From an uncultured Tateyamaria sp. (GTDB taxonomy: Bacteria > Pseudomonadota > Alphaproteobacteria > Rhodobacterales > Rhodobacteraceae), in contig NZ_CANKXW010000011.1 in the NCBI RefSeq assembly GCF_947487805.1, positions 1-64,000 of the forward strand: a stretch of DNA of 64,000 nt, in the 5' to 3' direction. The notes under the pieces were generated by a model that was not told the DNA's origin, ran no database searches, and saw only the letters and a list, made by a program, of their open reading frames with translations. Position numbers and translations under genes: made by a program. Positions 1 to 64,000 of this stretch are shown piece by piece. Numbering within the stretch: position 1 is the first letter of the stretch; each line of letters opens with the position of its first letter.

Positions 1-65
1 TGCCCGTGATCACGATGGACCCCGTGGTGATCAAGCACAGGTTCATGAAGGCCGTCGCAAGCTGA
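1..65 (+). CDS. 3' end of an unidentified upstream gene
   Basis: An open frame enters from the left edge and ends at a TGA at 63-65. Only about 20 C-terminal residues are visible (ending KAVAS), too few to name a family. The stop overlaps the ATG of the next gene by one base (TGATG), which suggests translational coupling and a shared operon with the hydroxyacid oxidase. The frame could be fortuitous, but the stop/start overlap is typical of real gene pairs here. Confidence 0.5.
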   Translation, partial: PVITMDPVVIKHRFMKAVAS

Positions 66-1159
66 TGAAAAGGGCCGCGCGTATTCACTCCAGCGAGGAC
101 GCGCGGCGGCTTGCCAAAACCCGCCTGCCGTGGATGGTGTTTGATTACATCGACGGGGCCGCGGGACAGGAAGTGGGGGCGGCGCGTAACCGGGCCGCCC
201 TGGATGATATCTGTCTGGAGCCGCGCATCCTGCGGGATGTGAGCCAGCGCAGTCTGGAAGTCCCCCTTTTCGGCAAGACGGCGACGCGTCCCTTTGGTAT
301 TGCGCCCATGGGCATGTGCAACCTGTCCGGTCCGGGGGCCGATCTGATGCTGGCGCGGCTGGCGGCGCGTGATGGCGTACCGGTGGGGGTGTCGACAGTG
401 GCCTCGACCCCGTTGGAGAAGATGATTGACGTGGCGCGCGGCAATGCGTGGTTCCAGCTGTATTTCACGGGCGACAATACAGGATCCTTCAAGCTGGCCC
501 GGCGCGCGCAGGATGCAGGATACGAGACGCTTGTCGTGACCGTGGATGTGCCGGAGGTCGGGCGCAGGCCGCGGGAATTGCGCCACGGCTTTACCATGCC
601 GTTCCGTATCGGGCCGCGACAGTTCGTCGATTTTGCGCTGCACCCGCGCTGGTCGCTGACCTCGCTGGCAGCGGGGCGTCCTCAGATGGCCAATTTTCAG
701 ATGGACGGATTCGCCTTCGACCGGACAGAAAGCCGCGCCAAGGCCGATTGGGAGACGCTTGCCGCCTTGCGCGACCTGTGGCGCGGGCACCTGGTCGTCA
801 AGGGTGTGACCCACACCGAAGATGCGGAGCGTCTTGTCTCTGCGGGCGTGGATGCGATCCAGGTGTCGAACCACGGTGCGCGCCAATTGGAAAGCGCGCC
901 CGCACCGATTGATGCACTGGGGCGGATCCGGGCGGCGGTGGGGCCGGAGTACCCGCTGTTTTACGACAGCGGTCTGCGCAGCGGCGAGGACGTTTTGAAA
1001 GCCTTCAACCAGGGGGCCAATTTTGCCTTTTTCGGCCGCATCCTGCAATTTGCCATCGCGGCCGCCGGTGAGGAAGGGTTGCACCGGCTGTGGGACATCC
1101 TGACCGCGGAACTGTCGAGCGCAATGGCGCAAACCGGCCGCACCGGGCTGGGGCGCTGA
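65..1159 (+). CDS. FMN-dependent alpha-hydroxy-acid oxidase/dehydrogenase
   Basis: This 364-residue protein has the length and motifs of the glycolate oxidase / L-lactate dehydrogenase (LldD) family, flavoproteins that oxidise 2-hydroxy acids to 2-oxo acids. The N-terminus has the FDYIDGAAGQE helix; the active-site signature SNHGARQLESAP near residue 270 holds the catalytic His and substrate Arg (usual form SNHGGRQLD, so one Gly is Ala here). The phosphate-binding end reads FYDSGLRSGEDVLKA followed by FFGR. No signal or membrane segment is seen, so it is probably cytosolic. The substrate cannot be told from sequence. It appears to be the last gene of an operon starting outside the window. Confidence 0.85.
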   Translation: MKRAARIHSSEDARRLAKTRLPWMVFDYIDGAAGQEVGAARNRAALDDICLEPRILRDVSQRSLEVPLFGKTATRPFGIAPMGMCNLSGPGADLMLARLAARDGVPVGVSTVASTPLEKMIDVARGNAWFQLYFTGDNTGSFKLARRAQDAGYETLVVTVDVPEVGRRPRELRHGFTMPFRIGPRQFVDFALHPRWSLTSLAAGRPQMANFQMDGFAFDRTESRAKADWETLAALRDLWRGHLVVKGVTHTEDAERLVSAGVDAIQVSNHGARQLESAPAPIDALGRIRAAVGPEYPLFYDSGLRSGEDVLKAFNQGANFAFFGRILQFAIAAAGEEGLHRLWDILTAELSSAMAQTGRTGLGR

Positions 1160-1176
1160 GGGCGCGCCGAAACCTT

Positions 1177-1202
1177 GGAACAGCCTGCCGCGCCCGCGCG
1201 TT
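1177..1202 (+). promoter_or_regulatory. EcfG-type stress promoter (GGAAC-N17-CGTT)
   Basis: GGAAC lies at 1177-1181 and CGTT at 1199-1202 with a 17-base spacer. This is an exact match to the promoter recognised by the alphaproteobacterial general-stress sigma factor EcfG. It ends 31 bases before the ATG of the SDR gene at 1234. Confidence 0.75.
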
Positions 1203-1233
1203 CCTCTGATGAAATCACAGAGAAGTGGATGCG

Positions 1234-2220
1234 ATGGAACATCAAGGAAACGTGGCCGTGGTGGCCGGTGGTACGGCGGGTGTCGGTCTGGCGACGGTCG
1301 AGGCGTTGATCGGCGGAGGCTACCGGGTGGGCGTGCTTGCGCGCGGGGCCGAGCGACTGGCCGAGGTTGAAAACAGGTATGGCGAAGCCGTGCTGGCGCT
1401 GCAATGCGACGTGTCGGATGCCGATGCGGTGATGGAGGCGGCCCAAACAGTCAAAGGCGCATGGGGCCCGGTCGATGTGTGGGTCAATTGCGCGATGCTC
1501 ACCGCGTTCTCGACGTTTGACGACCTGTCTCCGCAGGAGTTCCAGGCCATCACCGACACCACCTATCATGGGCAGGTGTGGGGCACACGCGCGGCCCTGT
1601 CCGTGATGGAGCGGGGCAATATCGTCAACATTGGCTCTGGCCTGTCCTATCGGTCCGTCCCGTTGCAAAGCGCCTATTGCGGCGCGAAACATGCGATCAA
1701 CGGGTTCACCGGCGCGGTGCGGTCCGAGTTGATCGCCGCCGGCCGCCCGATCGAGGTGTCGTTGATCCAGTTGCCTGCGATCAACACGCCGCAATTCGAC
1801 TGGGCGCGCAGCCGTCTGGATCACCGCCCAATGCCCGCGCCACCCATCTACAACCCAGAGGTTGCGGCCACGGCCGTGATGAAGGCGATCCGGACAAACG
1901 CGCGCGAGCTTTACGTCGGCACGTCCGTCCTGCAACTGATTGCGGGCCAATTCGTGGCGCCGAATTTCCTCGATCATCAGATGGCCAGCAGCGGTGTGGA
2001 CGCGCAGGAAAGCGAGACGCCGCAGGACGGATTTCGCGCTGGCAATCTGGACGCACCTGCAGCTTACCCCGCTGATGCACGGGGCAGCTTTGACGGGCGT
2101 GCCGCGTCCACTGGCCTGATCGTCGATGCGGACCGGTTGCGCACAGGTGTCGCCGCGGTGGCGATGGCCGGGGCGGCGACACTGGGTGTCATGCTGGCGC
2201 GGCGCCTGCGCCGGTCATAG
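1234..2220 (+). CDS. SDR oxidoreductase with C-terminal membrane anchor
   Basis: A classical short-chain dehydrogenase of about 328 residues: the dinucleotide-binding GGTAGVG motif near the N-terminus, the NIGSG serine strand and the catalytic YCGAK motif are all present. Beyond the usual SDR length there is a linker and a hydrophobic C-terminal stretch ending in RRLRRS, which looks like a tail anchor with a positively charged cytoplasmic end. A GTG at 1225 is in frame, but AGAGAAG at 1218-1224 is correctly spaced only for the ATG at 1234. The substrate is unknown. It is preceded by an exact EcfG-type promoter, so stress induction is likely. Its stop abuts the stop of the convergent GH13 gene. 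Confidence 0.8.
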   Translation: MEHQGNVAVVAGGTAGVGLATVEALIGGGYRVGVLARGAERLAEVENRYGEAVLALQCDVSDADAVMEAAQTVKGAWGPVDVWVNCAMLTAFSTFDDLSPQEFQAITDTTYHGQVWGTRAALSVMERGNIVNIGSGLSYRSVPLQSAYCGAKHAINGFTGAVRSELIAAGRPIEVSLIQLPAINTPQFDWARSRLDHRPMPAPPIYNPEVAATAVMKAIRTNARELYVGTSVLQLIAGQFVAPNFLDHQMASSGVDAQESETPQDGFRAGNLDAPAAYPADARGSFDGRAASTGLIVDADRLRTGVAAVAMAGAATLGVMLARRLRRS

Positions 2221-3789
2221 CCGCCAGAACGCGGCGGACCGGGGCGGCAAGACCGTGTCGGTGCCGCCCTGTGCAGAGGTGAGATCCGGGACCGTGTCGG
2301 ATCCGGTTTTCACGTCCTCATGGCCAAAATTGAAGACAACACGGGCCGTCTGGTGGCGGATGGTCAGAACATCGCCATCGCGCTGCCATTCGGCATCGGG
2401 TAGCGACGCCAGATCCAGTTCGCGCCGCAGGGCAAAGACCTGCCGGGCGAAGGAGAGCACGCTGCCGCCGTCACTGTCTTGCGTCTCCACGTCGATCCCG
2501 TCCGCCCACCGCATCGGCAACCACGGCGTGCCGGTGGTAAATCCGTTGGCCTGCGCTCGCGACCACGGCAGGGGCACGCGTGCCCCTTCGCGGCCGGGAC
2601 CATCGGGCCAGAAGGCCAAATCGTAGGGATCGGTCGTATCATCCCTGCTTAGTTCAGGCTGGGGCAGGCCCAGTTCCTGCCCTTGATAGACCAGCGCCGG
2701 GCCCGGCATCAGGGCGAGGAACATCAACTGCAAGCGTGCTTCGGGATCGTCCGGGCGCTTGGGCTGGCGGGCGCGGTCATGGCTGCCGGTCCACCAGGCC
2801 AGCCGCATGGCCGCGGCCCGCCGCGCAATCAGGTCGGCGGCGACCTGCGCGGAAAAGCCGAATTGCGCCAAATCGACGACATAGCCGGCGTTCAGGCGAT
2901 CCCCGTCGGTGAAATCATTACACACCTCGACCGATTGGTTGCCGGTGCCGACCTCGCCCAGCAGATAGGCGGTCTCGCCCGCCCAGGCGCGAAGGTTATC
3001 GCAATAGGCGGCACCATCGCCGGGCAGAAAGTCGTGTTTGTGGTCCTGCCGGACGTAAGGCAGGAACGGCTCGCCATCCATCTTGTCCCGCACCTCGGGA
3101 GAGGCGGGTGGGTTGTCGCGAAATTCCGGATCGCACAGATAGGATGTGACCGCATCCAGACGGAAACCGTCCACGCCATTATCGGTCCAGAAGGCAAAGA
3201 TGCGCTGTACTTCGGCCTGCACGTTCGGGCAGCGCAGGTTCAGCGCCGGTTGCGCGGACATGTAATTGTGCAGGTAGTATTGCTGGCGACGATGATCCCA
3301 CGACCAGGACAGGTCTCCGAACCGGCCGATCCAGTTGGTGGGTGGCGCGCCATCCTCCTTGGCGTCACGCCAGACATAGTGATCGACGTAACCCGGGTCG
3401 CGCTGCGCGGATTTGTCGAACCACGGGTGCTGATCCGACGTGTGGTTGAGCACGAGGTCAATCATAACCTTCAGGCCACGATCATGCAGCGCTTCGGTCA
3501 GGGCGCTCCAGTCTTTCATGGTGCCCAGGGCGGGATGGATCGCGCAGTAATCGGTAACGTCATAGCCCCCATCGACCCAAGGTGACGGCATGAAGGGGCA
3601 GATCCAGACTGCGTCGACGCCGAGGTCGTGAAGATAGTCCGCCCGGCGCAGGATGCCGGGCAGATCACCGATACCGTCGCCGTCGCTGTCCTGAAAGGAG
3701 CGGGGGTAAAGCTCGTAAATAAGCGGGGCAAGGGGCCAGCCCGTGCCGGCCCCCGCGCGGGATTTATGCGCCAACGACCATACCGCCAT
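2215..3789 (-). CDS. GH13 alpha-glucosidase / alpha-amylase family protein
   Basis: A 524-residue glycoside hydrolase family 13 protein of the oligo-1,6-glucosidase/maltase type. It opens with IYELYPRSFQDSDGDGIGD, typical of alpha-glucosidases; DLVLNHTSDQHPWF is conserved region I, GFRLDAV holds the nucleophile Asp, LLGEVG the acid/base Glu, and GSHD the third acidic residue. There is no signal peptide, so it should act on cytosolic maltodextrin- or trehalose-type sugars. The frame stays open well upstream, but the family N-terminus and the ATG at 3789 fit; this start overlaps the preceding SDR gene by 26 bases. Its neighbours otsB-otsA make trehalose, so a role in compatible-solute or glycogen turnover is plausible. 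Confidence 0.85.
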   Translation of the reverse strand: MAVWSLAHKSRAGAGTGWPLAPLIYELYPRSFQDSDGDGIGDLPGILRRADYLHDLGVDAVWICPFMPSPWVDGGYDVTDYCAIHPALGTMKDWSALTEALHDRGLKVMIDLVLNHTSDQHPWFDKSAQRDPGYVDHYVWRDAKEDGAPPTNWIGRFGDLSWSWDHRRQQYYLHNYMSAQPALNLRCPNVQAEVQRIFAFWTDNGVDGFRLDAVTSYLCDPEFRDNPPASPEVRDKMDGEPFLPYVRQDHKHDFLPGDGAAYCDNLRAWAGETAYLLGEVGTGNQSVEVCNDFTDGDRLNAGYVVDLAQFGFSAQVAADLIARRAAAMRLAWWTGSHDRARQPKRPDDPEARLQLMFLALMPGPALVYQGQELGLPQPELSRDDTTDPYDLAFWPDGPGREGARVPLPWSRAQANGFTTGTPWLPMRWADGIDVETQDSDGGSVLSFARQVFALRRELDLASLPDAEWQRDGDVLTIRHQTARVVFNFGHEDVKTGSDTVPDLTSAQGGTDTVLPPRSAAFWRL

Positions 3790-4618
3790 TGGGGTGCAGA
3801 CATTGACCGGTGTAGTAATTGGCGTCGTCGCTGGCCAGGAACAGGAACGCGGTCGCGACTTCCCAAGGTTGACCGGCGCGGCCCATCGGTGTCTGCGATC
3901 CAAAATCCTCGACCTGTTCGGCGGGCATGGTGCCGGGAATGAACGGCGTCCAGATCGGGCCGGGGGCCACGGAATTGACGCGGATGCCCTTGTCCGCGAG
4001 GTTGGCGGCAAGGCTGCGGGTAAAGGCGAGCGATGCACCGCGCGTTGTGGAATAGGTGATCAGTGACCCCATCCCCGCAAAGGCGTTGACCGACGAGGTG
4101 TTGATGATCGCAGCACCTTTTTTCAGATGCGGCAGCGCGGCCTGCGTGCAGAAGAAATAGCTCATCACGTTGCTGTCGAACATCTGACGCAGCTTGTCTT
4201 CGTCCAGCTCGGTCAGATCGCTGTCGATCCATTGCTGGGCTGCGTTGTTGATCACGATGTCGAGCTTGCCGAAATGTTTGACCGTCTGTTCAATGGCGTC
4301 CGTTGCATGGGATTTCGACCCCAGGTCGCCCTCGATCAACAGCGCCTCGCCACCTTCGTCCTCGACCAGCTTTTTCGTCTGCTCGGCATCCTTGCTTTCG
4401 GACAAATAAGCGATGGCCACCTTGGCGCCTTCGCGCGCAAACAGGACCGCGACGGCGCGGCCGATGCCGCTGTCGCCGCCGGAGATGAACGCCACCTTGT
4501 CCGTCAGCTTGCCCGCGCCGGGATGGCGGGGGGCATAGTCGGGTGCGGGGTCCATCTCATGCTCGTGGGCGGGCATGCTGTCCTGGGATTGCGGGGGGAT
4601 TTTCACATGTTCGTTCAT
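3764..4618 (-). CDS. SDR oxidoreductase, stress-protein (YghA/YdaD-like) subgroup, with YxxxR active site
   Basis: A 284-residue SDR with the N-terminal extension typical of the YghA / B. subtilis general stress protein group, containing KVAFISGGDSGIG, INNAAQQ, INTSSVNAF and NSVAPGPIWTPFIP. The active-site segment reads YSTTRGAS: Tyr189 is kept but the lysine expected four residues on is Arg193 (codon CGC), where relatives have YSSTKGAI or similar. The catalytic lysine is close to invariant in active SDRs, so activity may be altered. An EcfG-type promoter lies upstream, divergent from otsBA. The GH13 gene follows with overlap, so the two should be cotranscribed. Confidence 0.85.
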   Translation of the reverse strand: MNEHVKIPPQSQDSMPAHEHEMDPAPDYAPRHPGAGKLTDKVAFISGGDSGIGRAVAVLFAREGAKVAIAYLSESKDAEQTKKLVEDEGGEALLIEGDLGSKSHATDAIEQTVKHFGKLDIVINNAAQQWIDSDLTELDEDKLRQMFDSNVMSYFFCTQAALPHLKKGAAIINTSSVNAFAGMGSLITYSTTRGASLAFTRSLAANLADKGIRVNSVAPGPIWTPFIPGTMPAEQVEDFGSQTPMGRAGQPWEVATAFLFLASDDANYYTGQCLHPNGGMVVGA

Positions 4619-4666
4619 TGTGGGCTCCGTTCTGGCTGCGCGCGGGATGTCCGGCGTTGCGGGGAC

Positions 4667-4692
4667 AACCCCGCCGCCGCGCTGATGGTTCC
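4667..4692 (-). promoter_or_regulatory. EcfG-type promoter for SDR-GH13 operon (GGAAC-N17-GGTT)
   Basis: Read on the minus strand, GGAAC (4692-4688) and GGTT (4670-4667) are separated by 17 bases, one base from the EcfG consensus in the -10 element. It ends 48 bases before the SDR start at 4618 and is back-to-back with the otsB promoter candidate. Confidence 0.6.
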
Positions 4693-4724
4693 AAGGCCCG
4701 TCCGAGAATTCTTGGCCGATCCGT

Positions 4725-4750
4725 GCAACCGAAACGCGATACGTGGCGTT
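4725..4750 (+). promoter_or_regulatory. Near-consensus EcfG-type promoter for otsBA (GCAAC-N17-CGTT)
   Basis: GCAAC at 4725-4729 differs by one base from GGAAC; CGTT at 4747-4750 is exact, spacer 17. The element ends 39 bases before the otsB start. Trehalose genes are well-known general-stress targets in alphaproteobacteria, which supports the reading. Confidence 0.5.
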
Positions 4751-4789
4751 GGTCTTTCGAGTGATGCTGCAAGTGCGAAGGGAACCCCG

Positions 4790-5569
4790 ATGTACTACGA
4801 GATGATCGGCTTTACTGCCGGAGAAAGAGCCGTTTTGCCCAAACCGCGATTTGAACCCAAAGACAACGTGGCCCTGTTTCTTGATTTCGACGGAAGCCTT
4901 GTTGATCTCGCGGCCGCACCTGACGCGATTGATGCGCGGGGCGTGTCTGAGCTGGTCGGCGCCCTGCACGGCGTTCTTGATGGCAGGCTGGCCATTGTTA
5001 CCGGGCGGTCTGTCAGTGACCTTTTGGGTCATGTTCCGGACCTGCCATGCCTGGTCTATGGCACCCACGGCGCCGAACTGCATGCAGAGGGTGAAACGAT
5101 CGATCTGGTGCCCGTCCCGGAGGCGCTGGACGCGATGTGCGAGGCCGCTGCGAAGTTCCGCCAACTGCATCCGGGCCTGCGGCTGGAACGCAAGCGGCAT
5201 GGATTTGTCCTGCACTACAGGCAAGCACCGGAGCTGGCCGCCGCGGTGACCGGATTTCTCGAGGCACTGGTGGATGTCGCGCCCGAGATGGTGTTGCAGC
5301 ACTCCAAGATGGCGGTGGAGGTGAAAGCCGCCGGCGTCTGCAAGGGCGCGGCCGTGCGCGATGCGATGGACCGGTTTGGCTGGACCGACCGCGTGCCGGT
5401 GATGGTGGGCGATGATGTCACGGATGAGGCTGGTATGGAGGCGGCGCAGACCTTGGGTGGATATGGCGTCAAGGTGGGGGAGGGTGAGACCACGGCCCGG
5501 TTCCGCTGCGACGATCCGCAGGACCTCAAGATGCAGCTGCGCCGGCTGGTGGAGCGTGCACATGGGTGA
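4790..5569 (+). CDS. otsB: Trehalose-6-phosphate phosphatase
   Basis: A 259-residue HAD-superfamily phosphatase that removes phosphate from trehalose 6-phosphate. Visible HAD motifs are LFLDFDGSLVD (nucleophile Asp32 and Asp34; Ser where Thr is more usual), IVTGRS (motif II) and MVGDDVTDEAGM (motif IV Mg-binding acids). The sugar-cap segment is present and length is normal for OtsB. The ATG at 4790 has GAAGGGA at good spacing. The gene overlaps otsA by 8 bases (ATGGGTGA), so the phosphatase and synthase are made together. The pathway yields trehalose, an osmo- and desiccation protectant. Confidence 0.93.
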   Translation: MYYEMIGFTAGERAVLPKPRFEPKDNVALFLDFDGSLVDLAAAPDAIDARGVSELVGALHGVLDGRLAIVTGRSVSDLLGHVPDLPCLVYGTHGAELHAEGETIDLVPVPEALDAMCEAAAKFRQLHPGLRLERKRHGFVLHYRQAPELAAAVTGFLEALVDVAPEMVLQHSKMAVEVKAAGVCKGAAVRDAMDRFGWTDRVPVMVGDDVTDEAGMEAAQTLGGYGVKVGEGETTARFRCDDPQDLKMQLRRLVERAHG

Positions 5570-6935
5570 GCGGCTGGTCGTTGTCTCAAACCGTGTCGCG
5601 GGCGACCGACCGCCTGCGGGCGGGCTGGTCTTTGCCCTGCATGACTGTCTGACACAGATGGGCGGCATCTGGGTCGGCAGCGGTGCCGATCTGGTCGAAG
5701 CACCTGCGCCCGCCCTGCGCCATGCACCGGCAGACGGATACGACCGCTATTTGCTGGACCTGACCGAGGACGAACAGGCGCAGTTCTACCTCGGCTATTC
5801 CAATTCCGTCCTCTGGCCGCTGTGCCATGGCCGGACCGACCTGATGCAGATCAAACGCGGGCAATATGCGGGATACCGCGCCGTGAATGCGCGGATGGCC
5901 GACCAGATGCTGGACGTGCTGGACCCCGATGACCTGATCTGGATCCATGACTATCATTTCCTGCCGCTGGCAGAAGAATTGCGCCGACGCGGTGTGACCA
6001 ACCGCATCGGGTTTTTCCTGCACATTCCTTTCCCCGCAGGTCACGATATCGGGGCGCTGTCGCAAAGTGACGCGCTGATGGAATGGCTGGGCGCCTATGA
6101 CCTGATCGGGCTGCAATCGGAGCGGGACGTGGCGCAGTTCATCGGCACCTCGCGCCAGCATCCGGGGACGGAGATCCTCATGGACGGACGGGTGCGTATG
6201 GGAAATCGTCTGGTGGCGGTGCGGGCCTGTCCGATCGGAATCGACGTCGCGGCTTTCCAGGGCGAAATCGGCACAGGTGAGGCCGTGACCCTGAGCAAGG
6301 GCGAAAAGTTGATCGTGGGGGTGGACCGGCTGGATTATTCCAAGGGCCTGCCGCAGCGGTTTGACGCGATGGAGCACTTTCTTGACACGCGTACAGACGC
6401 TGACCCTACGGCGACATTCCTGCAAGTGGCCCCGATCAGCCGGGGCGAGGTTGCGGCCTATCAGGATATTCGGCAGACGCTGGAGCAAAAGGCGGGGGCG
6501 ATCAACGGCGCACACGGCACGCCGAACTGGATGCCGATCCGCTATATCTCGCAATCCATGGATCGGGCTGAATTGGCGGGCGTCTTTCGCCAAAGTGCCG
6601 TCGGTCTCGTCACGCCGCTGATTGACGGGATGAACCTCGTGGCCAAGGAATACGTCGCTGCACAGGATCCGGACGATCCCGGCGTGCTGGTGCTGTCACG
6701 GCTGGCGGGCGCGGCAGAGCAGATGACGGACGCGTTACAGGTCAATCCCTATGATCCGACCGATATGGGCGAGGCGATCCGCACTGCGCTGGCCATGCCG
6801 CTGGACGAGCGCAAGGCCCGCCACGCCCGCCTTCTGACCGGTGCCGTGCATGAAGACATCCATTGGTGGACCAGAACCTATCTGGATCAGTTGCGCCAAG
6901 TGCGCGCGGTGCCGGTTTTTCCGCTATCTGCCTGA
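5562..6935 (+). CDS. otsA: Trehalose-6-phosphate synthase
   Basis: A 457-residue GT20 glycosyltransferase joining UDP-glucose and glucose 6-phosphate. The N-terminus LVVVSNRV, the PPAGGLVFAL glucosyl-binding loop, IWIHDYHFLPLAEELR, GFFLHIPFP, VDRLDYSKGLPQRF and the late DGMNLVAKEYVAAQ segment are all characteristic. The true start is the ATG at 5562 that overlaps the otsB stop; the frame is open further upstream but only as an artefact of otsB. GalU encoded about 9 kb away supplies the UDP-glucose substrate, and both appear to lie under stress-type promoters. Confidence 0.95.
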   Translation: MGERLVVVSNRVAGDRPPAGGLVFALHDCLTQMGGIWVGSGADLVEAPAPALRHAPADGYDRYLLDLTEDEQAQFYLGYSNSVLWPLCHGRTDLMQIKRGQYAGYRAVNARMADQMLDVLDPDDLIWIHDYHFLPLAEELRRRGVTNRIGFFLHIPFPAGHDIGALSQSDALMEWLGAYDLIGLQSERDVAQFIGTSRQHPGTEILMDGRVRMGNRLVAVRACPIGIDVAAFQGEIGTGEAVTLSKGEKLIVGVDRLDYSKGLPQRFDAMEHFLDTRTDADPTATFLQVAPISRGEVAAYQDIRQTLEQKAGAINGAHGTPNWMPIRYISQSMDRAELAGVFRQSAVGLVTPLIDGMNLVAKEYVAAQDPDDPGVLVLSRLAGAAEQMTDALQVNPYDPTDMGEAIRTALAMPLDERKARHARLLTGAVHEDIHWWTRTYLDQLRQVRAVPVFPLSA

Positions 6936-6953
6936 GTTCACGCGCCCGTCTAC

Positions 6954-6979
6954 GGAACATCGCGCTGGGCCTGCGCGTT
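6954..6979 (+). promoter_or_regulatory. EcfG-type promoter for terB-like gene (GGAAC-N17-CGTT)
   Basis: GGAAC at 6954-6958 and CGTT at 6976-6979, spacer 17, an exact match. It sits in the 80-base gap after otsA and ends 36 bases before the next ATG. Confidence 0.75.
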
Positions 6980-7015
6980 TCCTTTCCAAGGATTTTAATC
7001 ATTGGAGGATACAGG

Positions 7016-7771
7016 ATGTCACTGAAACGCATGGTCACGAAACTCGCGCTTGCCTTTGCGGCCAAGAAGGGGATGGAAGCGTTCAAAACTGTCGGCGGTA
7101 TCGATGGTGTCAAGCAGATGCTATCGGGCAATCGGCCTGTCGGGTCCGCTGCTGCGATGGGGCAAAGGGGTGAAACCCACGGCCATGGCCGTGTGGGCGG
7201 CGTCCGCACATCGGATGCCGGCGGTCTGGGGAGCCTGCTTGATGGTCTGGGTTACGGCGGCGCATCAGACGGGCGCGAGGCCGGAGTGACCGGTCAGATG
7301 GCATCGGGCACACCATCGCTGGGTGGGCTCCTTGGCGGCCTTGCCGCTGCGATCGGCGGGCAGCCAAAGGCGCCGCAGACGCGCCACGCGATGGAGGATC
7401 ATCTGGCCGACGACAACATCAAGACCGACCGGGACGCCAAATCCGTCCTGCGCGCCATGGTCCATATGGCCCGTGCTGACGGTGGCGTTCAAGATGACGA
7501 ATATGCAGCTCTGATGGAGATTCTCGACGACGCGTCCGACGAAGAGCGTGAGGTCCTGCGCCAGTCGATGCAGGAACCGGTCGACGCGCAAAGTGTTGCC
7601 GCAGAGACGCCGATCCACGCCCGCAAGGAGGTCTATTCCGCGGCGCTGCTGGTCGGTGAGCCGGACAAGCCCGCGGAAAAGACGTTTCTACGCAATCTCG
7701 CGGCGCATCTGGGTCTGGATGATACCGATGTGCGGCACCTGCATATGGCGATGGGCAAGCCCGTCATCTGA
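7016..7771 (+). CDS. TerB-like / DUF533 protein (YebE type)
   Basis: A 251-residue protein with a helical N-terminus (MSLKRMVTKLALAFAAKKGME), a Gly/His-rich linker around residues 50-110, and a C-terminal all-helical domain beginning near residue 125 with LADDNIKTDRDAKSVLRAM. The segment ARADGGVQDDEYAALM and the end GLDDTDVRHLH fit the DUF533/TerB fold of E. coli YebE. Function is unknown; homologues are often stress-induced envelope proteins. The start at 7016 has TTGGAGGA upstream. An exact EcfG-type promoter precedes it and a strong terminator follows. Confidence 0.75.
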   Translation: MSLKRMVTKLALAFAAKKGMEAFKTVGGIDGVKQMLSGNRPVGSAAAMGQRGETHGHGRVGGVRTSDAGGLGSLLDGLGYGGASDGREAGVTGQMASGTPSLGGLLGGLAAAIGGQPKAPQTRHAMEDHLADDNIKTDRDAKSVLRAMVHMARADGGVQDDEYAALMEILDDASDEEREVLRQSMQEPVDAQSVAAETPIHARKEVYSAALLVGEPDKPAEKTFLRNLAAHLGLDDTDVRHLHMAMGKPVI

Positions 7772-7792
7772 CGGCAACCCGTACATCGCACA

Positions 7793-7824
7793 CGCACCGT
7801 CCCCTAGCAGGGGCGGTGCGTTTT
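7793..7824 (+). terminator. Intrinsic terminator after terB-like gene
   Basis: CGCACCG pairs with CGGTGCG and CCCC with GGGG around a 5-base loop (one bulged T), followed by TTTT. It overlaps the stop codon of the convergent hydrolase gene. Confidence 0.75.
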
Positions 7825-8625
7825 CATATGTGCGGCAATGTCGGTCAGGGTTTGGCGTGCAGGGGCCAGGGCCTTTGGCCACAGGGTCCACATGTGAAAC
7901 AGATCGTCGTGCCAGATCGCGGTGATGTCGGCCCCTTGGTCACGCGCTGCATCTTCCAGCAGCTGCGCGTCGCCCGCCAGCACTTCGGCCCGCGAGGCGG
8001 TCAGATAGGTTGGCGGCAGGCGGCCGAGATCGCCGCACAGGGGCGACACATGTGGGTCACTTGCGGCCCTGTCGCCAAACGCGGCCTTGGCAAGATCCCG
8101 GTCGGTCTCGTCGTCGTTCATGAGATCCCGCGCACTGTTGGCCTTGCGCGTCGTGCTGCGCCCGGTCCGGTCCGTGTTGGGCGAGATCAGCGCCAGCGAT
8201 GCAGGCGCGGCCTGGGTCTGCGTGGCCAGAACAAGCGCCAGATGCCCGCCCGCGCTGTCGCCGATCAGCGGGGTGGTCAGGCCCACATCTTGCAGGACCG
8301 CGACCGCATCGTACAACGGCGCGGGCCAGGCATGTTCTGGCGCGCGGCGGTAGTCGGGCACGATGATGCAGGCATCCGCCCGTTCGGCAAGAAACGCGGC
8401 ACAATTGGCGTGGCTGGTGCTGTCGCCAAACATATAACCGCCGCCATGCAACCACAGGGCCACGGGACCGTCGCCAAAGGCGGTGCAAGCCACGCCGCCC
8501 AATTCCAGCGCGACGCCCGCCGGGCCGGGGCCAGCGAGCGTGCGAAAGGCCGCCCGACGCGCGGCTGGCGTGCCCGTGATCGGTGTGGCCCTGATATGCG
8601 CCTCGACTTGCGCGCGGGTCCGCAT
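7804..8625 (-). CDS. Alpha/beta hydrolase (HSL-type esterase)
   Basis: A 273-residue hydrolase of the hormone-sensitive-lipase group. LWLHGGGYMFGD provides the HGGG oxyanion motif, GDSAGGHLAL the nucleophile Ser, and DDLFHMW near the C-terminus the catalytic His. Members hydrolyse short-chain carboxylic esters; the natural substrate is not deducible. Its ATG overlaps the stop of the upstream SDR gene by one base (TGATG on the minus strand), so the two are coupled and may act in one pathway. Confidence 0.82.
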   Translation of the reverse strand: MRTRAQVEAHIRATPITGTPAARRAAFRTLAGPGPAGVALELGGVACTAFGDGPVALWLHGGGYMFGDSTSHANCAAFLAERADACIIVPDYRRAPEHAWPAPLYDAVAVLQDVGLTTPLIGDSAGGHLALVLATQTQAAPASLALISPNTDRTGRSTTRKANSARDLMNDDETDRDLAKAAFGDRAASDPHVSPLCGDLGRLPPTYLTASRAEVLAGDAQLLEDAARDQGADITAIWHDDLFHMWTLWPKALAPARQTLTDIAAHMKTHRPC

Positions 8626-9407
8626 CAGATGTTGATCGATCCGACCGCGCCGCCGTCAACACGCCAATTGGCCCCGGTGACAAAGGACGCGTGTTCGGAA
8701 CACAGCATGGCGATGACGGGCGCCACTTCCTCGACCTTGCCGCGACGGCCCAGCACGAGATAGGGCCGTTCTTCCTCGAGGAAGCTTTCGATTGCCTCGT
8801 CAAAGGAACAGTCGCGCTCTTTGGCCCGCTCTTCCATCATGCCATCGGTCATCGGGCTTTCGATAAAGGCCGGGGCGATGGCGTTCACCATCATGCCGCT
8901 GCCCGAATGCTGCATGGCGACAGATTTGGCAAAGCTGAGCAGGGCGGATTTCGACGCGTTGTAGACGGTTTCGTCCGGATAGGGTTGGGCCACATTTTCC
9001 GACGCCACAAAGACGACGCGCCCCCATTTGCGGTTGATCATTGCGGGGCACAGGTGGCGGGCCATGCGCACGCCGGACAGGAAGTCGATGTTGAGCGCAT
9101 GATCCCAGTCGTCTTCGGACATGTCCAGCGGGTCGCCCTTGGCCCCGGTCACCCCGGCGGCGTGCACCCAGATGTCAAAGCCTGTGCCGACTGCATCAAA
9201 CAGCGCTTTGACGCCGCTTTGCGTCGACAGGTCGGCGACCTCGTATTTGACACCCAGCGTTTCGGCGGCCTCCTTCAGTGCGTCCTCGTCCACGTCGGTC
9301 AGGGTGATGTCCACGCCCTCGTCGCGCAACAGCTTGGCAGTCTCCATGCCAAAGCCGCCGGAGCCACCGGTGATGAGTGCGGATTTACCGCTGATCTTGA
9401 GATCCAT
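8625..9407 (-). CDS. SDR family oxidoreductase
   Basis: A 260-residue classical SDR: ITGGSGGFG cofactor loop, an acidic TDVD after strand beta-2 that suggests NAD(H) preference, HAAGVTG, VFVASENVA with the catalytic Ser, and YNASK with Tyr and Lys. The segment FDEAIESFLEEERPY is the flexible substrate lid, and the end VTGANWRVDGGAVGSI is family-typical. It resembles 3-hydroxybutyrate dehydrogenase-like SDRs, but the substrate is not certain. It is the middle gene of a minus-strand trio with the flavoprotein upstream (27-base gap) and the esterase downstream. Confidence 0.82.
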   Translation of the reverse strand: MDLKISGKSALITGGSGGFGMETAKLLRDEGVDITLTDVDEDALKEAAETLGVKYEVADLSTQSGVKALFDAVGTGFDIWVHAAGVTGAKGDPLDMSEDDWDHALNIDFLSGVRMARHLCPAMINRKWGRVVFVASENVAQPYPDETVYNASKSALLSFAKSVAMQHSGSGMMVNAIAPAFIESPMTDGMMEERAKERDCSFDEAIESFLEEERPYLVLGRRGKVEEVAPVIAMLCSEHASFVTGANWRVDGGAVGSINI

Positions 9408-9434
9408 GTCATTGTCCTTTCAGTAATGTGCGCG

Positions 9435-10745
9435 TCAGGTGCCGGTGAATTCCTCGGCAAAGGAGGGATGTACCGGGATGACGCGATCGAGGTCGTGGGC
9501 CTGCGCGCCCGCCTTGCGCAGGGAAGCAAGCAGCGCGATGAGGTCTTCGGCGTGGTCGGCGACGATTTCGGCCCCGGTGAGGGTGCCGGAGCGGTCGAAC
9601 CCGACGCGGTAGAGCTGCGGTTCGGGGCCGCTGGCGTCCGTCAGAATATTGTTTGAAAGCGGGCGGAACGTGCCCGCACGCGGGGTGTTCCCGGTATCGC
9701 CGACAAAGGCGGCGGGAGGATAGACAAAGGTGGTCGTGGCCACATCATCCAGATCCAGCAGTGCTCCGCCTTGTCCATGCAGGATATGGGCCAGTTGCGT
9801 GCCATCCGCCGTGGCAACGGGCGTCAGCGGCATTCGGTCGGCCACATCGCCCAAGGCATGGACACCGGGCACATTCGTCGCAAGGCGTGCGTCCACCTTG
9901 ATCGCGCCGTTGTCCGCCAAGGCCAGCCGGTCCGAAAGCGGCCCCAGATTGTCGGTATTGGGTGTGCGACCCACCGCAGCGCAAACGGCCTCCGCCACGC
10001 CTTTCGTGCCGTTGGTCAGGGTATATCCCAGCTGGTCGCCTTGCGCGTTTGCGGCGGACAGACCCGCATTGAGCGTGATCGCGATACCGCTATGGCGCAG
10101 CCCGGTCTGGACATGATCGGCGAGGGTCGCGGGAAAGGTATCGAGCACCCTGTCGCCGTCATGGATCAGCATGACATCCACGCCCAGTGCGCGGAATATT
10201 GCGGCAAACTCGCAACCGATATACCCGCCGCCCACAATCGCGATGGATGCGGGCAGGGTTGTCCAGGACAGGACATCGCGGCTGTCGACCAGATGCTCCG
10301 CCCCATCGATGTCCAGCGTAGCGGGACGTGCCCCGGTTGCGATGATCACCTGCGCGGCGGTGTACTCGGACCCAGCCACCGACACTGTGGTGCCATCGAC
10401 CTGTGCGGTGCCGCGCAGCAGGGTGACGCCATCGTCTGCAAGACTGTCTTCGAACCCGTCGCGCAGGCCGGCGATGTGGTCGTCCCTGCGGCGCGCCAGT
10501 GTCTCGAAGGACAGGTGGGGCGCATCCGCAACCCGAACACTGTGGGCGGCTGCAATGGATCGGTTGAGATCACCTGCGGACCACAGGATTTTTTTTGGCA
10601 CACAGCCGCGATTGACACAGGTGCCGCCCAGATCTTCCTTTTCAATCAGCAGGATACGCGCCCCGAGCGCTGCTGCTTGCCGGGCAAAGGCAAGTCCACC
10701 GGACCCGCCGCCGATAACGATGCTGTCGAAATGAGTGTCGGACAT
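9435..10745 (-). CDS. Glutathione-reductase-like pyridine nucleotide-disulfide oxidoreductase
   Basis: A 436-residue flavoprotein disulfide reductase. FAD motif IVIGGGSGG, redox pair Cys43/Cys48 in GGTCVNRGCVPKK, second dinucleotide motif GGGYIGCEFA, and the C-terminal dimer-partner motif HPSFAEEF with His426 and Glu431 are present. PKK after the second Cys fits glutathione reductase better than lipoamide dehydrogenase. However, the region after the second nucleotide motif reads LIHDGDRVL, without the two arginines that bind NADPH in canonical glutathione reductase, so cofactor and substrate are open. It heads a minus-strand operon with an SDR and an esterase, with an EcfG-like promoter 31 bases upstream. 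Confidence 0.78.
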   Translation of the reverse strand: MSDTHFDSIVIGGGSGGLAFARQAAALGARILLIEKEDLGGTCVNRGCVPKKILWSAGDLNRSIAAAHSVRVADAPHLSFETLARRRDDHIAGLRDGFEDSLADDGVTLLRGTAQVDGTTVSVAGSEYTAAQVIIATGARPATLDIDGAEHLVDSRDVLSWTTLPASIAIVGGGYIGCEFAAIFRALGVDVMLIHDGDRVLDTFPATLADHVQTGLRHSGIAITLNAGLSAANAQGDQLGYTLTNGTKGVAEAVCAAVGRTPNTDNLGPLSDRLALADNGAIKVDARLATNVPGVHALGDVADRMPLTPVATADGTQLAHILHGQGGALLDLDDVATTTFVYPPAAFVGDTGNTPRAGTFRPLSNNILTDASGPEPQLYRVGFDRSGTLTGAEIVADHAEDLIALLASLRKAGAQAHDLDRVIPVHPSFAEEFTGT

Positions 10746-10776
10746 GGCGGCTGGCCCCTTGCTGCGTCACAGGGCA

Positions 10777-10801
10777 AACCCGCGACATCAGGTTATGTTC
10801 C
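10777..10801 (-). promoter_or_regulatory. EcfG-like promoter (GGAAC-N16-GGTT)
   Basis: On the minus strand GGAAC (10801-10797) and GGTT (10780-10777) are separated by 16 bases. It ends 31 bases before the flavoprotein start. The spacing and -10 each differ slightly from the best sites in this region. Confidence 0.5.
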
Positions 10802-10866
10802 GCACTGCTGAAGCAACAAAAGTTAATGCAACAGATGCCAGTTCGGGATTGTGGTCGGCGATGCGA

Positions 10867-10881
10867 GAACATAATGTGAAC
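10867..10881 (+). promoter_or_regulatory. LexA (SOS) box GAAC-N7-GAAC
   Basis: GAAC at 10867-10870 and GAAC at 10878-10881 with exactly 7 bases between match the direct-repeat LexA operator known from Rhodobacter and other alphaproteobacteria (GTTCN7GTTC on the other strand). It ends 2 bases before the ATG of the radical-SAM DNA-repair gene, so bound LexA would block its expression. Confidence 0.75.
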
Positions 10882-10883
10882 AT

Positions 10884-12119
10884 ATGGGTATTCGCACCGT
10901 TCAGGAAAAGCTCGCCATTCTCAGTGATGCGGCAAAATATGACGCCTCTTGCGCGTCCTCGGCCACGACCAAGCGGAACGCTCTGGGCGGCAAGGGGCTG
11001 GGGTCAACCGAAAGCGGCGGCATCTGCCATGCCTATGCGCCTGACGGGCGGTGCATCAGCCTGCTCAAGATCCTGATGACGAATTTCTGCATATACGATT
11101 GCAGCTATTGCGTGAACCGGGTGTCGTCGAACGTGGACCGCGCGCGTTTCTCGGTCGACGAAGTCGTTTCGCTGACCATCGAGTTCTATCGCCGAAACTA
11201 TATCGAGGGGCTGTTTCTGTCCTCGGGCATCATCCGCTCGCCCGATGACACCATGCTGGACATGGTGCGGATCGTGCGCAAGCTGCGCCACGAGGAACGG
11301 TTTCAGGGATACATCCATCTCAAGACGATCCCCGATGCAGCGCCCGAATTGATCGAAGAGGCGGGGCGGCTGGCGGACCGTCTGTCGATTAATGTCGAAC
11401 TGCCGACGGACCGTGCCGTGGCCACCTATGCGCCCGAGAAGAAGCCCGGCCAGATCCGCGAAGTCATGGGCCGGATCCGCGCGCGCAAGCAGGCCGGGCA
11501 GGACCGGTCGCACACCGGAAAACGGCCGCCGAAATTCGCGCCCGCCGGGCAGTCGACGCAGATGATCATCGGGGCGGACGGGTCCAACGATGCCACCGTG
11601 CTGGGACAATCCACCCGGCTCTATTCCAGCTACAGGCTCAAGCGCGTCTATTACTCGGCCTTTTCGCCCATTCCGGATGCGTCGTCGAAACTGCCCCTGA
11701 TCCGGCCCCCGTTACAGCGCGAACACCGGCTGTACCAGGCCGACTGGCTGTTGCGGTTCTACGGGTTCGAGCTGGACGAGATCACGGGCGTAACACCGGA
11801 TGGGAACCTCGATCTCGACATAGACCCGAAACTGGCCTGGGCATTGGAACATCGCGGGCTGTTTCCGCTGGATGTGAACCGCGCCAGCAAGGAGTTGCTG
11901 CTGCGCGTGCCGGGCTTTGGGGTCAAGACGGTGCAACGTATCCTCAGCACGCGGGGCAACCGGACGCTGCGCTACGAGGACCTGACGCGTATGGGCGCGT
12001 CGTTGAAGAAGGCACGGGCGTTCATCACTGCGGTGGGCTGGACACCCGGCGCCCTGACTGACAGCGCGGGCCTGCGCGCCCGCTTTGCGCCGCCGCCGGA
12101 ACAGTTGAGCCTGTTGTGA
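10884..12119 (+). CDS. Radical-SAM protein linked to UdgX (putative DNA modification/repair)
   Basis: A 411-residue radical-SAM protein. CIYDCSYC (Cys69, Cys73, Cys76) is the CxxxCxxC ligand set for the 4Fe-4S cluster that cleaves S-adenosylmethionine. The C-terminal part has a helix-hairpin-helix DNA-binding segment, VNRASKELLLRVPGFGVKTV. This architecture belongs to the family that is nearly always encoded beside a UdgX-type uracil-DNA-binding protein, as here; the exact reaction is not known. Its stop overlaps the start of the next gene. The ATG has no clear Shine-Dalgarno and lies against a LexA box, so the transcript may be nearly leaderless. Confidence 0.88.
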   Translation: MGIRTVQEKLAILSDAAKYDASCASSATTKRNALGGKGLGSTESGGICHAYAPDGRCISLLKILMTNFCIYDCSYCVNRVSSNVDRARFSVDEVVSLTIEFYRRNYIEGLFLSSGIIRSPDDTMLDMVRIVRKLRHEERFQGYIHLKTIPDAAPELIEEAGRLADRLSINVELPTDRAVATYAPEKKPGQIREVMGRIRARKQAGQDRSHTGKRPPKFAPAGQSTQMIIGADGSNDATVLGQSTRLYSSYRLKRVYYSAFSPIPDASSKLPLIRPPLQREHRLYQADWLLRFYGFELDEITGVTPDGNLDLDIDPKLAWALEHRGLFPLDVNRASKELLLRVPGFGVKTVQRILSTRGNRTLRYEDLTRMGASLKKARAFITAVGWTPGALTDSAGLRARFAPPPEQLSLL

Positions 12120-13534
12120 GACACGCGGCGCAGATGCCGCGGATCGGAACGGCACAGGCCTGGCGCGACGCTGCGCGCGGGCTGCTGGCACAAGGGGTGC
12201 CGCCGCAGGATGTGGACTGGACCGTCGAAGGCGCGCCGCAAGGTTTATTTGGCGGAGCACCCGTTGCAACGCAGGCGGTGCCCGTCAACGTCCCGCGCAG
12301 TTTTCTGGCCCTTGCGCAGTCCGTCGTTTGGCATAGCGACCCGCAACGGTTTGCCCATCTCTATGCCGTCTTGTGGCGCCTGCGCGACGCCCCACGGCTC
12401 ATGCAGGACCGTGCCGACCCGGAGGTGGCGCGGCTGCGGCGTATGGAAAAGGCGGTGCACCGGTGCCAGCACAAGATGAAGGCCTTTGTCCGCTTTCGCG
12501 AAGTACCGGCGCTGAACCCGGCCCGGCGCAATTTCATGGCGTGGTTCGAGCCCACGCATCATACGATCGAACCCACCGCTGAATTCTTTCGCAAACGCTA
12601 TGCCGATATGGATTGGTCCATCGTGTCGCCGGACATCACGGCGCGCTGTATGGACGGTCAGGTCACGTTCCTGCGAGATGTGCCGCGCCCGGATCTGCCC
12701 GAGGATGCGCACGAAGACCTGTGGATGACCTACTATAGCAACATCTTCAACCCGGCGCGTCTGAAGGTGAATGCGATGACGTCGGAAATGCCCCGGAAAT
12801 ACTGGAAGAACCTGCCCGAGGCGGCGGTCATCCCGGACCTGATCGCGCAGGCAGAGGCGCGCGCGAACGCGATGGCGCAGGCCACGCCAACCTTGCCTCC
12901 CGTGCGGGTCGAAGCCGCACAGCGCCAGCAACAGGCCTTTGCCTCGCGCTGGGCGTCAACCGGGGCCATGCTCGAACAGGATCTGCGCGGCTGCGCCCGC
13001 TGCGCCATCGGGTGTGCTGCGACGCAGGTGGTGCCGGGCGAGGGGCCGGTGGACAGCCCGGTGATGATCGTGGGCGAACAGCCGGGCGATCAGGAGGATC
13101 TGGAGGGGCGGCCTTTTGTCGGCCCGGCGGGGCAGGTGTTCGACAGGGCGGCGACCGAGGCGGGGCTGGACCGCGCCGCCTGCTACATCACCAACGCCGT
13201 CAAACACTTCAAATACAGGACAGAGCGGAAGCGGCGCATTCACGAGCGGCCCGACCGCAGCGAGATCGAGGCCTGCCGCTGGTGGCTGAACGCAGAGATT
13301 GAACGGTCGCGGCCCGCGCTGATCGTGGCGATGGGGGCGGTCGCAGCGCAGGCGTTGACCGGGTCGGGCAAGGACCTGCTGCGGCGCTGCGGCACGATCG
13401 AGGAAACGCGCGGCACGCCGGTTCTGATCACTGTGCATCCGTCCTTTGTACTGCGCTGCGGGGACGTGGCCGCGCAGCAGGACGCGCGGCGCATGCTGAC
13501 GCGGGATCTGCGGCGGGCGGCCCGGTATCTATGA
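12116..13534 (+). CDS. udgX: UdgX-family uracil-DNA binding protein fused to DUF4130 domain
   Basis: A 472-residue two-domain protein. Residues about 1-275 form the DUF4130-type domain found linked to radical-SAM proteins (FMAWFEPTHHTIEPTAEFF, YYSNIFNPARL). Residues about 285-472 are a UdgX domain: VGEQPGDQEDLEGRPFVGPAG is the family motif 1, KRRIHERP carries His376 corresponding to the His that makes a covalent bond with uracil-containing DNA in mycobacterial UdgX, and VHPSFVLR is the last motif. Known UdgX proteins remove uracil and stay crosslinked to the abasic site. The GTG at 12116 overlaps the upstream stop; an ATG at 12134 is an alternative. Both genes should be SOS-controlled. Confidence 0.9.
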   Translation: MRHAAQMPRIGTAQAWRDAARGLLAQGVPPQDVDWTVEGAPQGLFGGAPVATQAVPVNVPRSFLALAQSVVWHSDPQRFAHLYAVLWRLRDAPRLMQDRADPEVARLRRMEKAVHRCQHKMKAFVRFREVPALNPARRNFMAWFEPTHHTIEPTAEFFRKRYADMDWSIVSPDITARCMDGQVTFLRDVPRPDLPEDAHEDLWMTYYSNIFNPARLKVNAMTSEMPRKYWKNLPEAAVIPDLIAQAEARANAMAQATPTLPPVRVEAAQRQQQAFASRWASTGAMLEQDLRGCARCAIGCAATQVVPGEGPVDSPVMIVGEQPGDQEDLEGRPFVGPAGQVFDRAATEAGLDRAACYITNAVKHFKYRTERKRRIHERPDRSEIEACRWWLNAEIERSRPALIVAMGAVAAQALTGSGKDLLRRCGTIEETRGTPVLITVHPSFVLRCGDVAAQQDARRMLTRDLRRAARYL

Positions 13535-13561
13535 CCGATGGCCACCGCCGGGGCGTGCACG

Positions 13562-13587
13562 AAAAAGGGGGCGCCGCAAGCGCCCCC
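13562..13587 (-). terminator. Intrinsic terminator of the PRC-barrel gene
   Basis: GGGGGCGC (13567-13574) pairs with GCGCCCCC (13580-13587) around a 5-base loop; on the minus strand the stem is followed by TTTTT. There is no T-run on the plus strand, so it serves the minus-strand gene. Confidence 0.8.
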
Positions 13588-13612
13588 TCTGCATCGCTGT
13601 TGATGCACTGGG

Positions 13613-14698
13613 TCAGTCGAGGCCGACCGCTTCGGCCAGACGCATGTTCTCGCCCATGATCTCGACCTCGGCTTCGTTGAATTCCGGCATGTTCTCCAGA
13701 CGCTCCTCGGTATAGCCGGGCACGATCACTTCGTTGCGCGCCATGACCAGTTGGGTCAGCGGGATGGCGACTTCGTTTTCGCCCATGCCAAGGAAACCGC
13801 CGACGCCGATGATTGCGACCAGCTTGTCACCGCGCTTGCCGATAAAGTCGATCTCGCCCACGTCCTCACCGGACTCCGTGGCCACGCTGCGCCCGATCAG
13901 CTCGTCGCGGTCCATGTTGAAGATGGGCAGGTCTGCAACCGTTTCCTGATAGCGTGCGCGGTCCGCGTCCGGCATGTTGCCTTTTTCGTCCATGTTGAAG
14001 TCCTCAAGCACAACGCGCGCCTGCCGCTGGTCGATCTCGATTTGCGCTGCCTCCGCCGCGGTCACATTGACCTGTGCATCGGTCTCGGCTTCCAGAACTT
14101 CGACATTGGCCGTCTGCGACTGTTCGACATTTACAACCGGGTCCGCTTGCTCGAGGGTGACGTTGGCCTCTTGGGTTCTTTCCATGTTGATCACCGGCTC
14201 GGCATTCTCGACGGTCACGCGCGGCTCTGCTTCTTCGATGGTGATGCGGGGTTCGGGGCGGACGAAACGCACGACCGGTTCGGGCTGTTCGAGATCAATG
14301 ACCGGCTCGCCTGTGGCCACGTCCACTTCGGGCTGCGGCACCTGAATGGTGACGATCGGCTCGGGGATGCGGACGGTGACTTGCGGTTGCGCCTGTTCGA
14401 TGGTGATGATCGGTGCCTGCTGTTGCACGGTCACGGTCGGTTCCGGCACGGACACGGTGATCTCGGGCTGGGGTTGTTCCACGGTGACGACAGGCGCGGC
14501 TTGCGTCACGTTCACTTCGGGTTCGGGGATAGTGACGTCGACGGTCGCGTCCTGCTGTTCGACCACAACCTGTCCGCCCAACACGTCCGCCTGAATGTCA
14601 TTGGCCGTACCGGCCTGCTGTGCTGTTGCGGCACCGGCGACCAGAAGGGACGCGACCGACACGCCGGAAAGGAGGGAGTAGGGGTTCGATTTCATCAT
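13613..14698 (-). CDS. Exported PRC-barrel protein with long 9-residue beta-repeat
   Basis: A 361-residue protein with a signal peptide (residues 1 to about 26, ending AGAATAQ), a repeat region from about residue 60 to 205, and a C-terminal PRC-barrel domain starting near DELIGRSVATESGEDVGEIDFIG. The repeat unit is Pro-x-Val-Thr-Val plus four residues, as in PVVTVEQPQ and PQVTVRIPE. It is rich in Pro, Glu, Gln and beta-branched residues. The start with TGAGGAT 8 bases upstream is the ATG at 14698; the frame is open further but lacks a signal peptide there. PRC barrels bind partner proteins or RNA; the role of this exported form is unknown. Confidence 0.75.
   Translation of the reverse strand: MMKSNPYSLLSGVSVASLLVAGAATAQQAGTANDIQADVLGGQVVVEQQDATVDVTIPEPEVNVTQAAPVVTVEQPQPEITVSVPEPTVTVQQQAPIITIEQAQPQVTVRIPEPIVTIQVPQPEVDVATGEPVIDLEQPEPVVRFVRPEPRITIEEAEPRVTVENAEPVINMERTQEANVTLEQADPVVNVEQSQTANVEVLEAETDAQVNVTAAEAAQIEIDQRQARVVLEDFNMDEKGNMPDADRARYQETVADLPIFNMDRDELIGRSVATESGEDVGEIDFIGKRGDKLVAIIGVGGFLGMGENEVAIPLTQLVMARNEVIVPGYTEERLENMPEFNEAEVEIMGENMRLAEAVGLD
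14084..14521 (-). repeat. 27-base / 9-residue tandem repeat in PRC-barrel gene
   Basis: About fifteen successive units encode Pro-x-(Val/Ile)-(Thr/Asp/Asn)-(Val/Ile/Leu)-x-x-x-x. Units are strictly 9 residues for the first twelve or so, then drift to 10. Repetition is clear at protein level and degenerate in DNA. A beta-solenoid or extended beta structure is likely. Confidence 0.8.
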
Positions 14699-14888
14699 GT
14701 TCTTGATCCTCATTGAAGTTGGGGGTGCCAGCGTCGCAGGCCGCGATGTTTGGCGTTCCATGTTCAATCAAGCCTTTGAAAGCATTGAAGTTCCGGGCGG
14801 TTTGCTTAACAAAAATCAAGTGGAACAAACCAAGGGCAAAGGGGTTTGTCCCGATGGGTCACAGGCACCCGCCGCCACTGCCGGTCAC

Positions 14889-14925
14889 AAAAAGGGCGGC
14901 ACCACCCCGCTGGGGGCAGGCCGCC
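14889..14925 (-). terminator. Intrinsic terminator of yihY-like gene
   Basis: GGCGGC (14895-14900) pairs with GCCGCC (14920-14925), with a smaller CCCC/GGGG hairpin inside the loop; on the minus strand it is followed by CTTTTT. It lies 35 bases beyond the yihY-like stop. Confidence 0.65.
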
Positions 14926-14959
14926 TTTGCATTGGTGTGTTTTTTGTCAGGGCGGGCGC

Positions 14960-15904
14960 TCAGACGCGGGCGGCACCCAGTTCATCCGCCTTTTCAGCGT
15001 CGCGGTGACCCATGGGCAAATCGCGCCCCTGGGTGGTGTCCCGGCGCGTCTGCGCCTCCATCTCTGCATTCAGTTCGGCACCGATCAGGATGACAAAGAC
15101 CGACATCCACAGCCAGGTCAGCAGGATGACGACACCTGCCAGCGCGCCAAAGCTTTCGTTGTAGCTGCCGAACGAGCTGACATAGAAGGCAAAGCCCGCG
15201 GACGCGATCAACCACAGGGCGCATCCGACAATGCCGCCTGCCGACACCCACGACCATTCAGCGCCGTCGCGGCTTGGCCCATATCGGTACAGCACCGCCA
15301 GACCGCCAATGGTGAAGGCCGCAAGCACGACAAAGGACACGCCCACGATCAGTGGTTCGGCCAAGGCACCGAGGGGCAGGAACGACACAACCGCAGGGAT
15401 CACGGCCACCACCGCCATCGCAAGCAGAAGTCCGACCATGATCAGCAAGGTCAGCCCGAAGGTGACGAGCTTGAGCTTGATGAAACCCCGTTCCTCCGTT
15501 TCGTCATAGGCCACGTTGAGCCCGTCAATGAGGCTGCCCACCCCCTTGGACGCGGAATAGAGCGCGAGCAGGACGGAAATCAGGGCCGTCACCCCAAGCC
15601 CGCCCTCGGAGGATCCGGTCACGGCGGTGGCCTGGCCCACAATGATGTCGATGATGTCCTCGGGCACCAGGCCCGCAAGCGCGCCGATTTGATCCGTCAC
15701 ATCCGATGGGTCGAGAAACAGGCCCGACAGCGCCATCAGCGCCGCGATGGCGGGAAACAAGGCGAGGAATCCGTAGAATGCGACACCGGCGGCAATCAGG
15801 CTGACCCGGTCTTCGGCGACCTCGTCCTTGACGCGCCACAGGATATCTTTCCATCCCTTGGCCGGGATTTGCGTGGGAACGTCTGCGTTGCGGCCTCTGG
15901 ACAT
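14960..15904 (-). CDS. YihY/BrkB-family inner-membrane protein
   Basis: A 314-residue polytopic membrane protein. SLIAAGVAFYGFLALFPAIAAL, LISVLLALYSASKGVGSLI and the late LTWLWMSVFVILIGAELNAEME are hallmarks of the YihY/BrkB (UPF0761) family, with about six membrane helices. The function of the family is not settled. The C-terminal tail is charged and cytoplasmic. GGAGG lies 7 bases before the ATG. An exact EcfG-type promoter precedes it, divergent from galU. Confidence 0.85.
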   Translation of the reverse strand: MSRGRNADVPTQIPAKGWKDILWRVKDEVAEDRVSLIAAGVAFYGFLALFPAIAALMALSGLFLDPSDVTDQIGALAGLVPEDIIDIIVGQATAVTGSSEGGLGVTALISVLLALYSASKGVGSLIDGLNVAYDETEERGFIKLKLVTFGLTLLIMVGLLLAMAVVAVIPAVVSFLPLGALAEPLIVGVSFVVLAAFTIGGLAVLYRYGPSRDGAEWSWVSAGGIVGCALWLIASAGFAFYVSSFGSYNESFGALAGVVILLTWLWMSVFVILIGAELNAEMEAQTRRDTTQGRDLPMGHRDAEKADELGAARV

Positions 15905-15938
15905 CTGGCGCCTCCGGTTTTTGCCATCCTAAAAATGC

Positions 15939-15964
15939 AACGTTCGGCGGTGCGGCATGGTTCC
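15939..15964 (-). promoter_or_regulatory. EcfG-type promoter for yihY-like gene (GGAAC-N17-CGTT)
   Basis: On the minus strand GGAAC (15964-15960) and CGTT (15942-15939) are 17 bases apart, an exact match ending 34 bases before the start codon. Confidence 0.75.
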
Positions 15965-16029
15965 GTTGGCCCACGCCATTCTGCGTTGCAGACGACTGGC
16001 ACCTTTGCCGCACTGCGGCAACTTGTGCC

Positions 16030-16055
16030 GGAACCAAATCGTGTGACAGCCGGTT
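16030..16055 (+). promoter_or_regulatory. EcfG-type promoter for galU (GGAAC-N17-GGTT)
   Basis: GGAAC at 16030-16034 and GGTT at 16052-16055 with a 17-base spacer, 61 bases before galU. It is back-to-back with the yihY-side promoter in the 212-base divergent gap, which holds nothing else I can name. Confidence 0.6.
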
Positions 16056-16116
16056 CCCTTTGCGACAGGCGCGTGCCCACCCCGCCTGGTATTCCTAGAG
16101 CAGAAAGGATCACCTG

Positions 16117-17013
16117 ATGGATATTTCGACCGTTGTGCTGCCCGTGGCGGGTCAGGGAACCCGGCTGTTGCCGTTGACCAAGGCAACGCCAAAGGAACTG
16201 ATGCCGGTGTTCGACCGGCCTGTTCTGCAACTTGCGGTCGACGAAGCCATCGATGCAGGCGCGCGACGTTTGGTCGTCATCACCCATGAGAGCAAACCCG
16301 CCATTCAAGAATTTCTGACCGAAAGCCCGAGCCTCGTGCGGGATCTGCGATCCAAGGGCAAGGATGATTTGGCCGAAGTGCTCGACGCCTCCACGGCGGA
16401 CCGCTGGTGCGAGGTCATCTTTGTTGAACAGCCCGAACCGCTGGGGCTCGGCCATGCGGTTGGTCTGGCGCGCGACTATATCGACGAGGCCGCGTTTGGC
16501 GTGATCCTGCCCGATGACTGCATACTGGGCGACGGTTGCCTGACCGAAATGGCAAGCGCCTACCGGGGTGGTCACATGATCGCGGCCATGGACGTCGCGG
16601 ACAAGGATGTGAGCAAATACGGCATCTTTCGCCCAGTAGCGGGCGACACCGGCCCGTCGATCCGCTCTGCCGGGCTGGTCGAGAAACCCGACCTTGCCGA
16701 TGCGCCCTCGAACCTGGCCGCAGTTGGCCGCTATATCCTGTCGCGCACAATCTTCGAACGGCTGGCCGATCAGGACCCCGGGGCGGGCAATGAAATCCAG
16801 CTGACCGATGCGATCGACCGGGACCTGCAAGACCAACCACTCTATGCGTTCCGGTTCAGCGGGACACGGTTCGACTGCGGCACCAAGGACGGGTTGCTGG
16901 CCGCCGGTCAGGCGCGCCAGGCGGCTTTGCAGGACATTCAGCCCGCCCGCCAGCACGCAGGACCAAATGGCATGTTGTCCGGCATTATCAAGGATTTCCA
17001 GGTCGGCGCGTAA
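16117..17013 (+). CDS. galU: UTP-glucose-1-phosphate uridylyltransferase
   Basis: A 298-residue nucleotidyltransferase making UDP-glucose from UTP and glucose 1-phosphate. LPVAGQGTRLLPLTKATPKELMPV is the nucleotide-binding/catalytic signature (here split by me as the N-terminal GxGTR motif plus KxxPKEL), followed by PLGLGHAVG, LPDDCILG, VEKPD and GTRFDCGTKDG, all diagnostic. GAAAGGA lies 8 bases before the ATG. Its product feeds OtsA and polysaccharide synthesis, which fits its place among stress-type promoters. Confidence 0.95.
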   Translation: MDISTVVLPVAGQGTRLLPLTKATPKELMPVFDRPVLQLAVDEAIDAGARRLVVITHESKPAIQEFLTESPSLVRDLRSKGKDDLAEVLDASTADRWCEVIFVEQPEPLGLGHAVGLARDYIDEAAFGVILPDDCILGDGCLTEMASAYRGGHMIAAMDVADKDVSKYGIFRPVAGDTGPSIRSAGLVEKPDLADAPSNLAAVGRYILSRTIFERLADQDPGAGNEIQLTDAIDRDLQDQPLYAFRFSGTRFDCGTKDGLLAAGQARQAALQDIQPARQHAGPNGMLSGIIKDFQVGA

Positions 17014-17025
17014 CGCGCCCGCCTC

Positions 17026-17775
17026 TTACAATTCAGCGTCGGAGTTGGGAAGGTAGAGATAGGCGGGGTCGAAATCGCCCCGCCTGTGCAGGCGCGCCCG
17101 GTCCATGATCGTCAGCTGACCGCTGGCAATGGCGCAGCACCCGTCCTCGCGCAGGTCCCTTAGAACCCGGTTCACATGCACGGGCGTCAGTCCGGTGGCA
17201 TCGGCGATGTCGGTCTGCGTGATTCCGATCGTATATGTGTCCTGCTGCTGGCCGAGTGCGGCAGCAAGCCGCGCGTCGATCTCGGAAAAGAAATTCGCAA
17301 CACGGGCAAATCCACGCATGGAACTGTTCCGCATCGCCCAGTGACGGTGAATGGACGCATCCACCAGCGTCAGCGACCACAACATCCGCGAAAGTTCGAT
17401 ATCGCCATCGAGTAGCTGTTTGAGGGCCGCATGCTGGATGACCGCCACCGTCGCCGCAGTGACGGCCACGACATCGTGGTCCAGCTGTTTCAGCGGAAAA
17501 GCGTGCAGATCAACGAAATCGCCCTTGAATTGCAAGGCCACGAATGTGCTGTGCTGCATGTTGGCCCTCGGGATGCTGCGCGCCACCACGCCGTCCAGCA
17601 ACAACAGGCTGTGATCTAGGGTCGCACCACGCCTGCTGATTACGGTGTTGGCCGCATATGTGTGGCGCTCTGCAAAAAGGGGGCCAAGCGCATTCCAATG
17701 GTGCGGAGACACGTGTTCAATCATTCCCTTGCGTTTCAGATCGGATGGCGCGGGATGGCCGGCGTCGGGCGTCAT
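17026..17775 (-). CDS. Crp/Fnr-family transcriptional regulator
   Basis: A 249-residue regulator with an N-terminal cyclic-nucleotide-binding-type beta-roll (about 20-140), a dimerisation helix, and a C-terminal winged helix with the recognition segment ITQTDIADATGLTPVHVNRVLRDL (about 190-215). There is no N-terminal cysteine cluster, so it is not an oxygen-sensing FNR, and the ligand is unknown. It converges on galU with only 12 bases between stops. An exact EcfG-type promoter lies 51 bases upstream, so it may be a second-tier regulator of the stress response. Confidence 0.82.
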   Translation of the reverse strand: MTPDAGHPAPSDLKRKGMIEHVSPHHWNALGPLFAERHTYAANTVISRRGATLDHSLLLLDGVVARSIPRANMQHSTFVALQFKGDFVDLHAFPLKQLDHDVVAVTAATVAVIQHAALKQLLDGDIELSRMLWSLTLVDASIHRHWAMRNSSMRGFARVANFFSEIDARLAAALGQQQDTYTIGITQTDIADATGLTPVHVNRVLRDLREDGCCAIASGQLTIMDRARLHRRGDFDPAYLYLPNSDAEL

Positions 17776-17826
17776 CTGTCAGTACCTCTTGAACCTGAAC
17801 CGGGACTGGTCCGGTGACATGGCAGG

Positions 17827-17852
17827 AACGGCTGAACCGGGTCGGTGGTTCC
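17827..17852 (-). promoter_or_regulatory. EcfG-type promoter for Crp/Fnr gene (GGAAC-N17-CGTT)
   Basis: On the minus strand GGAAC (17852-17848) and CGTT (17830-17827) are 17 bases apart, an exact match in the 270-base divergent gap. Confidence 0.75.
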
Positions 17853-17983
17853 GCGCGGCCCGCGCGGTCTCAGCTGACCATGGCAGCAGACAATCCATCG
17901 CCCGACTGCGCCAGATAGACGGGCGGGGCCGAAAAACACAATCTTATCAAATGTTAAGCGGCCCACTTTTTCGACCGTTCCGA

Positions 17984-18009
17984 TGAACAATGGCGCCGGT
18001 CCCGGCGTT
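17984..18009 (+). promoter_or_regulatory. Near-consensus EcfG-type promoter (TGAAC-N17-CGTT)
   Basis: TGAAC at 17984-17988 is one base off GGAAC; CGTT at 18006-18009 is exact and the spacer is 17. It ends 36 bases before the DUF2383 gene. Confidence 0.5.
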
Positions 18010-18045
18010 GATCCGACAGTGTTGAAACTGTGAAAGGATACGAAC

Positions 18046-18483
18046 ATGAAGACCGAAACCGACGCGCTCAAGGATCTCTACACAACCCTAATTGACAGCC
18101 GCGAAGGCTATGCCGAAGCCGCCGAGGCTGTCGACAGCAATCACCTGCAATCGATGTTCACCGATCTTTCCAACCGTCGCGCACAGGACGCCGTCGAGCT
18201 GCGCAGCTTTCTTGCCGGAACAGGAGTCGAGATTGACGACGACGGGTCGCTGCTTGGCACTGCCCACCGCAGCTTTGTCGATCTCAAGGAACGCGTGATG
18301 GGTGACGACGCGTCCGTGGTCGAAGAGGTTCTGCGCGGTGAACAGCACCTGCTCGACGCCTATGATCGCGCCATCGAGCCGATGACGGCCAACAGCGAGG
18401 CCTACAACTTTGCGACCAAGCACTACCGTGCGCTGTCCGACCGCCTGGATGCGCTGAAAGCGGAAAAGCGCAAGGCGGCCTGA
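18046..18483 (+). CDS. DUF2383 / PA2169-family four-helix-bundle protein
   Basis: A 145-residue, fully helical, highly charged protein of the PA2169/DUF2383 family, related in fold to ferritin-like bundles. LKDLYTTLIDSREGYAEAAE opens the domain, LSNRRAQDAVELRSFL the second helix, and LRGEQHLLDAYDRAIE the third. It is cytosolic and of unknown function; members are often stress- or stationary-phase-induced. GAAAGGA lies upstream of the ATG. A near-consensus EcfG promoter and a strong terminator flank it, so it is a one-gene unit. Confidence 0.8.
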   Translation: MKTETDALKDLYTTLIDSREGYAEAAEAVDSNHLQSMFTDLSNRRAQDAVELRSFLAGTGVEIDDDGSLLGTAHRSFVDLKERVMGDDASVVEEVLRGEQHLLDAYDRAIEPMTANSEAYNFATKHYRALSDRLDALKAEKRKAA

Positions 18484-18502
18484 TACGTCGCGGAGTTGCG
18501 GC

Positions 18503-18534
18503 AGGGCGTCCCGAAGTGGGGCGCCCTTTTTCGT
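18503..18534 (+). terminator. Intrinsic terminator after DUF2383 gene
   Basis: AGGGCG-T-CCC pairs with GGG-G-CGCCCT around a GAAGT loop and is followed by TTTTTCG. Confidence 0.8.
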
Positions 18535-18694
18535 TGTACACGACACTGATCAGCTAAAGGGGAAAAGGCGCAAAAAATTCCCGAAATACGTGTGTTTGCA
18601 GGCTGATCCGGTAATGCCACACTGGATCGGAACGGGTCGCGTGCAAGCAGGACATGCCGCGCGGCCATCAAAGAACGGCAAGCCGGATCACTTG

Positions 18695-20932
18695 ATGCTT
18701 TCGCAAGGATCACAATCAATACCGCCACCGCAATTCGCGGCCCAGATCGATTTGCTGCGCAAACTCGAGCCGCCGACCAGTTTCCTGTTTCTTTTTCAGG
18801 TATTCCTTGTGCTGGGCGCATGTTTTTCCGCCTATGCGCTGGCCGGATGGTTGATCTGCGCCGCTTGGGGCATTGTCTATGTTGCGTTGCTGCTGAGCGA
18901 AAAGCTGGTGGTGCGGCTTGTGCCGGCGGCGCCGACACTGCGGGTTTATGCCAGCGTGCTTGTGTTGCTGACACTGCAGGCGTCTTTCTACTGCTTTCTG
19001 CCGGTGTACCTTTGGTTCCTCGGCCCGGACGTGGCCAAGTTCGGATCGCTCGCTCTGATCACCGGGTCGACTGTCCACACCATGCTGAACCGCGCGACCT
19101 ATCCGTCGATCCTGTTGTGCTTTCTGATCCCCGATGCGGCTGTTTTCCTTATCATTTCTGCCCATGCGCTCCTGATGTTCGGCGCGTCGACAGATGCCTT
19201 CCTGTACCTGATCGGCGGTCTGGCGATCTGCGCCTATTTCGGCGTGGCCTTCTTGCAGGCGTATCAGCGTGACACGAGGGCGCGGCGCGAGACCGAAGAG
19301 CGCAAGGTCGCCCAGGCTGCGCGCGAAGCCAGCGAAATCCGGTTTCAAAGCCTGTTCGACAGCGCTCCGATCCCCATTCGCGAAGAGGACCTGTCAGGCG
19401 TGAAACGGCTGGTCGACAGTCTCGGCATCGCCGATCCTGAGGCGCTCTCTCACTATCTGGATGCCCATCCCGAGTTCGTGCAGGCGTGCGGGCGGGAAAT
19501 CGTCGTGGTGAATGCCAATCAGGCGTCGCTGGAAGAACACGGCTATGCCAACAAGCAAGAGCTGCTCGACCGCGTTGTGGCGACCCTGTCCGAGGACGCG
19601 ATGAAGATCGTGCGCCTGACGATCGAAGCCATTCACAGGGGATCCCACGGAGAGGCATTCGAGACCAGGATCAGGCGCGCCGACGGCCAGATCCTGACCG
19701 TCGCGGCGAAATGGTCAGTCATTCCAGGGCACGAAGACACCTATGCGCGCATCCTGCTGTGCTCGCTCGACATGACCGAGCATCGCAAATCCGAAGACGC
19801 CCTGCGCCAGGCCCAGAAAATGGAAGCCGTGGGCCAGCTGACCGGCGGTGTGGCACATGATTTCAACAACATGCTGACGGTGATCGGAGGCAATATCGAC
19901 CTGATGGCCCATGCCACCGAATTCGATCCGGATCTGGCGGTCCCGATCAAAAAAGCCGTGGCGCGGGGCGCCGAGCTGACCCAGCGGTTGCTGGCCTTTT
20001 CCCGAAAACAGCCGCTGACGGCCAGGCCGGTGCATCTGGACGCGCTGGTTCTGGATGTCTGCGATTTGCTGTCGCGGTCGCTGGGTGAGGAAATCGACAT
20101 CGTCACGCAGCTGGAAGCGGATCAGTGGCTTGCCTTGGCCGATGCCGGTCAGGTCGAGGCATCGCTCCTCAACCTCGCACTCAATGCCCGCGACGCGATG
20201 CCGAACGGGGGCACGCTGACCATCGCGACGGCCAAGACGACCATTGCGTCCGAAGGGGACCTTGGCCTTGGTCCCGGTGACTATGTTGTCCTGAAGGTGT
20301 CCGACACGGGCACGGGCATGTCGGCCGAAACACTTGCACACGCCTACGAGCCCTTCTTTACCACCAAGGACGTCGGCAAAGGGTCAGGACTGGGCCTGCC
20401 GTCGGTCTACGGCTTTGCCAAACAGTCCGGCGGCGAGGTCGAGATTGAAAGCGCACTCGGGACTGGCACGACCGTGTCGCTCTACCTGCCGCGCGCCAAG
20501 GAAGTCGAGGCCGCGCGGCCGACCCCCGCATCGGTCACGCATCAGCTGGACGGCGCGGGAACGACCGTTCTCATCCTCGAAGACGACGCCAATGTGAGCG
20601 CCTACCTTGAACGTCTGACCCGATCACAGGGCTTTGCCGTACTCACCGCGCAAAACGCGGCCGAGGCACAGCGTGTTGTGGCGCAGGGCGGGCGGATCGA
20701 CCTGCTGATCTCGGATGTGATGCTGCCCGGCGGTGTGCGCGGCCCGGGCTTTGCCGCGCAATTGCTGGCCGCGTCGCCTGATACGGCGGTCGTGTTCATC
20801 TCGGGCCGCCCGTCCGAGGCCCACCTCGAGGCACATCCCGATCTTGCCGCCGAGACCGTCTTGCAAAAACCGTTTGATCGCGATCAGCTGTTGCACAAGA
20901 TCGAAACGGCATTGCGCCAGCGTTCATCATGA
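18695..20932 (+). CDS. Membrane PAS-domain hybrid sensor histidine kinase
   Basis: About 745 residues from the ATG at 18695 (in-frame GTG at 18590 and ATG at 18614 are alternatives; none has a strong ribosome site). The N-terminal 200 residues hold about six hydrophobic helices, followed by a PAS-like segment, a HisKA domain with VGQLTGGVAHDFNNML, an ATPase domain with NLALNARDAMP, SDTGTGM and GSGLGLPSVYGF, and a C-terminal receiver with LILEDDANV, phospho-acceptor Asp in LLISDVMLPGG and the lysine in LQKPF. It should phosphorylate its own receiver. The signal is unknown. The next gene begins 28 bases downstream, probably cotranscribed. Confidence 0.85.
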   Translation: MLSQGSQSIPPPQFAAQIDLLRKLEPPTSFLFLFQVFLVLGACFSAYALAGWLICAAWGIVYVALLLSEKLVVRLVPAAPTLRVYASVLVLLTLQASFYCFLPVYLWFLGPDVAKFGSLALITGSTVHTMLNRATYPSILLCFLIPDAAVFLIISAHALLMFGASTDAFLYLIGGLAICAYFGVAFLQAYQRDTRARRETEERKVAQAAREASEIRFQSLFDSAPIPIREEDLSGVKRLVDSLGIADPEALSHYLDAHPEFVQACGREIVVVNANQASLEEHGYANKQELLDRVVATLSEDAMKIVRLTIEAIHRGSHGEAFETRIRRADGQILTVAAKWSVIPGHEDTYARILLCSLDMTEHRKSEDALRQAQKMEAVGQLTGGVAHDFNNMLTVIGGNIDLMAHATEFDPDLAVPIKKAVARGAELTQRLLAFSRKQPLTARPVHLDALVLDVCDLLSRSLGEEIDIVTQLEADQWLALADAGQVEASLLNLALNARDAMPNGGTLTIATAKTTIASEGDLGLGPGDYVVLKVSDTGTGMSAETLAHAYEPFFTTKDVGKGSGLGLPSVYGFAKQSGGEVEIESALGTGTTVSLYLPRAKEVEAARPTPASVTHQLDGAGTTVLILEDDANVSAYLERLTRSQGFAVLTAQNAAEAQRVVAQGGRIDLLISDVMLPGGVRGPGFAAQLLAASPDTAVVFISGRPSEAHLEAHPDLAAETVLQKPFDRDQLLHKIETALRQRSS

Positions 20933-20960
20933 CGCGCCACCCGTCGCCACGAGGGCTGAG

Positions 20961-22031
20961 ATGAACAGACGCCACCTGTTGCTGGGCGCGGGCGCATTCG
21001 GAGTGGCGAGCACCATGGGCCAGGCCAAAACGCCGACGTATTTCGTGCCACCCGAAGAAGCGCCGCACCTGCGCACCTTCATGCAATGGCCGACCAGCCG
21101 CCGGGTGCATCCTGACCCGGTGTTCCGCGAAATGGTGCAACAGACCATTGCCGACATTGCCAACACGATTGCCGATTTCGAGCCAGTGACCATGTTGGCG
21201 GCCCAGTCAGACCATCGCGCCGCCCGCCGTCTTTTGTCGAACGCGGTTAATCTGTGGGATGTGCCCACCGAAGATCTGTGGTGCCGCGATGCCGGTCCGC
21301 TTTTCATCGTTGACGGGGCAGGGGGCATGGCGGTCAGCCAAATCCAGTTCAACGGGTGGGGGGGCAAGCAGGTGCACGGCCGGGATGCGCAAATCGCCCG
21401 CCGGGTGGCCGACCGTCTGGGGGTGGAGATGCACGCAACGGGGCTGCACGGGGAACCGGGCGGGGTCGAGCAGGATGGGCATGGCCTGCTTTTGGCGCAT
21501 GAAAGCTCGTGGGTGAATCACAACCGCAATCCGGGTTTGACGCGCGACGAGATTGAACACCGTTTGCTGCGTGCCTATGGTGCTGACCGGATGATCTGGT
21601 CTGACGGCGTCTGGGGGCAGGACATCACCGATTTTCACATCGACAGCCTCGCACGGTTCAGCGGGCCCGGTCGGGTGCTGATGAATTTGCCGGACGTGCC
21701 TGATCGCAACGATCCCTTTCACGTCGCCGCCGTCGCGACGCATGACCGGTTGGTCGGTGCGGGGCTCGAGGTCGACGTGATCCCGGAACCCTTGTTGCGC
21801 CGCGTGAACAGCATCGAGTTCGTGGCGTCCTATGTGAACTACTACGTGTGCAACGGTGCGGTGATCATGGCGCAGTTCGGCGATCAAGAAACCGATCGCA
21901 TCGCGCGGGACGCCGTGGCGCAACACTATCCCGGTCGGGAAGTCATCGCATTGAACGTCGATGCGCTAGGGGAAATGGGGGGTGGGATCCACTGCGCAAC
22001 GCAGCAAATGCCGGATCCATTCTCGACCTAG
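20961..22031 (+). CDS. Exported agmatine deiminase-family protein
   Basis: A 356-residue member of the porphyromonas-type peptidylarginine deiminase / agmatine deiminase family. EDLWCRDAGP holds the substrate-binding acids, HGEPGGVEQDGHG the His/Asp pair, and GGGIHCATQQMP the nucleophilic Cys. These enzymes convert agmatine to N-carbamoylputrescine and ammonia. Unusually, the N-terminus MNRRHLLLGAGAFGVAST resembles a twin-arginine signal, so the protein is probably periplasmic. The ATG at 20961 has GAGGG upstream; the frame is open earlier only because it shadows the kinase gene. It follows a hybrid kinase by 28 bases. Confidence 0.82.
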   Translation: MNRRHLLLGAGAFGVASTMGQAKTPTYFVPPEEAPHLRTFMQWPTSRRVHPDPVFREMVQQTIADIANTIADFEPVTMLAAQSDHRAARRLLSNAVNLWDVPTEDLWCRDAGPLFIVDGAGGMAVSQIQFNGWGGKQVHGRDAQIARRVADRLGVEMHATGLHGEPGGVEQDGHGLLLAHESSWVNHNRNPGLTRDEIEHRLLRAYGADRMIWSDGVWGQDITDFHIDSLARFSGPGRVLMNLPDVPDRNDPFHVAAVATHDRLVGAGLEVDVIPEPLLRRVNSIEFVASYVNYYVCNGAVIMAQFGDQETDRIARDAVAQHYPGREVIALNVDALGEMGGGIHCATQQMPDPFST

Positions 22032-22103
22032 CGCACATTCCACGAACAGGCTGCCGCGTGGATCGGAGCAACGATGAGGCGATGATGTGCACCGATGCCC
22101 GCA

Positions 22104-22496
22104 CTAATCGACCGGCGCTGGATCCTCTTCGGATGCCGAGGCAGTCACATGCGCGACCATCGTGGTCAGTTCCTTCACGTCGACAGGTTTGCGCAGGACC
22201 AGACGCGCGTTGCGCGACATCCCGAACAGCTCACCCTTGGGAAACAAACCGCTCCCCGTCATGAAGATGACCCCGGCAGATGGCGCGGAATACACCGCGT
22301 AATTCGCAACATCCGTCGAAAGGCTGTCTTCGATCATCAGGTCGAGCAACAGGACATCCGGCGTCTTGCGCCGCAACATCTGCATGGCTTCTTCGTTGTC
22401 GGCGGCTGCGCGTACTGTATGGCCCGCACCCTGAAGCGCCTCGAAGAACATGAATCGAAGGCCCGGATCATCCTCCAGGACAAGTACATCAGCCAT
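22104..22496 (-). CDS. Single-domain response regulator
   Basis: A 130-residue stand-alone receiver domain: LVLEDDPGLR acidic pocket, phospho-acceptor Asp in VLLLDLMIED, FMTGSG with the switch Thr, and LRKPVD with the conserved Lys. There is no output domain, so it relays phosphate or acts by protein contact. GGAG precedes the ATG at 7 bases. It lies downstream of the kinase at 22612 in the same direction with a 115-base gap and may be its partner. Confidence 0.85.
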   Translation of the reverse strand: MADVLVLEDDPGLRFMFFEALQGAGHTVRAAADNEEAMQMLRRKTPDVLLLDLMIEDSLSTDVANYAVYSAPSAGVIFMTGSGLFPKGELFGMSRNARLVLRKPVDVKELTTMVAHVTASASEEDPAPVD

Positions 22497-22590
22497 CTGC
22501 GTCTCCGATTCCAGTGCTTGGTTCTTCTAGCCTTCGTGGTTGAATATAACCTTAATCAACCGTCCCAAGCGGAGCAGAATGCAGCGCAGG

Positions 22591-22605
22591 TTAACATTCG
22601 GTAAA
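22591..22605 (-). promoter_or_regulatory. CtrA-like box (TTTA-N7-TTAA)
   Basis: On the minus strand the sequence reads TTTACCGAATGTTAAC, one mismatch from the CtrA site TTAA-N7-TTAA. It is 95 bases before the response-regulator start, in the AT-richer gap between the two genes. Confidence 0.3.
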
Positions 22606-22611
22606 ATTCTA

Positions 22612-23799
22612 TCATGTCGCGAGAATGGTAAAGGTTGCGCCGGTTTCGCCGTCGGACTGGGCCGTGATGGTCCAGCCATGTCTGCGGCACACCTCACGAC
22701 AGGTGGCGAGCCCGATGCCGGTGCCTTCCACATCGGTGTTGCAGCGGCGGAATGGCAGGAAAATCGCCTCGCTGGCGCCGGGGTCGAACCCGCAGCCGTT
22801 GTCGCGCACAACCATCTCTACCAACCCTTCATCGCCTTCGGTCAGCGTGATGTCGATATGCCCACTGCGGTCCGGATGCCGGTATTTCAAACTGTTGGTC
22901 AGCAGGTTGCTCAGCAACATGCGGACGAGCGTCGGCTCGGCCATAACCGGATTGGCAGTGCCCGTGATCTCCCAACTGGTCCCGGTCGCCTCGAAATCGG
23001 CTTCGAGGTCGGCCACTGCCGTCCGTGCCTGTGCCACGAGATCCACGGGCTCGCGCTCCAGCTCCACTGAGGCACTGCGCGCGTGATCCAGGAAATCATG
23101 GGTCAGCTTGTCCATCTGTTCGACCGCGCGCGACATGTAGGACAGGTATTCCGCCGCCCGCTCGGGCAGATCCGCGCCGAATTTCACGTCAAACATCTGG
23201 AGCAGACCGGACAACGTGTTCAGCGGTGTTCTCAGATCATGCGAGGCCGTGTGCGCATAAGCTTCGGTCGCGATCATCACCTGCTGGAGTGCGGCATGCC
23301 GCGCTTCCAACTCGGTCAGCTTTCCCTGCGTTTCGAGGCGGCGACCGTTCATCGCAATCAGCGCGTCCACGGTGGATGTCAGATGATCTTGCGTCAGGTG
23401 GTAAAGCGGGCGTGTGCGCCCGGGGGTCGGCAAGAGGGCCACGTGAAAATCCAGTGTTTTGGGAGTCTTGCGCTCGCGCCCGGTCCGCATGGTGAACCGC
23501 GCCCGCGCCGTGCTTGCTGCGGCGCTCAACCGCGCGCGTACCTCATCAACCGACTGATGCGTCAATTCGGAAAAATACTTGTCGCGCCCGTCATATTCCT
23601 CGAAATCGACCGTCGGGGCGAACTGCCGCTTGGCGCGTCGATTGATCAGCACGACGCGACCCGCATCATCGATCAAAAGCGACGCATAGGGCGCGTTCAC
23701 GATCGCCGCGTGCAGCTCCGCGAATGTCGGGGTCTCGAACGCGGGCCGCGAAGTGGATGCCGCAAGGACCAGGTCTCCCTGTTTCTTGATATTTGACAT
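22612..23799 (-). CDS. Cytosolic PAS sensor histidine kinase
   Basis: A 395-residue kinase without membrane segments. Residues about 25-140 form a PAS-like domain (YASLLIDDAGRVVLINRRA), then a coiled segment, HisKA with HTASHDLRTPLNTLSGLL (phospho-His) and an ATPase domain with NLLTNSLKYRHP, VRDNGCGFDP and GTGIGLATCREV. The HDLRTPLN form and ATPase resemble bacteriophytochrome-type kinases. AAGG precedes the ATG. It lies just downstream of the CheB-CheR-PAS gene on the same strand and may supply the kinase that the latter lacks. Confidence 0.85.
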   Translation of the reverse strand: MSNIKKQGDLVLAASTSRPAFETPTFAELHAAIVNAPYASLLIDDAGRVVLINRRAKRQFAPTVDFEEYDGRDKYFSELTHQSVDEVRARLSAAASTARARFTMRTGRERKTPKTLDFHVALLPTPGRTRPLYHLTQDHLTSTVDALIAMNGRRLETQGKLTELEARHAALQQVMIATEAYAHTASHDLRTPLNTLSGLLQMFDVKFGADLPERAAEYLSYMSRAVEQMDKLTHDFLDHARSASVELEREPVDLVAQARTAVADLEADFEATGTSWEITGTANPVMAEPTLVRMLLSNLLTNSLKYRHPDRSGHIDITLTEGDEGLVEMVVRDNGCGFDPGASEAIFLPFRRCNTDVEGTGIGLATCREVCRRHGWTITAQSDGETGATFTILAT

Positions 23800-23854
23800 G
23801 CGACGCCTTCTGACCGAACGGGGAACCGAATGCGCGTACCATGTCGCATGTGGG

Positions 23855-23869
23855 TAAAACTTTGGTTAA
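23855..23869 (-). promoter_or_regulatory. CtrA-like box (TTAACC-N5-TTTAC)
   Basis: On the minus strand TTAACCAAAGTTTTAC matches TTAA-N7-TTAA with one mismatch. It is 56 bases upstream of the kinase start, a position where CtrA sites commonly overlap promoters. Confidence 0.35.
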
Positions 23870-23897
23870 GTTTGCGTTCAACTCCCAGATACGCGTG

Positions 23898-26800
23898 TCA
23901 GGACTGAAGCGCGATATGCCCCTGAGCGCCGTCGTCGAGGCAGATCAGGCTGCCAAAAACATGCGACACCTTTTCGTCCGCACGGCGCCGGACCTGACCT
24001 TTGCACAGGCACTGCACGCTCGATCCGTCAGTGCGTACAATACGCAACATCGCCTCGAACGCCTTGCCCTCCAGCAATGCCGCCCGGAAATGCGTCGAAA
24101 TCTCGCCGCGCATCTCCGGATCAACCATTCGCAGCAGGCTTTCCACCGACGGCGTGTGCACAATCGGGTCATAGCCCACGATCTCGAACATCGACTGGTT
24201 CCAACGCGGCGCGTTGTTTTCCACGTCAAAGGTAAAGAACCCAATGCCCAGATCGTCCTGAACACTCTCCATATTGCTCAGCCGGATGCTGCGCTCGGTC
24301 TCGTCGGCAGTGTCCCAGACCACACCGATCAACTGGGTCGGCTCACCGTCGGAATTGCGGATCAAAGTGGTTTTGCCGCTGACCGCCACGATGTGACCGC
24401 CGGGTCCAAACACCCTGTTGTCAAACCGGTAGCTGCCGCCTTCGTTCATCAACGCCTCAATGCGCTCGGCCGCGTCCTCCCGGTCTTCCGGGTGCACGAG
24501 GCTCATCGCCTCTTCCCAGGTCGGCATCTCGCCGGAATCCGACCGCCCATAGATGCGGAACATTTCCGGCGACCAGAAAAGCTCTTTGCTATCAATATTG
24601 TAGGACCAATGCGCGACGTGGCTGATGTCATTCATCAGCTCGACAACGCGCGTCAAAGGTTCGCTGTCATATTGTGAAATCGTGATCGACAAACCGATCA
24701 GCTTGCGGTGATGATCGTGCACCGGCGACATCACCAGCGAATAGTAGGTCCCGCGCGAAAGGATCGGAATGCGGCGCGTTTCCTGAACCCGCAGAACCAC
24801 ATTGGCGACCGGCGCAAGGGCCGGAAAACCGACCGGCAGATTGCACTGGCTGAGGTGAATGCCCGTTGGCGGAATTTCGGACAGGCCGAACAGATCCAGC
24901 GCGATTTTGCTCAGCCGCCGCACCATCAGCGCCTGATCGGCCAGTGCCACCGCATAAGGCGCCGACGTCATCGTCGCCTCCAGTTCCGAGGCCAGCGCCT
25001 GACGTTCGGCCGAACTGATCTGCAACTCTTCGTTGACGGTCATCAGCTCTTCGTTCGACGATTGCAGCTCCTCGTTCGAGGTCTCCAACTCTTCGTTTGT
25101 GGCCTGGAATTCCTCATTCGTCGATTGCAGCTCTTCGTTGGCCGATTGCAGTTCTTCATTGGCGGTCTGCAATTCTTCGATCGTCTGTTGCAGTGCCTCC
25201 TGCGTGGACCGGATTTCCATCTCCATCCGCTCCACATAGGCGCGGTGTTCCTTGTCCGAGATATCGGTGACCTGAACATCGGCCTCTTTCTCGAACCGCG
25301 CATTCACCGCGATCAGGCAATGAACCTCTCCGCCCTTGGTGCTGGTAAACGGAAAGGCCTGCAACTGAGCCCGGTTGCCCACGCTCAACGACACCGTATG
25401 CCAGCGGCCGTCCCGGCGGCTGGAATTGCGCAGCGCCACGGCAAGCAGGCTCGACACTTCGGATCTCAGCGGCTCGATCAGCATCTTGACGTTGAGCGCC
25501 GTCGATGCGCCCGCGCGGATCTCCATGAACGGGCTCAGATCACCCAGCACCTCGATGATGTTGCCATTCCTTGTACAGATCATCCCGTCCGGTGCGACGG
25601 CTCGGGCCAGCGACATCTCCGACTCCGCCGCCGCTTCCAGCTGCGCCGCCGCGCTGCCGGGATTGGTTGTACGCTTGCGTATGGACCGTTGCACGGCACG
25701 CGATCCCACGCTCAGGGATGCATCACCGGTTGTACCACGGCGCTTGACGAACACCTTGTCCGCACCCTGCCTGACCTCAAAGAACACGCCCATCTCGCCC
25801 ACGGTTTCCGACGTGCCGAGAAAGAGTAAACCGCCCGCGGACATCGCGTAATGCAAACGGCTCAAAACCCGTTCCTGCAAGGCAAGGTTGAAGTAAATCA
25901 ACAGGTTGCGGATGCTGACCAGGTCGACATTGATAAAGGGCGGGTCCTGGAACACGTTGTGATGGGAAAACAGCGTCACGGAACGCAACTCGGGGCGGAC
26001 CTTGATCTCGGTCTCGCCGAGCACGAAATAGTCGCCCAGCAGGTTCGGCGGAATGTCCTGTGCCGCAGCGATCGGATACACCCCGCGCCGCGCGACCTCG
26101 ATCGCGTTCTGATCGATGTCAGTGGCAAAGACCTGAACGTTGTTGCGTGCCAATTCACCGATACCGCCCAACAGTTCCGCGATGGTGATGGCGATGGAAT
26201 AGGCCTCTTCGCCCGTGGCACACCCCACCACCCAGACCCGTATGGGCCCTTCCGTACGGTGCTTGAGGCTGTTGCACAGCTCCCGTTCGAGGTTTTCAAA
26301 CTGTTCGGGGTCGCGGAAAAACCGCGTCACGGAGATCAGCAGATAGCGATGCAGCGCGTCCACCTCGCCGATATTGCTGCGGCAATAGTCGACATATCCG
26401 TTGTAATCCTCGATCCCCAGCGCGGTCATGCGCCGGGCGATACGCCGATTGACCGTGTTCTCCTTGTAATCGGCAAAATTCACCTGCGTCCGCGCCAGCA
26501 GGATACCAAAAAGCTCGCCCAGCGGGTTGGGTTCGTCCTGCAACGCGCGCAGCCCGTCAAAGTCGCGGGGCCGCGCGAGGATCTTTTCCAGGTGGATGCC
26601 GATCTGCTCGGGCGAAAGCGTCAGGTCGACACAGCCGGTTTCAATCGCAGAGGTGGGCATGCCATCATATTTCGCACTTGCGGGATCCTGCGCGATGGTG
26701 ATGCCGCCGGCCTCGCGGATCGCCTGCACCCCGTAACTGCCATCCGACCCCGTGCCCGACAGAACGATACCCACGCACCGCTCGCCGCACTCGGCCGCCA

Positions 26801-27191
26801 GGCTCTTGAACAGACGGTCCGCAGAGGGCTTCGGTGCCGCCGGATGGCCCGCCGGGTTCCGCAGGCGCAGCTTTCCCTGCTCCAGAGTGACATCGGAATT
26901 GGGCGGCGTGACATAGATCGTGTCAGGCTCCGGTGTCGTCTCGGCGTCCAGTTCGCGCACCTGCAACCGTGTTTCCCGCGCGATCAGGGTCGACAGCACG
27001 CTCTTGTGGGTGGGCGACATGTGCTGGGCAACAACATAGACAGCATTTGCGGTCTGCGGCAGATTCTGAGCCAGAAGCGAAACCGCCTCCAGTCCCCCGG
27101 CCGAGGACGCTATTCCCACAAAACGGGGCAGGGCGTTCTGCTCTTCGGTTGTTGCGGGGACAGGTGCCTCGTCGGGGCCGTCACTCGTCAT
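23898..27191 (-). CDS. CheB-CheR-PAS hybrid chemosensory protein
   Basis: About 1,097 residues. Order: CheB methylesterase (IASSAGGLE Ser, QHMSPTH His, GTGSDG Asp); CheR methyltransferase (LLISVTRFFRDPEQF, WVVGCATGEEAYSIA SAM site, ATDIDQNAIEVARRGVY); a long heptad coiled coil; then PAS domains (SYNIDSKELFWSPEMFRIYG and FFTFDVENNAPRWNQ regions). Unlike many relatives it ends after the last PAS, with no histidine-kinase module. The ATG at 27191 with AAGGA 6-7 bases upstream is preferred to one 24 bases earlier. It follows a receiver gene by 59 bases. Probable role: adaptation or relay within the surrounding two-component cluster. Confidence 0.85.
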   Translation of the reverse strand: MTSDGPDEAPVPATTEEQNALPRFVGIASSAGGLEAVSLLAQNLPQTANAVYVVAQHMSPTHKSVLSTLIARETRLQVRELDAETTPEPDTIYVTPPNSDVTLEQGKLRLRNPAGHPAAPKPSADRLFKSLAAECGERCVGIVLSGTGSDGSYGVQAIREAGGITIAQDPASAKYDGMPTSAIETGCVDLTLSPEQIGIHLEKILARPRDFDGLRALQDEPNPLGELFGILLARTQVNFADYKENTVNRRIARRMTALGIEDYNGYVDYCRSNIGEVDALHRYLLISVTRFFRDPEQFENLERELCNSLKHRTEGPIRVWVVGCATGEEAYSIAITIAELLGGIGELARNNVQVFATDIDQNAIEVARRGVYPIAAAQDIPPNLLGDYFVLGETEIKVRPELRSVTLFSHHNVFQDPPFINVDLVSIRNLLIYFNLALQERVLSRLHYAMSAGGLLFLGTSETVGEMGVFFEVRQGADKVFVKRRGTTGDASLSVGSRAVQRSIRKRTTNPGSAAAQLEAAAESEMSLARAVAPDGMICTRNGNIIEVLGDLSPFMEIRAGASTALNVKMLIEPLRSEVSSLLAVALRNSSRRDGRWHTVSLSVGNRAQLQAFPFTSTKGGEVHCLIAVNARFEKEADVQVTDISDKEHRAYVERMEMEIRSTQEALQQTIEELQTANEELQSANEELQSTNEEFQATNEELETSNEELQSSNEELMTVNEELQISSAERQALASELEATMTSAPYAVALADQALMVRRLSKIALDLFGLSEIPPTGIHLSQCNLPVGFPALAPVANVVLRVQETRRIPILSRGTYYSLVMSPVHDHHRKLIGLSITISQYDSEPLTRVVELMNDISHVAHWSYNIDSKELFWSPEMFRIYGRSDSGEMPTWEEAMSLVHPEDREDAAERIEALMNEGGSYRFDNRVFGPGGHIVAVSGKTTLIRNSDGEPTQLIGVVWDTADETERSIRLSNMESVQDDLGIGFFTFDVENNAPRWNQSMFEIVGYDPIVHTPSVESLLRMVDPEMRGEISTHFRAALLEGKAFEAMLRIVRTDGSSVQCLCKGQVRRRADEKVSHVFGSLICLDDGAQGHIALQS
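25014..25160 (-). repeat. Seven 21-base heptad repeats (NEELQxx)
   Basis: Seven consecutive units beginning NEELQ or close variants (NEEFQ, NEELE, NEELM) encode a perfect heptad coiled coil joining the CheR and PAS parts of the CheB-CheR-PAS protein. The DNA repeats are clear in both strands. Confidence 0.9.
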
Positions 27192-27250
27192 GGCAGTTCC
27201 TTTGTCATGTGACATTCTGTCGACATGAGTATTCTGTCAGCGAACCGCCC

Positions 27251-27640
27251 TCAGGCGGCGGCACAATAGCGATCGATCAGCGCCAGCAACTGACCGGGCG
27301 AGACCGGCTTGCTGGCAAATCCGTTCATGCCCAGCTGTTCAATCCGCGCGTCGTCGTGGTAGTTCACGTCCGCGGTGACAGCGATGATGGGAACCTCGCG
27401 CGGCGGGTTCTTGGCCAGTTTGCGGATTTTTCGCGCGGCATCGATGCCGGACAGCACCGGCATGTGCAGATCCATCAGCACCAGGCCAAACGCCCCGGGG
27501 CTTTTGGACAGGGCGTCAAACCCTTCGGTGCCGTTCGTGGCAACTTCGACATCAACACCCAATGTTCCAATGATCTCCTGCATCATAAAGCAGGTGAATT
27601 CATCGTCCTCAACCAAGAGCACTTTTTTCCGTTCAGTCAT
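27251..27640 (-). CDS. Single-domain response regulator
   Basis: A 129-residue receiver: LLVEDDEFT acidic pocket, phospho-acceptor Asp in LVLMDLHMPVLSG, VTADV switch and ASKPVSP lysine. It has no output domain and resembles the receivers detached from hybrid kinases. Its ATG overlaps the stop of the upstream kinase gene by 8 bases, so it is almost certainly the partner of that kinase. Confidence 0.88.
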   Translation of the reverse strand: MTERKKVLLVEDDEFTCFMMQEIIGTLGVDVEVATNGTEGFDALSKSPGAFGLVLMDLHMPVLSGIDAARKIRKLAKNPPREVPIIAVTADVNYHDDARIEQLGMNGFASKPVSPGQLLALIDRYCAAA

Positions 27641-29117
27641 TCTGTGCCTCCGGTCCGGCAGGACAACCTATAGTTAGCAAAAATTCCGTCGAAAAACCAT
27701 CCCTTGCGGATTCCGAGACCGATAATGTCGCACCCATCAGTTCAGACAGCTCCAGACAAATTGCCAAACCAAGACCTGTTCCCCCATGGGTGCGGTTCAA
27801 TCCGGCGTCCAGCTGGGTAAACCTGTCGAATATCCGCCGACGCTGGGCCTCATCGATGCCCGGGCCAGTGTCGGACACCGATATGACAAGTCCGCCGTCC
27901 GGGCAACTGTCACTTGTCTCATCCGGTCGGGTTGGGCGCACCGCAATCCGAATATTGCCGGATTGCGTGAACTTGGCGGCATTGTCCGTCAGGTTGGTGA
28001 CAATCTGCGTCACGCGGGCGCCATCCAACTCGTATTTCTCGTCCAGTGACGGGTCCACATCCAGTGTCACTTCGATATCCTTCTGGTGAAAATGGATCGC
28101 GGCGGTGGTCGTGTCCTGCCACTGGCGCGCCAGCCTGCGGATGTCGGTGGGGCGCGTCGAAATCATCACCGCGTTTGAATCGAGGCGCGACATCTCCAGC
28201 ACATTGTTCAGTTGATGGAGCAGCTGCTGCGAGGCGCGCGTCGCCACACGGGCATAGTGACGCTGCCGCTCCGGTACGGCTTCGTCGATCTCGATCAGGT
28301 GCAGAAACCCAAGGATGGCATTCAGCGGCGTGCGCACCTCGTGGCTCATCGTGCCGATAAAGCTGGATCGGACGGACAAGGCCTCGCGCGCTTGCTCCTC
28401 GCTCTTGCGGCGTTCCACGACCTCGGTTTTCAACGCGCCAAGGTCGGACACAACCCGCGCTTCGAACCGGCGGATGGCGGTGACAATATGGTCCAGATCA
28501 TCCGCAACCTTGCGCTTGGCCCTGTGCAGGACCAGCTGTTTCTTGTCGGTCGAGATGTCCGTTTCATCCACATGATCAGCGATGTTGCGCAAGTGCCGGG
28601 TGATCATCTGGTTGACCACGACCAACAGGGCGACAGCGGCCAGATAGGCCTTGGCCAGGTTGGTCAACAGCGTCACCCAGAACTGTTGGCGCACCCGTTC
28701 GAACACTGCATCCAAAGACAATTCGACCCGCAGCTTGCCCAGATCCTGCACCCGGCCGTCGGGTTGATCATATGTAAGATCAAAAACCTGCTGCACCGGC
28801 GATTGGCTGGGGGTACCGCGGTCCCATTGGTGCCCTGTCTGGCTGATCAATTCGACATGGGTGATGTCCTCGTTGGCGGCAATGCCATCCAGCAGAATGT
28901 TCACCTGATCAAAATCAAAGGTCCACAGCGCCTGTTCCAGCGTATCGGCCAACACCGTTTCGATCTGTTCGAAAATCGCCGTCGCGTCCTGCTTTTGGCG
29001 GTTAAAGCTCGACACCAGCTGGATCCCAGTCGAGAAAATCGACAGGACCGACCCGATCAAGAGCGACGCAAGCACCAGCCTGACGCCCAGCGGGTCTTTG
29101 AAAAAGCCAATGTTCAT
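27633..29117 (-). CDS. Membrane sensor histidine kinase with periplasmic loop
   Basis: A 494-residue kinase: first membrane helix at about 12-32, a periplasmic domain of roughly 120 residues, a second helix near 150-172, a linker and coiled coil, HisKA with GTMSHEVRTPLNAILGFLHL, and an ATPase domain with NLTDNAAKFT, VSDTGPGI and GGTGLGLAI. Its start overlaps the stop of a periplasmic binding-protein gene by 4 bases (ATGA) and its end overlaps a receiver gene by 8. The arrangement suggests a three-part sensor in which the binding protein presents a ligand to the kinase loop. Confidence 0.87.
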   Translation of the reverse strand: MNIGFFKDPLGVRLVLASLLIGSVLSIFSTGIQLVSSFNRQKQDATAIFEQIETVLADTLEQALWTFDFDQVNILLDGIAANEDITHVELISQTGHQWDRGTPSQSPVQQVFDLTYDQPDGRVQDLGKLRVELSLDAVFERVRQQFWVTLLTNLAKAYLAAVALLVVVNQMITRHLRNIADHVDETDISTDKKQLVLHRAKRKVADDLDHIVTAIRRFEARVVSDLGALKTEVVERRKSEEQAREALSVRSSFIGTMSHEVRTPLNAILGFLHLIEIDEAVPERQRHYARVATRASQQLLHQLNNVLEMSRLDSNAVMISTRPTDIRRLARQWQDTTTAAIHFHQKDIEVTLDVDPSLDEKYELDGARVTQIVTNLTDNAAKFTQSGNIRIAVRPTRPDETSDSCPDGGLVISVSDTGPGIDEAQRRRIFDRFTQLDAGLNRTHGGTGLGLAICLELSELMGATLSVSESARDGFSTEFLLTIGCPAGPEAQND

Positions 29118-29869
29118 CCGTTCACATGCGCATCTATGTGCTTGGCAAGCAAGGTTTCCAGCGTGCCATCCGCGCGCATCTCGGCGAGGGTCCTGTTGAA
29201 ATCCGCCACGATCTGCGCGCTGTTCTCAAGGCCCGTCCTTACCGCCATGTGCAGATCCTGAGCGGCGAGGACACCGGGCGCCAGTTCCACCCGGTCTGCG
29301 AGGGTGGGGTCCTCGGACCCCAGCACATGACGGATCACATCCACGCTGTCGAGCGTCAGATCCGCCCGCCCATGGGCCACCATGTGCACCGCCTGAGACG
29401 TGGTGGTCACAGCGGTCTTGTCCAGGTAATCGGCCCGGTCGAATTCATCCTGATAAAGAAACCCCTCGCCAACGGCGATCTTGTAAGGGCGCAGCGCCTC
29501 CACGGTGGTGAAGGTGATCTCGGACCCTTTCGGCCGAACCAGCTGCACATTGGTGGTATAGAATGGCTCTGCGTAGGTCAGGAACTCCGCAAGCTCCTGA
29601 TCCGCAAAGAGGCTGCCCACGATATCGAACGTTCCGCTGCGCGCGCCGTTCAGAACACGGGCCCAGGGCACAACCTGCGTCTCGACCGTATAACCCGCAC
29701 GCTCCAGCACTGCGGCGATCACGTCCAGTGAGATGCCGCCCCGCGGCAGATCGGGCCCGGAAAAGGGCGGCCAGTCATCGGCCACAACGGACAGCACCTG
29801 ACCTTGCGCACGCGCTGGCGCCGTCATCATCAGCACACTCACTATCAACGCAGCCGCAAGTCTCAACAT
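29114..29869 (-). CDS. Periplasmic solute-binding protein (SBP_bac_3), probable sensor partner
   Basis: A 251-residue protein with a signal peptide (MLRLAAALIVSVLMMTAPARAQ) and a family 3 extracellular solute-binding domain: VVADDWPPFSG, GGISLDVIAAVLERAGY, LTYAEPFYTTNVQLVRP and GRADLTLDSVDV. These normally bind polar amino acids. No permease or ATPase genes are nearby; instead the gene overlaps a sensor kinase by 4 bases, so a sensory role is more likely than transport. The ligand is not deducible. Confidence 0.85.
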   Translation of the reverse strand: MLRLAAALIVSVLMMTAPARAQGQVLSVVADDWPPFSGPDLPRGGISLDVIAAVLERAGYTVETQVVPWARVLNGARSGTFDIVGSLFADQELAEFLTYAEPFYTTNVQLVRPKGSEITFTTVEALRPYKIAVGEGFLYQDEFDRADYLDKTAVTTTSQAVHMVAHGRADLTLDSVDVIRHVLGSEDPTLADRVELAPGVLAAQDLHMAVRTGLENSAQIVADFNRTLAEMRADGTLETLLAKHIDAHVNG

Positions 29870-29930
29870 ATCCAGGTCTCGTCAAAAGTTCTCATCCGCA
29901 AACGCGTATAACATGCTTGGACAAGCGGTC

Positions 29931-29945
29931 TTAATTTAATGTGAA
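29931..29945. promoter_or_regulatory. Weak CtrA-like motif between signalling operon and tig
   Basis: TTAA-N7-TGAA at 29931-29945, one mismatch from TTAA-N7-TTAA. It is 62 bases before the binding-protein start and could equally be chance in an AT-rich patch. Confidence 0.2.
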
Positions 29946-30058
29946 TCCTGTTCGAAACGGCGCGGAATATCCCGCAAACCGCACCAATTTGGATCAACGC
30001 CGCCTATCCCCTTGCGCAGCGCCGCGACCCTGCATAGAAGGGCGCGAATTTCCGATCA

Positions 30059-30079
30059 GCCCCCAGCCTGGGGGCCTTT
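30059..30079 (+). other. Hairpin with short T-run in tig leader
   Basis: GCCCCC (30059-30064) pairs with GGGGGC (30070-30075) around AGCCT, followed by CTTT, 21 bases before the trigger factor ATG and just ahead of its ribosome site (GGGAG). It could be a weak terminator, an attenuator, or an mRNA-stabilising stem. Confidence 0.45.
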
Positions 30080-30096
30080 ACGCTATGGGAGCACAC

Positions 30097-31434
30097 ATGC
30101 AGGTCACCGAGACGCTGAATGACGGTCTGAAACGCGGCTATGCCATCACCGTGACCGCCGCCGAACTGGACGCCAAGGTCAACGAAAAGCTGACAGAGGC
30201 GCAGCCCGAAGTCGAAATGAAAGGCTTTCGCAAGGGCAAGGTGCCCATGGCGCTGCTGAAAAAACAGTTTGGCCAGCGCCTCATGGGCGAAGCCATGCAG
30301 GAAAGCATCGATGGCGCGATGTCCGATCACTTCGAGGCGTCAGGCGACCGTCCCGCGATGCAGCCCGAGGTCAAGATGACCAACGAGGACTGGAAAGAGG
30401 GCGACGACGTCAATGTCGAGATGTCCTATGAGGCGCTGCCCGAAATTCCCGAGGTCGATCTCAGCGGCATCACGCTGGAACGCCTCGTGGTCAAGGCAGA
30501 CGATGCCGCCGTCCAAGAGACGCTGACATCGCTCGCCGAAAACGCGCAGGACTTCAAATCGCGCAAGCCCACGGTCAAATCCAAGGACGGCGACCAGGTC
30601 GTGATGGATTTCGTCGGCAAGGTCGACGGCGAAGCGTTCGAAGGCGGCTCTGCCGAGGACTATCCGCTGGTGCTGGGTTCCAACTCCTTCATCCCCGGTT
30701 TCGAAGAGCAACTGGTCGGCGTGAAGACCGGCGAGGAAAAGGACGTTACCGTGTCCTTCCCCGAGGATTACCAGGCCGAGCACCTCGCTGGCAAAGAGGC
30801 CGTGTTCTCCTGCGCCATCAAGGACGTCAAGAAACCGGTTCCGGCCGAGATCGACGACGAACTGGCCAAGAAATATGGCGCCGACGACCTCGACGGCCTC
30901 AAATCACGCATCTCCGAGCAGCTCGAAGGTGAATATGCCGGTGCGGCCCGCGCGGTGATGAAACGCGCACTGCTCGACCAGCTGGACGAGATCGTCAGCT
31001 TTGAGCTGCCGCCAAGCCTTGTCGAAGCCGAGGCCAAGCAGATCGCGCACCAGCTCTGGCACGAGGACAACCCGGATGTCGAAGGTCACGATCACCCCGA
31101 GATCGAAGCCACCGACGAGCATAACGACTTGGCAGAACGCCGCGTCCGTCTGGGCCTGCTGCTGGCCGAACTGGGCCAGAAGGCCGAGGTCGAAATCACC
31201 GATGCCGAGATGAGCCAGGCAATCATGCAACAGGCCCGTCAATATCCCGGTCAGGAACGCCAGTTCTTTGAATTCGTTCAGCAAAACCAGCAGATGCAAC
31301 AACAACTGCGCGCGCCGCTCTTCGAAGACAAAGTGGTCGACCACATCGTCGAAAACGCCTCTGTGACCGACAAGGAAGTCAGCAAGGAAGACCTGCAAAA
31401 AGCGGTCGAAGAGCTGGAATCCGAAGACAGCTGA
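30097..31434 (+). CDS. tig: Trigger factor
   Basis: A 445-residue ribosome-bound chaperone with peptidyl-prolyl isomerase activity that meets nascent chains. The N-terminal ribosome-docking signature [10 protein letters not shown], an FKBP-like middle domain ([38 protein letters not shown]) and the long helical C-terminal domain are present. The true start is MQVTETL at 30097 with GGGAG upstream; the open frame before it is not coding. The acidic, His-containing segment [16 protein letters not shown] in the C-terminal domain is typical of this bacterial group. A strong terminator follows. Confidence 0.95.
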
Positions 31435-31460
31435 TCCTGTCGCCCTGACGCAAATTCAAA

Positions 31461-31487
31461 GGCCGCGCTGCTCAGCGCGGCCTTTTT
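31461..31487 (+). terminator. Intrinsic terminator of tig
   Basis: GGCCGCGCT pairs with AGCGCGGCC around a 4-base loop and is followed by TTTTT. Confidence 0.9.
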
Positions 31488-31552
31488 GCATTCCACACCA
31501 GATAGCGCCCCGTGTTGCGGGCATTGCCGAACCCGCGCGGTGCATCAAACGT

Positions 31553-32101
31553 CTAGAACGCCCGTAGATCGTCCAGCGTATAGGTTGCGCGAACCGGGAA
31601 AGCGGGGTCCTCGATATGGGACGGGTCCGGCACCAGGCAGTTCAATCCGCAAATCTGCCGCGCGATTTGATTGCGGGCATCCACGTACCACATCCGTCCG
31701 CCCGGCGTTGCGATATAGCCGTCGGTGCCGTCCTCGATGTCGGTCCGCATGTCAGCAAAGGACGGCACCTCGGTGAAATAGTCCGGGCTCCAAGCGCCAT
31801 GTGTGTGATAGGAAGCCAGCACCACGAAGGACACCGAAGCAGGCGCAGGCGGCAGGCAGGATGACACCCGTCCACGCTGTGGCGCGGTGGCGATCAGGGT
31901 ACCGGCAGCATCCACACCGATCAGGCCACAATACTCCCGATCCTCGGCAATGGATTGCGCCTGAAGGTCGTTGAACAGCCCGGCGACAAAGGCAACTTCC
32001 GCAGGCGACTGCGCCAGGGCGCGCGGCGCCATCTGGATCGTGGCCGGGTCGTCGACCACGCAGGCCGGCAGGGCAAGACAGAAGAGCAGGGCAGGGCGCA
32101 T
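31553..32101 (-). CDS. DUF4329 / JAMM-like probable lipoprotein
   Basis: A 182-residue protein from the ATG at 32101. The N-terminus MRPALLFCLALPAC has a lipobox-like end with Cys14 as the candidate lipidated residue. EYCGLIGVD, SYHTHGAWSPDYF and SFADM together fit a JAMM/MPN metal site (Glu, His-x-His, Ser-x-x-Asp) as seen in DUF4329 proteins. It may be an envelope metallopeptidase or an inactive relative; the substrate is unknown. The frame is open to 32137 but that extension lacks a signal sequence. It stands alone, downstream of the ribosomal-protein operon terminator. Confidence 0.65.
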   Translation of the reverse strand: MRPALLFCLALPACVVDDPATIQMAPRALAQSPAEVAFVAGLFNDLQAQSIAEDREYCGLIGVDAAGTLIATAPQRGRVSSCLPPAPASVSFVVLASYHTHGAWSPDYFTEVPSFADMRTDIEDGTDGYIATPGGRMWYVDARNQIARQICGLNCLVPDPSHIEDPAFPVRATYTLDDLRAF

Positions 32102-32157
32102 GTGGCCCAGACTGGCGCGACAGCGCACGTGCGTCAAACACCAAACATTGCAAATGC

Positions 32158-32190
32158 AAAAACGCCGCGCCTGGGGTCCGGGCGCGGCGC
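32158..32190 (-). terminator. Intrinsic terminator of rpsF-rpsR-rplI operon
   Basis: CGCCGCGCC (32163-32171) pairs with GGCGCGGCG (32181-32189); on the minus strand it is followed by TTTTT. It is 25 bases after the rplI stop. Confidence 0.85.
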
Positions 32191-32214
32191 TTGTTGGTCT
32201 GGCAATGGCCGGGA

Positions 32215-32856
32215 TTACGCCTTGGCGGCGTCGTCCTCTTCGGTCTCTGCCTCGTCGGTCGCGATGCCCGCGGATTCCGCCAGTTCTTCGTCGTCGGATG
32301 CCGCGGCACCGATATCGTCGAACAGCTCCTGAATTTCGAACTCAGCTGCGGCTTCCTCTTCGGCAGCCAGCTCCTGGATCGACTTGCCGGAGGCTTGCAG
32401 CTCGGCTTCTTCTTCCGACCGTGCCACGTTCAGCTGGATCACCGCCTCGACCTCGGGGTGCAGGGTGATGTGCACATCGTGCAGGCCCAGCTCCTTGATC
32501 GGGTTGGGGATCACAACCTGCTTGCGGTCGACCGAGAACCCTTCGGCGGTGGCCACGTCGGACGCGTCACGCGGTGTGACCGACCCATAGAGGTTGCCAC
32601 CGTCAGAGGCCTGGCGAATCACGATGAACTGCTGACCGTTCAGCTTGTCACCCAGCGCTTCGGCCTCTTTCTTGGTTTCCAGGTTGCGCGCTTCCAGCTG
32701 TGCTTTCTGCGCTTCGAAATCCGCGATGTTGGCCTTGGACGCGGTCAGCGCCTTTTTCTGGGGCAGCAGATAGTTGCGGGCATAGCCCGACTTGACGTCG
32801 ACGACGTCGCCCATCTGACCCAGCTTGGCCACGCGTTCGAGAAGGATAACTTGCAT
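32215..32856 (-). CDS. rplI: 50S ribosomal protein L9
   Basis: A 213-residue L9. The N-terminal rRNA-binding domain ([32 protein letters not shown] region) and the C-terminal domain with LYGSVTPRD and [15 protein letters not shown] are normal. After about residue 150 a tail of some 60 residues rich in Glu, Ala and Asp follows, absent from the roughly 150-residue E. coli protein but common in Rhodobacteraceae. It is the last gene of rpsF-rpsR-rplI. Confidence 0.95.
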
Positions 32857-32868
32857 ATCAGTCGCTCC

Positions 32869-33096
32869 TTATTTCACGGCGTAGGGCAGCAGGGCGAGGA
32901 AGCGGGCGCGCTTGATGGCACGGGCCAGTTCGCGTTGCTTCTTGGCCGAAACGGCAGTGATACGGGAGGGCACGATCTTGCCACGCTCAGAGATGTAGCG
33001 TTGCAGCAGGCGCGTGTCCTTGTAGTCGATCTTGGGCGCGTTCTCACCGGAGAACGGGCAGACCTTGCGACGGCGGAAAAATGGTTTTGCAGCCAT
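32869..33096 (-). CDS. rpsR: 30S ribosomal protein S18
   Basis: A 75-residue S18 with [35 protein letters not shown] and the end [22 protein letters not shown] split across the conserved rRNA-contact region. Length is normal. It binds next to S6 on the 30S platform and lies between rpsF (18-base gap) and rplI (12-base gap). Confidence 0.96.
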
Positions 33097-33114
33097 GGTT
33101 TAGCTCCCTCTCTC

Positions 33115-33477
33115 TCAGCGACGCTCGCGGCGTTCGCCGCGGTCACCACGTTCGTCACGTTTCTGCATCTGGACCGATGGCCCTTCCGCGTGCTCGTCGA
33201 CTTTGATGGTCAGAACGCGCATGACATCGTCATGCAGGCGCATCAGACGCTCCATCTCCTGCACGGCGGCAGCAGGCGCATCGGTGCGCATATAGGCATA
33301 GTGGCCCTTGCGGTTCTTGTTGATCTTGTAGGCCATGGTCTTCACACCCCAGTACTCGTTGTCCACGAGGGTGCCACCATTGTCCGACAGGACCGTGCCA
33401 AAATGTTCGATGAGCCCTTCGGCCTGAGTGTTGCTCAGGTCCTGACGGGCGATCATCACATGCTCATAAAGAGGCAT
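33115..33477 (-). CDS. rpsF: 30S ribosomal protein S6
   Basis: A 120-residue S6: MPLYEHVMIARQDLS, KTMAYKINKNRKGHYAYM and MRLHDDVMRVLTIKVDEH are conserved. The C-terminal tail is basic and acidic mixed (DERGDRGERRERR), as in relatives. It is the first gene of the S6-S18-L9 operon, whose leader in many bacteria is bound by the S6:S18 complex; I could not confirm that structure here. Confidence 0.95.
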   Translation of the reverse strand: MPLYEHVMIARQDLSNTQAEGLIEHFGTVLSDNGGTLVDNEYWGVKTMAYKINKNRKGHYAYMRTDAPAAAVQEMERLMRLHDDVMRVLTIKVDEHAEGPSVQMQKRDERGDRGERRERR

Positions 33478-33585
33478 GGACGTACTCCACTTGTTTCAAG
33501 GCGCATTTCATAGACCGATCCGAATGAACCCTGCGGGATGGTCACGAGAGACTGCGCGGCAAAAAGGTCTTTGCAGGGACGCGTC

Positions 33586-33613
33586 CGTATACATCGCTGA
33601 GCCGTCCGCGCAA
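33586..33613 (-). promoter_or_regulatory. Candidate sigma-70 promoter of rpsF operon
   Basis: On the minus strand TTGCGC and TATACG are separated by 16 bases, about 110 bases before the rpsF start. The match is moderate. The rest of the 257-base gap (33478-33734) shows no gene. Confidence 0.35.
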
Positions 33614-33734
33614 GGGAAAAGGCGGGGCGACGCGACAGGCAAGGCGCCGGGCACGGCCTTTTCACGCTGAGGCCGCATTTTCGTCAAGTTTGAGCGAAAG
33701 AATGCGGATATTGATTAACGAGGATACCAGAGCA

Positions 33735-34220
33735 ATGACCGCCATTCCTGACGTAGTACCACAGTCCCAGATCCCCGAAACGCCCCACATGGTGGACGGA
33801 CGCCGCTGGATGATCCGAGGGGCCCGGCAACTGGCTGGTGCGGCGCTGGTCCTGGCGGCTATGGGGCTTTGGGTCCAACCGGGCGCGCAGCTTGATGCGG
33901 ACCTGTTGCTGATCAAATTCGCGCTGTCGCTGGTGATGGGCTTTGCCGGTCTGGCGGTGGTTCAGGCCGGTCTGCCGGAGCCTGCCATTTCCATCGAGAT
34001 CGACACCGTGCGCCGCGAGGTGCGCCTCGTGCGCGGGCAACGCAAAAGCCGCACGCTGGTCAGCCGCACCAAAATGGCCGATCTGGGCGCCGCCGAACAG
34101 AATGGCACGATGACCCGCCTGTGGGCGGCGGATGGCACCTTGATCGCCGAAGTCGCGCTGACGGATGCAGAGGCACGCGCCAGCCTGCTGGGCGCGCTGC
34201 GCGACGCGGGCAAGCTGTAA
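33735..34220 (+). CDS. Hypothetical two-helix membrane protein
   Basis: I do not recognise this family. From the ATG at 33735 it is 161 residues (in-frame TTG at 33690 and ATG at 33702 are alternatives; GAGGATA lies about 10 bases before 33735). Two hydrophobic segments, around LAGAALVLAAMGLWV and FALSLVMGFAGLAVVQAGL, form a hairpin, followed by a soluble domain of about 75 residues with beta-type pattern (ISIEIDTVRREVRLVRG). It is divergent from rpsF and in the same direction as yceI. Confidence 0.6.
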   Translation: MTAIPDVVPQSQIPETPHMVDGRRWMIRGARQLAGAALVLAAMGLWVQPGAQLDADLLLIKFALSLVMGFAGLAVVQAGLPEPAISIEIDTVRREVRLVRGQRKSRTLVSRTKMADLGAAEQNGTMTRLWAADGTLIAEVALTDAEARASLLGALRDAGKL

Positions 34221-34250
34221 AGCCGCGAGGACAGGCGCACGCGCATGTTC

Positions 34251-34264
34251 ATGTGCGCGCATAT
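34251..34264. promoter_or_regulatory. Palindromic motif ATGTGCGCGCATAT upstream of yceI
   Basis: The core TGCGCGCA (34254-34261) is a perfect palindrome within ATGTGCGCGCATAT. It lies about 85 bases before the yceI ATG, and the same core occurs twice upstream of the cytochrome b561-YceI fusion gene. Confidence 0.4.
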
Positions 34265-34346
34265 TCTGTTGAGTGCTGTGGAATTGTGCGAATAAACGCA
34301 GCGGCTCATGTGTTTGTCACAGACCACATCACATGGAGCCTACCAG

Positions 34347-34937
34347 ATGAAATCTCTTCTTTTCGCCGCCGCCCTGTCGACGACTGCCGGTTTTGCCGTT
34401 GCTGACACATGGTATCCCGATCCGACGCATACGGACGTTGTCGTGACTTGGAACCACGCGGGGTTCTCGCTGCAGACGGCCAAGTTCCACGAGGTCAAGG
34501 GCACGCTGGAGTTTGACGCGGGCAATATCGCGGATGCCAAGGCGGATTTCTCGGTTGTCGCGGCCAGCGTCGATTCCGGTGTCGAGGCGCTCGATGCCGA
34601 ACTGATCGGACCCGGCTTTCTGGACACGGCCAACCACCCGGACATCCGGTTCGTGTCGACATCTGTGGAACAGACAGGCGACATGACCGTCAAGGCCACG
34701 GGCGAGATGACAATGAAGGGCGTGACCAAGCCGGTCGTCTTCGACATCACCGTGCACAATATGGGGCCGCACCCGGTTGGCGGGTTCTTTGACTACTACA
34801 AGGGGGAATGGCTGGGCATGACGGCCACCACGACCATCAAGCGGTCGGAGTTCGGCATTGACGCCTTCATCCCGGTCGGCTCGGACGAGCTTGAGATCGT
34901 GATCAACTCCGAGATGCGTCTGGGCGGCTGGAACTGA
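34347..34937 (+). CDS. YceI-family periplasmic protein
   Basis: A 196-residue protein with a signal peptide (MKSLLFAAALSTTAGFAVA) and a YceI lipocalin-like beta-barrel: WNHAGFSLQTAKFHEVKGTLEF begins the barrel, NHPDIRFVSTSVEQ and GEMTMKGVTKPVVFDITVH follow. YceI proteins bind polyisoprenoid lipids such as quinone precursors. GGAG precedes the ATG at 34347. It converges on a gene encoding a second YceI domain fused to cytochrome b561, which suggests a shared electron- or quinone-related role. Confidence 0.88.
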   Translation: MKSLLFAAALSTTAGFAVADTWYPDPTHTDVVVTWNHAGFSLQTAKFHEVKGTLEFDAGNIADAKADFSVVAASVDSGVEALDAELIGPGFLDTANHPDIRFVSTSVEQTGDMTVKATGEMTMKGVTKPVVFDITVHNMGPHPVGGFFDYYKGEWLGMTATTTIKRSEFGIDAFIPVGSDELEIVINSEMRLGGWN

Positions 34938-34970
34938 TCCAGCGCCTGAGCGCTTTTCGTTTCGACAGAA

Positions 34971-35001
34971 GGGCCGCGTGGTGATCCACGCGGCCCTTTT
35001 T
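34971..35001 (+). terminator. Intrinsic terminator of yceI
   Basis: GGGCCGCGTG pairs with CACGCGGCCC around GTGATC and is followed by TTTTT. Confidence 0.9.
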
Positions 35002-35102
35002 CGCGGCCCTGTCAGAAAAGACACGCCTGCGGCGTGACGCGATGTTTTTCAGGGACACCTTTTCAGGTGCCCCTGGTTGGCTGCGCAGCGGCGACGCCGG
35101 AC

Positions 35103-36308
35103 TCAGTTGGCCGCCGCCTGCCGCGCGGTCAGGGACACCTGCACATCCACGTTGAATTTCAGCGAGCCTTCGTCGGTCATGTTGTCGCCAATCCCGAAGG
35201 CGCGGCGATCCAGGCTCAGCGCGCCGGTCATCTCTGCGGTACCTGCGTCGAGCACCAGCGTGAAGGGCAGGGTGACGGGCACGGACCGGTCCTTGATGGT
35301 CAGCGTGCCTTGCGCCGTGTAGCCCTCCGGTGCCGCGAGGATATCCGCGGCAAAGATGGCCGTCGGGAACGCGCTTGCGTCGAAATAGTCTGGTCCCATC
35401 GCCTGTGCCGTGACCGCGCCCAGTGTCAGCGACCCGATGGCGACCATCACCTCGACGTCGCCCGCCACGCCTTGCGTCACGGTTTCGTCAAAGCGGATGG
35501 CCGCCGTCCAGTCGGCGAAACTGCCTGTGACCTCGGAGCCCAGCTGCGTCACCGTCAGCGTCAGCGCGCCGTCCTCGACCTGCCAGTCGGACTGGACTGC
35601 GGCCAGTGCGGGACCTGTCGCAGGGCCGCCATGCGGGGCATAGACCCCGAGGGCCGCACCCCCGGTGAGGGCAAGCGCCCAGAGGGCGAGTGCGGCCACG
35701 ATCGGCGCGCCATGGGCGTGTTTTGCGGGGGTCGCGGGCAGGTTGGTCTGGCCAAACCACATGCGCCGCAGGGTTGCGTCCCTGTCGATCACATGGTGCT
35801 TCAGCGCGCCGGCGATATGCAGCAGCAATGCGAGGCCCAGCACCTTGGTCAGCACCCAGTGCGCGCCTGCAAATGTGGCCGCCACCGCTTCGGATTTCGG
35901 CACCATGGGCAGGGTCTGGCCGAAGGGCCACCAGATCGGGGCGAAACCGGTGGTGGCGGCATGATGGATCCAGCCCGTCAGCGGCACCGCGACCAGACTG
36001 CCGTAGAGAAGCCAGTGTACGGTTTCCGCGGCAAGGCTTTCGGCCTTGCGGTCGGGGTGCATCGGCCCGGGCTTGGGCTGGCTCAGCGCCCAGCCGATCC
36101 GCGCCAGCGCCACGAAGAACACCGCCACCCCCAGCGTCTTGTGCAGCGAGAACATCCACGCCTTGCGCGTCAACTCCTCTGACGTGTCATAGGGCATCTC
36201 GTTTGCAATCAGGCCCAGCGGCATCAGGCTGAGGATCAGCAGGGCGGTCAGCCAGTGAAAGGTCTTGGACACGGCGCCAAAGCTGTTGGCGGAATTGGTC
36301 AGGGCCAT
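35103..36308 (-). CDS. Cytochrome b561 fused to a C-terminal YceI domain
   Basis: A 401-residue fusion. Residues about 1-190 are a four-helix cytochrome b561 of the YodB/CybB type, with candidate haem His in KTFHWLTALL, SLHKTLGV, HWLLYGSL and LLLHIAGALKHHVID. A further helix near 200-220 leads out of the membrane to a YceI domain (about 225-400: GSEVTGSFADWTAAIRFD, YFDASAFPTAIF, GTLTIKDRSVPVTLPF). The start at 36308 has GGAGA upstream; an open extension to 36422 is not convincing. It should move electrons between the quinone pool and a lipid-binding periplasmic domain. Confidence 0.87.
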   Translation of the reverse strand: MALTNSANSFGAVSKTFHWLTALLILSLMPLGLIANEMPYDTSEELTRKAWMFSLHKTLGVAVFFVALARIGWALSQPKPGPMHPDRKAESLAAETVHWLLYGSLVAVPLTGWIHHAATTGFAPIWWPFGQTLPMVPKSEAVAATFAGAHWVLTKVLGLALLLHIAGALKHHVIDRDATLRRMWFGQTNLPATPAKHAHGAPIVAALALWALALTGGAALGVYAPHGGPATGPALAAVQSDWQVEDGALTLTVTQLGSEVTGSFADWTAAIRFDETVTQGVAGDVEVMVAIGSLTLGAVTAQAMGPDYFDASAFPTAIFAADILAAPEGYTAQGTLTIKDRSVPVTLPFTLVLDAGTAEMTGALSLDRRAFGIGDNMTDEGSLKFNVDVQVSLTARQAAAN

Positions 36309-36385
36309 GAGAGATCTCCGAATGTTGGATACAAGGCAAACACCTGTGGCCCTATGTTTATGCGCGGCGCGGTGCTGACAACCTT

Positions 36386-36433
36386 GAATGCGCGCACATA
36401 TGTCGTGCTGGAATGCGCGCATATAAGTCGTGC
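36386..36433. repeat. Two direct 23-base repeats carrying the TGCGCGCA palindrome
   Basis: GAATGCGCGCACATATGTCGTGC-type sequence at 36386-36408 recurs with few changes at 36411-36433 (spacing 25). Each contains the palindrome TGCGCGCA followed by an AT-rich step. They lie between the divergent b561-yceI and fabD genes and look like tandem operators. Confidence 0.5.
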
Positions 36434-36501
36434 GCAGTTCTCTTGTCTGGACGGCCCGTGGCCATTACACCGCTGGCAACAGTGACGAAAAGGGGCAGAT
36501 C

Positions 36502-37434
36502 ATGAGCGTTGCATTCGTATTTCCGGGACAGGGGGCGCAAACCATCGGCATGGGCCGGGACCTGGCAGAGGCCTATCCGGCGGCGCGCGCCGTCTTTGAA
36601 GAGGTCGACGCAGCGCTGGGCGAAAACCTGAGCGCGCTGATCTGGGAGGGCGACGCCGAGACGCTGACGCTGACCCAGAACGCGCAGCCCGCGCTGATGG
36701 CCACCTCGCTGGCGGCGATGCGCGCGCTCGAGGCCGAAGGCATCGGGATGGACCGCGCTTCCTTTGTGGCCGGGCACTCGCTGGGCGAGTATTCCGCACT
36801 TTGTGCCGCCGGAGCGCTCAGCATTGCGGACACGGCGCGGCTCTTGCGGACGCGTGGACAGGCGATGCAAGAGGCGGTGCCCGTGGGCGTGGGCGCCATG
36901 GCGGCCCTGCTGGGGCTCGATTTCGAGACGGTGGGCGCGGTCGCGGCCGAGGCGGCGCAGGGCGAGGTCTGTGAGGCGGCCAATGACAACGATCCCGGAC
37001 AGGTGGTTGTGTCGGGGCACAAGGGGGCCGTGGAACGGGCGGTCGATCTGGCCAAGGCCAAGGGCGCGAAACGCGCGGTCATGCTGCCGGTGTCCGCTCC
37101 CTTCCATTGCAGCCTGATGGCCCCGGCCGCGCAGGTCATGGAAACGGCGCTGGCAGGCGTGGATTTCAATGCCCCCGCCGTGCCGGTTGTGCCCAATGTC
37201 ATGGCCGAGGCCTGCACCGATCCGGACATGTTGCGCGCCAAGCTCGTCGAGCAGGTCACAGGCTCGGTCCGCTGGCGCGAAAGCGTGGCGTGGATGGCCG
37301 CGCAGGGCGTGACCGAAATCTGGGAAATCGGCGCAGGCAAAGCGCTGTCTGGCATGATCCGCCGTATTGACCGGGCCATCGCGACACGGGCCGTGGGCGC
37401 ACCGGGCGACGTGACGTCGGCGCGGGATGGCTGA
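36502..37434 (+). CDS. fabD: Malonyl-CoA:ACP transacylase
   Basis: A 310-residue acyltransferase that loads malonyl groups onto acyl carrier protein. FVFPGQGAQTIGMG, the nucleophile Ser93 in GHSLGEYSA, QGQAMQEAVP-type Arg segment (RTRGQAMQEA), PVSAPFHCSLM with catalytic His, and EIGAGKALSGMIRR are all present. AGGGG precedes the ATG at 36502. It overlaps the next small gene by 8 bases, and fabG, acpP and fabF follow, a standard fatty-acid cluster. Confidence 0.95.
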   Translation: MSVAFVFPGQGAQTIGMGRDLAEAYPAARAVFEEVDAALGENLSALIWEGDAETLTLTQNAQPALMATSLAAMRALEAEGIGMDRASFVAGHSLGEYSALCAAGALSIADTARLLRTRGQAMQEAVPVGVGAMAALLGLDFETVGAVAAEAAQGEVCEAANDNDPGQVVVSGHKGAVERAVDLAKAKGAKRAVMLPVSAPFHCSLMAPAAQVMETALAGVDFNAPAVPVVPNVMAEACTDPDMLRAKLVEQVTGSVRWRESVAWMAAQGVTEIWEIGAGKALSGMIRRIDRAIATRAVGAPGDVTSARDG

Positions 37435-37858
37435 TCTGGTCACCTTGCCGCCGCAGCGGCTGGGCGGGGTCATTGACACCGTGCCCTTTGCAGAGCGGTT
37501 GGCGCTGATCCCGGACATCTTCGGGCGGCTGGATGCCGCGATCGGGCTGGCGGGGGTCTTCTTTGTCGGGCCGCAAACGGCGCTTTACCGGATTGACGGC
37601 GACCGGATGGAGGTGCGCGTAGGTGTGCCGCTGGATCAGCCGCTGCCGGAGTTCGAGATGTTCGACGCACCCGGCAGCCGCGCGCTGATGCAGCGCCATC
37701 GCGGCGGGTTCGACGGGCTGCCGGGCGTATACCAGAGCCTGCACGCAGAAGCCGCGGACCGGGGCTTGACCCGCGGGGCCTGGGCGCGCGAGGTTTACCG
37801 GCAGGTGGCGCGGGATCCGGCGCTGAATGTGATCGATATCTATTTGGACGTGTTCTGA
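37427..37858 (+). CDS. GyrI-like small-molecule-binding protein (tentative)
   Basis: A 143-residue protein starting within the end of fabD (8-base overlap). VTLPPQRLGGVIDT at the N-terminus, the central GVPLDQPLPEFEMFDAPGSRAL and the end DPALNVIDIYLDVF resemble the stand-alone GyrI / AraC effector-binding fold, which binds hydrophobic small molecules or blocks gyrase. The assignment is by pattern only. Its tight link to fabD and 82-base distance to fabG suggest it is expressed with fatty-acid synthesis and might sense an acyl compound. Confidence 0.5.
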   Translation: MADLVTLPPQRLGGVIDTVPFAERLALIPDIFGRLDAAIGLAGVFFVGPQTALYRIDGDRMEVRVGVPLDQPLPEFEMFDAPGSRALMQRHRGGFDGLPGVYQSLHAEAADRGLTRGAWAREVYRQVARDPALNVIDIYLDVF

Positions 37859-37939
37859 CCCGCTCTGGCGCGCGCCGGACTTGCGTGGCGCGCCCCGGCA
37901 TGGCAAGGCGGCGGGAACGTGGAACAGGAGGGGACAGGC

Positions 37940-38677
37940 ATGTTTGACCTGACAGGAAAATCGGCGCTGGTCACCGGCGCATCGGGCGGCATTGGCGCGG
38001 ATATCGCGCGCACGCTGCACGAAGCGGGCGCAACCGTTGGCCTCAGCGGCACGCGGGTCGACCCGTTGCAGGCGCTGGCGGACGAGTTGGGCGACCGGGC
38101 CCACGTACTGCCCTGTAACCTCAGCGATGGCGAAGCCGTGGATGCCCTGCCCAAGGAGGCCGCCGCCGCCATGGGCAGCGTCGACATCCTGGTCAACAAC
38201 GCGGGCATCACCCGCGACAACCTGTTCATGCGCATGTCCGAAGAGGAATGGGCCTCGGTCCTGAATGTGAACCTGACCTCGACCTTCAAGCTCTGCAAGG
38301 GCGTGATGCGCGGCATGATGAAGGCCCGCTGGGGCCGGATCGTGAATATCAGCTCCGTTGTGGGGGCCACGGGCAATCCCGGCCAGGCCAATTATGCGGC
38401 GTCCAAGGCGGGCATGATCGGCATGTCCAAGAGCCTCGCCTACGAGGTGGCAAGCCGCGGGATTACCGTGAATGCGGTTGCGCCGGGCTTTATCGCGACG
38501 GCAATGACGGACAAGCTGACAGACGACCAAAAGACTGGAATCATGGGGCAAATCCCCGCCGGGCGCATGGGCGAGGCACATGAGATCGCCGCCGCCGTGC
38601 TATACCTCGCCAGCCCCGAAGCCGCCTATGTCACAGGCACCACCTTGCACGTGAACGGCGGCATGGCCATGTTGTGA
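37940..38677 (+). CDS. fabG: 3-oxoacyl-ACP reductase
   Basis: A 245-residue SDR that reduces 3-oxoacyl-ACP with [30 protein letters not shown] (FabG-specific), NISSVVG with Ser, YAASKAG with Tyr and Lys, [13 protein letters not shown] and [10 protein letters not shown] are diagnostic. AGGAGGGG precedes the ATG at 37940 at ideal spacing. It lies between fabD and acpP, which supports the FabG call over other SDRs in this window. Confidence 0.95.
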
Positions 38678-38707
38678 CCACGCGTGCCGCACGTCCCACC
38701 TCCGGCC

Positions 38708-38735
38708 TTGCCATCTTTTTGGGATATGCTATAGG
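38708..38735 (+). promoter_or_regulatory. Candidate sigma-70 promoter of acpP
   Basis: TTGCCA (38708-38713) and TATAGG (38730-38735) are separated by 16 bases in the fabG-acpP gap. This would give acpP its own transcript, as is usual for this very highly expressed gene, with a leader of about 130 bases. Confidence 0.45.
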
Positions 38736-38873
38736 CGGCGCAGATTCCGGCGCAGGATCCTGAAACAGGGGCCCCGCGCTTCACCGCCCCAAGGGGGCAA
38801 GACCAGAGCCCCGCCAACATGGGGACACCACTTGGGGGCGCAGTATTTGCCCCGGCAGAATGAGGACAGTCAT

Positions 38874-39107
38874 ATGAGCGACATCGCCGATCGCGTTAAG
38901 AAGATCGTTGTGGAACACCTGGGTGTGGAAGAAGACAAGGTCAGCGAGAACGCTTCGTTCATCGACGATCTTGGCGCTGACAGCCTGGACACCGTCGAGC
39001 TGGTCATGGCCTTCGAAGAAGAGTTCGGCATCGAGATTCCCGATGACGCGGCCGAGACCATCCAGACATTCGGCGACGCTGTGGGCTTCATCTCCAAAGC
39101 ATCCTGA
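38874..39107 (+). CDS. acpP: Acyl carrier protein
   Basis: A 77-residue acidic four-helix protein carrying growing acyl chains on 4'-phosphopantetheine. The attachment Ser lies in [40 protein letters not shown] opens the first helix. TGAGGA precedes the ATG at 38874; the open frame before it is not coding. Strong promoter and terminator candidates flank it. Confidence 0.97.
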
Positions 39108-39134
39108 GACAATCGGGCCCTTGTGCCTGATCAG

Positions 39135-39168
39135 ACGGCGTCCTTCCTCGCGGAAGGGCGCCGTTTTT
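39135..39168 (+). terminator. Intrinsic terminator of acpP
   Basis: ACGGCG and CCTTCC pair with GGAAGG and CGCCGT around TCGC (one unpaired base each side), followed by TTTTG. Confidence 0.85.
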
Positions 39169-39255
39169 GCGTTCGGCCCCGGACGGTGCTTGCCTTTTGA
39201 ACACGCTTTGCGCGACAGTTCGAAAAAACCAGAGGGTTCGGGCAGGACACCTTAG

Positions 39256-39792
39256 ATGAACAGACATGTGCCGACGATCAACACGGCGCGGGTGACCCTG
39301 CGCGCGATGCGTCCCAGCGATTTCGACCGCTTTGCGGAGATCTGGGCGATGCCCGAAGTGGTGCAGTTCACCGGCGGGCAGGTGCGCGACCGCGATGCGT
39401 GCTGGCACAATTTCCTGCGCAATGCGGGCCACTGGCAGATGACCGGTTTTGGCCAGTGGGCCATCGAGGAGCACGGCAGCGGCCGGATGATCGGGCAGGC
39501 AGGGTTCTTTTATGGCGCGCGCGGGCTGGGCCCGGATTTCGACGCCGTGCCCGAAGCGGGCTGGGTGCTGACGCCGGATGTGCACGGCAAGGGGTTGGGT
39601 CGCGAGGCGACGCAGGCGGCGCATGACTGGTTCGACCGGGTGATCACCGGGCCGCTGGTCTGCATGATAGATCCCGCGCACGCGGTGTCGCTGCAACTGG
39701 CGGCGCGGTTGGGGTACGTGCCGATGCGGATGGGGCAGGACCCGGCGGGGCCCGTGCAGTTGATGTCGCGCAAATCCCCGCCGCAGGTGTAG
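39256..39792 (+). CDS. GNAT N-acetyltransferase (RimJ/RimL type)
   Basis: A 178-residue acetyltransferase. TARVTLRAMRPSDFDRFAEIW opens the RimJ/RimL-type fold; AGWVLTPDVHGKGLGREATQAA contains the acetyl-CoA-binding loop (GKGLGREA, near Q/RxxGxG/A). AHAVSLQLAARLGYVPM is the final conserved helix-strand. Targets are amino groups of proteins or metabolites and cannot be predicted. It sits between acpP and fabF, interrupting the usual order, with its own spacing on both sides. Confidence 0.82.
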   Translation: MNRHVPTINTARVTLRAMRPSDFDRFAEIWAMPEVVQFTGGQVRDRDACWHNFLRNAGHWQMTGFGQWAIEEHGSGRMIGQAGFFYGARGLGPDFDAVPEAGWVLTPDVHGKGLGREATQAAHDWFDRVITGPLVCMIDPAHAVSLQLAARLGYVPMRMGQDPAGPVQLMSRKSPPQV

Positions 39793-39954
39793 CAAGGCAG
39801 CTGTTGCCAAAAGGCGCGCCTATCGGCGCAGGACATGTTTGATTTGGCGCATCGCGGTGCGCTTTGTGCTGGGGGCCTCGGCGTCTTGGGGGGCTTGAAC
39901 AGAACGGGCCCGCCACTGTATGAGGCGGCACGATGAATGAAAGGGCATGAGCAG

Positions 39955-41217
39955 ATGCGCAGAGTGGTTGTGACAGGATTGGGTCTGGTGACCCCGCTCG
40001 CTGATGGGGTCGAGGCCAGCTGGAGCCGTATTCTGGATGGACAGTCCGGGGCGGGGCCGATCACGGGGTTTGATCCCGAGGGGCTGGCCACCACCTATGC
40101 CTGCGAAGTGCCTTTGGGCGACGGGTCGGACGGCACGTTCAACGCAGACGCCTACATGGCCCCCAAGGAGCAGCGCAAGGTCGACACCTTTATCATGTTC
40201 GGCATGGCGGCGGCGCAGCAGGCGGTCGAGGATTCCGGCTGGATGCCCGAGGGCACCGAAGACCGCGAACGCACCGGCGTTCTGATCGGGTCGGGCATTG
40301 GTGGACTGAATTCCATCGCCAACACCGCCGTGATGATGGAAGAGAAGGGCCCGCGCCGTGTGTCGCCGTTCTTTGTCCCCGGCGCGTTGATCAACCTGAT
40401 TTCCGGTCAGGTCAGCATCAAGTACCAGTTCAAGGGGCCGAACCATTCGGTTGTCACGGCCTGTTCGACGGGTGCGCATGCGATTGGCGATGCCGCCCGT
40501 CTGATCATGCTCGGAGATGCGGATGTCATGGTGGCCGGTGGCGCCGAGGCGGCGATCTGCAAGATCGGCATTGCCGGATTCAACGCCTGCAAGGCGCTGT
40601 CGACCAAGCGGGCGGATGATCCCAAGGCGGCGAGCCGCCCCTATGACGCAGACCGGGACGGGTTTGTCATGGGCGAAGGTGCCGGCATTGTCGTGCTCGA
40701 GGAATACGAGCACGCGGTGGCGCGCGGCGCCAAGATCTATGCCGAGGTCAAGGGCTATGGCCTGTCGGGTGACGCCTATCACATCACGGCCCCGTCCGAG
40801 GACGGCGAAGGCGGTGAGCGGTCCATGCGCGCGGCCCTGCGCAGTGCTGGGCTGGAGCCTTCGGACATCGACTATATCAACGCCCATGGCACATCGACCA
40901 TGGCCGACACGATCGAGCTGGGCGCGGTGGAGCGCCTGATGGGCGGTCACGCGGGCAATGTGACAATGTCGTCGACCAAATCCGCCACCGGGCACCTGCT
41001 GGGCGCTGCGGGAGCAATCGAGGCGATCTTTTCGATTCTGGCGATCCGGGATCAGGTTTGTCCGCCGACGATCAACCTGGACAATCCTGCAGTGGAGACG
41101 GCGATTGACCTTGCCCCCAATGCCAAGCGCGAACGCAAGGTGGATTACGCCCTGTCCAACAGCTTTGGTTTTGGCGGCACGAATGCCAGCGTGATCTTTG
41201 GGAAGGTCGACAGCTGA
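39955..41217 (+). CDS. fabF: 3-oxoacyl-ACP synthase II
   Basis: A 420-residue condensing enzyme extending acyl-ACP with malonyl-ACP. Active-site Cys170 lies in VTACSTGAH, His311 in NAHGTSTMAD, Lys342 and His347 in KSATGHLLGAAG, and the glycine-rich end SFGFGGTNA is present. RRVVVTGLGLVTPL at the N-terminus fits the ATG at 39955; an ATG 18 bases earlier is possible. Its stop overlaps the mltG start (TGATG). Confidence 0.96.
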   Translation: MRRVVVTGLGLVTPLADGVEASWSRILDGQSGAGPITGFDPEGLATTYACEVPLGDGSDGTFNADAYMAPKEQRKVDTFIMFGMAAAQQAVEDSGWMPEGTEDRERTGVLIGSGIGGLNSIANTAVMMEEKGPRRVSPFFVPGALINLISGQVSIKYQFKGPNHSVVTACSTGAHAIGDAARLIMLGDADVMVAGGAEAAICKIGIAGFNACKALSTKRADDPKAASRPYDADRDGFVMGEGAGIVVLEEYEHAVARGAKIYAEVKGYGLSGDAYHITAPSEDGEGGERSMRAALRSAGLEPSDIDYINAHGTSTMADTIELGAVERLMGGHAGNVTMSSTKSATGHLLGAAGAIEAIFSILAIRDQVCPPTINLDNPAVETAIDLAPNAKRERKVDYALSNSFGFGGTNASVIFGKVDS

Positions 41218-42383
41218 TGTGGCGCGCGGTCGCGTCCAATGCCATCACATTCCTGATCGTGGCGCTGTTCCTCGTGGGGGGCGTGATCCTTTGGGGGCGC
41301 GGCCAGTACGAGGGTGACGGGCCGCTGGCGCAGGCCATCTGCTTGCAGGTCGAACGGGGGTCGAATTTCTCACGCGTTAGCCGTGATCTGGAGCGCGAGG
41401 GTGCGGTCAGCCATGCCTGGCTGTTCCGGTCGGGGGCGGATTATGCGGGCAAGACGGACCAGCTCAAGGCCGGCAGCTACCTGGTGGAGCCGGGCGCGTC
41501 GATGGAAGAGATCGTGGATGTGGTCACGCGCGGCGGGGCAAGCACCTGCGGCACCGAGGTTGTGTACCGCATCGGGGTGAACCGTTTGAGCGCGCAGGTG
41601 CGCGAGCTGGACCCAGCGACAAACCGGTTCGTGGAGCGTGTGGCCTTTGAGCCGGGCGAGGACGAAACGCCGGAGATCTATGCGACCGTGAAGGCCGCGC
41701 AGGACACGCGGTACCGGGTGGCCATGGCCGAAGGGGTGACCAGCTGGCAGGTGGTCAACGCCCTGCGCGAGATGGACATCCTGCGCGGCGATGTCGACGA
41801 GATCCCGCCCGAAGGGGCGCTGGCCCCCGACAGTTACGAAGTGCGGCCCGGAGACGGGCGCGACAGCGTGCTGGCGCGCATGGCCGAGCAGCAGGAGCTG
41901 TGGGTCTCTGCCGCCTGGGAGGCGCGCGATCCGGAGACGCCGCTGGCCTCGCCCGAAGAGTTGCTGACGCTGGCCTCGATCATCGAGAAGGAAACCGGCG
42001 TGGCCGAGGAGCGGCGGCAGGTGGCGTCGGTGTTCGTAAACCGGATCAACCGCGGCATGCGGTTGCAGACGGACCCGACGGTGATCTATGGGATCACGCG
42101 CGGGCAGGGCGTGCTGGGGCGCGGGCTGCGGCGGTCAGAGCTGCGGGCGGCGACGCCGTGGAACACCTATGTCATCGAAGGGCTGCCGCCGACGCCGATT
42201 GCGAACCCCGGACGCGCGAGCCTGATGGCCGCGGCACAGCCTGACGAGACGCCCTATGTTTTCTTTGTGGCGGACGGGACGGGCGGGCACGCCTTTGCCG
42301 AGACCCTGGACGAGCACAACCGCAACGTGGCGCGCTGGCGCGAGATCGAGGCGGAGCGGGCGAACCAGTCGGACGACGGATAA
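41217..42383 (+). CDS. mltG: Endolytic murein transglycosylase MltG
   Basis: A 388-residue inner-membrane enzyme that cleaves nascent glycan strands and may set their length. One N-terminal helix (FLIVALFLVGGVILW), a LysM-like segment, and the YceG catalytic domain with the essential Glu in LASIIEKETG, VFVNRINRGMRLQTDPTVIYG, NTYVIEGLPPTPIANPG and YVFFVADGTGGHAFA. It overlaps fabF by one base, a linkage seen in many proteobacteria where the order is fabF-(pabC)-mltG. The GTA cluster begins about 330 bases downstream. Confidence 0.94.
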   Translation: MWRAVASNAITFLIVALFLVGGVILWGRGQYEGDGPLAQAICLQVERGSNFSRVSRDLEREGAVSHAWLFRSGADYAGKTDQLKAGSYLVEPGASMEEIVDVVTRGGASTCGTEVVYRIGVNRLSAQVRELDPATNRFVERVAFEPGEDETPEIYATVKAAQDTRYRVAMAEGVTSWQVVNALREMDILRGDVDEIPPEGALAPDSYEVRPGDGRDSVLARMAEQQELWVSAAWEARDPETPLASPEELLTLASIIEKETGVAEERRQVASVFVNRINRGMRLQTDPTVIYGITRGQGVLGRGLRRSELRAATPWNTYVIEGLPPTPIANPGRASLMAAAQPDETPYVFFVADGTGGHAFAETLDEHNRNVARWREIEAERANQSDDG

Positions 42384-42401
42384 CGCCGCCCCGTGAGCCA
42401 A

Positions 42402-42460
42402 GGTGCGCAGTGAATGCGCACCCTACGGGAGGCCGGTGCGGGGTGTCCCCGCGGGGACAC
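42402..42460. repeat. REP-like hairpin plus 18-base perfect palindrome
   Basis: GGTGCGCA (42402-42409) pairs with TGCGCACC (42415-42422) around GTGAA. Twenty bases on, GTGTCCCCGCGGGGACAC (42443-42460) is a perfect palindrome. Neither has a T-run. The first resembles dispersed palindromic elements common in such genomes; only this copy is in the window. Confidence 0.5.
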
Positions 42461-42500
42461 GGAAGGGTTGTGTAGCGATTGCAAGTGGTTACGCGGGCCG

Positions 42501-42515
42501 TTTACCCCCTGTTAA
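42501..42515 (+). promoter_or_regulatory. CtrA-like box upstream of GTA promoter (TTTA-N7-TTAA)
   Basis: TTTACCCCCTGTTAAC is one mismatch from TTAA-N7-TTAA. It is 66 bases upstream of the -35 element. CtrA is an established activator of GTA production in Rhodobacter capsulatus, though thought to act through GafA. Confidence 0.35.
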
Positions 42516-42580
42516 CCCTCTGAGTAGGATTTTGTTAATCATACCGAACGGTTAGCGGATTTTGCGCACACGCATTTCGC

Positions 42581-42609
42581 TTGACATTGCGAACGGTCAC
42601 ACGTATAAC
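42581..42609 (+). promoter_or_regulatory. Sigma-70 promoter of the GTA cluster (TTGACA-N17-TATAAC)
   Basis: TTGACA at 42581-42586 and TATAAC at 42604-42609 with an optimal 17-base spacer form the best housekeeping-type promoter in the window. Predicted transcription starts near 42616, about 100 bases before the first GTA gene. Confidence 0.75.
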
Positions 42610-42636
42610 TTGTGACAAGCTAGAAGAAGTGGGTCA

Positions 42637-42668
42637 GCGGCCCCGGAGAAATCCGGAGGTCGCTTTTT
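42637..42668 (+). terminator. Terminator-like hairpin (possible attenuator) in GTA leader
   Basis: GCGGCC and CCGG pair with CCGG and GGTCGC (one bulged A, one G-T pair) around AGAAAT, followed by TTTTTCG. It lies only about 20-50 bases after the predicted start site, before the first GTA gene, so most transcripts could end here unless read-through is promoted. Confidence 0.7.
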
Positions 42669-42716
42669 CGTTTCTCTCGTGCGGAGAAATCCCAACGCAT
42701 GAGAGGTTATGCACAC

Positions 42717-43064
42717 ATGACACTGAACACCCCAGCGCTTGATGATGAAGCGCGGACCGAGGAGCTTTTGCTTTCGGTACAGGACTCGCTCCGTGATTTG
42801 CGGAACGCGTTCAAGGCTCTCAAAGAAAGAGCCGACATGGGGGAGGACGTCAAAGGCGCTGACATCAGGTCCAACTTTCGGGACTTGGGGACGGTGCTGG
42901 TAAATTGCCAGAAATTGGAGACGACGCTTGCAGAAGCCAGGCAAAAACGCGGAAGCCGCGGATCAGGAGGGGCTGTGCTCGACCTTGACGCAGCCCGAGC
43001 TGAAGTTCGGTGCGCGCTGGGTCGCATCCGCGCCTGTTGCAGAGCAGGAAGCGTTTCTGAATGA
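42717..43064 (+). CDS. orfg1: GTA small terminase subunit (g1)
   Basis: A 115-residue protein from the ATG at 42717 (GAGAGG upstream; an ATG at 42699 is the alternative). EELLLSVQDSLRDLRNAFKALKERADMG and FRDLGTVLVNCQKLETTLAEAR form helical segments like R. capsulatus g1, shown to be a TerS that lacks specific DNA recognition. It ends with a short, cysteine-containing tail (IRACCRAGS) in a region that also encodes the start of g2, so the last 45 codons are read in two frames. Confidence 0.75.
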   Translation: MTLNTPALDDEARTEELLLSVQDSLRDLRNAFKALKERADMGEDVKGADIRSNFRDLGTVLVNCQKLETTLAEARQKRGSRGSGGAVLDLDAARAEVRCALGRIRACCRAGSVSE

Positions 43065-44343
43065 GTTGGGTGAGGGCGCTTTGGGCGCCCTCCCTTTTCT
43101 GTTCGAGTTTTGGGCGATGGCGCACCAGCTGCCGCCCGAGGGCGATTGGCGGTCCTGGGTGATCATGGGGGGGCGTGGGGCTGGCAAGACCCGTGCAGGT
43201 GCCGAATGGGTCCGGTCGATGGTTGAGGGGCCATTGCCGACGGATCCGGGACGCGCCACCCGTGTGGCCCTGGTGGGCGAGACCCATGACCAGGTGCGGG
43301 AAGTGATGATATTTGGCGAAAGCGGCATTCTGGCCTGTTCGCCGCCTGATCGCCGCCCCGAGTGGCAGGCCGGGCGCAAACGTCTGGAGTGGCCCAATGG
43401 TGCCGTGGCGACCGTGCATACGGCCCATGATCCAGAAGGGTTGCGGGGGCCGCAATTTGATGCGGCCTGGGTCGATGAGCTGGCCAAGTGGAAGAAGGGT
43501 CAGGAGACTTGGGACATGTTGCAGTTTGCGCTGCGGTTGGGCGACGATCCGCGGGTCTGTGTGACCACGACGCCGCGCAATGTGGGTGTGCTGAAAGCGC
43601 TGCTGGAGCAGCCTTCGACCGTGACCACCCACGCGCCAACGGAGGCGAATGCCGCCAATCTGGCGGCGTCTTTCCTGTCGGAGGTGCGGGCGCGCTATGC
43701 GGGTACGCGGCTGGGGCGGCAGGAGCTGGATGGGTTGCTGTTGAGTGATGCCGAGGGGGCGTTGTGGACCAGCGACATGTTGGCGGCCTGTCACAAGAAG
43801 GGATTTTTCCATTTTGACCGCATTGTTGTGGGCCTTGATCCGGCGATCACCAGCGGCAAGGCGGCGGATGAGTGCGGGATCATCGTGGTCGGCGCGCATA
43901 TGCAGGGCCCGCCGCAGGAGTGGACCGCGCATGTGATTTGCGACGCCTCAGTGCAGGGCGCGCGCCCGTCGGAATGGGCGCGGGTGGCGGTGGAGGCCGT
44001 GGACACCTGGGACGCGGACCGGCTGGTGGCGGAGGTCAATCAGGGCGGTCAGATGGTGGGCGAGGTGGTCCGCCAGATCGACCCGATGGTGCCATACAAG
44101 GCGGTCCATGCCAGCCGGGGCAAGGTGGCCCGCGCAGAGCCGATAGCCGCCCTTTACGAGCAGGGGCGGGTGACACATACGCCGCACCTGACCGCGCTTG
44201 AGGACCAGATGGTGCAGATGACGCGGCGCGGCTATCTGGGTGACGGATCGCCGGACCGGGTCGATGCGCTGGTCTGGGCGTTGCACGAGTTGATGATCGA
44301 GCCCGCGCGGGAGTACCGCCGGCCCGGCGTGCGCGGGTTGTAG
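42928..44343 (+). CDS. orfg2: GTA large terminase subunit (g2)
   Basis: A 471-residue DNA-packaging ATPase/nuclease. Walker A IMGGRGAGKTRAGAEW, Walker B FDAAWVDELAKW, coupling motif CVTTTPRNVG, then an RNase H-like nuclease with VGLDPAITSGKAADECGI and the late SPDRVDALVWAL acid. The start is uncertain: TTG at 42928 gives the full frame and overlaps g1 by 137 bases; TTG at 42985, 12 bases after a strong AGGAGGGG, is an alternative. No in-frame ATG exists before the ATPase domain. Confidence 0.9.
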   Translation: MQKPGKNAEAADQEGLCSTLTQPELKFGARWVASAPVAEQEAFLNELGEGALGALPFLFEFWAMAHQLPPEGDWRSWVIMGGRGAGKTRAGAEWVRSMVEGPLPTDPGRATRVALVGETHDQVREVMIFGESGILACSPPDRRPEWQAGRKRLEWPNGAVATVHTAHDPEGLRGPQFDAAWVDELAKWKKGQETWDMLQFALRLGDDPRVCVTTTPRNVGVLKALLEQPSTVTTHAPTEANAANLAASFLSEVRARYAGTRLGRQELDGLLLSDAEGALWTSDMLAACHKKGFFHFDRIVVGLDPAITSGKAADECGIIVVGAHMQGPPQEWTAHVICDASVQGARPSEWARVAVEAVDTWDADRLVAEVNQGGQMVGEVVRQIDPMVPYKAVHASRGKVARAEPIAALYEQGRVTHTPHLTALEDQMVQMTRRGYLGDGSPDRVDALVWALHELMIEPAREYRRPGVRGL

Positions 44344-44427
44344 GCCCGCGGGCTGCAGTTTCAGAACGGCCCTTCGGGGAGAGTTTATTTGGCAAGATGA
44401 TACGGGGGATCCGTCCCTTGTGGTGTG

Positions 44428-44455
44428 GGCAGTCCTGAAATGGGGCTGCCTTTTT
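44428..44455 (+). terminator. Terminator-like hairpin between g2 and g3
   Basis: GGCAGTCC (44428-44435) pairs with GGGCTGCC (44443-44450, one G-T pair) around a 7-base loop and is followed by TTTTTCG. It lies inside the GTA operon in the 167-base gap between terminase and portal genes. Confidence 0.65.
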
Positions 44456-44510
44456 CGTTGGTATGGACGGGGCCGGGCGGCCCTTGGGATCACGGATAGG
44501 AGACCCGAGA

Positions 44511-45686
44511 ATGGTGTTTGATTTCTTTCGGAACCGGGCCGCGGTGGACGCGCCGGAGCAAAAGGCCAGTGCCACGGGGAAAGTCGTGGCGTGGCAGACC
44601 GGCGGGCGCGTGGCGTGGAGCCCGCGCGATGCGGTGTCGCTGACGCGGTCGGGGTTTTCGGGCAATCCGGTGGGGTTTCGGTCGGTCAAATTGATTGCCG
44701 AGGCGGCGGCGGCCTTGCCGCTGGTGCTGCAAGATGCCGAGCAGCGGTTTGAGACGCATCCCGTTCTGTCGTTGATCAAGCGGCCCAATCCCGGTCAGGG
44801 GCGGGCGGAGTTGCTGGAGGCGCTCTATGCGCAGCTGTTGCTGTCGGGCAATGCCTATGTGGAAGCGGTGGCGGGTGAGAGCGGCGCGCCGCTGGAGCTG
44901 CATGTGTTGCGGTCGGACCGAATGTCGGTGGTGCCGGGGGCCGATGGGTGGCCGGTGGCCTATGACTATTCGGTGTCGGGCAAGACGCATCGGTTTGATG
45001 CCAGCGGTGCGGTAAGCCCGATCTGTCACATCAAGAGCTTTCACCCGCAGGACGACCATTACGGGTTTTCGCCGATGCAGGCCGCTGCCATGGCGCTGGA
45101 TGTGCACACGGCGGCGTCGCGGTGGTCGAAGTCCTTGCTGGACAATGCGGCCCGTCCGTCGGGGGCGATTGTCTACAAGGGGCAGGAGGGTCAGGGGCAT
45201 CTGAGTGTCGACCAGTATGACCGTCTGGTGTCGGAGATCGAGACCAACCATTCGGGTGCGCGCAACGCGGGGCGGCCGATGTTGCTGGAAGGTGGTCTGG
45301 ATTGGAAGCCTATGGGGTTCTCTCCATCCGACATGGAGTTTCAGAAGACCAAGGAGGCGGCCGCGCGGGAGATCGCATTGGCCTTTGGGGTGCCGCCGAT
45401 GCTCTTGGGCATCCAGGGCGATGCAACCTATGCCAATTATCAGGAGGCCAACCGGGCCTTTTACCGGCTGACCGTGTTGCCGCTGGCCACGCGGGTGGCG
45501 GCGGCGCTGGCCGAGTGGCTGGGCGGGCATACCGGCGAGGATGTGGTGCTGGCGCCCGATCTGGATCAGGTGCCGGCGTTGTCGGCGGAACGCGATGCGC
45601 AGTGGGCGCGGGTGGTGCAGGCCGATTTCCTGACCGAGGCCGAAAAGCGCCGGATGCTGGGGCTGCCCGCCTTGGCCGAGGAGTAG
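44511..45686 (+). CDS. orfg3: GTA portal protein (g3)
   Basis: A 391-residue HK97-type portal: NPVGFRSVKLIAEAAAALPL, HPVLSLIKRPNPGQGRAELLEALYAQLLLSGNAYVE (start of the conserved core), YGFSPMQAAAMALD, and FQKTKEAAAREIALAFGVPP with GDATYANYQEANRAFYR. The portal is the dodecameric DNA gate at the capsid vertex. GGAG before the ATG at 44511 sets the start; an ATG at 44463 is in frame but lacks one. Confidence 0.92.
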   Translation: MVFDFFRNRAAVDAPEQKASATGKVVAWQTGGRVAWSPRDAVSLTRSGFSGNPVGFRSVKLIAEAAAALPLVLQDAEQRFETHPVLSLIKRPNPGQGRAELLEALYAQLLLSGNAYVEAVAGESGAPLELHVLRSDRMSVVPGADGWPVAYDYSVSGKTHRFDASGAVSPICHIKSFHPQDDHYGFSPMQAAAMALDVHTAASRWSKSLLDNAARPSGAIVYKGQEGQGHLSVDQYDRLVSEIETNHSGARNAGRPMLLEGGLDWKPMGFSPSDMEFQKTKEAAAREIALAFGVPPMLLGIQGDATYANYQEANRAFYRLTVLPLATRVAAALAEWLGGHTGEDVVLAPDLDQVPALSAERDAQWARVVQADFLTEAEKRRMLGLPALAEE

Positions 45687-45690
45687 GGCC

Positions 45691-45915
45691 ATGGATGACG
45701 GCGGTTTGGACCGGTTCGCCTGTGCGCCCGGTCTGCGGCTGGAGGCGCATGAACGCCTGACGGCGGTGCATTTCGACAACCTGGGCAAGCGGCTCGACCG
45801 GCTGGAAGAGCTGATGGAGCGGCTTGAGAAACGGCTGTGGCTGACCGTTTACGGCGTGGTCGCTGTCATTCTGGCCACCGGGTTTCAATCAATCATGGCG
45901 GCCATTCCGCATTGA
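45691..45915 (+). CDS. orfg3.5: GTA head-formation small membrane-type protein (g3.5)
   Basis: A 74-residue protein 4 bases after the portal gene. An amphipathic coiled segment (DNLGKRLDRLEELMERLEKRL) is followed by one hydrophobic helix (LTVYGVVAVILATGF). Position and pattern match the small gene between portal and protease in R. capsulatus (g3.5), needed for head formation. Confidence 0.8.
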   Translation: MDDGGLDRFACAPGLRLEAHERLTAVHFDNLGKRLDRLEELMERLEKRLWLTVYGVVAVILATGFQSIMAAIPH

Positions 45916-45929
45916 AAAGGAGACAACAG

Positions 45930-46493
45930 ATGCATGCAGAGACCGGTCTGGAGACAAAATTTGCGCGCTTTGGCGACGGCATCAAGGTGCAGGATGATCA
46001 CGTGATCGAAGGCTATGCCAGTCTGTTTGGTGCCTGCGATCAGGGCGGGGACGTTGTGCGCGCTGGCGCTTATGCGGCGTCGCTGGGTGCGATTGCCGCC
46101 GAAGGGCGCAGCGTAAAGATGCTGTGGCAGCACGATCCGGCCTTTCCCATCGGTGTGTGGGACGAGGTCCGCGAGGATGGCCGGGGCCTGTGGGTCAAGG
46201 GCCGTCTGCTGCCGGGGGTGGCCAAGGGCCGCGAGGCGATGGACCTGATCCAGGCGGGCGCCATTGACGGGCTGTCCATCGGCTATCGCACGGTGAAAGC
46301 CACAAAGAACGACAAGGGCCAGCGGCTCTTGACCGAACTGGAGCTTTGGGAGGTGTCTTTGGTCACGTTCCCGATGCTGCCCAGTGCGCGGGTGTCGGCA
46401 AAATCGGAAGAACGCAACGCGTTCGACGATGACACGCTGCGTGATATGGCGGCGGCCCTTTGGGTTGCCCGCGAAAGCCTGGCACAGCGCTGA
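45930..46493 (+). CDS. orfg4: GTA prohead protease (g4)
   Basis: A 187-residue HK97-family (U35) serine protease that trims the capsid protein. VIEGYASLFGACDQGGDVVRAGAY opens the fold; catalytic His in MLWQHDP and Ser in GAIDGLSIGYR are visible, and LELWEVSLVTFPM ends the core. AAAAGGAGAC precedes the ATG at 45930. Confidence 0.92.
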   Translation: MHAETGLETKFARFGDGIKVQDDHVIEGYASLFGACDQGGDVVRAGAYAASLGAIAAEGRSVKMLWQHDPAFPIGVWDEVREDGRGLWVKGRLLPGVAKGREAMDLIQAGAIDGLSIGYRTVKATKNDKGQRLLTELELWEVSLVTFPMLPSARVSAKSEERNAFDDDTLRDMAAALWVARESLAQR

Positions 46494-46531
46494 CGCGCAC
46501 GCCATTTCAACCCACCATCAAGGACATGCTT

Positions 46532-47710
46532 ATGAGCAAGACCGAGATTAAGGCTCGGGCCGGGGAAGGTTTGTCCCCAGTCCAAGAAGTTGCCGAAGCT
46601 ATGAACGGTTTCGTCAACGAATTGAAAGGCTTCAAAGCCGACGTTCAAACCAAACTTCAACAAACAGAAGAGCGACTGACCATGCTGGATCGGAAAAACA
46701 TGACTGCGGCGCGCACCCCTCTGGCCGGTGCCGTCGACTTTGGGGCCCCTCATCAGAAGGCGTTCAACGCCTATCTGCGTTCGGGCGAAGATGACGGCCT
46801 GCGCGGCCTTGAGCTGGACGGCAAATCGCTGTCGACGGCGGTGAATTCGGATGGCGGTTACCTCGTCGATCCGCAGACATCGGAGAGCGTGAAATCGGTT
46901 CTGAACGCCACGGCGTCGATCCGTTCCATTGCGTCCGTCGTCAATGTCGAGGCGACGTCCTATGACGTGTTGGTCGACCACGGCGATGTGGGCACCGGCT
47001 GGGCCACAGAAACGGCCAGCCTGACCGAGACGGACACGCCGTCCATCGACCGCATCACCATCCCGCTGCACGAGCTGTCGGCCCTGCCCAAGGCATCGCA
47101 GCGCCTGCTGGACGACGCGGCGTTTGACATCGAAGCGTGGCTGGCCGGTCGCATCGCGGACAAGTTTGCCCGCGCAGAGGCGGCATCCTTCGTGTCCGGC
47201 GACGGCATCGACAAGCCCAAGGGTTTCCTGACGCACACATCTGTCGACAATGACGTGTGGGCCTGGGGCAACCTCGGCTATGTGCCCACGGGTGTGGACG
47301 GTGACGTGACCGCAGAGGCGATCATCGACCTAGTTTACGCGCTGGGTGCCGAATACCGTGCCAACGCGACCTTCGTGATGAACTCCAAGACGGCGGGCAT
47401 CGTGCGCAAGCTGAAGGACAATGACGGCCGTTTCCTGTGGACCGACGGTCTGGCCGCCGGTCAGCCTGCGGTTCTGATGGGCTATCCCGTGCTGATCGCC
47501 GAAGACATGCCCGACGCCGCAACCGGTGCTGACGCGATTGCCTTTGGTGATTTCGCTGCGGGTTACACCGTGGCCGAGCGTCCCGATCTGCGTGTTCTGC
47601 GTGATCCCTTCAGCGCCAAGCCGCACGTGCTGTTCTATGCGACCAAGCGTGTGGGCGGTGACGTGAGCGACTTTGCCGCGATCAAGCTGCTGAAATTCGC
47701 GACCGCCTGA
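46532..47710 (+). CDS. orfg5: GTA major capsid protein (g5)
   Basis: A 392-residue HK97-fold capsid. The N-terminal about 100 residues (VAEAMNGFVNELKGFKADVQTKL) are a helical scaffold that the protease should remove. The mature part has LSTAVNSDGGYLVDPQTS, ATSYDVLVD, FVSGDGIDKPKGFLT and FVMNSKTAGIVRKLKDNDGRF. AAGGA lies 7 bases before the ATG at 46532. Confidence 0.94.
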   Translation: MSKTEIKARAGEGLSPVQEVAEAMNGFVNELKGFKADVQTKLQQTEERLTMLDRKNMTAARTPLAGAVDFGAPHQKAFNAYLRSGEDDGLRGLELDGKSLSTAVNSDGGYLVDPQTSESVKSVLNATASIRSIASVVNVEATSYDVLVDHGDVGTGWATETASLTETDTPSIDRITIPLHELSALPKASQRLLDDAAFDIEAWLAGRIADKFARAEAASFVSGDGIDKPKGFLTHTSVDNDVWAWGNLGYVPTGVDGDVTAEAIIDLVYALGAEYRANATFVMNSKTAGIVRKLKDNDGRFLWTDGLAAGQPAVLMGYPVLIAEDMPDAATGADAIAFGDFAAGYTVAERPDLRVLRDPFSAKPHVLFYATKRVGGDVSDFAAIKLLKFATA

Positions 47711-47878
47711 ACGGTGTGAGCGGATGACCGGGGGCGGGCGCAAGCCTGCCTCTGGTTCCCGGGTGCGCGCTGGAAGTGCGCCGTGTTGTCTAGCTGCTCC
47801 CCTCCGTCCGAGCAATGCGGACTGGCGCGCGCCCGGACCTGATGGGGTCGAGGGGCAGAATTCGTGTGGAGATGTTCC
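47711..47878 (+). other. Structured gap between capsid and connector genes
   Basis: This 168-base gap is long for the cluster, where most genes overlap. It holds several short inverted repeats (for example GTCCG/CGGAC) but no T-run terminator and no ORF I would call. It may mark an RNA-processing site that sets capsid mRNA apart from downstream genes. Confidence 0.3.
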
Positions 47879-48475
47879 ATGATGTTGATCGAAGAGACCA
47901 CAATGCCCGATGGCGCATTGCCGGTCGAAGAATTCAAGGCGCATCTGCGTCTGGGCAGCGGGTTTGGGGAAAGCAGCGTGCAAGACGCTGTTTTGACCAG
48001 CTTTCTGCGGGCGGCTGTCGCCGCGATAGAGGCGCGCACGGGCAAGGCGTTGTTGGAGCGGGCGTTTTCGCTGACCGTGTCCGACTGGGCGGGGCTGGAC
48101 GCGCATGGGTTGCCGGTGGCGCCGGTGGTCGCGGTCACGGGCATCAGCCTGATTGACCGGACCGGCGGAACCACGGCGGCGGCCAGCGATGTGTTCTGGC
48201 TGGAGCGTGACACGCACCGGCCGCGTGTGCGCGCGGTGGGGGCCTGTTTGCCGGTGGTGCCTGCGGGCGGCACGGCGTCGGTTGCGTTTACCGCAGGCTA
48301 CGGGCCCAACTGGTCTGACATTCCATCGGATCTGGCCCATGCGGTGATGCTGCTTGCGGCGCATTATTACGAGTACCGGGACGAAACGAGCCTGAGCGAG
48401 GGGTGCATGCCGTTTGGTGTGACCAGCCTGATCGAGCGCTATCGTCCGCTGCGTCTGGGCGGGGGGGCGTCATGA
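47879..48475 (+). CDS. orfg6: GTA head-tail connector (g6)
   Basis: A 198-residue gp6-like connector adaptor: LPVEEFKAHLRLGSGFGESSVQDAV, FLRAAVAAIEARTGKAL and IPSDLAHAVMLLAAHYYEYRD are the typical helices, with a beta domain between. It should bind below the portal. GGAG precedes the ATG at 47879 (47882 is also possible). Overlaps g7 by 4 bases. Confidence 0.85.
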   Translation: MMLIEETTMPDGALPVEEFKAHLRLGSGFGESSVQDAVLTSFLRAAVAAIEARTGKALLERAFSLTVSDWAGLDAHGLPVAPVVAVTGISLIDRTGGTTAAASDVFWLERDTHRPRVRAVGACLPVVPAGGTASVAFTAGYGPNWSDIPSDLAHAVMLLAAHYYEYRDETSLSEGCMPFGVTSLIERYRPLRLGGGAS

Positions 48476-48810
48476 GCGTGCCGCGCCTGAACCGGCGGCT
48501 GACGCTGGAAACGCCGGGCCGCGTGGCCGATGGGGCGGGCGGGTTTGCGGAAACCTGGACCACCCTGGGCGTGGTCTGGGCCGAGCTGACCGCGCGCACG
48601 GGCCGCGAGCGGCAGGTGGCGGCGGCGGCGCTGTCGATGGTGCCCTTCAGGATCGTGGTGCGGGGTGCGCCGATGGGCCATCCCGAACGGCCTCTGCCGG
48701 ACCAGCGGTTTCGCGACGGGGGCCGGGTGTTTCACATCCGGTCGGTGGCCGAGCGCGATGGGGATGGCCGGTATCTGGTCTGTATGGCGGATGAAGAGGT
48801 GGTGTCATGA
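48472..48810 (+). CDS. orfg7: GTA head closure protein (g7)
   Basis: A 112-residue small beta-barrel protein of the phage head-tail adaptor type: LNRRLTLETPGRVADGAGGF, VWAELTARTGRERQV and RFRDGGRVFHIRSVAERD. It closes the filled head. The ATG overlaps the g6 stop (ATGA), and its own stop overlaps g8 in the same way. Confidence 0.87.
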   Translation: MSVPRLNRRLTLETPGRVADGAGGFAETWTTLGVVWAELTARTGRERQVAAAALSMVPFRIVVRGAPMGHPERPLPDQRFRDGGRVFHIRSVAERDGDGRYLVCMADEEVVS

Positions 48811-49217
48811 GCTATGCCGTTTCAGCCGCCCTGCAATCGGCCGTTTTTGCCGCCCTGACCACGGATGACGATGTGCAGGACGCGGTGAATGGTGCCGTCT
48901 ATGACGCGCTGCCCAGCGGTGTGTTGCCCAGCATTTATGTCAGCCTTGGTGGCGAGACGGTGCGGGCCGAGAATGACAAGACCGGCGCGGGTGCAGCGCA
49001 CCGCTTTGTCATCTCGGTGGTGACGGATGTGCCCGGGTTCCATGCGGCCAAGGTCGCGGCGGGTGCCGTATGCGACGCGCTGCACGAGGCCGACATGGCG
49101 CTGAGCCGGGGCCGGTTGGTGTCGATGAAATTTGACCGCGCGCGGGCTGTAATGATCGACAAAGGCGCTGGCCGCCGGATCGACCTGACCTTTCGCGCAC
49201 GGGTCGAAGACGAATAA
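48807..49217 (+). CDS. orfg8: GTA tail terminator, DUF3168 (g8)
   Basis: A 136-residue DUF3168 protein: YAVSAALQSAVFAALTTDD, GVLPSIYVSLGGETVRAEND and RFVISVVTDVPGFHAAKV. Related proteins cap the tail tube and join it to the head. Start overlaps the g7 stop by 4 bases. Confidence 0.88.
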   Translation: MSYAVSAALQSAVFAALTTDDDVQDAVNGAVYDALPSGVLPSIYVSLGGETVRAENDKTGAGAAHRFVISVVTDVPGFHAAKVAAGAVCDALHEADMALSRGRLVSMKFDRARAVMIDKGAGRRIDLTFRARVEDE

Positions 49218-49244
49218 CCCTTTAGTTTCAAACGGAGAATACCC

Positions 49245-49667
49245 ATGGGTGCTCAGAACGGAAAAGACCTGCTGATCAAGGTCGACATGACCTCGGACGG
49301 CCAGTTCGAGACGATTGCGGGCCTGCGGGCCACGCGTGTGAGCTTTAACGCCGAGGCGGTGGATGTCACCAGCCTGGAGAGCCAGGGCGGGTGGCGTGAG
49401 CTGCTCGCGGGTGCGGGCGTGCGGTCGGCCAATATTTCGGGCTCGGGCGTGTTCAAGGACGAGGGCACGGATGAACGTGCGCGCCAGATCTTCTTTGACG
49501 GCGAAACGCCGGCCTTTCAGGTGATCGTGCCCGAGTTCGGCATCGTCGAGGGGCCGTTTCAGGTGACCGCGCTGGAATACAGCGGCAGCCACAACGGTGA
49601 GGCGACCTATGAGCTGTCGCTGGCATCGGCGGGTGCGCTGACGTTTACGGCGCTTGCCGGGGCATGA
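49245..49667 (+). CDS. orfg9: GTA tail tube protein, TP901-1 family (g9)
   Basis: A 140-residue major tail protein: GKDLLIKVDMTSDGQFETIAG, VDVTSLESQGGWRELLAGAG and GVFKDEGTDERARQIFFDGE fit the TP901-1 tube family. It polymerises into the short non-contractile tail. GGAGAA precedes the ATG. Overlaps g10 by 4 bases. Confidence 0.9.
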   Translation: MGAQNGKDLLIKVDMTSDGQFETIAGLRATRVSFNAEAVDVTSLESQGGWRELLAGAGVRSANISGSGVFKDEGTDERARQIFFDGETPAFQVIVPEFGIVEGPFQVTALEYSGSHNGEATYELSLASAGALTFTALAGA

Positions 49668-49981
49668 CCAATCCTTGGAGGGGAGAGGTGACGCTGGTCA
49701 TCGACGGGCAGCCGTGTGTCATGCGGCTGACCCTTGGGGCGCTGGCGGGGCTGGAGGCCACGTTGGCGGAGCCGTCGTTGGTGGCGTTGGTGGAGCGGTT
49801 CGAGCAGGGCCGTTTTTCCAGCGCGGATGTGCTGGCGCTGCTCAAGGCGGGGCTGCGGGGCGGTCAGTGCCCAGTAGCGCCTGACGCGTTGGATCATGCC
49901 GAGATCGAGGGCGGGCCCATGGGTGCCGCCCGTGCGGCGGCCGAGCTGATCGCGCGCGCCTTTGTGGTGCCGGGCGCATGA
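49664..49981 (+). CDS. orfg10: GTA tail assembly chaperone (g10)
   Basis: A 105-residue GTA-specific protein (MRLTLGALAGLEATLAEPSLVALVERFEQGRFSS split region) matching R. capsulatus g10 by place and pattern. In phages this position encodes a tail assembly chaperone that coats the tape measure. Overlaps both neighbours by 4 bases. Confidence 0.82.
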   Translation: MTNPWRGEVTLVIDGQPCVMRLTLGALAGLEATLAEPSLVALVERFEQGRFSSADVLALLKAGLRGGQCPVAPDALDHAEIEGGPMGAARAAAELIARAFVVPGA

Positions 49982-50196
49982 GCCAGGGCCTGGACTGGCC
50001 CGCATTGATGCGGGCCGGCATGCAGGGATTGCGCCTGACGCCGGAGGCGTTCTGGGCGCTGACCCCTGCGGAGTTGCAAGTGATGTTGGGTGATCCGGGC
50101 CGCACGGCCCCGTTGCTGAGCGACGGTCTGGACGCGTTGATGGCCGCCTGGCCCGACGCGGCACCCGACACGACATCGAATGGGAGCGCCACATGA
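49978..50196 (+). CDS. orfg10.1: GTA small tail assembly protein (g10.1)
   Basis: A 72-residue protein, DWPALMRAGMQGLRLTPEAFW followed by LTPAELQVMLGD, typical of the small phage tail chaperone found between g10 and the tape measure. Overlaps g10 and g11 by 4 bases each. Confidence 0.82.
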   Translation: MSQGLDWPALMRAGMQGLRLTPEAFWALTPAELQVMLGDPGRTAPLLSDGLDALMAAWPDAAPDTTSNGSAT

Positions 50197-50855
50197 GCGA
50201 CTACAGAGACGAGATCGAAGGCCTGGATGAACATACGGACGGTCTGCGTCAGACGCTGGATGCGACATCCGTGATGGTGACCAGTTTCGACAGCGAATTG
50301 CGCCGGATGCGCGAGAGCCTCGCGGCGACGGGCAAGGACGTGGCCACCCTGGAAAAAGGGCTGTCGCGCGGGTTGCGCAAGGCGTTTGACGGGTTGGTTT
50401 TTGATGGGCTGAGCCTGTCGGATGCGCTGAACACCGTGGCCAATTCGATGATCAACGCCACCTACAATGCCGCAATAAAGCCGGTAACCGACCATGTGGG
50501 CGGGTTGCTGGCCAGTGGTGTAGGCGGGCTGGTGCAGGGGGTGCTGCCCTTTGCCGATGGCGCGCCGTTCAGCCAGGGCCGGGTGATGCCCTTTGCCAGT
50601 GGCGGCATCGTGAGCCAGGCGACGCCCTTTGGCATGCGGGGCGGCATGGGCGTGATGGGTGAGGCGGGGCCAGAGGCGATCATGCCGCTGGCGCGCGGGC
50701 CTGACGGCAAGTTGGGTGTGCGTGGCGGCGGCGGGTCATCGCCCACGGTCGTGATGAACATCACCACGCCGGACGTGCAGGGATTTGCCCGCTCGCAAAA
50801 CCAGATTGCCGCGCAGATGAACCGCGCCTTGGGGCGTGCCAATCGCAATCGTTAA
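50193..50855 (+). CDS. orfg11: GTA tape measure protein (g11)
   Basis: A 220-residue, short tape measure, consistent with the very short GTA tail. The N-terminal half is coiled (LDEHTDGLRQTLDATSVMV, FDSELRRMRESLAATGKDV); the C-terminal half is Gly-rich with phage tape-measure motifs FADGAPFSQGRVMPFASGG and MGEAGPEAIMPLARGPDG. Overlaps g10.1 by 4 bases. Confidence 0.88.
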   Translation: MSDYRDEIEGLDEHTDGLRQTLDATSVMVTSFDSELRRMRESLAATGKDVATLEKGLSRGLRKAFDGLVFDGLSLSDALNTVANSMINATYNAAIKPVTDHVGGLLASGVGGLVQGVLPFADGAPFSQGRVMPFASGGIVSQATPFGMRGGMGVMGEAGPEAIMPLARGPDGKLGVRGGGGSSPTVVMNITTPDVQGFARSQNQIAAQMNRALGRANRNR

Positions 50856-50876
50856 GACTTTAGGGGAGCTAAAGAT

Positions 50877-51509
50877 ATGCAATTTCATGAGGTCCGCTTT
50901 CCTGCGTCCTTGAGCTTTGGCTCGGTCGGGGGACCGGAGCGTCGCACCGAGGTTGTGACGCTTGCCAACGGGTTCGAGGAGCGCAACACGCCCTGGGCGA
51001 ATTCGCGCCGCCGCTATGATGCCGGTCTGGGGCTGCGGTCGCTGGACGATATCGAAACGCTGATCGCGTTTTTCGAGGCGCGCATGGGGCAGATGTACGG
51101 GTTTCGCTGGAAAGACTGGTCGGATTTCAAATCCTCTGCCGCCAGCGCGGAGCCGGTGTTCAGCGACCAGACGATTGCCCGCGGTGATGCGGTGCAGGCG
51201 GCGTTCCCCTTGGTCAAGGTCTATCGCTCGGGCGAGAACAGCTATGCCCGGCCCATCACCAAACCGGTGCTGGGGTCGGTGCGTGTGGGGCTGGGCCGCG
51301 ACGAGATGAAGGAGGGCGTCGATTACGAGATCGACGTGAACACCGGACTTGTCACGTTCCAGCACCCGCCCGAAGAGGATGTGGAGATCACCGCCGGGTT
51401 CGAATTCGACGTGCCGGTCCGCTTTGACACGGACCAGATCCAGACATCGGTGTCCAGTTTTCAGGCGGGCAGCGTGCCCAATGTGCCGATCATCGAGGTG
51501 CGGGTCTGA
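50877..51509 (+). CDS. orfg12: GTA distal tail protein, DUF2460 (g12)
   Basis: A 210-residue DUF2460 protein: FHEVRFPASLSFGSVGGPER, WANSRRRYDAGLGLRSLDDI, MYGFRWKDWSDFKS and VDYEIDVNTGLVTFQHPP. It forms the distal tail ring that starts the baseplate. GGGGAG precedes the ATG. Its stop and the g13 ATG share a base (TGATG). Confidence 0.92.
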   Translation: MQFHEVRFPASLSFGSVGGPERRTEVVTLANGFEERNTPWANSRRRYDAGLGLRSLDDIETLIAFFEARMGQMYGFRWKDWSDFKSSAASAEPVFSDQTIARGDAVQAAFPLVKVYRSGENSYARPITKPVLGSVRVGLGRDEMKEGVDYEIDVNTGLVTFQHPPEEDVEITAGFEFDVPVRFDTDQIQTSVSSFQAGSVPNVPIIEVRV

Positions 51510-52396
51510 TGAGTGGGCAGAGTGATGCGTTTCTGGCGCATACGGCGACGGGTTTGACGACCCTGTGCCGGGCTTGGGCGATTGTCCGGGTGGATGGAAC
51601 GACCTTTGGGTTTACCGATCACGACCGGGCGTTGAGCTTTGACGGGATCACGTTCAGCGCGGAGACAGGCCTGTCTGCCTCGGCGCTGGCGCAAAGCACG
51701 GGGCTGAGCGTTGACAACACCGAGGCGCTGGGCGCGTTGAGCGACGCGGCCATTCGCGAGGACGAGATCGAGGCGGGCCGTTTCGACGGGGCCGAGGTGC
51801 GCGCGTGGCTGGTGAACTGGGCGGATCCGGATGTCCGCTGGTTGCAGTTTCGTGGAACGATCGGCGAATTGCGCCGTGCGGGCGGAGCGTTTCACGCCGA
51901 GCTGCGCGGGTTGACAGAGGCGCTGAACCGACCGCTGGGACGGATCTATCAGAAGCCGTGCACCGCCGTTCTGGGTGATGGCAATTGCCGGTTTGATCTG
52001 ACGCAGCCCGGGTACCGTTTCGAAGGTCCCGCAGACCGGATCACGGATGGTCGCGTGTTTGAGTGGGACGATCTGGCGGGGTTTGAACCCGCATGGTTCC
52101 AGCGCGGGCGGCTGGATGTGATGGACGGTGCGGCGGCGGGCCTTTGGGGCATGATCAAGCATGATGTGTTTGACGGCACGGTCCGCCGGATCGAGCTGTG
52201 GGAGCCGGTGCGCGGGCCGGTTGGGCTGTCCGACAGTCTGCGCCTGACCACCGGGTGCGACAAGCGGTTCGAGACCTGCCGTCTGAAGTTCAACAACCTT
52301 GTCAATTTCCAGGGCTTTCCTGATCTGCCCAGTGACGATTGGGTCATGGCCTATCCCAAGAGCAGTGGGCCGAATTCCGGGGGGAGCTTGCGATGA
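51509..52396 (+). CDS. orfg13: GTA baseplate hub protein, DUF2163 / BR0599 family (g13)
   Basis: A 295-residue hub protein. FGFTDHDRALSFDGITFSAE opens the DUF2163 fold. Four cysteines are conserved: one pair in KPCTAVLGDGNCRF and one in TTGCDKRFETCRLKF; the related RcGTA hub protein is reported to bind an iron-sulfur cluster, and this spacing agrees. Overlaps g14 by 4 bases (ATGA). Confidence 0.9.
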   Translation: MSGQSDAFLAHTATGLTTLCRAWAIVRVDGTTFGFTDHDRALSFDGITFSAETGLSASALAQSTGLSVDNTEALGALSDAAIREDEIEAGRFDGAEVRAWLVNWADPDVRWLQFRGTIGELRRAGGAFHAELRGLTEALNRPLGRIYQKPCTAVLGDGNCRFDLTQPGYRFEGPADRITDGRVFEWDDLAGFEPAWFQRGRLDVMDGAAAGLWGMIKHDVFDGTVRRIELWEPVRGPVGLSDSLRLTTGCDKRFETCRLKFNNLVNFQGFPDLPSDDWVMAYPKSSGPNSGGSLR

Positions 52397-52836
52397 CTGG
52401 ATCACGGATCACTACAGTGGCGCGGGACTGGATCGGCACGCCATATGTGCACCAGATGGCCGCGAAACAGGCGGGCTGCGATTGCCTTGGCCTTGTGCGC
52501 GGTGTGTGGCGCGATGTGGTCGGCGCAGAGCCCGAACGCCCGCCCGCCTACACCATGGACTGGTCCGAGCCGCAGGGCGAAGAGCGGTTGTGGGAGGCGG
52601 CGATGCGCCATTTGCGCGCCAAACCGCTGGAAGCGGCGGCGCCGGGCGATGTCATCCTGTTCCGCATGCGCGCCACGTCCGTGGCCAAGCATCTGGGCAT
52701 CCAGAGTGCCGTAGGCGACCGCCCGACATTCATTCACGCGTATAGCGGCCACGGTGTCGTTGAAAGCCCGCTGAGTGCGCCATGGGCGCGCCGGGTGGTT
52801 GCGCGTTTTGCATTTCCGTTTGAGGAGGCCAGCTGA
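52393..52836 (+). CDS. orfg14: GTA NlpC/P60 cell-wall peptidase (g14)
   Basis: A 147-residue NlpC/P60 peptidase. Catalytic Cys31 lies in AGCDCLGLVRGVW, the motif PGDVILFRM follows, and the catalytic His is in AKHLGIQ. In RcGTA it helps the particle cross peptidoglycan during DNA delivery. The ATG at 52393 overlaps the g13 stop; the open frame upstream is spurious. Shares a base with g15 (TGATG). Confidence 0.92.
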   Translation: MTGSRITTVARDWIGTPYVHQMAAKQAGCDCLGLVRGVWRDVVGAEPERPPAYTMDWSEPQGEERLWEAAMRHLRAKPLEAAAPGDVILFRMRATSVAKHLGIQSAVGDRPTFIHAYSGHGVVESPLSAPWARRVVARFAFPFEEAS

Positions 52837-55800
52837 TGGCGACTGTTGTTCTTTCGGCCGCGGGTGCCGCCGTTGGCGGGTCTTTGGGCGGCACCTTTGC
52901 GGGCCTTTCTTCGGTGGCCATCGGGCGCGCGGTCGGGGCGACATTGGGCCGTGTCATCGACCAGCGCGTCATGGGCCAAGGATCGGACGTTGTCGAACAT
53001 GGCAAGGTGGATCGGTTCCGGCTGACCAATTCGGGTGAGGGGGCAGCTATTTCGCAGCTCTATGGTCGGATGCGGATGGGCGGTCAGGTGATCTGGGCGT
53101 CCGATTTCATCGAGACAGTCAATGTGACGCCGGGTGCCGGCAAGGGGGCGGGGCCATCGACGCCAGACACGCGCGAATACAGCTATTCCGTGAACATTGC
53201 ATTGGCGATTTGTGAGGGCGAGATTACGCGCGTGGGCCGTGTTTGGGCCGACGGGGACGAAGTGTCGCCGAATGATCTGAACATGCGCGTCTATAACGGT
53301 GCTGCGGATCAGTTGCCTGATCCCTTGATGGAGGCGATCGAAGGGCAGGGCCGTGTGCCCGCGTATCGCGGCACGGCGTATGTGGTCATCGAAAACCTGG
53401 CGCTGAGCGCATTCGGCAATCGTGTGCCGCAGTTTTCGTTTGAAGTGGTGCGCCCGGAGCAGCCGGGGCAGGAGGGCGCCGAAGACGAGATGACGCGCGC
53501 GATCCGTGGCGTCGCGTTGATGCCGGGCACGGGTGAGTACGCGCTGGCGACGACTGCGGTGAACTATGTCGACGGCAATCTGGGCCGTTGGAGTGCGAAC
53601 GTGAACACGCCTGCGGGACGTTCGGATTTTTCGGAGTCGCTGGATGCGATGAACGATGAGTTGCCCAACTGCGATGCCACGTCCCTGATTGTGTCATGGT
53701 TTGGCAACGACCTGCGCTGCGGTCAATGCGAGCTGAAGCCCAAGGTCGAGCGCAAGGACATCGATGGTGAGAATATGCCGTGGGGGGTGTCCCACACCGC
53801 GCGGGTCTGGGTCGAGGAAATTCCGCGCGTGGATGGCCGACCGATCTATGGTGGCACACCCGCCGATACCGCTGTGGTCGAAGCGATCCGTGCGCTGAAC
53901 GAGGATGGCAAAAAGGTGATGTTCTATCCCTTTATCCTGATGGACCAGCTGGAAGGCAACACGCTGTCTGATCCATACAATCCCGATGGAACACAGCCGC
54001 ACCTGCCGTGGCGCGGACGTATTACTTTGTCGCGGGCGCCAGGAGTCGAGGGATCGCCGGAAGGCACGGCTGCAGCCGACGCTGAAGTCGATGCGTTCTT
54101 TGGGACGATCAAGGCAGAGCATTTCGGCACGGGTGAGGTCTTTACCTATAGCGGTCCGCCGAACGAATGGTCGCTTTCACGCTTTATCGTCCACTACGCT
54201 GCCATTTGCGCTTATTCTGGCGGGGTGGATTCATTCTGCATTGGCTCGGAATTGCGTGGATTGACTCAAATTCGCGGGGCCGGAAACGCATTTGTCGTGG
54301 TCGAAAAGCTGCGCGCGCTCGCGGCCGAAGTGCGCAAGCTGTTGGGTCCGGATACGAAGATCAGCTATGCGGCGGATTGGACGGAATATTTTGGCTATCA
54401 ACCGCAGGATGGAACGGGAGACCGGTATTTCCATCTTGATCCGCTTTGGTCGGACCCGAACATCGATTTTATCGGCATCGACAACTATATGCCGTTGTCG
54501 GATTGGCGAGAGGGCAACGATCACACTGACGCGCAAAGCTGGGACAGTATTTTCGACCTCGACTATCTGAAGTCGAACATTGCGGGTGGAGAGGGGTATG
54601 ACTGGTTCTACCACTCGGACGAGGCGGACGCGGCACAGATCCGCACACCGATCACGGACGGCGAACACAATGAGCCGTGGGTTTGGCGGTACAAGGACAT
54701 CCGGAACTGGTGGTCCAACCCGCATCACGAACGCGTCGGCGGCGTGCGCGCAGAAACCCCCACCGATTGGGCGCCGGGTTCGAAACCTATCTGGTTTACG
54801 GAACTGGGATGTGCCGCCGTTGACAAGGGCACCAATCAACCCAACAAGTTCCTGGATCCCAAGTCATCGGAAAGCAGCCTGCCCAAATATTCAAACGGGG
54901 CGCGGGACGATTTCATCCAGAAACAGTATCTGCGGGCGATGCACAGCTTTTGGCGGGACAGCGACAACAATCCGACCTCCGAAATCTATGGAGCGCCGAT
55001 GATCGACATGTCCAAGGCGTTTGTCTGGGCTTGGGACACGCGGCCTTATCCGTTCTTCCCCAATTCGGTCAGCACGTGGACGGATGGCGTGAATTACCCA
55101 CGCGGCCACTGGATCAATGGGCGGACGTCGACCCGATCACTGGCGTCTGTCGTTGGAGAAATCTGTGACAGAGCCGGGTTGAGGGATTACGACACGTCGC
55201 GGTTGATCGGAACGGTGCGGGGATATGTCATTGACGATGTATCTGATGCACGGAGCGCATTGCAGCCGTTGATGTTGCGCTATGCGTTTGACGCGGTCGA
55301 GAGGGACGGGGTTTTGCGGTTCGTGATGCGTACCGGTGAACGGCCTGCTGTTCTGGCTCCGGAGACGCTTGCGCTGAGCGATGATCTGAATGGCAGCCTG
55401 GAGCAGTCGCGCGAATCCGACGCGGATCTGTCTGGGCGGGTGCGTTTGCGGTTTGTGCAGACAGATGGAAATTTCGATGTCCTGTCCGAAGAAGCGGTAT
55501 TGGCCGAGGATGCGACACATGCGGTGTCTACTACTGATCTGGCGCTTGCGATGACGCGCCCTGAGGGCCGACAGGTGACCGAACGTTGGCTGACAGAGGC
55601 GCGTGTCGCAAGAGAGACGGTGCGCATTGCGCTGCCACCTTCGAAGATTGGAGTAGGGGCGGGAGATGTCGTCGAAATCGCAGCGGACCAGTCTGAAGGC
55701 ACTTCGCGCTATCGCGTCGACCGGGTGGAGCATGGCCAAATGCAATTGCTGGAGGCGGTCCGGATTGAACCGGAAGTTTATACACCGTCCGATCTCGCCG

Positions 55801-56771
55801 ATGAGCTCGCCTCGGTTCGGGAATTCGTTCCGCCCGTGCCTTTGACTTCCGTGTTCCTTGACCTGCCGTTGTTGACCGGTGCCGAGATCGAACACGCGCC
55901 TTACATTGCCGCCACCGGTACGCCGTGGCCGGGAAGTGTCGCTCTCTATCAGTCGTCCACGGATGCAAACTTCTTCCTGAATACTTTGATTGCAGCGCGG
56001 TCCTCAATCGGGTTCACGAAAACTGCGTTGGCACCTGCCGGGAGCGGACGGATTGATCTTGGTGCACCTTTGGAAATCTCGCTGAACCATGGGGTGCTAT
56101 CGTCGATTTCTGATGCGGCGCTGCTGGCAGGTGGAAATTTGATCGCCATTGGTGATGGTTCGTCGGACAAATGGGAGCTGATGCAGTTCCGCGATGCAGA
56201 ACTGATCGGACCGGGCCAGTATTTGTTGACGCACCGACTGCGTAGTCAGCTCGGGTCGGATGCCGTGTCTGACGGATCATGGCCGGCTGGATCTTGGGTC
56301 GTGTTGCTGAACGGTATTCCTCAGCAAATCGAGCTGTCGCCCAATCTGAGGCGGATATCCCAGACCTTCCGGATCGGGCCTGCGCGCCGTGGACTTGACG
56401 ATCCTTCCTATCAGGAAATCGAACGCGCCTTTGACGGCAATGGGCTGCGACCCTACAAACCCGTGCACCTCAAGGCTGAGCGCAACGGTTTGGACCTGGA
56501 TGTATCGTGGATCCGACGGACGCGGATTGATGGAGACAATTGGGAGCTGTCCGATGTCCCGTTGGGTGAAGAGACTGAATCCTACACTGTCAGGTTGATG
56601 CGCGATGGTGCTGTCGTACGCGAACACGTGGTGACAACGCCTGAATGGATATACACGTCGGCGATGCAATTGGCTGACGGAATCCTGGGTACCCTGTTTT
56701 CAGTTGAGGTTGCACAGAACTCCGCCAGATATGGTGTGGGTCCGTTTGCGACGCTGGCCCTCGTCGCGTAG
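52836..56771 (+). CDS. orfg15: GTA megatron / host-specificity baseplate protein (g15)
   Basis: A 1,311-residue multidomain baseplate protein. Hydrophobic Gly-rich N-terminus (GAAVGGSLGGTFAGLSS), phage tail-3-like domain (IYGRMRMGGQVIWASDFIE-type segment reading LYGRMRMGGQVIW), a TIM-barrel glycoside-hydrolase-like domain at roughly 390-760 with Glu472 in CIGSELRGLT and Glu656 in IWFTELGCA, then beta-rich C-terminal receptor-binding domains. Base composition falls along the gene: hand counts of single 60-base lines after 55.9 kb give about 53-60% GC against about 60-80% in g3. No frameshift is seen. Confidence 0.92.
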   Translation: MATVVLSAAGAAVGGSLGGTFAGLSSVAIGRAVGATLGRVIDQRVMGQGSDVVEHGKVDRFRLTNSGEGAAISQLYGRMRMGGQVIWASDFIETVNVTPGAGKGAGPSTPDTREYSYSVNIALAICEGEITRVGRVWADGDEVSPNDLNMRVYNGAADQLPDPLMEAIEGQGRVPAYRGTAYVVIENLALSAFGNRVPQFSFEVVRPEQPGQEGAEDEMTRAIRGVALMPGTGEYALATTAVNYVDGNLGRWSANVNTPAGRSDFSESLDAMNDELPNCDATSLIVSWFGNDLRCGQCELKPKVERKDIDGENMPWGVSHTARVWVEEIPRVDGRPIYGGTPADTAVVEAIRALNEDGKKVMFYPFILMDQLEGNTLSDPYNPDGTQPHLPWRGRITLSRAPGVEGSPEGTAAADAEVDAFFGTIKAEHFGTGEVFTYSGPPNEWSLSRFIVHYAAICAYSGGVDSFCIGSELRGLTQIRGAGNAFVVVEKLRALAAEVRKLLGPDTKISYAADWTEYFGYQPQDGTGDRYFHLDPLWSDPNIDFIGIDNYMPLSDWREGNDHTDAQSWDSIFDLDYLKSNIAGGEGYDWFYHSDEADAAQIRTPITDGEHNEPWVWRYKDIRNWWSNPHHERVGGVRAETPTDWAPGSKPIWFTELGCAAVDKGTNQPNKFLDPKSSESSLPKYSNGARDDFIQKQYLRAMHSFWRDSDNNPTSEIYGAPMIDMSKAFVWAWDTRPYPFFPNSVSTWTDGVNYPRGHWINGRTSTRSLASVVGEICDRAGLRDYDTSRLIGTVRGYVIDDVSDARSALQPLMLRYAFDAVERDGVLRFVMRTGERPAVLAPETLALSDDLNGSLEQSRESDADLSGRVRLRFVQTDGNFDVLSEEAVLAEDATHAVSTTDLALAMTRPEGRQVTERWLTEARVARETVRIALPPSKIGVGAGDVVEIAADQSEGTSRYRVDRVEHGQMQLLEAVRIEPEVYTPSDLADELASVREFVPPVPLTSVFLDLPLLTGAEIEHAPYIAATGTPWPGSVALYQSSTDANFFLNTLIAARSSIGFTKTALAPAGSGRIDLGAPLEISLNHGVLSSISDAALLAGGNLIAIGDGSSDKWELMQFRDAELIGPGQYLLTHRLRSQLGSDAVSDGSWPAGSWVVLLNGIPQQIELSPNLRRISQTFRIGPARRGLDDPSYQEIERAFDGNGLRPYKPVHLKAERNGLDLDVSWIRRTRIDGDNWELSDVPLGEETESYTVRLMRDGAVVREHVVTTPEWIYTSAMQLADGILGTLFSVEVAQNSARYGVGPFATLALVA

Positions 56772-56804
56772 AAAATTACGCGGCCTAAGTTTTTCTTTAG
56801 TTTC

Positions 56805-56818
56805 CTGATAATTATCAG
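56805..56818. promoter_or_regulatory. 14-base perfect palindrome between g15 and cysE
   Basis: CTGATAATTATCAG is a perfect, AT-rich palindrome in the 155-base gap, 109 bases before cysE. It has no T-run, so it is not an obvious terminator, and it may be an operator for cysE. Confidence 0.4.
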
Positions 56819-56926
56819 CTCTGCGCGGGGTCTTCCATTCATCGCGATGTCAGATCAACGCCATCACAGGTTTGCGTTTGGCGAGAAATGTCTATCTAGG
56901 CTATGGTGTGCCGGAGAGGATTTGCC

Positions 56927-57742
56927 ATGGCTGAGTTGAAAACGAATATCGCGAAGATTGATCCCGTTTGGGACCAGATCACGGAAGAAGCGCGGCAAGC
57001 GGTGACGGATGAGCCGCTGATCGGCGGGTTTGTACATGCCTGCATTTTGCACCACAAATCCATTGAAAAGGCTTTGTCATACAGGATCGCAGCCAAGCTC
57101 GCATCCAACGAAATGTCGATGGTGGTAGTGCGCGAGATTGTCGAAGAGGCGTATCAGTCTTCGCCTGAATTGGTAGCAGCCGCGCGCGCGGACCTTGTTG
57201 CTGTTTACGAGCGCGACCCGGCATGCCACCGGCTGGTTCAACCGATCCTCTACTTCAAGGGCTACCAAGCGGTTCAAGCTTACCGTGTTGGTCATTTCCT
57301 TTGGTCACAGGGAAATTTTGATCTGGCCTATTTCTTCCAGATGCGTGTGTCCGAGATTTTCGGGGTGGATATTCACCCGGCGGCCCGTATTGGCAAAGGG
57401 ATCATGATTGATCACGCCCATTCCATCGTCATTGGCGAAACGGCCGTGGTCGGGGACAATGTTTCCATGCTGCATTCCGTTACGCTTGGCGGTACGGGCA
57501 AGGAAGAAGAAGACCGGCATCCAAAGATCGGGAACGGCGTATTGATCGGAGCGGGTGCCAAGGTTTTGGGCAACATCCGAATTGGCAATTGCAGCCGGAT
57601 CGCGGCCGGGTCCGTTGTTCTCGAAGAAGTACCCGACTGCAAGACAGTAGCGGGTATTCCAGCGCGCATCGTTGGCGAGGCGGGGTGTGAACAGCCGTCG
57701 GTTTCAATGAACCATATGCTTGGTAAAGATCACGATAACTAA
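56927..57742 (+). CDS. cysE: Serine O-acetyltransferase
   Basis: A 271-residue enzyme acetylating serine with acetyl-CoA in the first step of cysteine synthesis. An N-terminal helical trimer domain precedes the left-handed beta-helix with hexapeptide repeats; IMIDHAHSIVIGETAVVGDNVSMLHSVTLGG-type core carries the catalytic His/Asp, and VLGNIRIGNCSRIAAGSVVLEEVP ends the helix. GGAGAGGA precedes the ATG at 56927. cysE next to the GTA g15 gene is the conserved arrangement in Rhodobacterales. Confidence 0.95.
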   Translation: MAELKTNIAKIDPVWDQITEEARQAVTDEPLIGGFVHACILHHKSIEKALSYRIAAKLASNEMSMVVVREIVEEAYQSSPELVAAARADLVAVYERDPACHRLVQPILYFKGYQAVQAYRVGHFLWSQGNFDLAYFFQMRVSEIFGVDIHPAARIGKGIMIDHAHSIVIGETAVVGDNVSMLHSVTLGGTGKEEEDRHPKIGNGVLIGAGAKVLGNIRIGNCSRIAAGSVVLEEVPDCKTVAGIPARIVGEAGCEQPSVSMNHMLGKDHDN

Positions 57743-57750
57743 ATGAGAAA

Positions 57751-57780
57751 GGGCCGGAGCATTGCTCCGGCCCTTTTTTT
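57751..57780 (+). terminator. Intrinsic terminator of cysE
   Basis: GGGCCGGAGC pairs with GCTCCGGCCC around a 3-base loop, followed by seven T. The minus strand has CCCTTTCTC after the stem, so it could also serve pdhC weakly. Confidence 0.93.
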
Positions 57781-57788
57781 GTTTCTGA

Positions 57789-59078
57789 TCAGGCCAACAT
57801 GGCTAACGGATTTTCCAGGTTGTCGACAATCGCCTGCAAGAGCTGAGCCCCCAGCGCGCCATCGATGACCCGGTGATCGACGGAGAGGGTAACAGACATC
57901 ACTGTTGCCACACCCAATTCACCGTCCTTGCCAACAACCGGTTTCTTCACCCCCGCGCCGACGGCTAGAATGGCGCCGTGCGGCGGATTGATCACCGCAT
58001 CAAAATTGTCGATTCCGAACATGCCCAGATTTGAGATGGCAAAGCTGCCGCCTTGGTATTCGTGCGGCGCCAGCTTGCGGTCCCGCGCGCGTCCGGCGAG
58101 ATCTTTCATCTCAGCAGACAGAGCCGAGAGCGACTTGTGATGCGCATCCTTCAGGACCGGCGTGAACAGCCCGCCTTCGATTGCCACAGCCACCGCCACG
58201 TCGGACGGCGTCAGCTTGAGGATCTTGTCCCCGGCCCAGACAGCGTTTGCGTCCGGCACCGTTTGCAAGGCAAGTGCGCACGCCTTGATGATGAAGTCAT
58301 TCACCGACAGCTTGACGCCCCGTTCAGCCAATTGACCGTTCAGAGTGCCGCGGAATTCCAGCAGCGCATCCAGCTTGATGTCACGCCGCAGGTAGAAATG
58401 CGGTACCGTCTGTTTGGCCTCTGTCAGGCGTGCTGCAATGGTCTTGCGCATTCCGTCGAGCTTGACCTCTTCGTAGTCGCGATCCTGATACATTTTCGAT
58501 ACGGCGTCTGCGGACGGACCCGCGGGGGCAGGGGCCGCTGCGGCAGGCGCACTCGCGACAGCAGGCGCTTCTGCTTGAGGTTGCGCGTTTTCCACATCCG
58601 CTTTGACGATACGACCACGTGGGCCGGAGCCTTTGATCTGGGACAGATCAATGCCTTTTTGAGCCGCGATGCGGCGCGCCAAGGGCGATGAAAAGATCCG
58701 ATTGCCGTCGGCTGCGACAGGCGCGGGCGCGGATTGCGGGGCCTCAGCCGGGGCAGAGGCTTCGGGCTCCGCTGCCTCGGGCGCAGCAGCCGCTGCGGTG
58801 GGCGCGGAGGTCGTACCAATGTCGTCCGCGCTTTCGCCGTCTTCGAGCAAGACCGCGATGGGCGTGTTGACCTTGACCCCTTCGGAGCCTTCGGCCACCA
58901 GGATCTTGCCGACGACGCCTTCGTCGACGGCTTCGAATTCCATCGTTGCCTTGTCGGTTTCGATTTCGGCCAGAAGATCGCCGGACGACACCGTATCCCC
59001 CTCCTTCACGAGCCACTTCGCCAGCGTCCCTTCCTCCATCGTCGGAGACAGCGCGGGCATGAGAATTTCTGTCGGCAT
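57789..59078 (-). CDS. pdhC: Pyruvate dehydrogenase E2, dihydrolipoamide acetyltransferase
   Basis: A 429-residue E2 core. One lipoyl domain (Lys43 in [13 protein letters not shown] carries lipoate), an Ala/Pro-rich linker, a peripheral-subunit-binding domain ([31 protein letters not shown]) and the acetyltransferase domain with [13 protein letters not shown] and the catalytic [12 protein letters not shown]is/Asp. It transfers acetyl from lipoyl to CoA. A 12-base gap separates it from pdhB upstream. Confidence 0.95.
58830..59078 (-). repeat. Lipoyl-domain coding repeat, copy in pdhC
   Basis: The first 83 codons of pdhC encode a lipoyl domain very close to that of pdhB at 60222-60470 (same strand, about 1.4 kb apart); long identical runs such as [20 protein letters not shown] occur in both. 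Confidence 0.85.
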
Positions 59079-59090
59079 ATCAGCGGCTCC

Positions 59091-60470
59091 TTAGCGGTAG
59101 GTGACTTGTTTCACGGCGGCAATCACTTCATCCGTCGTAATCAGCGCGTGTTTTTCAAGGTTCGCGGCGTAGGGCATCGGCACGTCCTTGCCGGTGCAGT
59201 TGATCACCGGGGCGTCGAGGTAGTCGAACGCTTCTTGCATGATCACCGAACTGATGTAGCCACCGACCGAGCCTTGGGGCCAGCCTTCTTCGACGGTGAC
59301 GCAGCGGTTGGTTTTCATGACCGACGCCAGGATCGTCGCGGTGTCCATCGGGCGGATGGTGCGCAGGTCGATGACCTCGGCGCTGATGCCGTCCTTGGCC
59401 AGTTTGTCCGCCGCTTCGAGGGCGTATTGCATACCGATCCCAAAGGAGACGATGGTCACATCCGACCCTTCGCGCCAAATGCGCGCCTTGCCGAAGGGGA
59501 TGGTGAAATCGTCCACGTCCGGCACTTCAAAGCTGCGGCCATAGAGGATTTCGTTTTCCAGGAAACAGACCGGGTTATTGTCGCGGATGGCGGTTTTCAT
59601 CAGACCTTTGGCATCCGCTGCCGAATAGGGCATCACCACCTTGAGGCCCGGCACCTGCATGTACCACGCAGCGTAATCCTGGCTGTGCTGGGCACCGACG
59701 CGAGCCGCCGCACCGTTGGGACCACGGAAGACCATGGGCGCGCCCATCTGACCGCCGGACATATAGAGCGTCTTGGCCGCAGAGTTGATGATGTGGTCAA
59801 TCGCCTGCATGGCGAAGTTCCATGTCATGAATTCCACGATGGGACGCAGCCCTCCAAAGGCCGCGCCGACACCGATCCCGGCAAAGCCGTGTTCGGTGAT
59901 GGGCGTGTCGATCACGCGGCGCGACCCAAACTCGTCCAGCAGGCCTTGGGACACCTTGTAGGCGCCCTGGTACTCGGCGACCTCTTCACCCATCAGGAAC
60001 ACGGTGTCGTCGGCGCGCATCTCTTCGGCCATGGCGTCGCGCAGCGCTTCGCGCACGGTCTGCTGTTTCATCGGCGTGCCCTCGGGGTAGTCGGGGCTTT
60101 GATCGACCGACGGGGCGGGCGGGATATCTGGTGTTGACGCGGTTGCGGGCGACGCGGCCTTGCCTTCCTCTCCGCCGAGTGCGGCGGGGGCAGGGGTGCT
60201 GGACGTGTCGATGTCGTCGACGCTTTCACCTTCTTCGACAAGGATCGCGATGGGCGTGTTGACCTTGACCCCTTCTGTCCCCGCGGGGACAAGGATCTTG
60301 CCAATCACACCTTCGTCGACGGCCTCGAACTCCATCGTCGCCTTGTCGGTCTCGATCTCGGCCATGATGTCGCCGGACGCGACCGTATCGCCTTCGTTAA
60401 CAAGCCATTTCGCCAGCGTACCCTCTTCCATGGTGGGCGAGAGGGCGGGCATGAGAATTTCGGTTGCCAT
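59091..60470 (-). CDS. pdhB: Pyruvate dehydrogenase E1 beta with N-terminal lipoyl domain
   Basis: A 459-residue E1-beta. Residues 1-80 are a lipoyl domain nearly copying that of PdhC (lipoate Lys43), followed by a Pro/Ala linker and the transketolase-type beta subunit ([38 protein letters not shown] start at about 145, [39 protein letters not shown]). Lipoylated E1-beta is characteristic of alphaproteobacteria. The start is the ATG at 60470 with GGGAGAG upstream. Confidence 0.95.
60222..60470 (-). repeat. Lipoyl-domain coding repeat, copy in pdhB
   Basis: Direct-repeat partner of the pdhC lipoyl-coding segment at 58830-59078. Confidence 0.85.
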
Positions 60471-60484
60471 TGTCTGTCTCTCCC

Positions 60485-61498
60485 TTACGCGTTCTGCGGT
60501 GCCGTCTCGGCGGCGTAGATGTCGGTCCAAAGCTCATCGAGCGCTGGCTCGTGGCTTTCCTTGGCGAACTCGGCGGACGCGTTGACGATTTCCTTGATCT
60601 CCTTGTCGATCGCCTTGAGGTCCTCTTCGGTGGCGTGCTTGCCGGTCAGCAGCATGGAGCGCACGGCCTCGATCGGGTCGCGTTCGTCGCGCATCTTCTG
60701 CACTTCTTCGCGGGTCCGGTATTTGGCCGGGTCCGACATCGAGTGGCCGCGGTAGCGGTAGGTTTTGATTTCGAGGATATAGGGGCCCTTGCCCGCGCGG
60801 CAGTGGGCCACGGCCTTTTCGCCCGCTTCCTTGACGGCTAGCACGTCCATGCCGTCCACTTCCTCGCCCGGAATGCCGTAGGCGGCACCGCGTTCCCAGT
60901 AGCTGGGCGACTTGGTCGACCGCTTGGTCGAGGTGCCCATGGCGTACTGGTTGTTTTCAATGACAAAAATGCAGGGCAGCATCCACAGCTCGGCCATGTT
61001 GTAGGCCTCGTAGACTTGGCCCTGGTTCGCCGCACCGTCACCGAAATAGGTGAAGGTCACGCGGTCGTTGCCCTTGTACATGTCCGAAAAGGCAAGGCCC
61101 GCGCCCAGCGGTACCTGTGCCGCCACGATGCCGTGGCCGCCGTAGAAATGCTTTTCCTTCGAGAACATGTGCATGCTCCCGCCCTTGCCCTTGGAATAGC
61201 CGCCCTCGCGGCCCGTCAACTCGGCCATCACGCCATTGGGGTCCATCCCGCAGGCCAGCATGTGACCGTGATCGCGGTAGGATGTGATGCGCTTGTCGCC
61301 TTCGCCCGCTGCTGCCTCGAGGCCCACAACGACGGCCTCCTGACCGATATAAAGGTGGCAAAACCCGCCGATCAGACCCATTCCGTAGAGTTGGCCCGCC
61401 TTTTCCTCGAAGCGGCGGATCAGGAGCATGTCGCGGTAGTAGGCTTGCAACTCCTCTGCGGATACGTTGGGTTTCTTCGTGGCTTTGCGCGCGGCCAT
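60485..61498 (-). CDS. pdhA: Pyruvate dehydrogenase E1 alpha
   Basis: A 337-residue thiamine-diphosphate-binding E1-alpha. [50 protein letters not shown] and the TPP motif [19 protein letters not shown] ending [14 protein letters not shown] are diagnostic; [11 protein letters not shown] holds the phosphorylation-loop-like segment. GGAGGAGGAG precedes the ATG at 61498. It is the first gene of pdhA-pdhB-pdhC. Confidence 0.96.
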
Positions 61499-61626
61499 AG
61501 GGGGGCTCCTCCTCCGGGGCAGATAGTTTAGCGTTAAACTATTCCTTACAGGATTCGCCGCGTGCGTGCGAGTGTCAATGTGCCGCAACGGCAGCCGCGC
61601 GGTAAATGTCTGAAGTTATGGGAAAA

Positions 61627-61926
61627 TCAGCGGATGACGATTTCGTCGCTGCGCAGGACACCCAACATCTTGCGTGCCTGTTCGTCCAGCAGGTCAAGAT
61701 CCAGATAGTCATCGGAGAGGCGTTTGGTCAGGTTTTCCATTTGTGCGACGTCTGCCTGCACGATGGCCAGCTGGGCGGCAAGGTCGCGCGCCTCGGCATC
61801 AATTTCCGCGCGCCGGAACAGGCCGTAATCCCCTTGCACCGCCGCAAAGGTGAAGTAGATCGCAAGCGCAAACGCGATTGCAAAGAATATGAATGTCCCC
61901 AATGCGGGACGTGCGGTGCGGGTCAT
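61627..61926 (-). CDS. FtsB/DivIC-family septum formation protein
   Basis: A 99-residue bitopic membrane protein: one N-terminal helix (LGTFIFFAIAFALAIYFTFA), a coiled coil (IDAEARDLAAQLAIVQADVAQMENL) and the FtsB-type end DLLDEQARKMLGVLRSDEIV. Such proteins bridge FtsL and FtsQ at the division site. The ATG at 61926 fits the short cytoplasmic tail; the earlier in-frame ATG adds an unlikely extension. It lies 128 bases upstream of pdhA on the same strand. Confidence 0.82.
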   Translation of the reverse strand: MTRTARPALGTFIFFAIAFALAIYFTFAAVQGDYGLFRRAEIDAEARDLAAQLAIVQADVAQMENLTKRLSDDYLDLDLLDEQARKMLGVLRSDEIVIR

Positions 61927-62015
61927 GCTGCTCTGCCTTTGATCCACCTCTCTGGGTGGTTTCGTGCAGTATGACACACCTGATTCGCCTTGTGAATCCC
62001 TTATGATTCGCCGGG

Positions 62016-62789
62016 CTAGTGTTTTCCCATGATCATGGAGGTGACGCGCGTCGTGACCCCGCGCGGTGAGATGCGCGGCAGGAAGGCAAAGACCTTGTTC
62101 ATGGCCCCTGGTACCACGATCCGCTTACCGATCCGCGCCTGAAGCCAGCCAAGTTCGGCCACTTCGGACGCCTTCATCGGTTTGGCGATCTTGAGCAGGC
62201 GCACGCCGTTCATGTCCGCATCCTCAAAGAAATTCGTGGCCGTGGCACCGGGGCAGAGTGCGGTGACGGTGACATTTGTGCCGCGCAGCTCTTCGGCGAC
62301 GGCCTCGGAGAGGGACAGCACATAGGCCTTGGTCGCGTGATAGACGGCCATGTTCGGGCCGGGGGTGAAGCCCGCGACCGAGGCCACATTGAGGATTCGT
62401 CCCTTGTCGAGGGCTTGCATGTGGGGGATCGCCAATTTCATCAGCCGGGTCAGGGCGAGCATGTTGACCTGGATCGAGCTGAGCTCGCGGCCCCAGGACT
62501 GTCCATCGGCGAAATCACCGTTGGAGCCGAGCCCGGCATTGTTGACCAGCACATCCACCGAACGCCCGTCGGTCGCGGTGGCCCAAAGCTGATCCGTGGC
62601 GGCGGGGTCCGAGAGGTCGGTCGGCACCACCAGAACCTCGACACCTTGGGCGCGGGCGTCTTCTGCGACGCGTTCGAGTTTGTCCGCCGACCGTGCGGCA
62701 AGGATCAGGTTGCGGCCTTCCCTGGCGGCGATGCGGGCGAATTCGACGCCCAGTCCCTCGGACGCGCCGGTGATCAGTGTCCATGCCAT
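62016..62789 (-). CDS. SDR oxidoreductase, DltE/YqjQ-like
   Basis: A 257-residue SDR: LITGASEGLGVEFAR cofactor loop, NNAGLGSNGDF, NVASVAGFTPGPNM with Ser, and YHATKAYVL with Tyr and Lys. The C-terminal segment GWLQARIGKRIVVPGAMNKV is typical of the DltE-type SDRs that lack a known substrate. A GGGGGG tract precedes the ATG at 62789. It follows pgk by 73 bases on the same strand. Confidence 0.83.
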   Translation of the reverse strand: MAWTLITGASEGLGVEFARIAAREGRNLILAARSADKLERVAEDARAQGVEVLVVPTDLSDPAATDQLWATATDGRSVDVLVNNAGLGSNGDFADGQSWGRELSSIQVNMLALTRLMKLAIPHMQALDKGRILNVASVAGFTPGPNMAVYHATKAYVLSLSEAVAEELRGTNVTVTALCPGATATNFFEDADMNGVRLLKIAKPMKASEVAELGWLQARIGKRIVVPGAMNKVFAFLPRISPRGVTTRVTSMIMGKH

Positions 62790-62862
62790 ATGTGGTGGTC
62801 CCCCCCGTGCTGATAGACTGCGTATGATATGGGGCGCAGGCGCGCCGCGCCAACCCGTCCGG

Positions 62863-64000
62863 TCAGCCCAAGGCGGCGACGCCGGGCAGGTCCTTGCCCT
62901 CCATCCATTCGAGGAACGCGCCACCGGCGGTAGAGATATAGGTAAAGTCGTCCGCCACACCCGCCTGATTCAGCGCCGCAACGGTGTCGCCGCCGCCTGC
63001 GACGGTGATCAGCCCGTGTGAGGCGGTGCGCGCCGCCGCCGCCTTGGCCGCGGCGACGGTGGCCGTGTCAAAGGGGGCGATTTCAAAGGCCCCCAGCGGG
63101 CCATTCCAGATCAGCGTGCTGAGCGTGTCGATCGCGGCGGCAACATCCGCGACGGCCGCGTCGCCTGCGTCCAGCACCATCTGGTCATCATCGAGCCGGG
63201 TGTCCGCATTCAGCGCGATGGTGTCATAAGGCGCACCGGCGGCAAAGGCGCGGGACACGCGCCCATCGCTGGGCAGCAGGATACGGCAGCCTGCGGCGGC
63301 GGCCTTGTCCATGATCTCGCGCGCGGTGTCGTGCAGGTCGGCCTCTTGCAGGGACGCGCCCAGCTGCGCACCTTGGGCGGCGAGGAACGTGTTGGCCATG
63401 CCGCCGCCGATGATCAGCACGTCGATCTTTTCCACCAGGTTGGTCAGCAGGTCGAGCTTGGTCGAGACCTTGGCACCGCCTACCACGGCACCCACGGGGC
63501 GTTTGGGCGTGGACAGGGCGGCCTCCAGCGCGCTGAGTTCGGCCTGCATCAAACGCCCGGCGCAGGCGGGCAGCAGGTGGGCCACACCGGTGGTCGAGGC
63601 ATGGGCCCGGTGCGCAGCAGAGAACGCGTCATTGCAGAACACATCGCCCAGCGTGGCGAGGAATTGCGCCATCTGGGGGTCGTTTGCCTCTTCCATCGGG
63701 GTGAAGCGGGTGTTTTCCACGAGGATCACCGCATCGGCGGGCTGGGCATCGATCCAGTCACGCGAAGGGCGTTCGACGAAGGTGACGGGGCAGCCGAATG
63801 CCTCTTGCAGGGCGGGCACCAGCGGCTCCAGCGACATATCGGGCACGACCTGGCCCTTGGGGCGGCCGAAATGGGCCAGCAGAACCGGGCTGCCGCCTTT
63901 GGCGCGGATGTCGGCCACGGTGGGGGCGATGCGGGTGATGCGGGTGGCGTCGGTGACACGGCCATTTTCCATCGGCACGTTGATGTCCACGCGGGTCAGC
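62863..64000 (-). CDS. pgk: Phosphoglycerate kinase (N-terminus beyond window)
   Basis: About 379 C-terminal residues of PGK, which makes ATP from 1,3-bisphosphoglycerate in glycolysis and runs in reverse in gluconeogenesis. [19 protein letters not shown] (substrate Asp), [51 protein letters not shown] and [12 protein letters not shown] (nucleotide loop) are all normal. The frame continues past the right edge; only about 10-20 residues should be missing. Confidence 0.95.

Follow-up and report, generated by a model that had tools for sequence, protein, structure and literature searches.

For EcfG, the general stress sigma factor of alphaproteobacteria, promoters have been described by the motif GGAAC-N16-CGTT (PMC3892343, PMC7083833) and, in Sphingomonas, by GGAAC-N17-20-GTT, a range into which the longer spacer found here fits (PMC6599016). 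According to the Sphingopyxis report, the EcfG -35 boxes of that genus most often read GCAAC or GGAAC, the -10 box can vary, and the -35 boxes of ECF sigma factors generally have an AAC core (PMC7083833). Trehalose synthesis through otsBA is reported to be controlled by EcfG in Bradyrhizobium (PMC8092242). In the bacterial order concerned here, the published account deals with one PhyR, that of Rhodobacter sphaeroides, which is described as having no major role in the general stress response (PMC5830050). The DNA analysed here, hereafter the window, is a stretch of 64,000 nucleotides on contig C11 of an uncultured marine Tateyamaria sp., for which a sequence-only reading had proposed nine EcfG-type promoters lying 31-61 bases before a start codon, in the right direction.

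EcfG-type sites in the window

When the window sequence was re-read, all nine sites were found with the boxes and spacers proposed, each facing its gene, and the measured distance from the -10 end to the start codon was 31-61 bp. Four are exact GGAAC-N17-CGTT sites: 1177..1202 (+), 31 bp 5' of an SDR gene (1234-2220; SDR by Pfam and NCBIfam) if ATG 1234 is assumed, or 49 bp from the gene finder's start; 6954..6979 (+), 36 bp 5' of a DUF533/TerB-like gene (7016-7771); 15939..15964 (-), 34 bp 5' of a BrkB/YihY-type gene (15904-14960); and 17827..17852 (-), 51 bp 5' of a Crp/Fnr-family gene (17775-17026). Three others have a GGTT -10 box, at 4667..4692 (-, N17), 48 bp 5' of the SDR2-GH13 genes (4618-3764, 3774-2215), at 10777..10801 (-, N16), 31 bp 5' of the flavoprotein-SDR3-hydrolase genes (10745-9435, 9407-8625, 8625-7804), and at 16030..16055 (+, N17), 61 bp 5' of a second galU (16117-17013). 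The last two differ by one -35 base: GCAAC-N17-CGTT at 4725..4750 (+), 39 bp 5' of otsBA (4790-5569, 5562-6935), and the weaker TGAAC-N17-CGTT at 17984..18009 (+), 36 bp 5' of a DUF2383/PA2169-family gene (18046-18483). Sites 16030 and 17827 each overlap a match on the opposite strand, GGAACC...GGTTCC being self-complementary; hence, their orientation rests on the distance to the start. Altogether, GGAACN{16,17}SGTT matched 12 times in the window, compared with a shuffle mean of 2.2, and none of 100 shuffles reached 12. Three further matches, at 9667 (-) within a gene, at 14822 (+) with no gene in range and at 31254 (+) within the trigger-factor gene, are probably due to chance.

Enrichment before start codons

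The sites were then scored by a rule (GGAAC-N16/17-CGTT, no more than one mismatch, 15-75 bp before the start, for starts preceded by 50 bp or more of free DNA) that was set once the nine sites were known and was applied identically to the controls. A site was found before 9 of the 11 starts in the window's first 18.5 kb (4 exact), compared with 1 of 187 in 340 kb of control DNA (17 stretches of the same genome; Fisher 5e-13). Between 18.5 and 64 kb, the count was 0/24 (Fisher 8e-7), which agrees with the earlier observation that the gaps from 18.5 to 42 kb hold none.

Matches of this kind could in principle be compositional accidents of GC-rich DNA. The raw string itself is compatible with that explanation, as it shows no genome-wide enrichment (79 CGTT matches vs 120 for the reversed pattern). 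Moreover, 45 of the 79 matches fall within genes, so it is the position before a start that discriminates. Raw genome-wide counting was consequently dropped as a test in favor of position; raw motif counts in 20 genus members likewise gave no clear separation between those with and without PhyR. An equal motif density in other upstream DNA, which would be expected from composition, was not found, as illustrated by the single site among the control starts.

No site precedes the other two of these 11 starts, those of a PRC-barrel gene (14698, -) and of the radical-SAM/UdgX operon (10884-12119, 12116-13534, +). The latter is preceded by a GAAC-N7-GAAC box at 10867..10881 (+), which we take to be a LexA-type motif. 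This box begins 17-18 bp before the start in the window and in 5/5 orthologues (L089, L092, L094, L107, L108), and the string occurs 7 times, in either orientation, in the 340 kb of control DNA. The operon is thus a putative member of a LexA/SOS regulon inside the cluster, rather than of the EcfG regulon.

Regulators and other predicted targets in the genome

The genome carries phyR, an EcfG-type sigma factor and a HisKA_2/HWE-type kinase in one locus, on contig C6. PhyR has the sigma-like and receiver domains (PF22029, 87.9 bits; PF22233; PF00072) and scores 345.9 bits against the NCBIfam PhyR family, for a cut-off of 240. The adjoining ecfG encodes an ECF sigma factor of 183 aa, 78% identical to the EcfG encoded beside phyR on pDSHI02 of Dinoroseobacter shibae, and is followed by the kinase gene (PF07568, 76.8 bits; PF07536, 32.5 bits). 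Between phyR and ecfG, a 57-aa frame without NCBIfam match appears NepR-like by eye and occupies the place of the annotated NepR of D. shibae. phyR itself is preceded by a one-mismatch site only (GGAAC-N17-CATT). No evidence was found that contigs C6 and C11 are adjacent, and C6 found no support as a RepA-I-type plasmid, no RPA-type replication gene being present in the genome.

Genome-wide, 27 exact sites are promoter-like, 24 of them at 20-63 bp according to the gene finder and 3 added by eye (one 7 bp before the called start). Promoter-like sites outside the window precede csbD, DUF892, Hva1, DUF1328, Pmp3, topoisomerase IB, PRC and SpoIIAA-like genes; for several other genes that follow an exact site, a connection with stress is not obvious. 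A DUF883 label given by eye to two small proteins was not supported by Pfam.

Conservation at orthologues

At orthologues, the boxes were kept while the spacer and flanks had mostly diverged, and this holds for the odd GCAAC and GGTT variants as well. SDR2 is preceded by an exact or one-mismatch site in 5/5 genes of the genus (own copy counted) and also in the L089 copy. In L089, the identical GCAAC variant is kept before otsBA and the exact site before the DUF533/TerB-like gene; the GGTT site of the flavoprotein unit is kept in L089 (N16) and in G003 and G015 (N17). For galU, 4 of the 5 listed orthologues have a site that deviates at no more than one base, the exception being L092, and for the DUF2383 gene an exact site lies 89 bp before the L108 orthologue while none precedes that of L107. 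All six topoisomerase IB genes have a site, but in five cases no more than 7-13 bp separate it from the projected start, so either the starts are uncertain or the spacing is off.

Paralogues served as a control. Six of the 8 copies of the stress-type BrkB (5 exact; own copy counted) are preceded by a site, L216 and L221 being the exceptions, compared with none of the 20 housekeeping copies; likewise, the galU of the window has a site (1/1) and its paralogue at C4:148759 has none (0/1). With this control and the conservation across genera, an accident of composition becomes extremely improbable.

Another ECF sigma factor that recognizes an AAC-type -35 box, e.g., of the RpoE/ChrR type, might instead be the one that uses the sites. 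The genome does encode further ECF-like proteins, with weaker matches at C3 and C2, and an AAC core is common to ECF -35 boxes (PMC7083833). Against such an assignment, GGAAC-N16-CGTT is the very motif published for EcfG and N17 falls within the Sphingomonas range (PMC3892343, PMC7083833, PMC6599016). Furthermore, each of 17 phyR-locus stretches contains at least one exact site, and every genus member that has stress-type BrkB (8 genomes) or topoisomerase IB (6) also gives a strong PhyR match. We consider this assignment very unlikely. In two stretches from genus members without clear PhyR, 0/13 starts had a site in each; G011, with an EcfG-like gene and a related cluster on contig C133, was not counted among the negatives.

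The nine sites are therefore very probably, as predicted from their sequence, promoters of EcfG. The EcfG-type promoters and probable shared regulon put forward in the sequence-only reading are strongly supported by the presence of phyR, ecfG and the kinase, by the stress-type genes behind sites elsewhere and by the sites kept at orthologues. By analogy with published systems, stress would lead, through the HWE-type kinase, to phosphorylation of PhyR, which would bind NepR and free EcfG. Free EcfG would direct RNA polymerase to GGAAC-N16/17-(C/G)GTT and turn on trehalose synthesis, with the second galU as UDP-glucose supplier to otsBA. Its other targets in the window would be the SDR-GH13 unit, the further SDR, the flavoprotein-SDR-hydrolase unit, the DUF533 protein, the BrkB membrane protein, the Crp/Fnr regulator and the DUF2383 four-helix protein. 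A probable regulon can thereby be assigned to nine units, among them several whose function is unknown (DUF533, DUF2383, the SDR-GH13 unit).

Clustering of the sites

The window genes would be a local gathering within a larger regulon that spans the genome and comprises about 27 exact promoters or more. Four of the 27 promoter-like exact sites lie within 16.7 kb (P ~1.3e-3 after multiplying by the number of windows). In addition, 8 of the 27 are grouped at 3 or more per 10 kb (two groups, both on C6 and none in the window), for a random mean of 0.15, with 0/5000 trials reaching 8.

With the promoters taken as real, their clustering is quite possibly incidental, conserved stress and sugar neighbourhoods adjoining one another without having been gained or inherited as a unit. 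Several features point this way: GC content is not shifted (0.635 vs 0.628 in controls), the LexA-type operon lies inside, SDR2, GH13 and the flavoprotein gene occur in other orders elsewhere, and SDR2 was found at E <= 1e-60 in only 5 of 20 genus members. The window start is a contig end, which bears on the left border. Elsewhere in the genus, two other species have in common a ~61-kb cluster that includes a phyR, a nepR-like gene and a kinase of its own; in G003 and G015, the clusters have common flanks as well, so no insertion is evident there. A tRNA-Phe ~10 kb from their edge was rejected as proof of insertion, the intervening genes being present in both. Conversely, the two statistics above speak against mere adjacency, as do the high site densities at 300-380 kb of G003 (23/50 starts) and at 103-153 kb of pDSHI02 (14/23) and the gene order from GH13 to UdgX, which is kept in Pseudooctadecabacter. 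The identity of radSAM (92-94%) and SDR2 (90-91%) to their Pseudooctadecabacter counterparts raised the possibility that the window segment had been transferred horizontally, in either direction; for the same pair, the values are 77% for trigger factor and 50% for otsB.

The name "general-stress island" given earlier to this segment thus stands as far as clustering is concerned. It does not stand as purely EcfG, given the LexA-type operon inside, and no mark of mobility was seen among GC content, plasmid replication gene and tRNA (none in the window). The clustering itself is real.

Comparison with known systems

The EcfG regulons of Rhizobium etli, Sphingopyxis granuli, Sphingomonas melonis and Bradyrhizobium share with the present one the promoter type, the GCAAC and flexible -10 variants and the phyR-ecfG locus (PMC3892343, PMC7083833, PMC6599016, PMC8092242). 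As here, the Sphingomonas target table includes Crp-like, glycosidase, topoisomerase IB and PRC-barrel genes. What differs is the roseobacter background and the gathering of nine promoters in 17 kb; in the parts of these four reports that were available, no discussion of clustered target units was found. In R. sphaeroides (RSP_1272-1274), ecfG and nepR-like genes also adjoin phyR on the opposite strand, with a Crp/Fnr gene nearby, but PhyR has no major general-stress role there whereas canonical target promoters are predicted here (PMC5830050).

Some relatives carry part of the gene set in longer clusters that include regulators of their own, and D. shibae has it on a plasmid. Tentatively, the roseobacter general stress response might be a transferable module, made of phyR-nepR-ecfG-kinase and tens of target operons, of which many have an EcfG promoter to themselves; this module would move between plasmids and chromosomes and be dismantled and reassembled, the window being one chromosomal fragment of it. 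The plasmid or chromid pDSHI02 (NC_009956; PMC4373377) resembles the present genome in its phyR-nepR-ecfG-kinase-PLD arrangement with dps nearby, and shares SDR1, SDR2, GH13, SDR3 and other genes with it. It differs in being extrachromosomal, in its otsA match of only 29% (annotated ggpS) and, over the ~150 of 153 kb searched, in giving no match at E <= 1e-10 for the window's otsB, DUF533, flavoprotein, BrkB, galU, Crp and DUF2383 genes. The present findings also suggest that the stress-induced sigma-kinase locus on this plasmid is a canonical EcfG system, so that the question becomes open to a direct test in a marine strain available in culture.

Predicted EcfG-type promoters cluster in the first 18.5 kb of the window

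The sequence-only reading had proposed nine EcfG-type promoter sites, at 1177 (+), 4667 (−), 4725 (+), 6954 (+), 10777 (−), 15939 (−), 16030 (+), 17827 (−) and 17984 (+). When the sites were recomputed from the sequence, all nine were found, with the class, strand and distance described. A positional test was run with (i) the motif GGAAC-N16/17-CGTT and at most one mismatch, (ii) a −10 end 15–75 bp upstream of a start, and (iii) starts preceded by 50 bp or more of free DNA, taken from our own codon-usage gene finder; individual starts may be off, and that of the first SDR gene was set by eye (ATG 1234). Under these conditions, a site preceded 9/11 starts in the first 18.5 kb (four exact, five with one mismatch), none of the 24 starts between 18.5 and 64 kb, and 1/187 starts in control DNA (17 stretches of this genome, 20 kb each); an equal motif density was not seen before these other starts. 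The difference was significant against the controls (Fisher exact, P = 5e-13) and the rest of the window (P = 8e-7), the window count by itself being partly circular because the rule was shaped by the sites first proposed. The evidence from the sigma factor, conservation and clustering is independent of this count. Taken together, the positional test, the regulator locus and conservation show the EcfG-promoter cluster to be real and correctly read, its sites being predicted canonical EcfG promoters.

The term island is supported as far as clustering goes. The cluster is not EcfG throughout: the radSAM-UdgX operon (DNA repair) inside it carries a LexA-type box instead of an EcfG site. This GAAC-N7-GAAC box (10867–10881) begins 17 bp before the start and is kept in 5/5 orthologues, with seven such strings in 340 kb of control DNA; its spacing is presumably that of the alphaproteobacterial LexA motif. 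Four Jannaschia loci likewise have the radSAM/UdgX genes next to galU-otsBA. The start of a PRC-barrel protein gene (13613–14698), visibly repetitive in its middle part, had no EcfG-type site. A CheB-CheR-PAS fusion protein and a separate response regulator are encoded at 23898–27191, some 5 kb away from the stress cluster; a protein resembling this fusion by eye, and likewise accompanied by a response regulator, adjoins the cluster of the genus member G003 (L169:8952–12899). Further on, a gene transfer agent-like cluster (terminase, portal, prohead protease, capsid, tail tube, GTA TIM-barrel protein) is followed by a serine acetyltransferase gene (42928–56771).

Regulators, genome-wide sites and conservation

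PhyR, an EcfG-type ECF sigma factor and a kinase with HisKA_2/HWE domains are encoded at one locus of the same genome, near 218 kb of contig C6. A 57-aa NepR-like frame lies between phyR and ecfG, for which family models gave no confirmation. Genome-wide, 79 exact CGTT matches were found, 45 inside and 34 between genes, and 24 of the latter lay 20–63 bp upstream of a same-strand start from the gene finder. With three added by eye, one of them just 7 bp before the called start, this gives 27 promoter-like exact sites, four of them in the window. Genes behind such sites encode CsbD, DUF1328, Hva1-TUDOR, DUF892, SpoIIAA-like, DUF7218, Pmp3 and formate/nitrite transporter proteins, all families linked to stress, as well as topoisomerase IB and PRC-barrel proteins; several more have no evident stress link. 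In Sphingomonas, topoisomerase IB and PRC-barrel genes are listed as EcfG targets (PMC6599016).

The window's four exact sites fall within 16.7 kb (P ~1.3e-3, multiplied by the number of windows). C6 holds two more groups, five sites in 4 kb and three in 7.5 kb around phyR-ecfG. None of 5000 random placements grouped eight sites at three per 10 kb, as was observed; the eight are those of C6, and the window's four fall outside such groups.

In Pseudooctadecabacter (L089), the gene order of the window is the same (GH13, SDR2, otsB, otsA, DUF533, hydrolase, SDR3, flavoprotein, radSAM, UdgX) and the site is kept in 4/4 comparable promoters: as TGTT before SDR2, as an exact site before DUF533, and as variants identical to those of the window before otsB (GCAAC) and the flavoprotein gene (N16-GGTT). 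In alignments of three intergenic regions, the boxes were conserved and the spacer and flanks mostly diverged. Within the genus, a site preceded SDR2 in all five genomes holding it and topoisomerase IB in 6/6, five of these just 7–13 bp before the projected start. Paralogues were also compared. Stress-type BrkB had a site before 6/8 copies (misses, L216 and L221), against 0/20 loci of the housekeeping paralogue in the genus. The galU of the window is a second genomic copy, 45% identical to the first on contig C4, whose upstream region has no EcfG-type site. In four Jannaschia loci (L092, L094, L107, L108), galU stands immediately before otsBA, an order suggesting that the window-type enzyme may make UDP-glucose available for trehalose synthesis.

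Related clusters in relatives and on plasmids

PhyR gave a strong hit (E below 1e-20) in 13/20 genus members and at best weak matches in the other seven; judged by these matches, the general stress system looks patchy inside one genus. G011, one of the seven, carries an EcfG-like gene of its own within a related cluster on C133, where the contig ends. A larger cluster occurs in G003, where a site precedes 23/50 starts at 300–380 kb, the sites spanning ~61 kb, and 0/9 in the next 20 kb. Relatives of the window's SDR1, GH13, SDR2, SDR3, flavoprotein and BrkB genes are found in this block, together with its own phyR, HWE-type kinase and NepR-like gene. Just before the kinase of this second stress locus, the block also has a diverged ecfG-like frame (L170, ~8772 to at least 9320; labelled by eye, not reported by PF22029), which could represent a second EcfG that is decaying or specialised. 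Of the 80 proteins predicted at 300–380 kb, 73 match stretches of G015, another genus member, in conserved order, flanks included.

A search with the G003 PhyR protein found 34 plasmid records, including Dinoroseobacter shibae, Roseobacter ponti, R. litoralis, Gemmobacter and Ketogulonicigenium. D. shibae pDSHI02 (NC_009956.1) carries phyR-nepR-ecfG-kinase-PLD with dps nearby and, away from this locus, SDR1-SDR2-GH13, SDR3, symporters, an oxidase, Pmp3 and others; 33 of the 80 G003 proteins match there (40% identity, 60% coverage). A site preceded 14/23 starts at 103–153 kb of this plasmid, and 3/20 and 1/25 in the rest. Other plasmid stretches were poorer (R. ponti, 5/27; S2214, 4/31, none exact; Salipiger, 2/26). 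From gene order, Dshi_3834-3836, published as stress-induced (PMC4373377), appear to be the kinase, EcfG and NepR genes of pDSHI02; the terms "PhyR" and "general stress" do not occur in the main text of that study. Under starvation, most extrachromosomal genes of D. shibae are reported to show a general loss of transcription, the down-regulated ones lying mostly on the 191-kb and 153-kb replicons (PMC4373377), which counts against an easy reading.

Literature searches linking EcfG or PhyR to genomic islands found at most one paper. No paper found for PhyR in roseobacters concerned such clusters, judged by title, and among the matches listed for NepR in roseobacters (12 of 52) none mentions Roseobacter; subscription papers lay mostly outside these searches. 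The promoter type and its regulators are well known (PMC3892343, PMC7083833, PMC6599016, PMC8092242). Besides, a second, plasmid-borne EcfG is described in Rhizobium etli (PMC3892343), and PhyR of Rhodobacter sphaeroides is reported to have no major general-stress role (PMC5830050). Less expected is the clustering with the regulators, seen both on chromosomes and on a plasmid, and such a set may be mobile as a unit.
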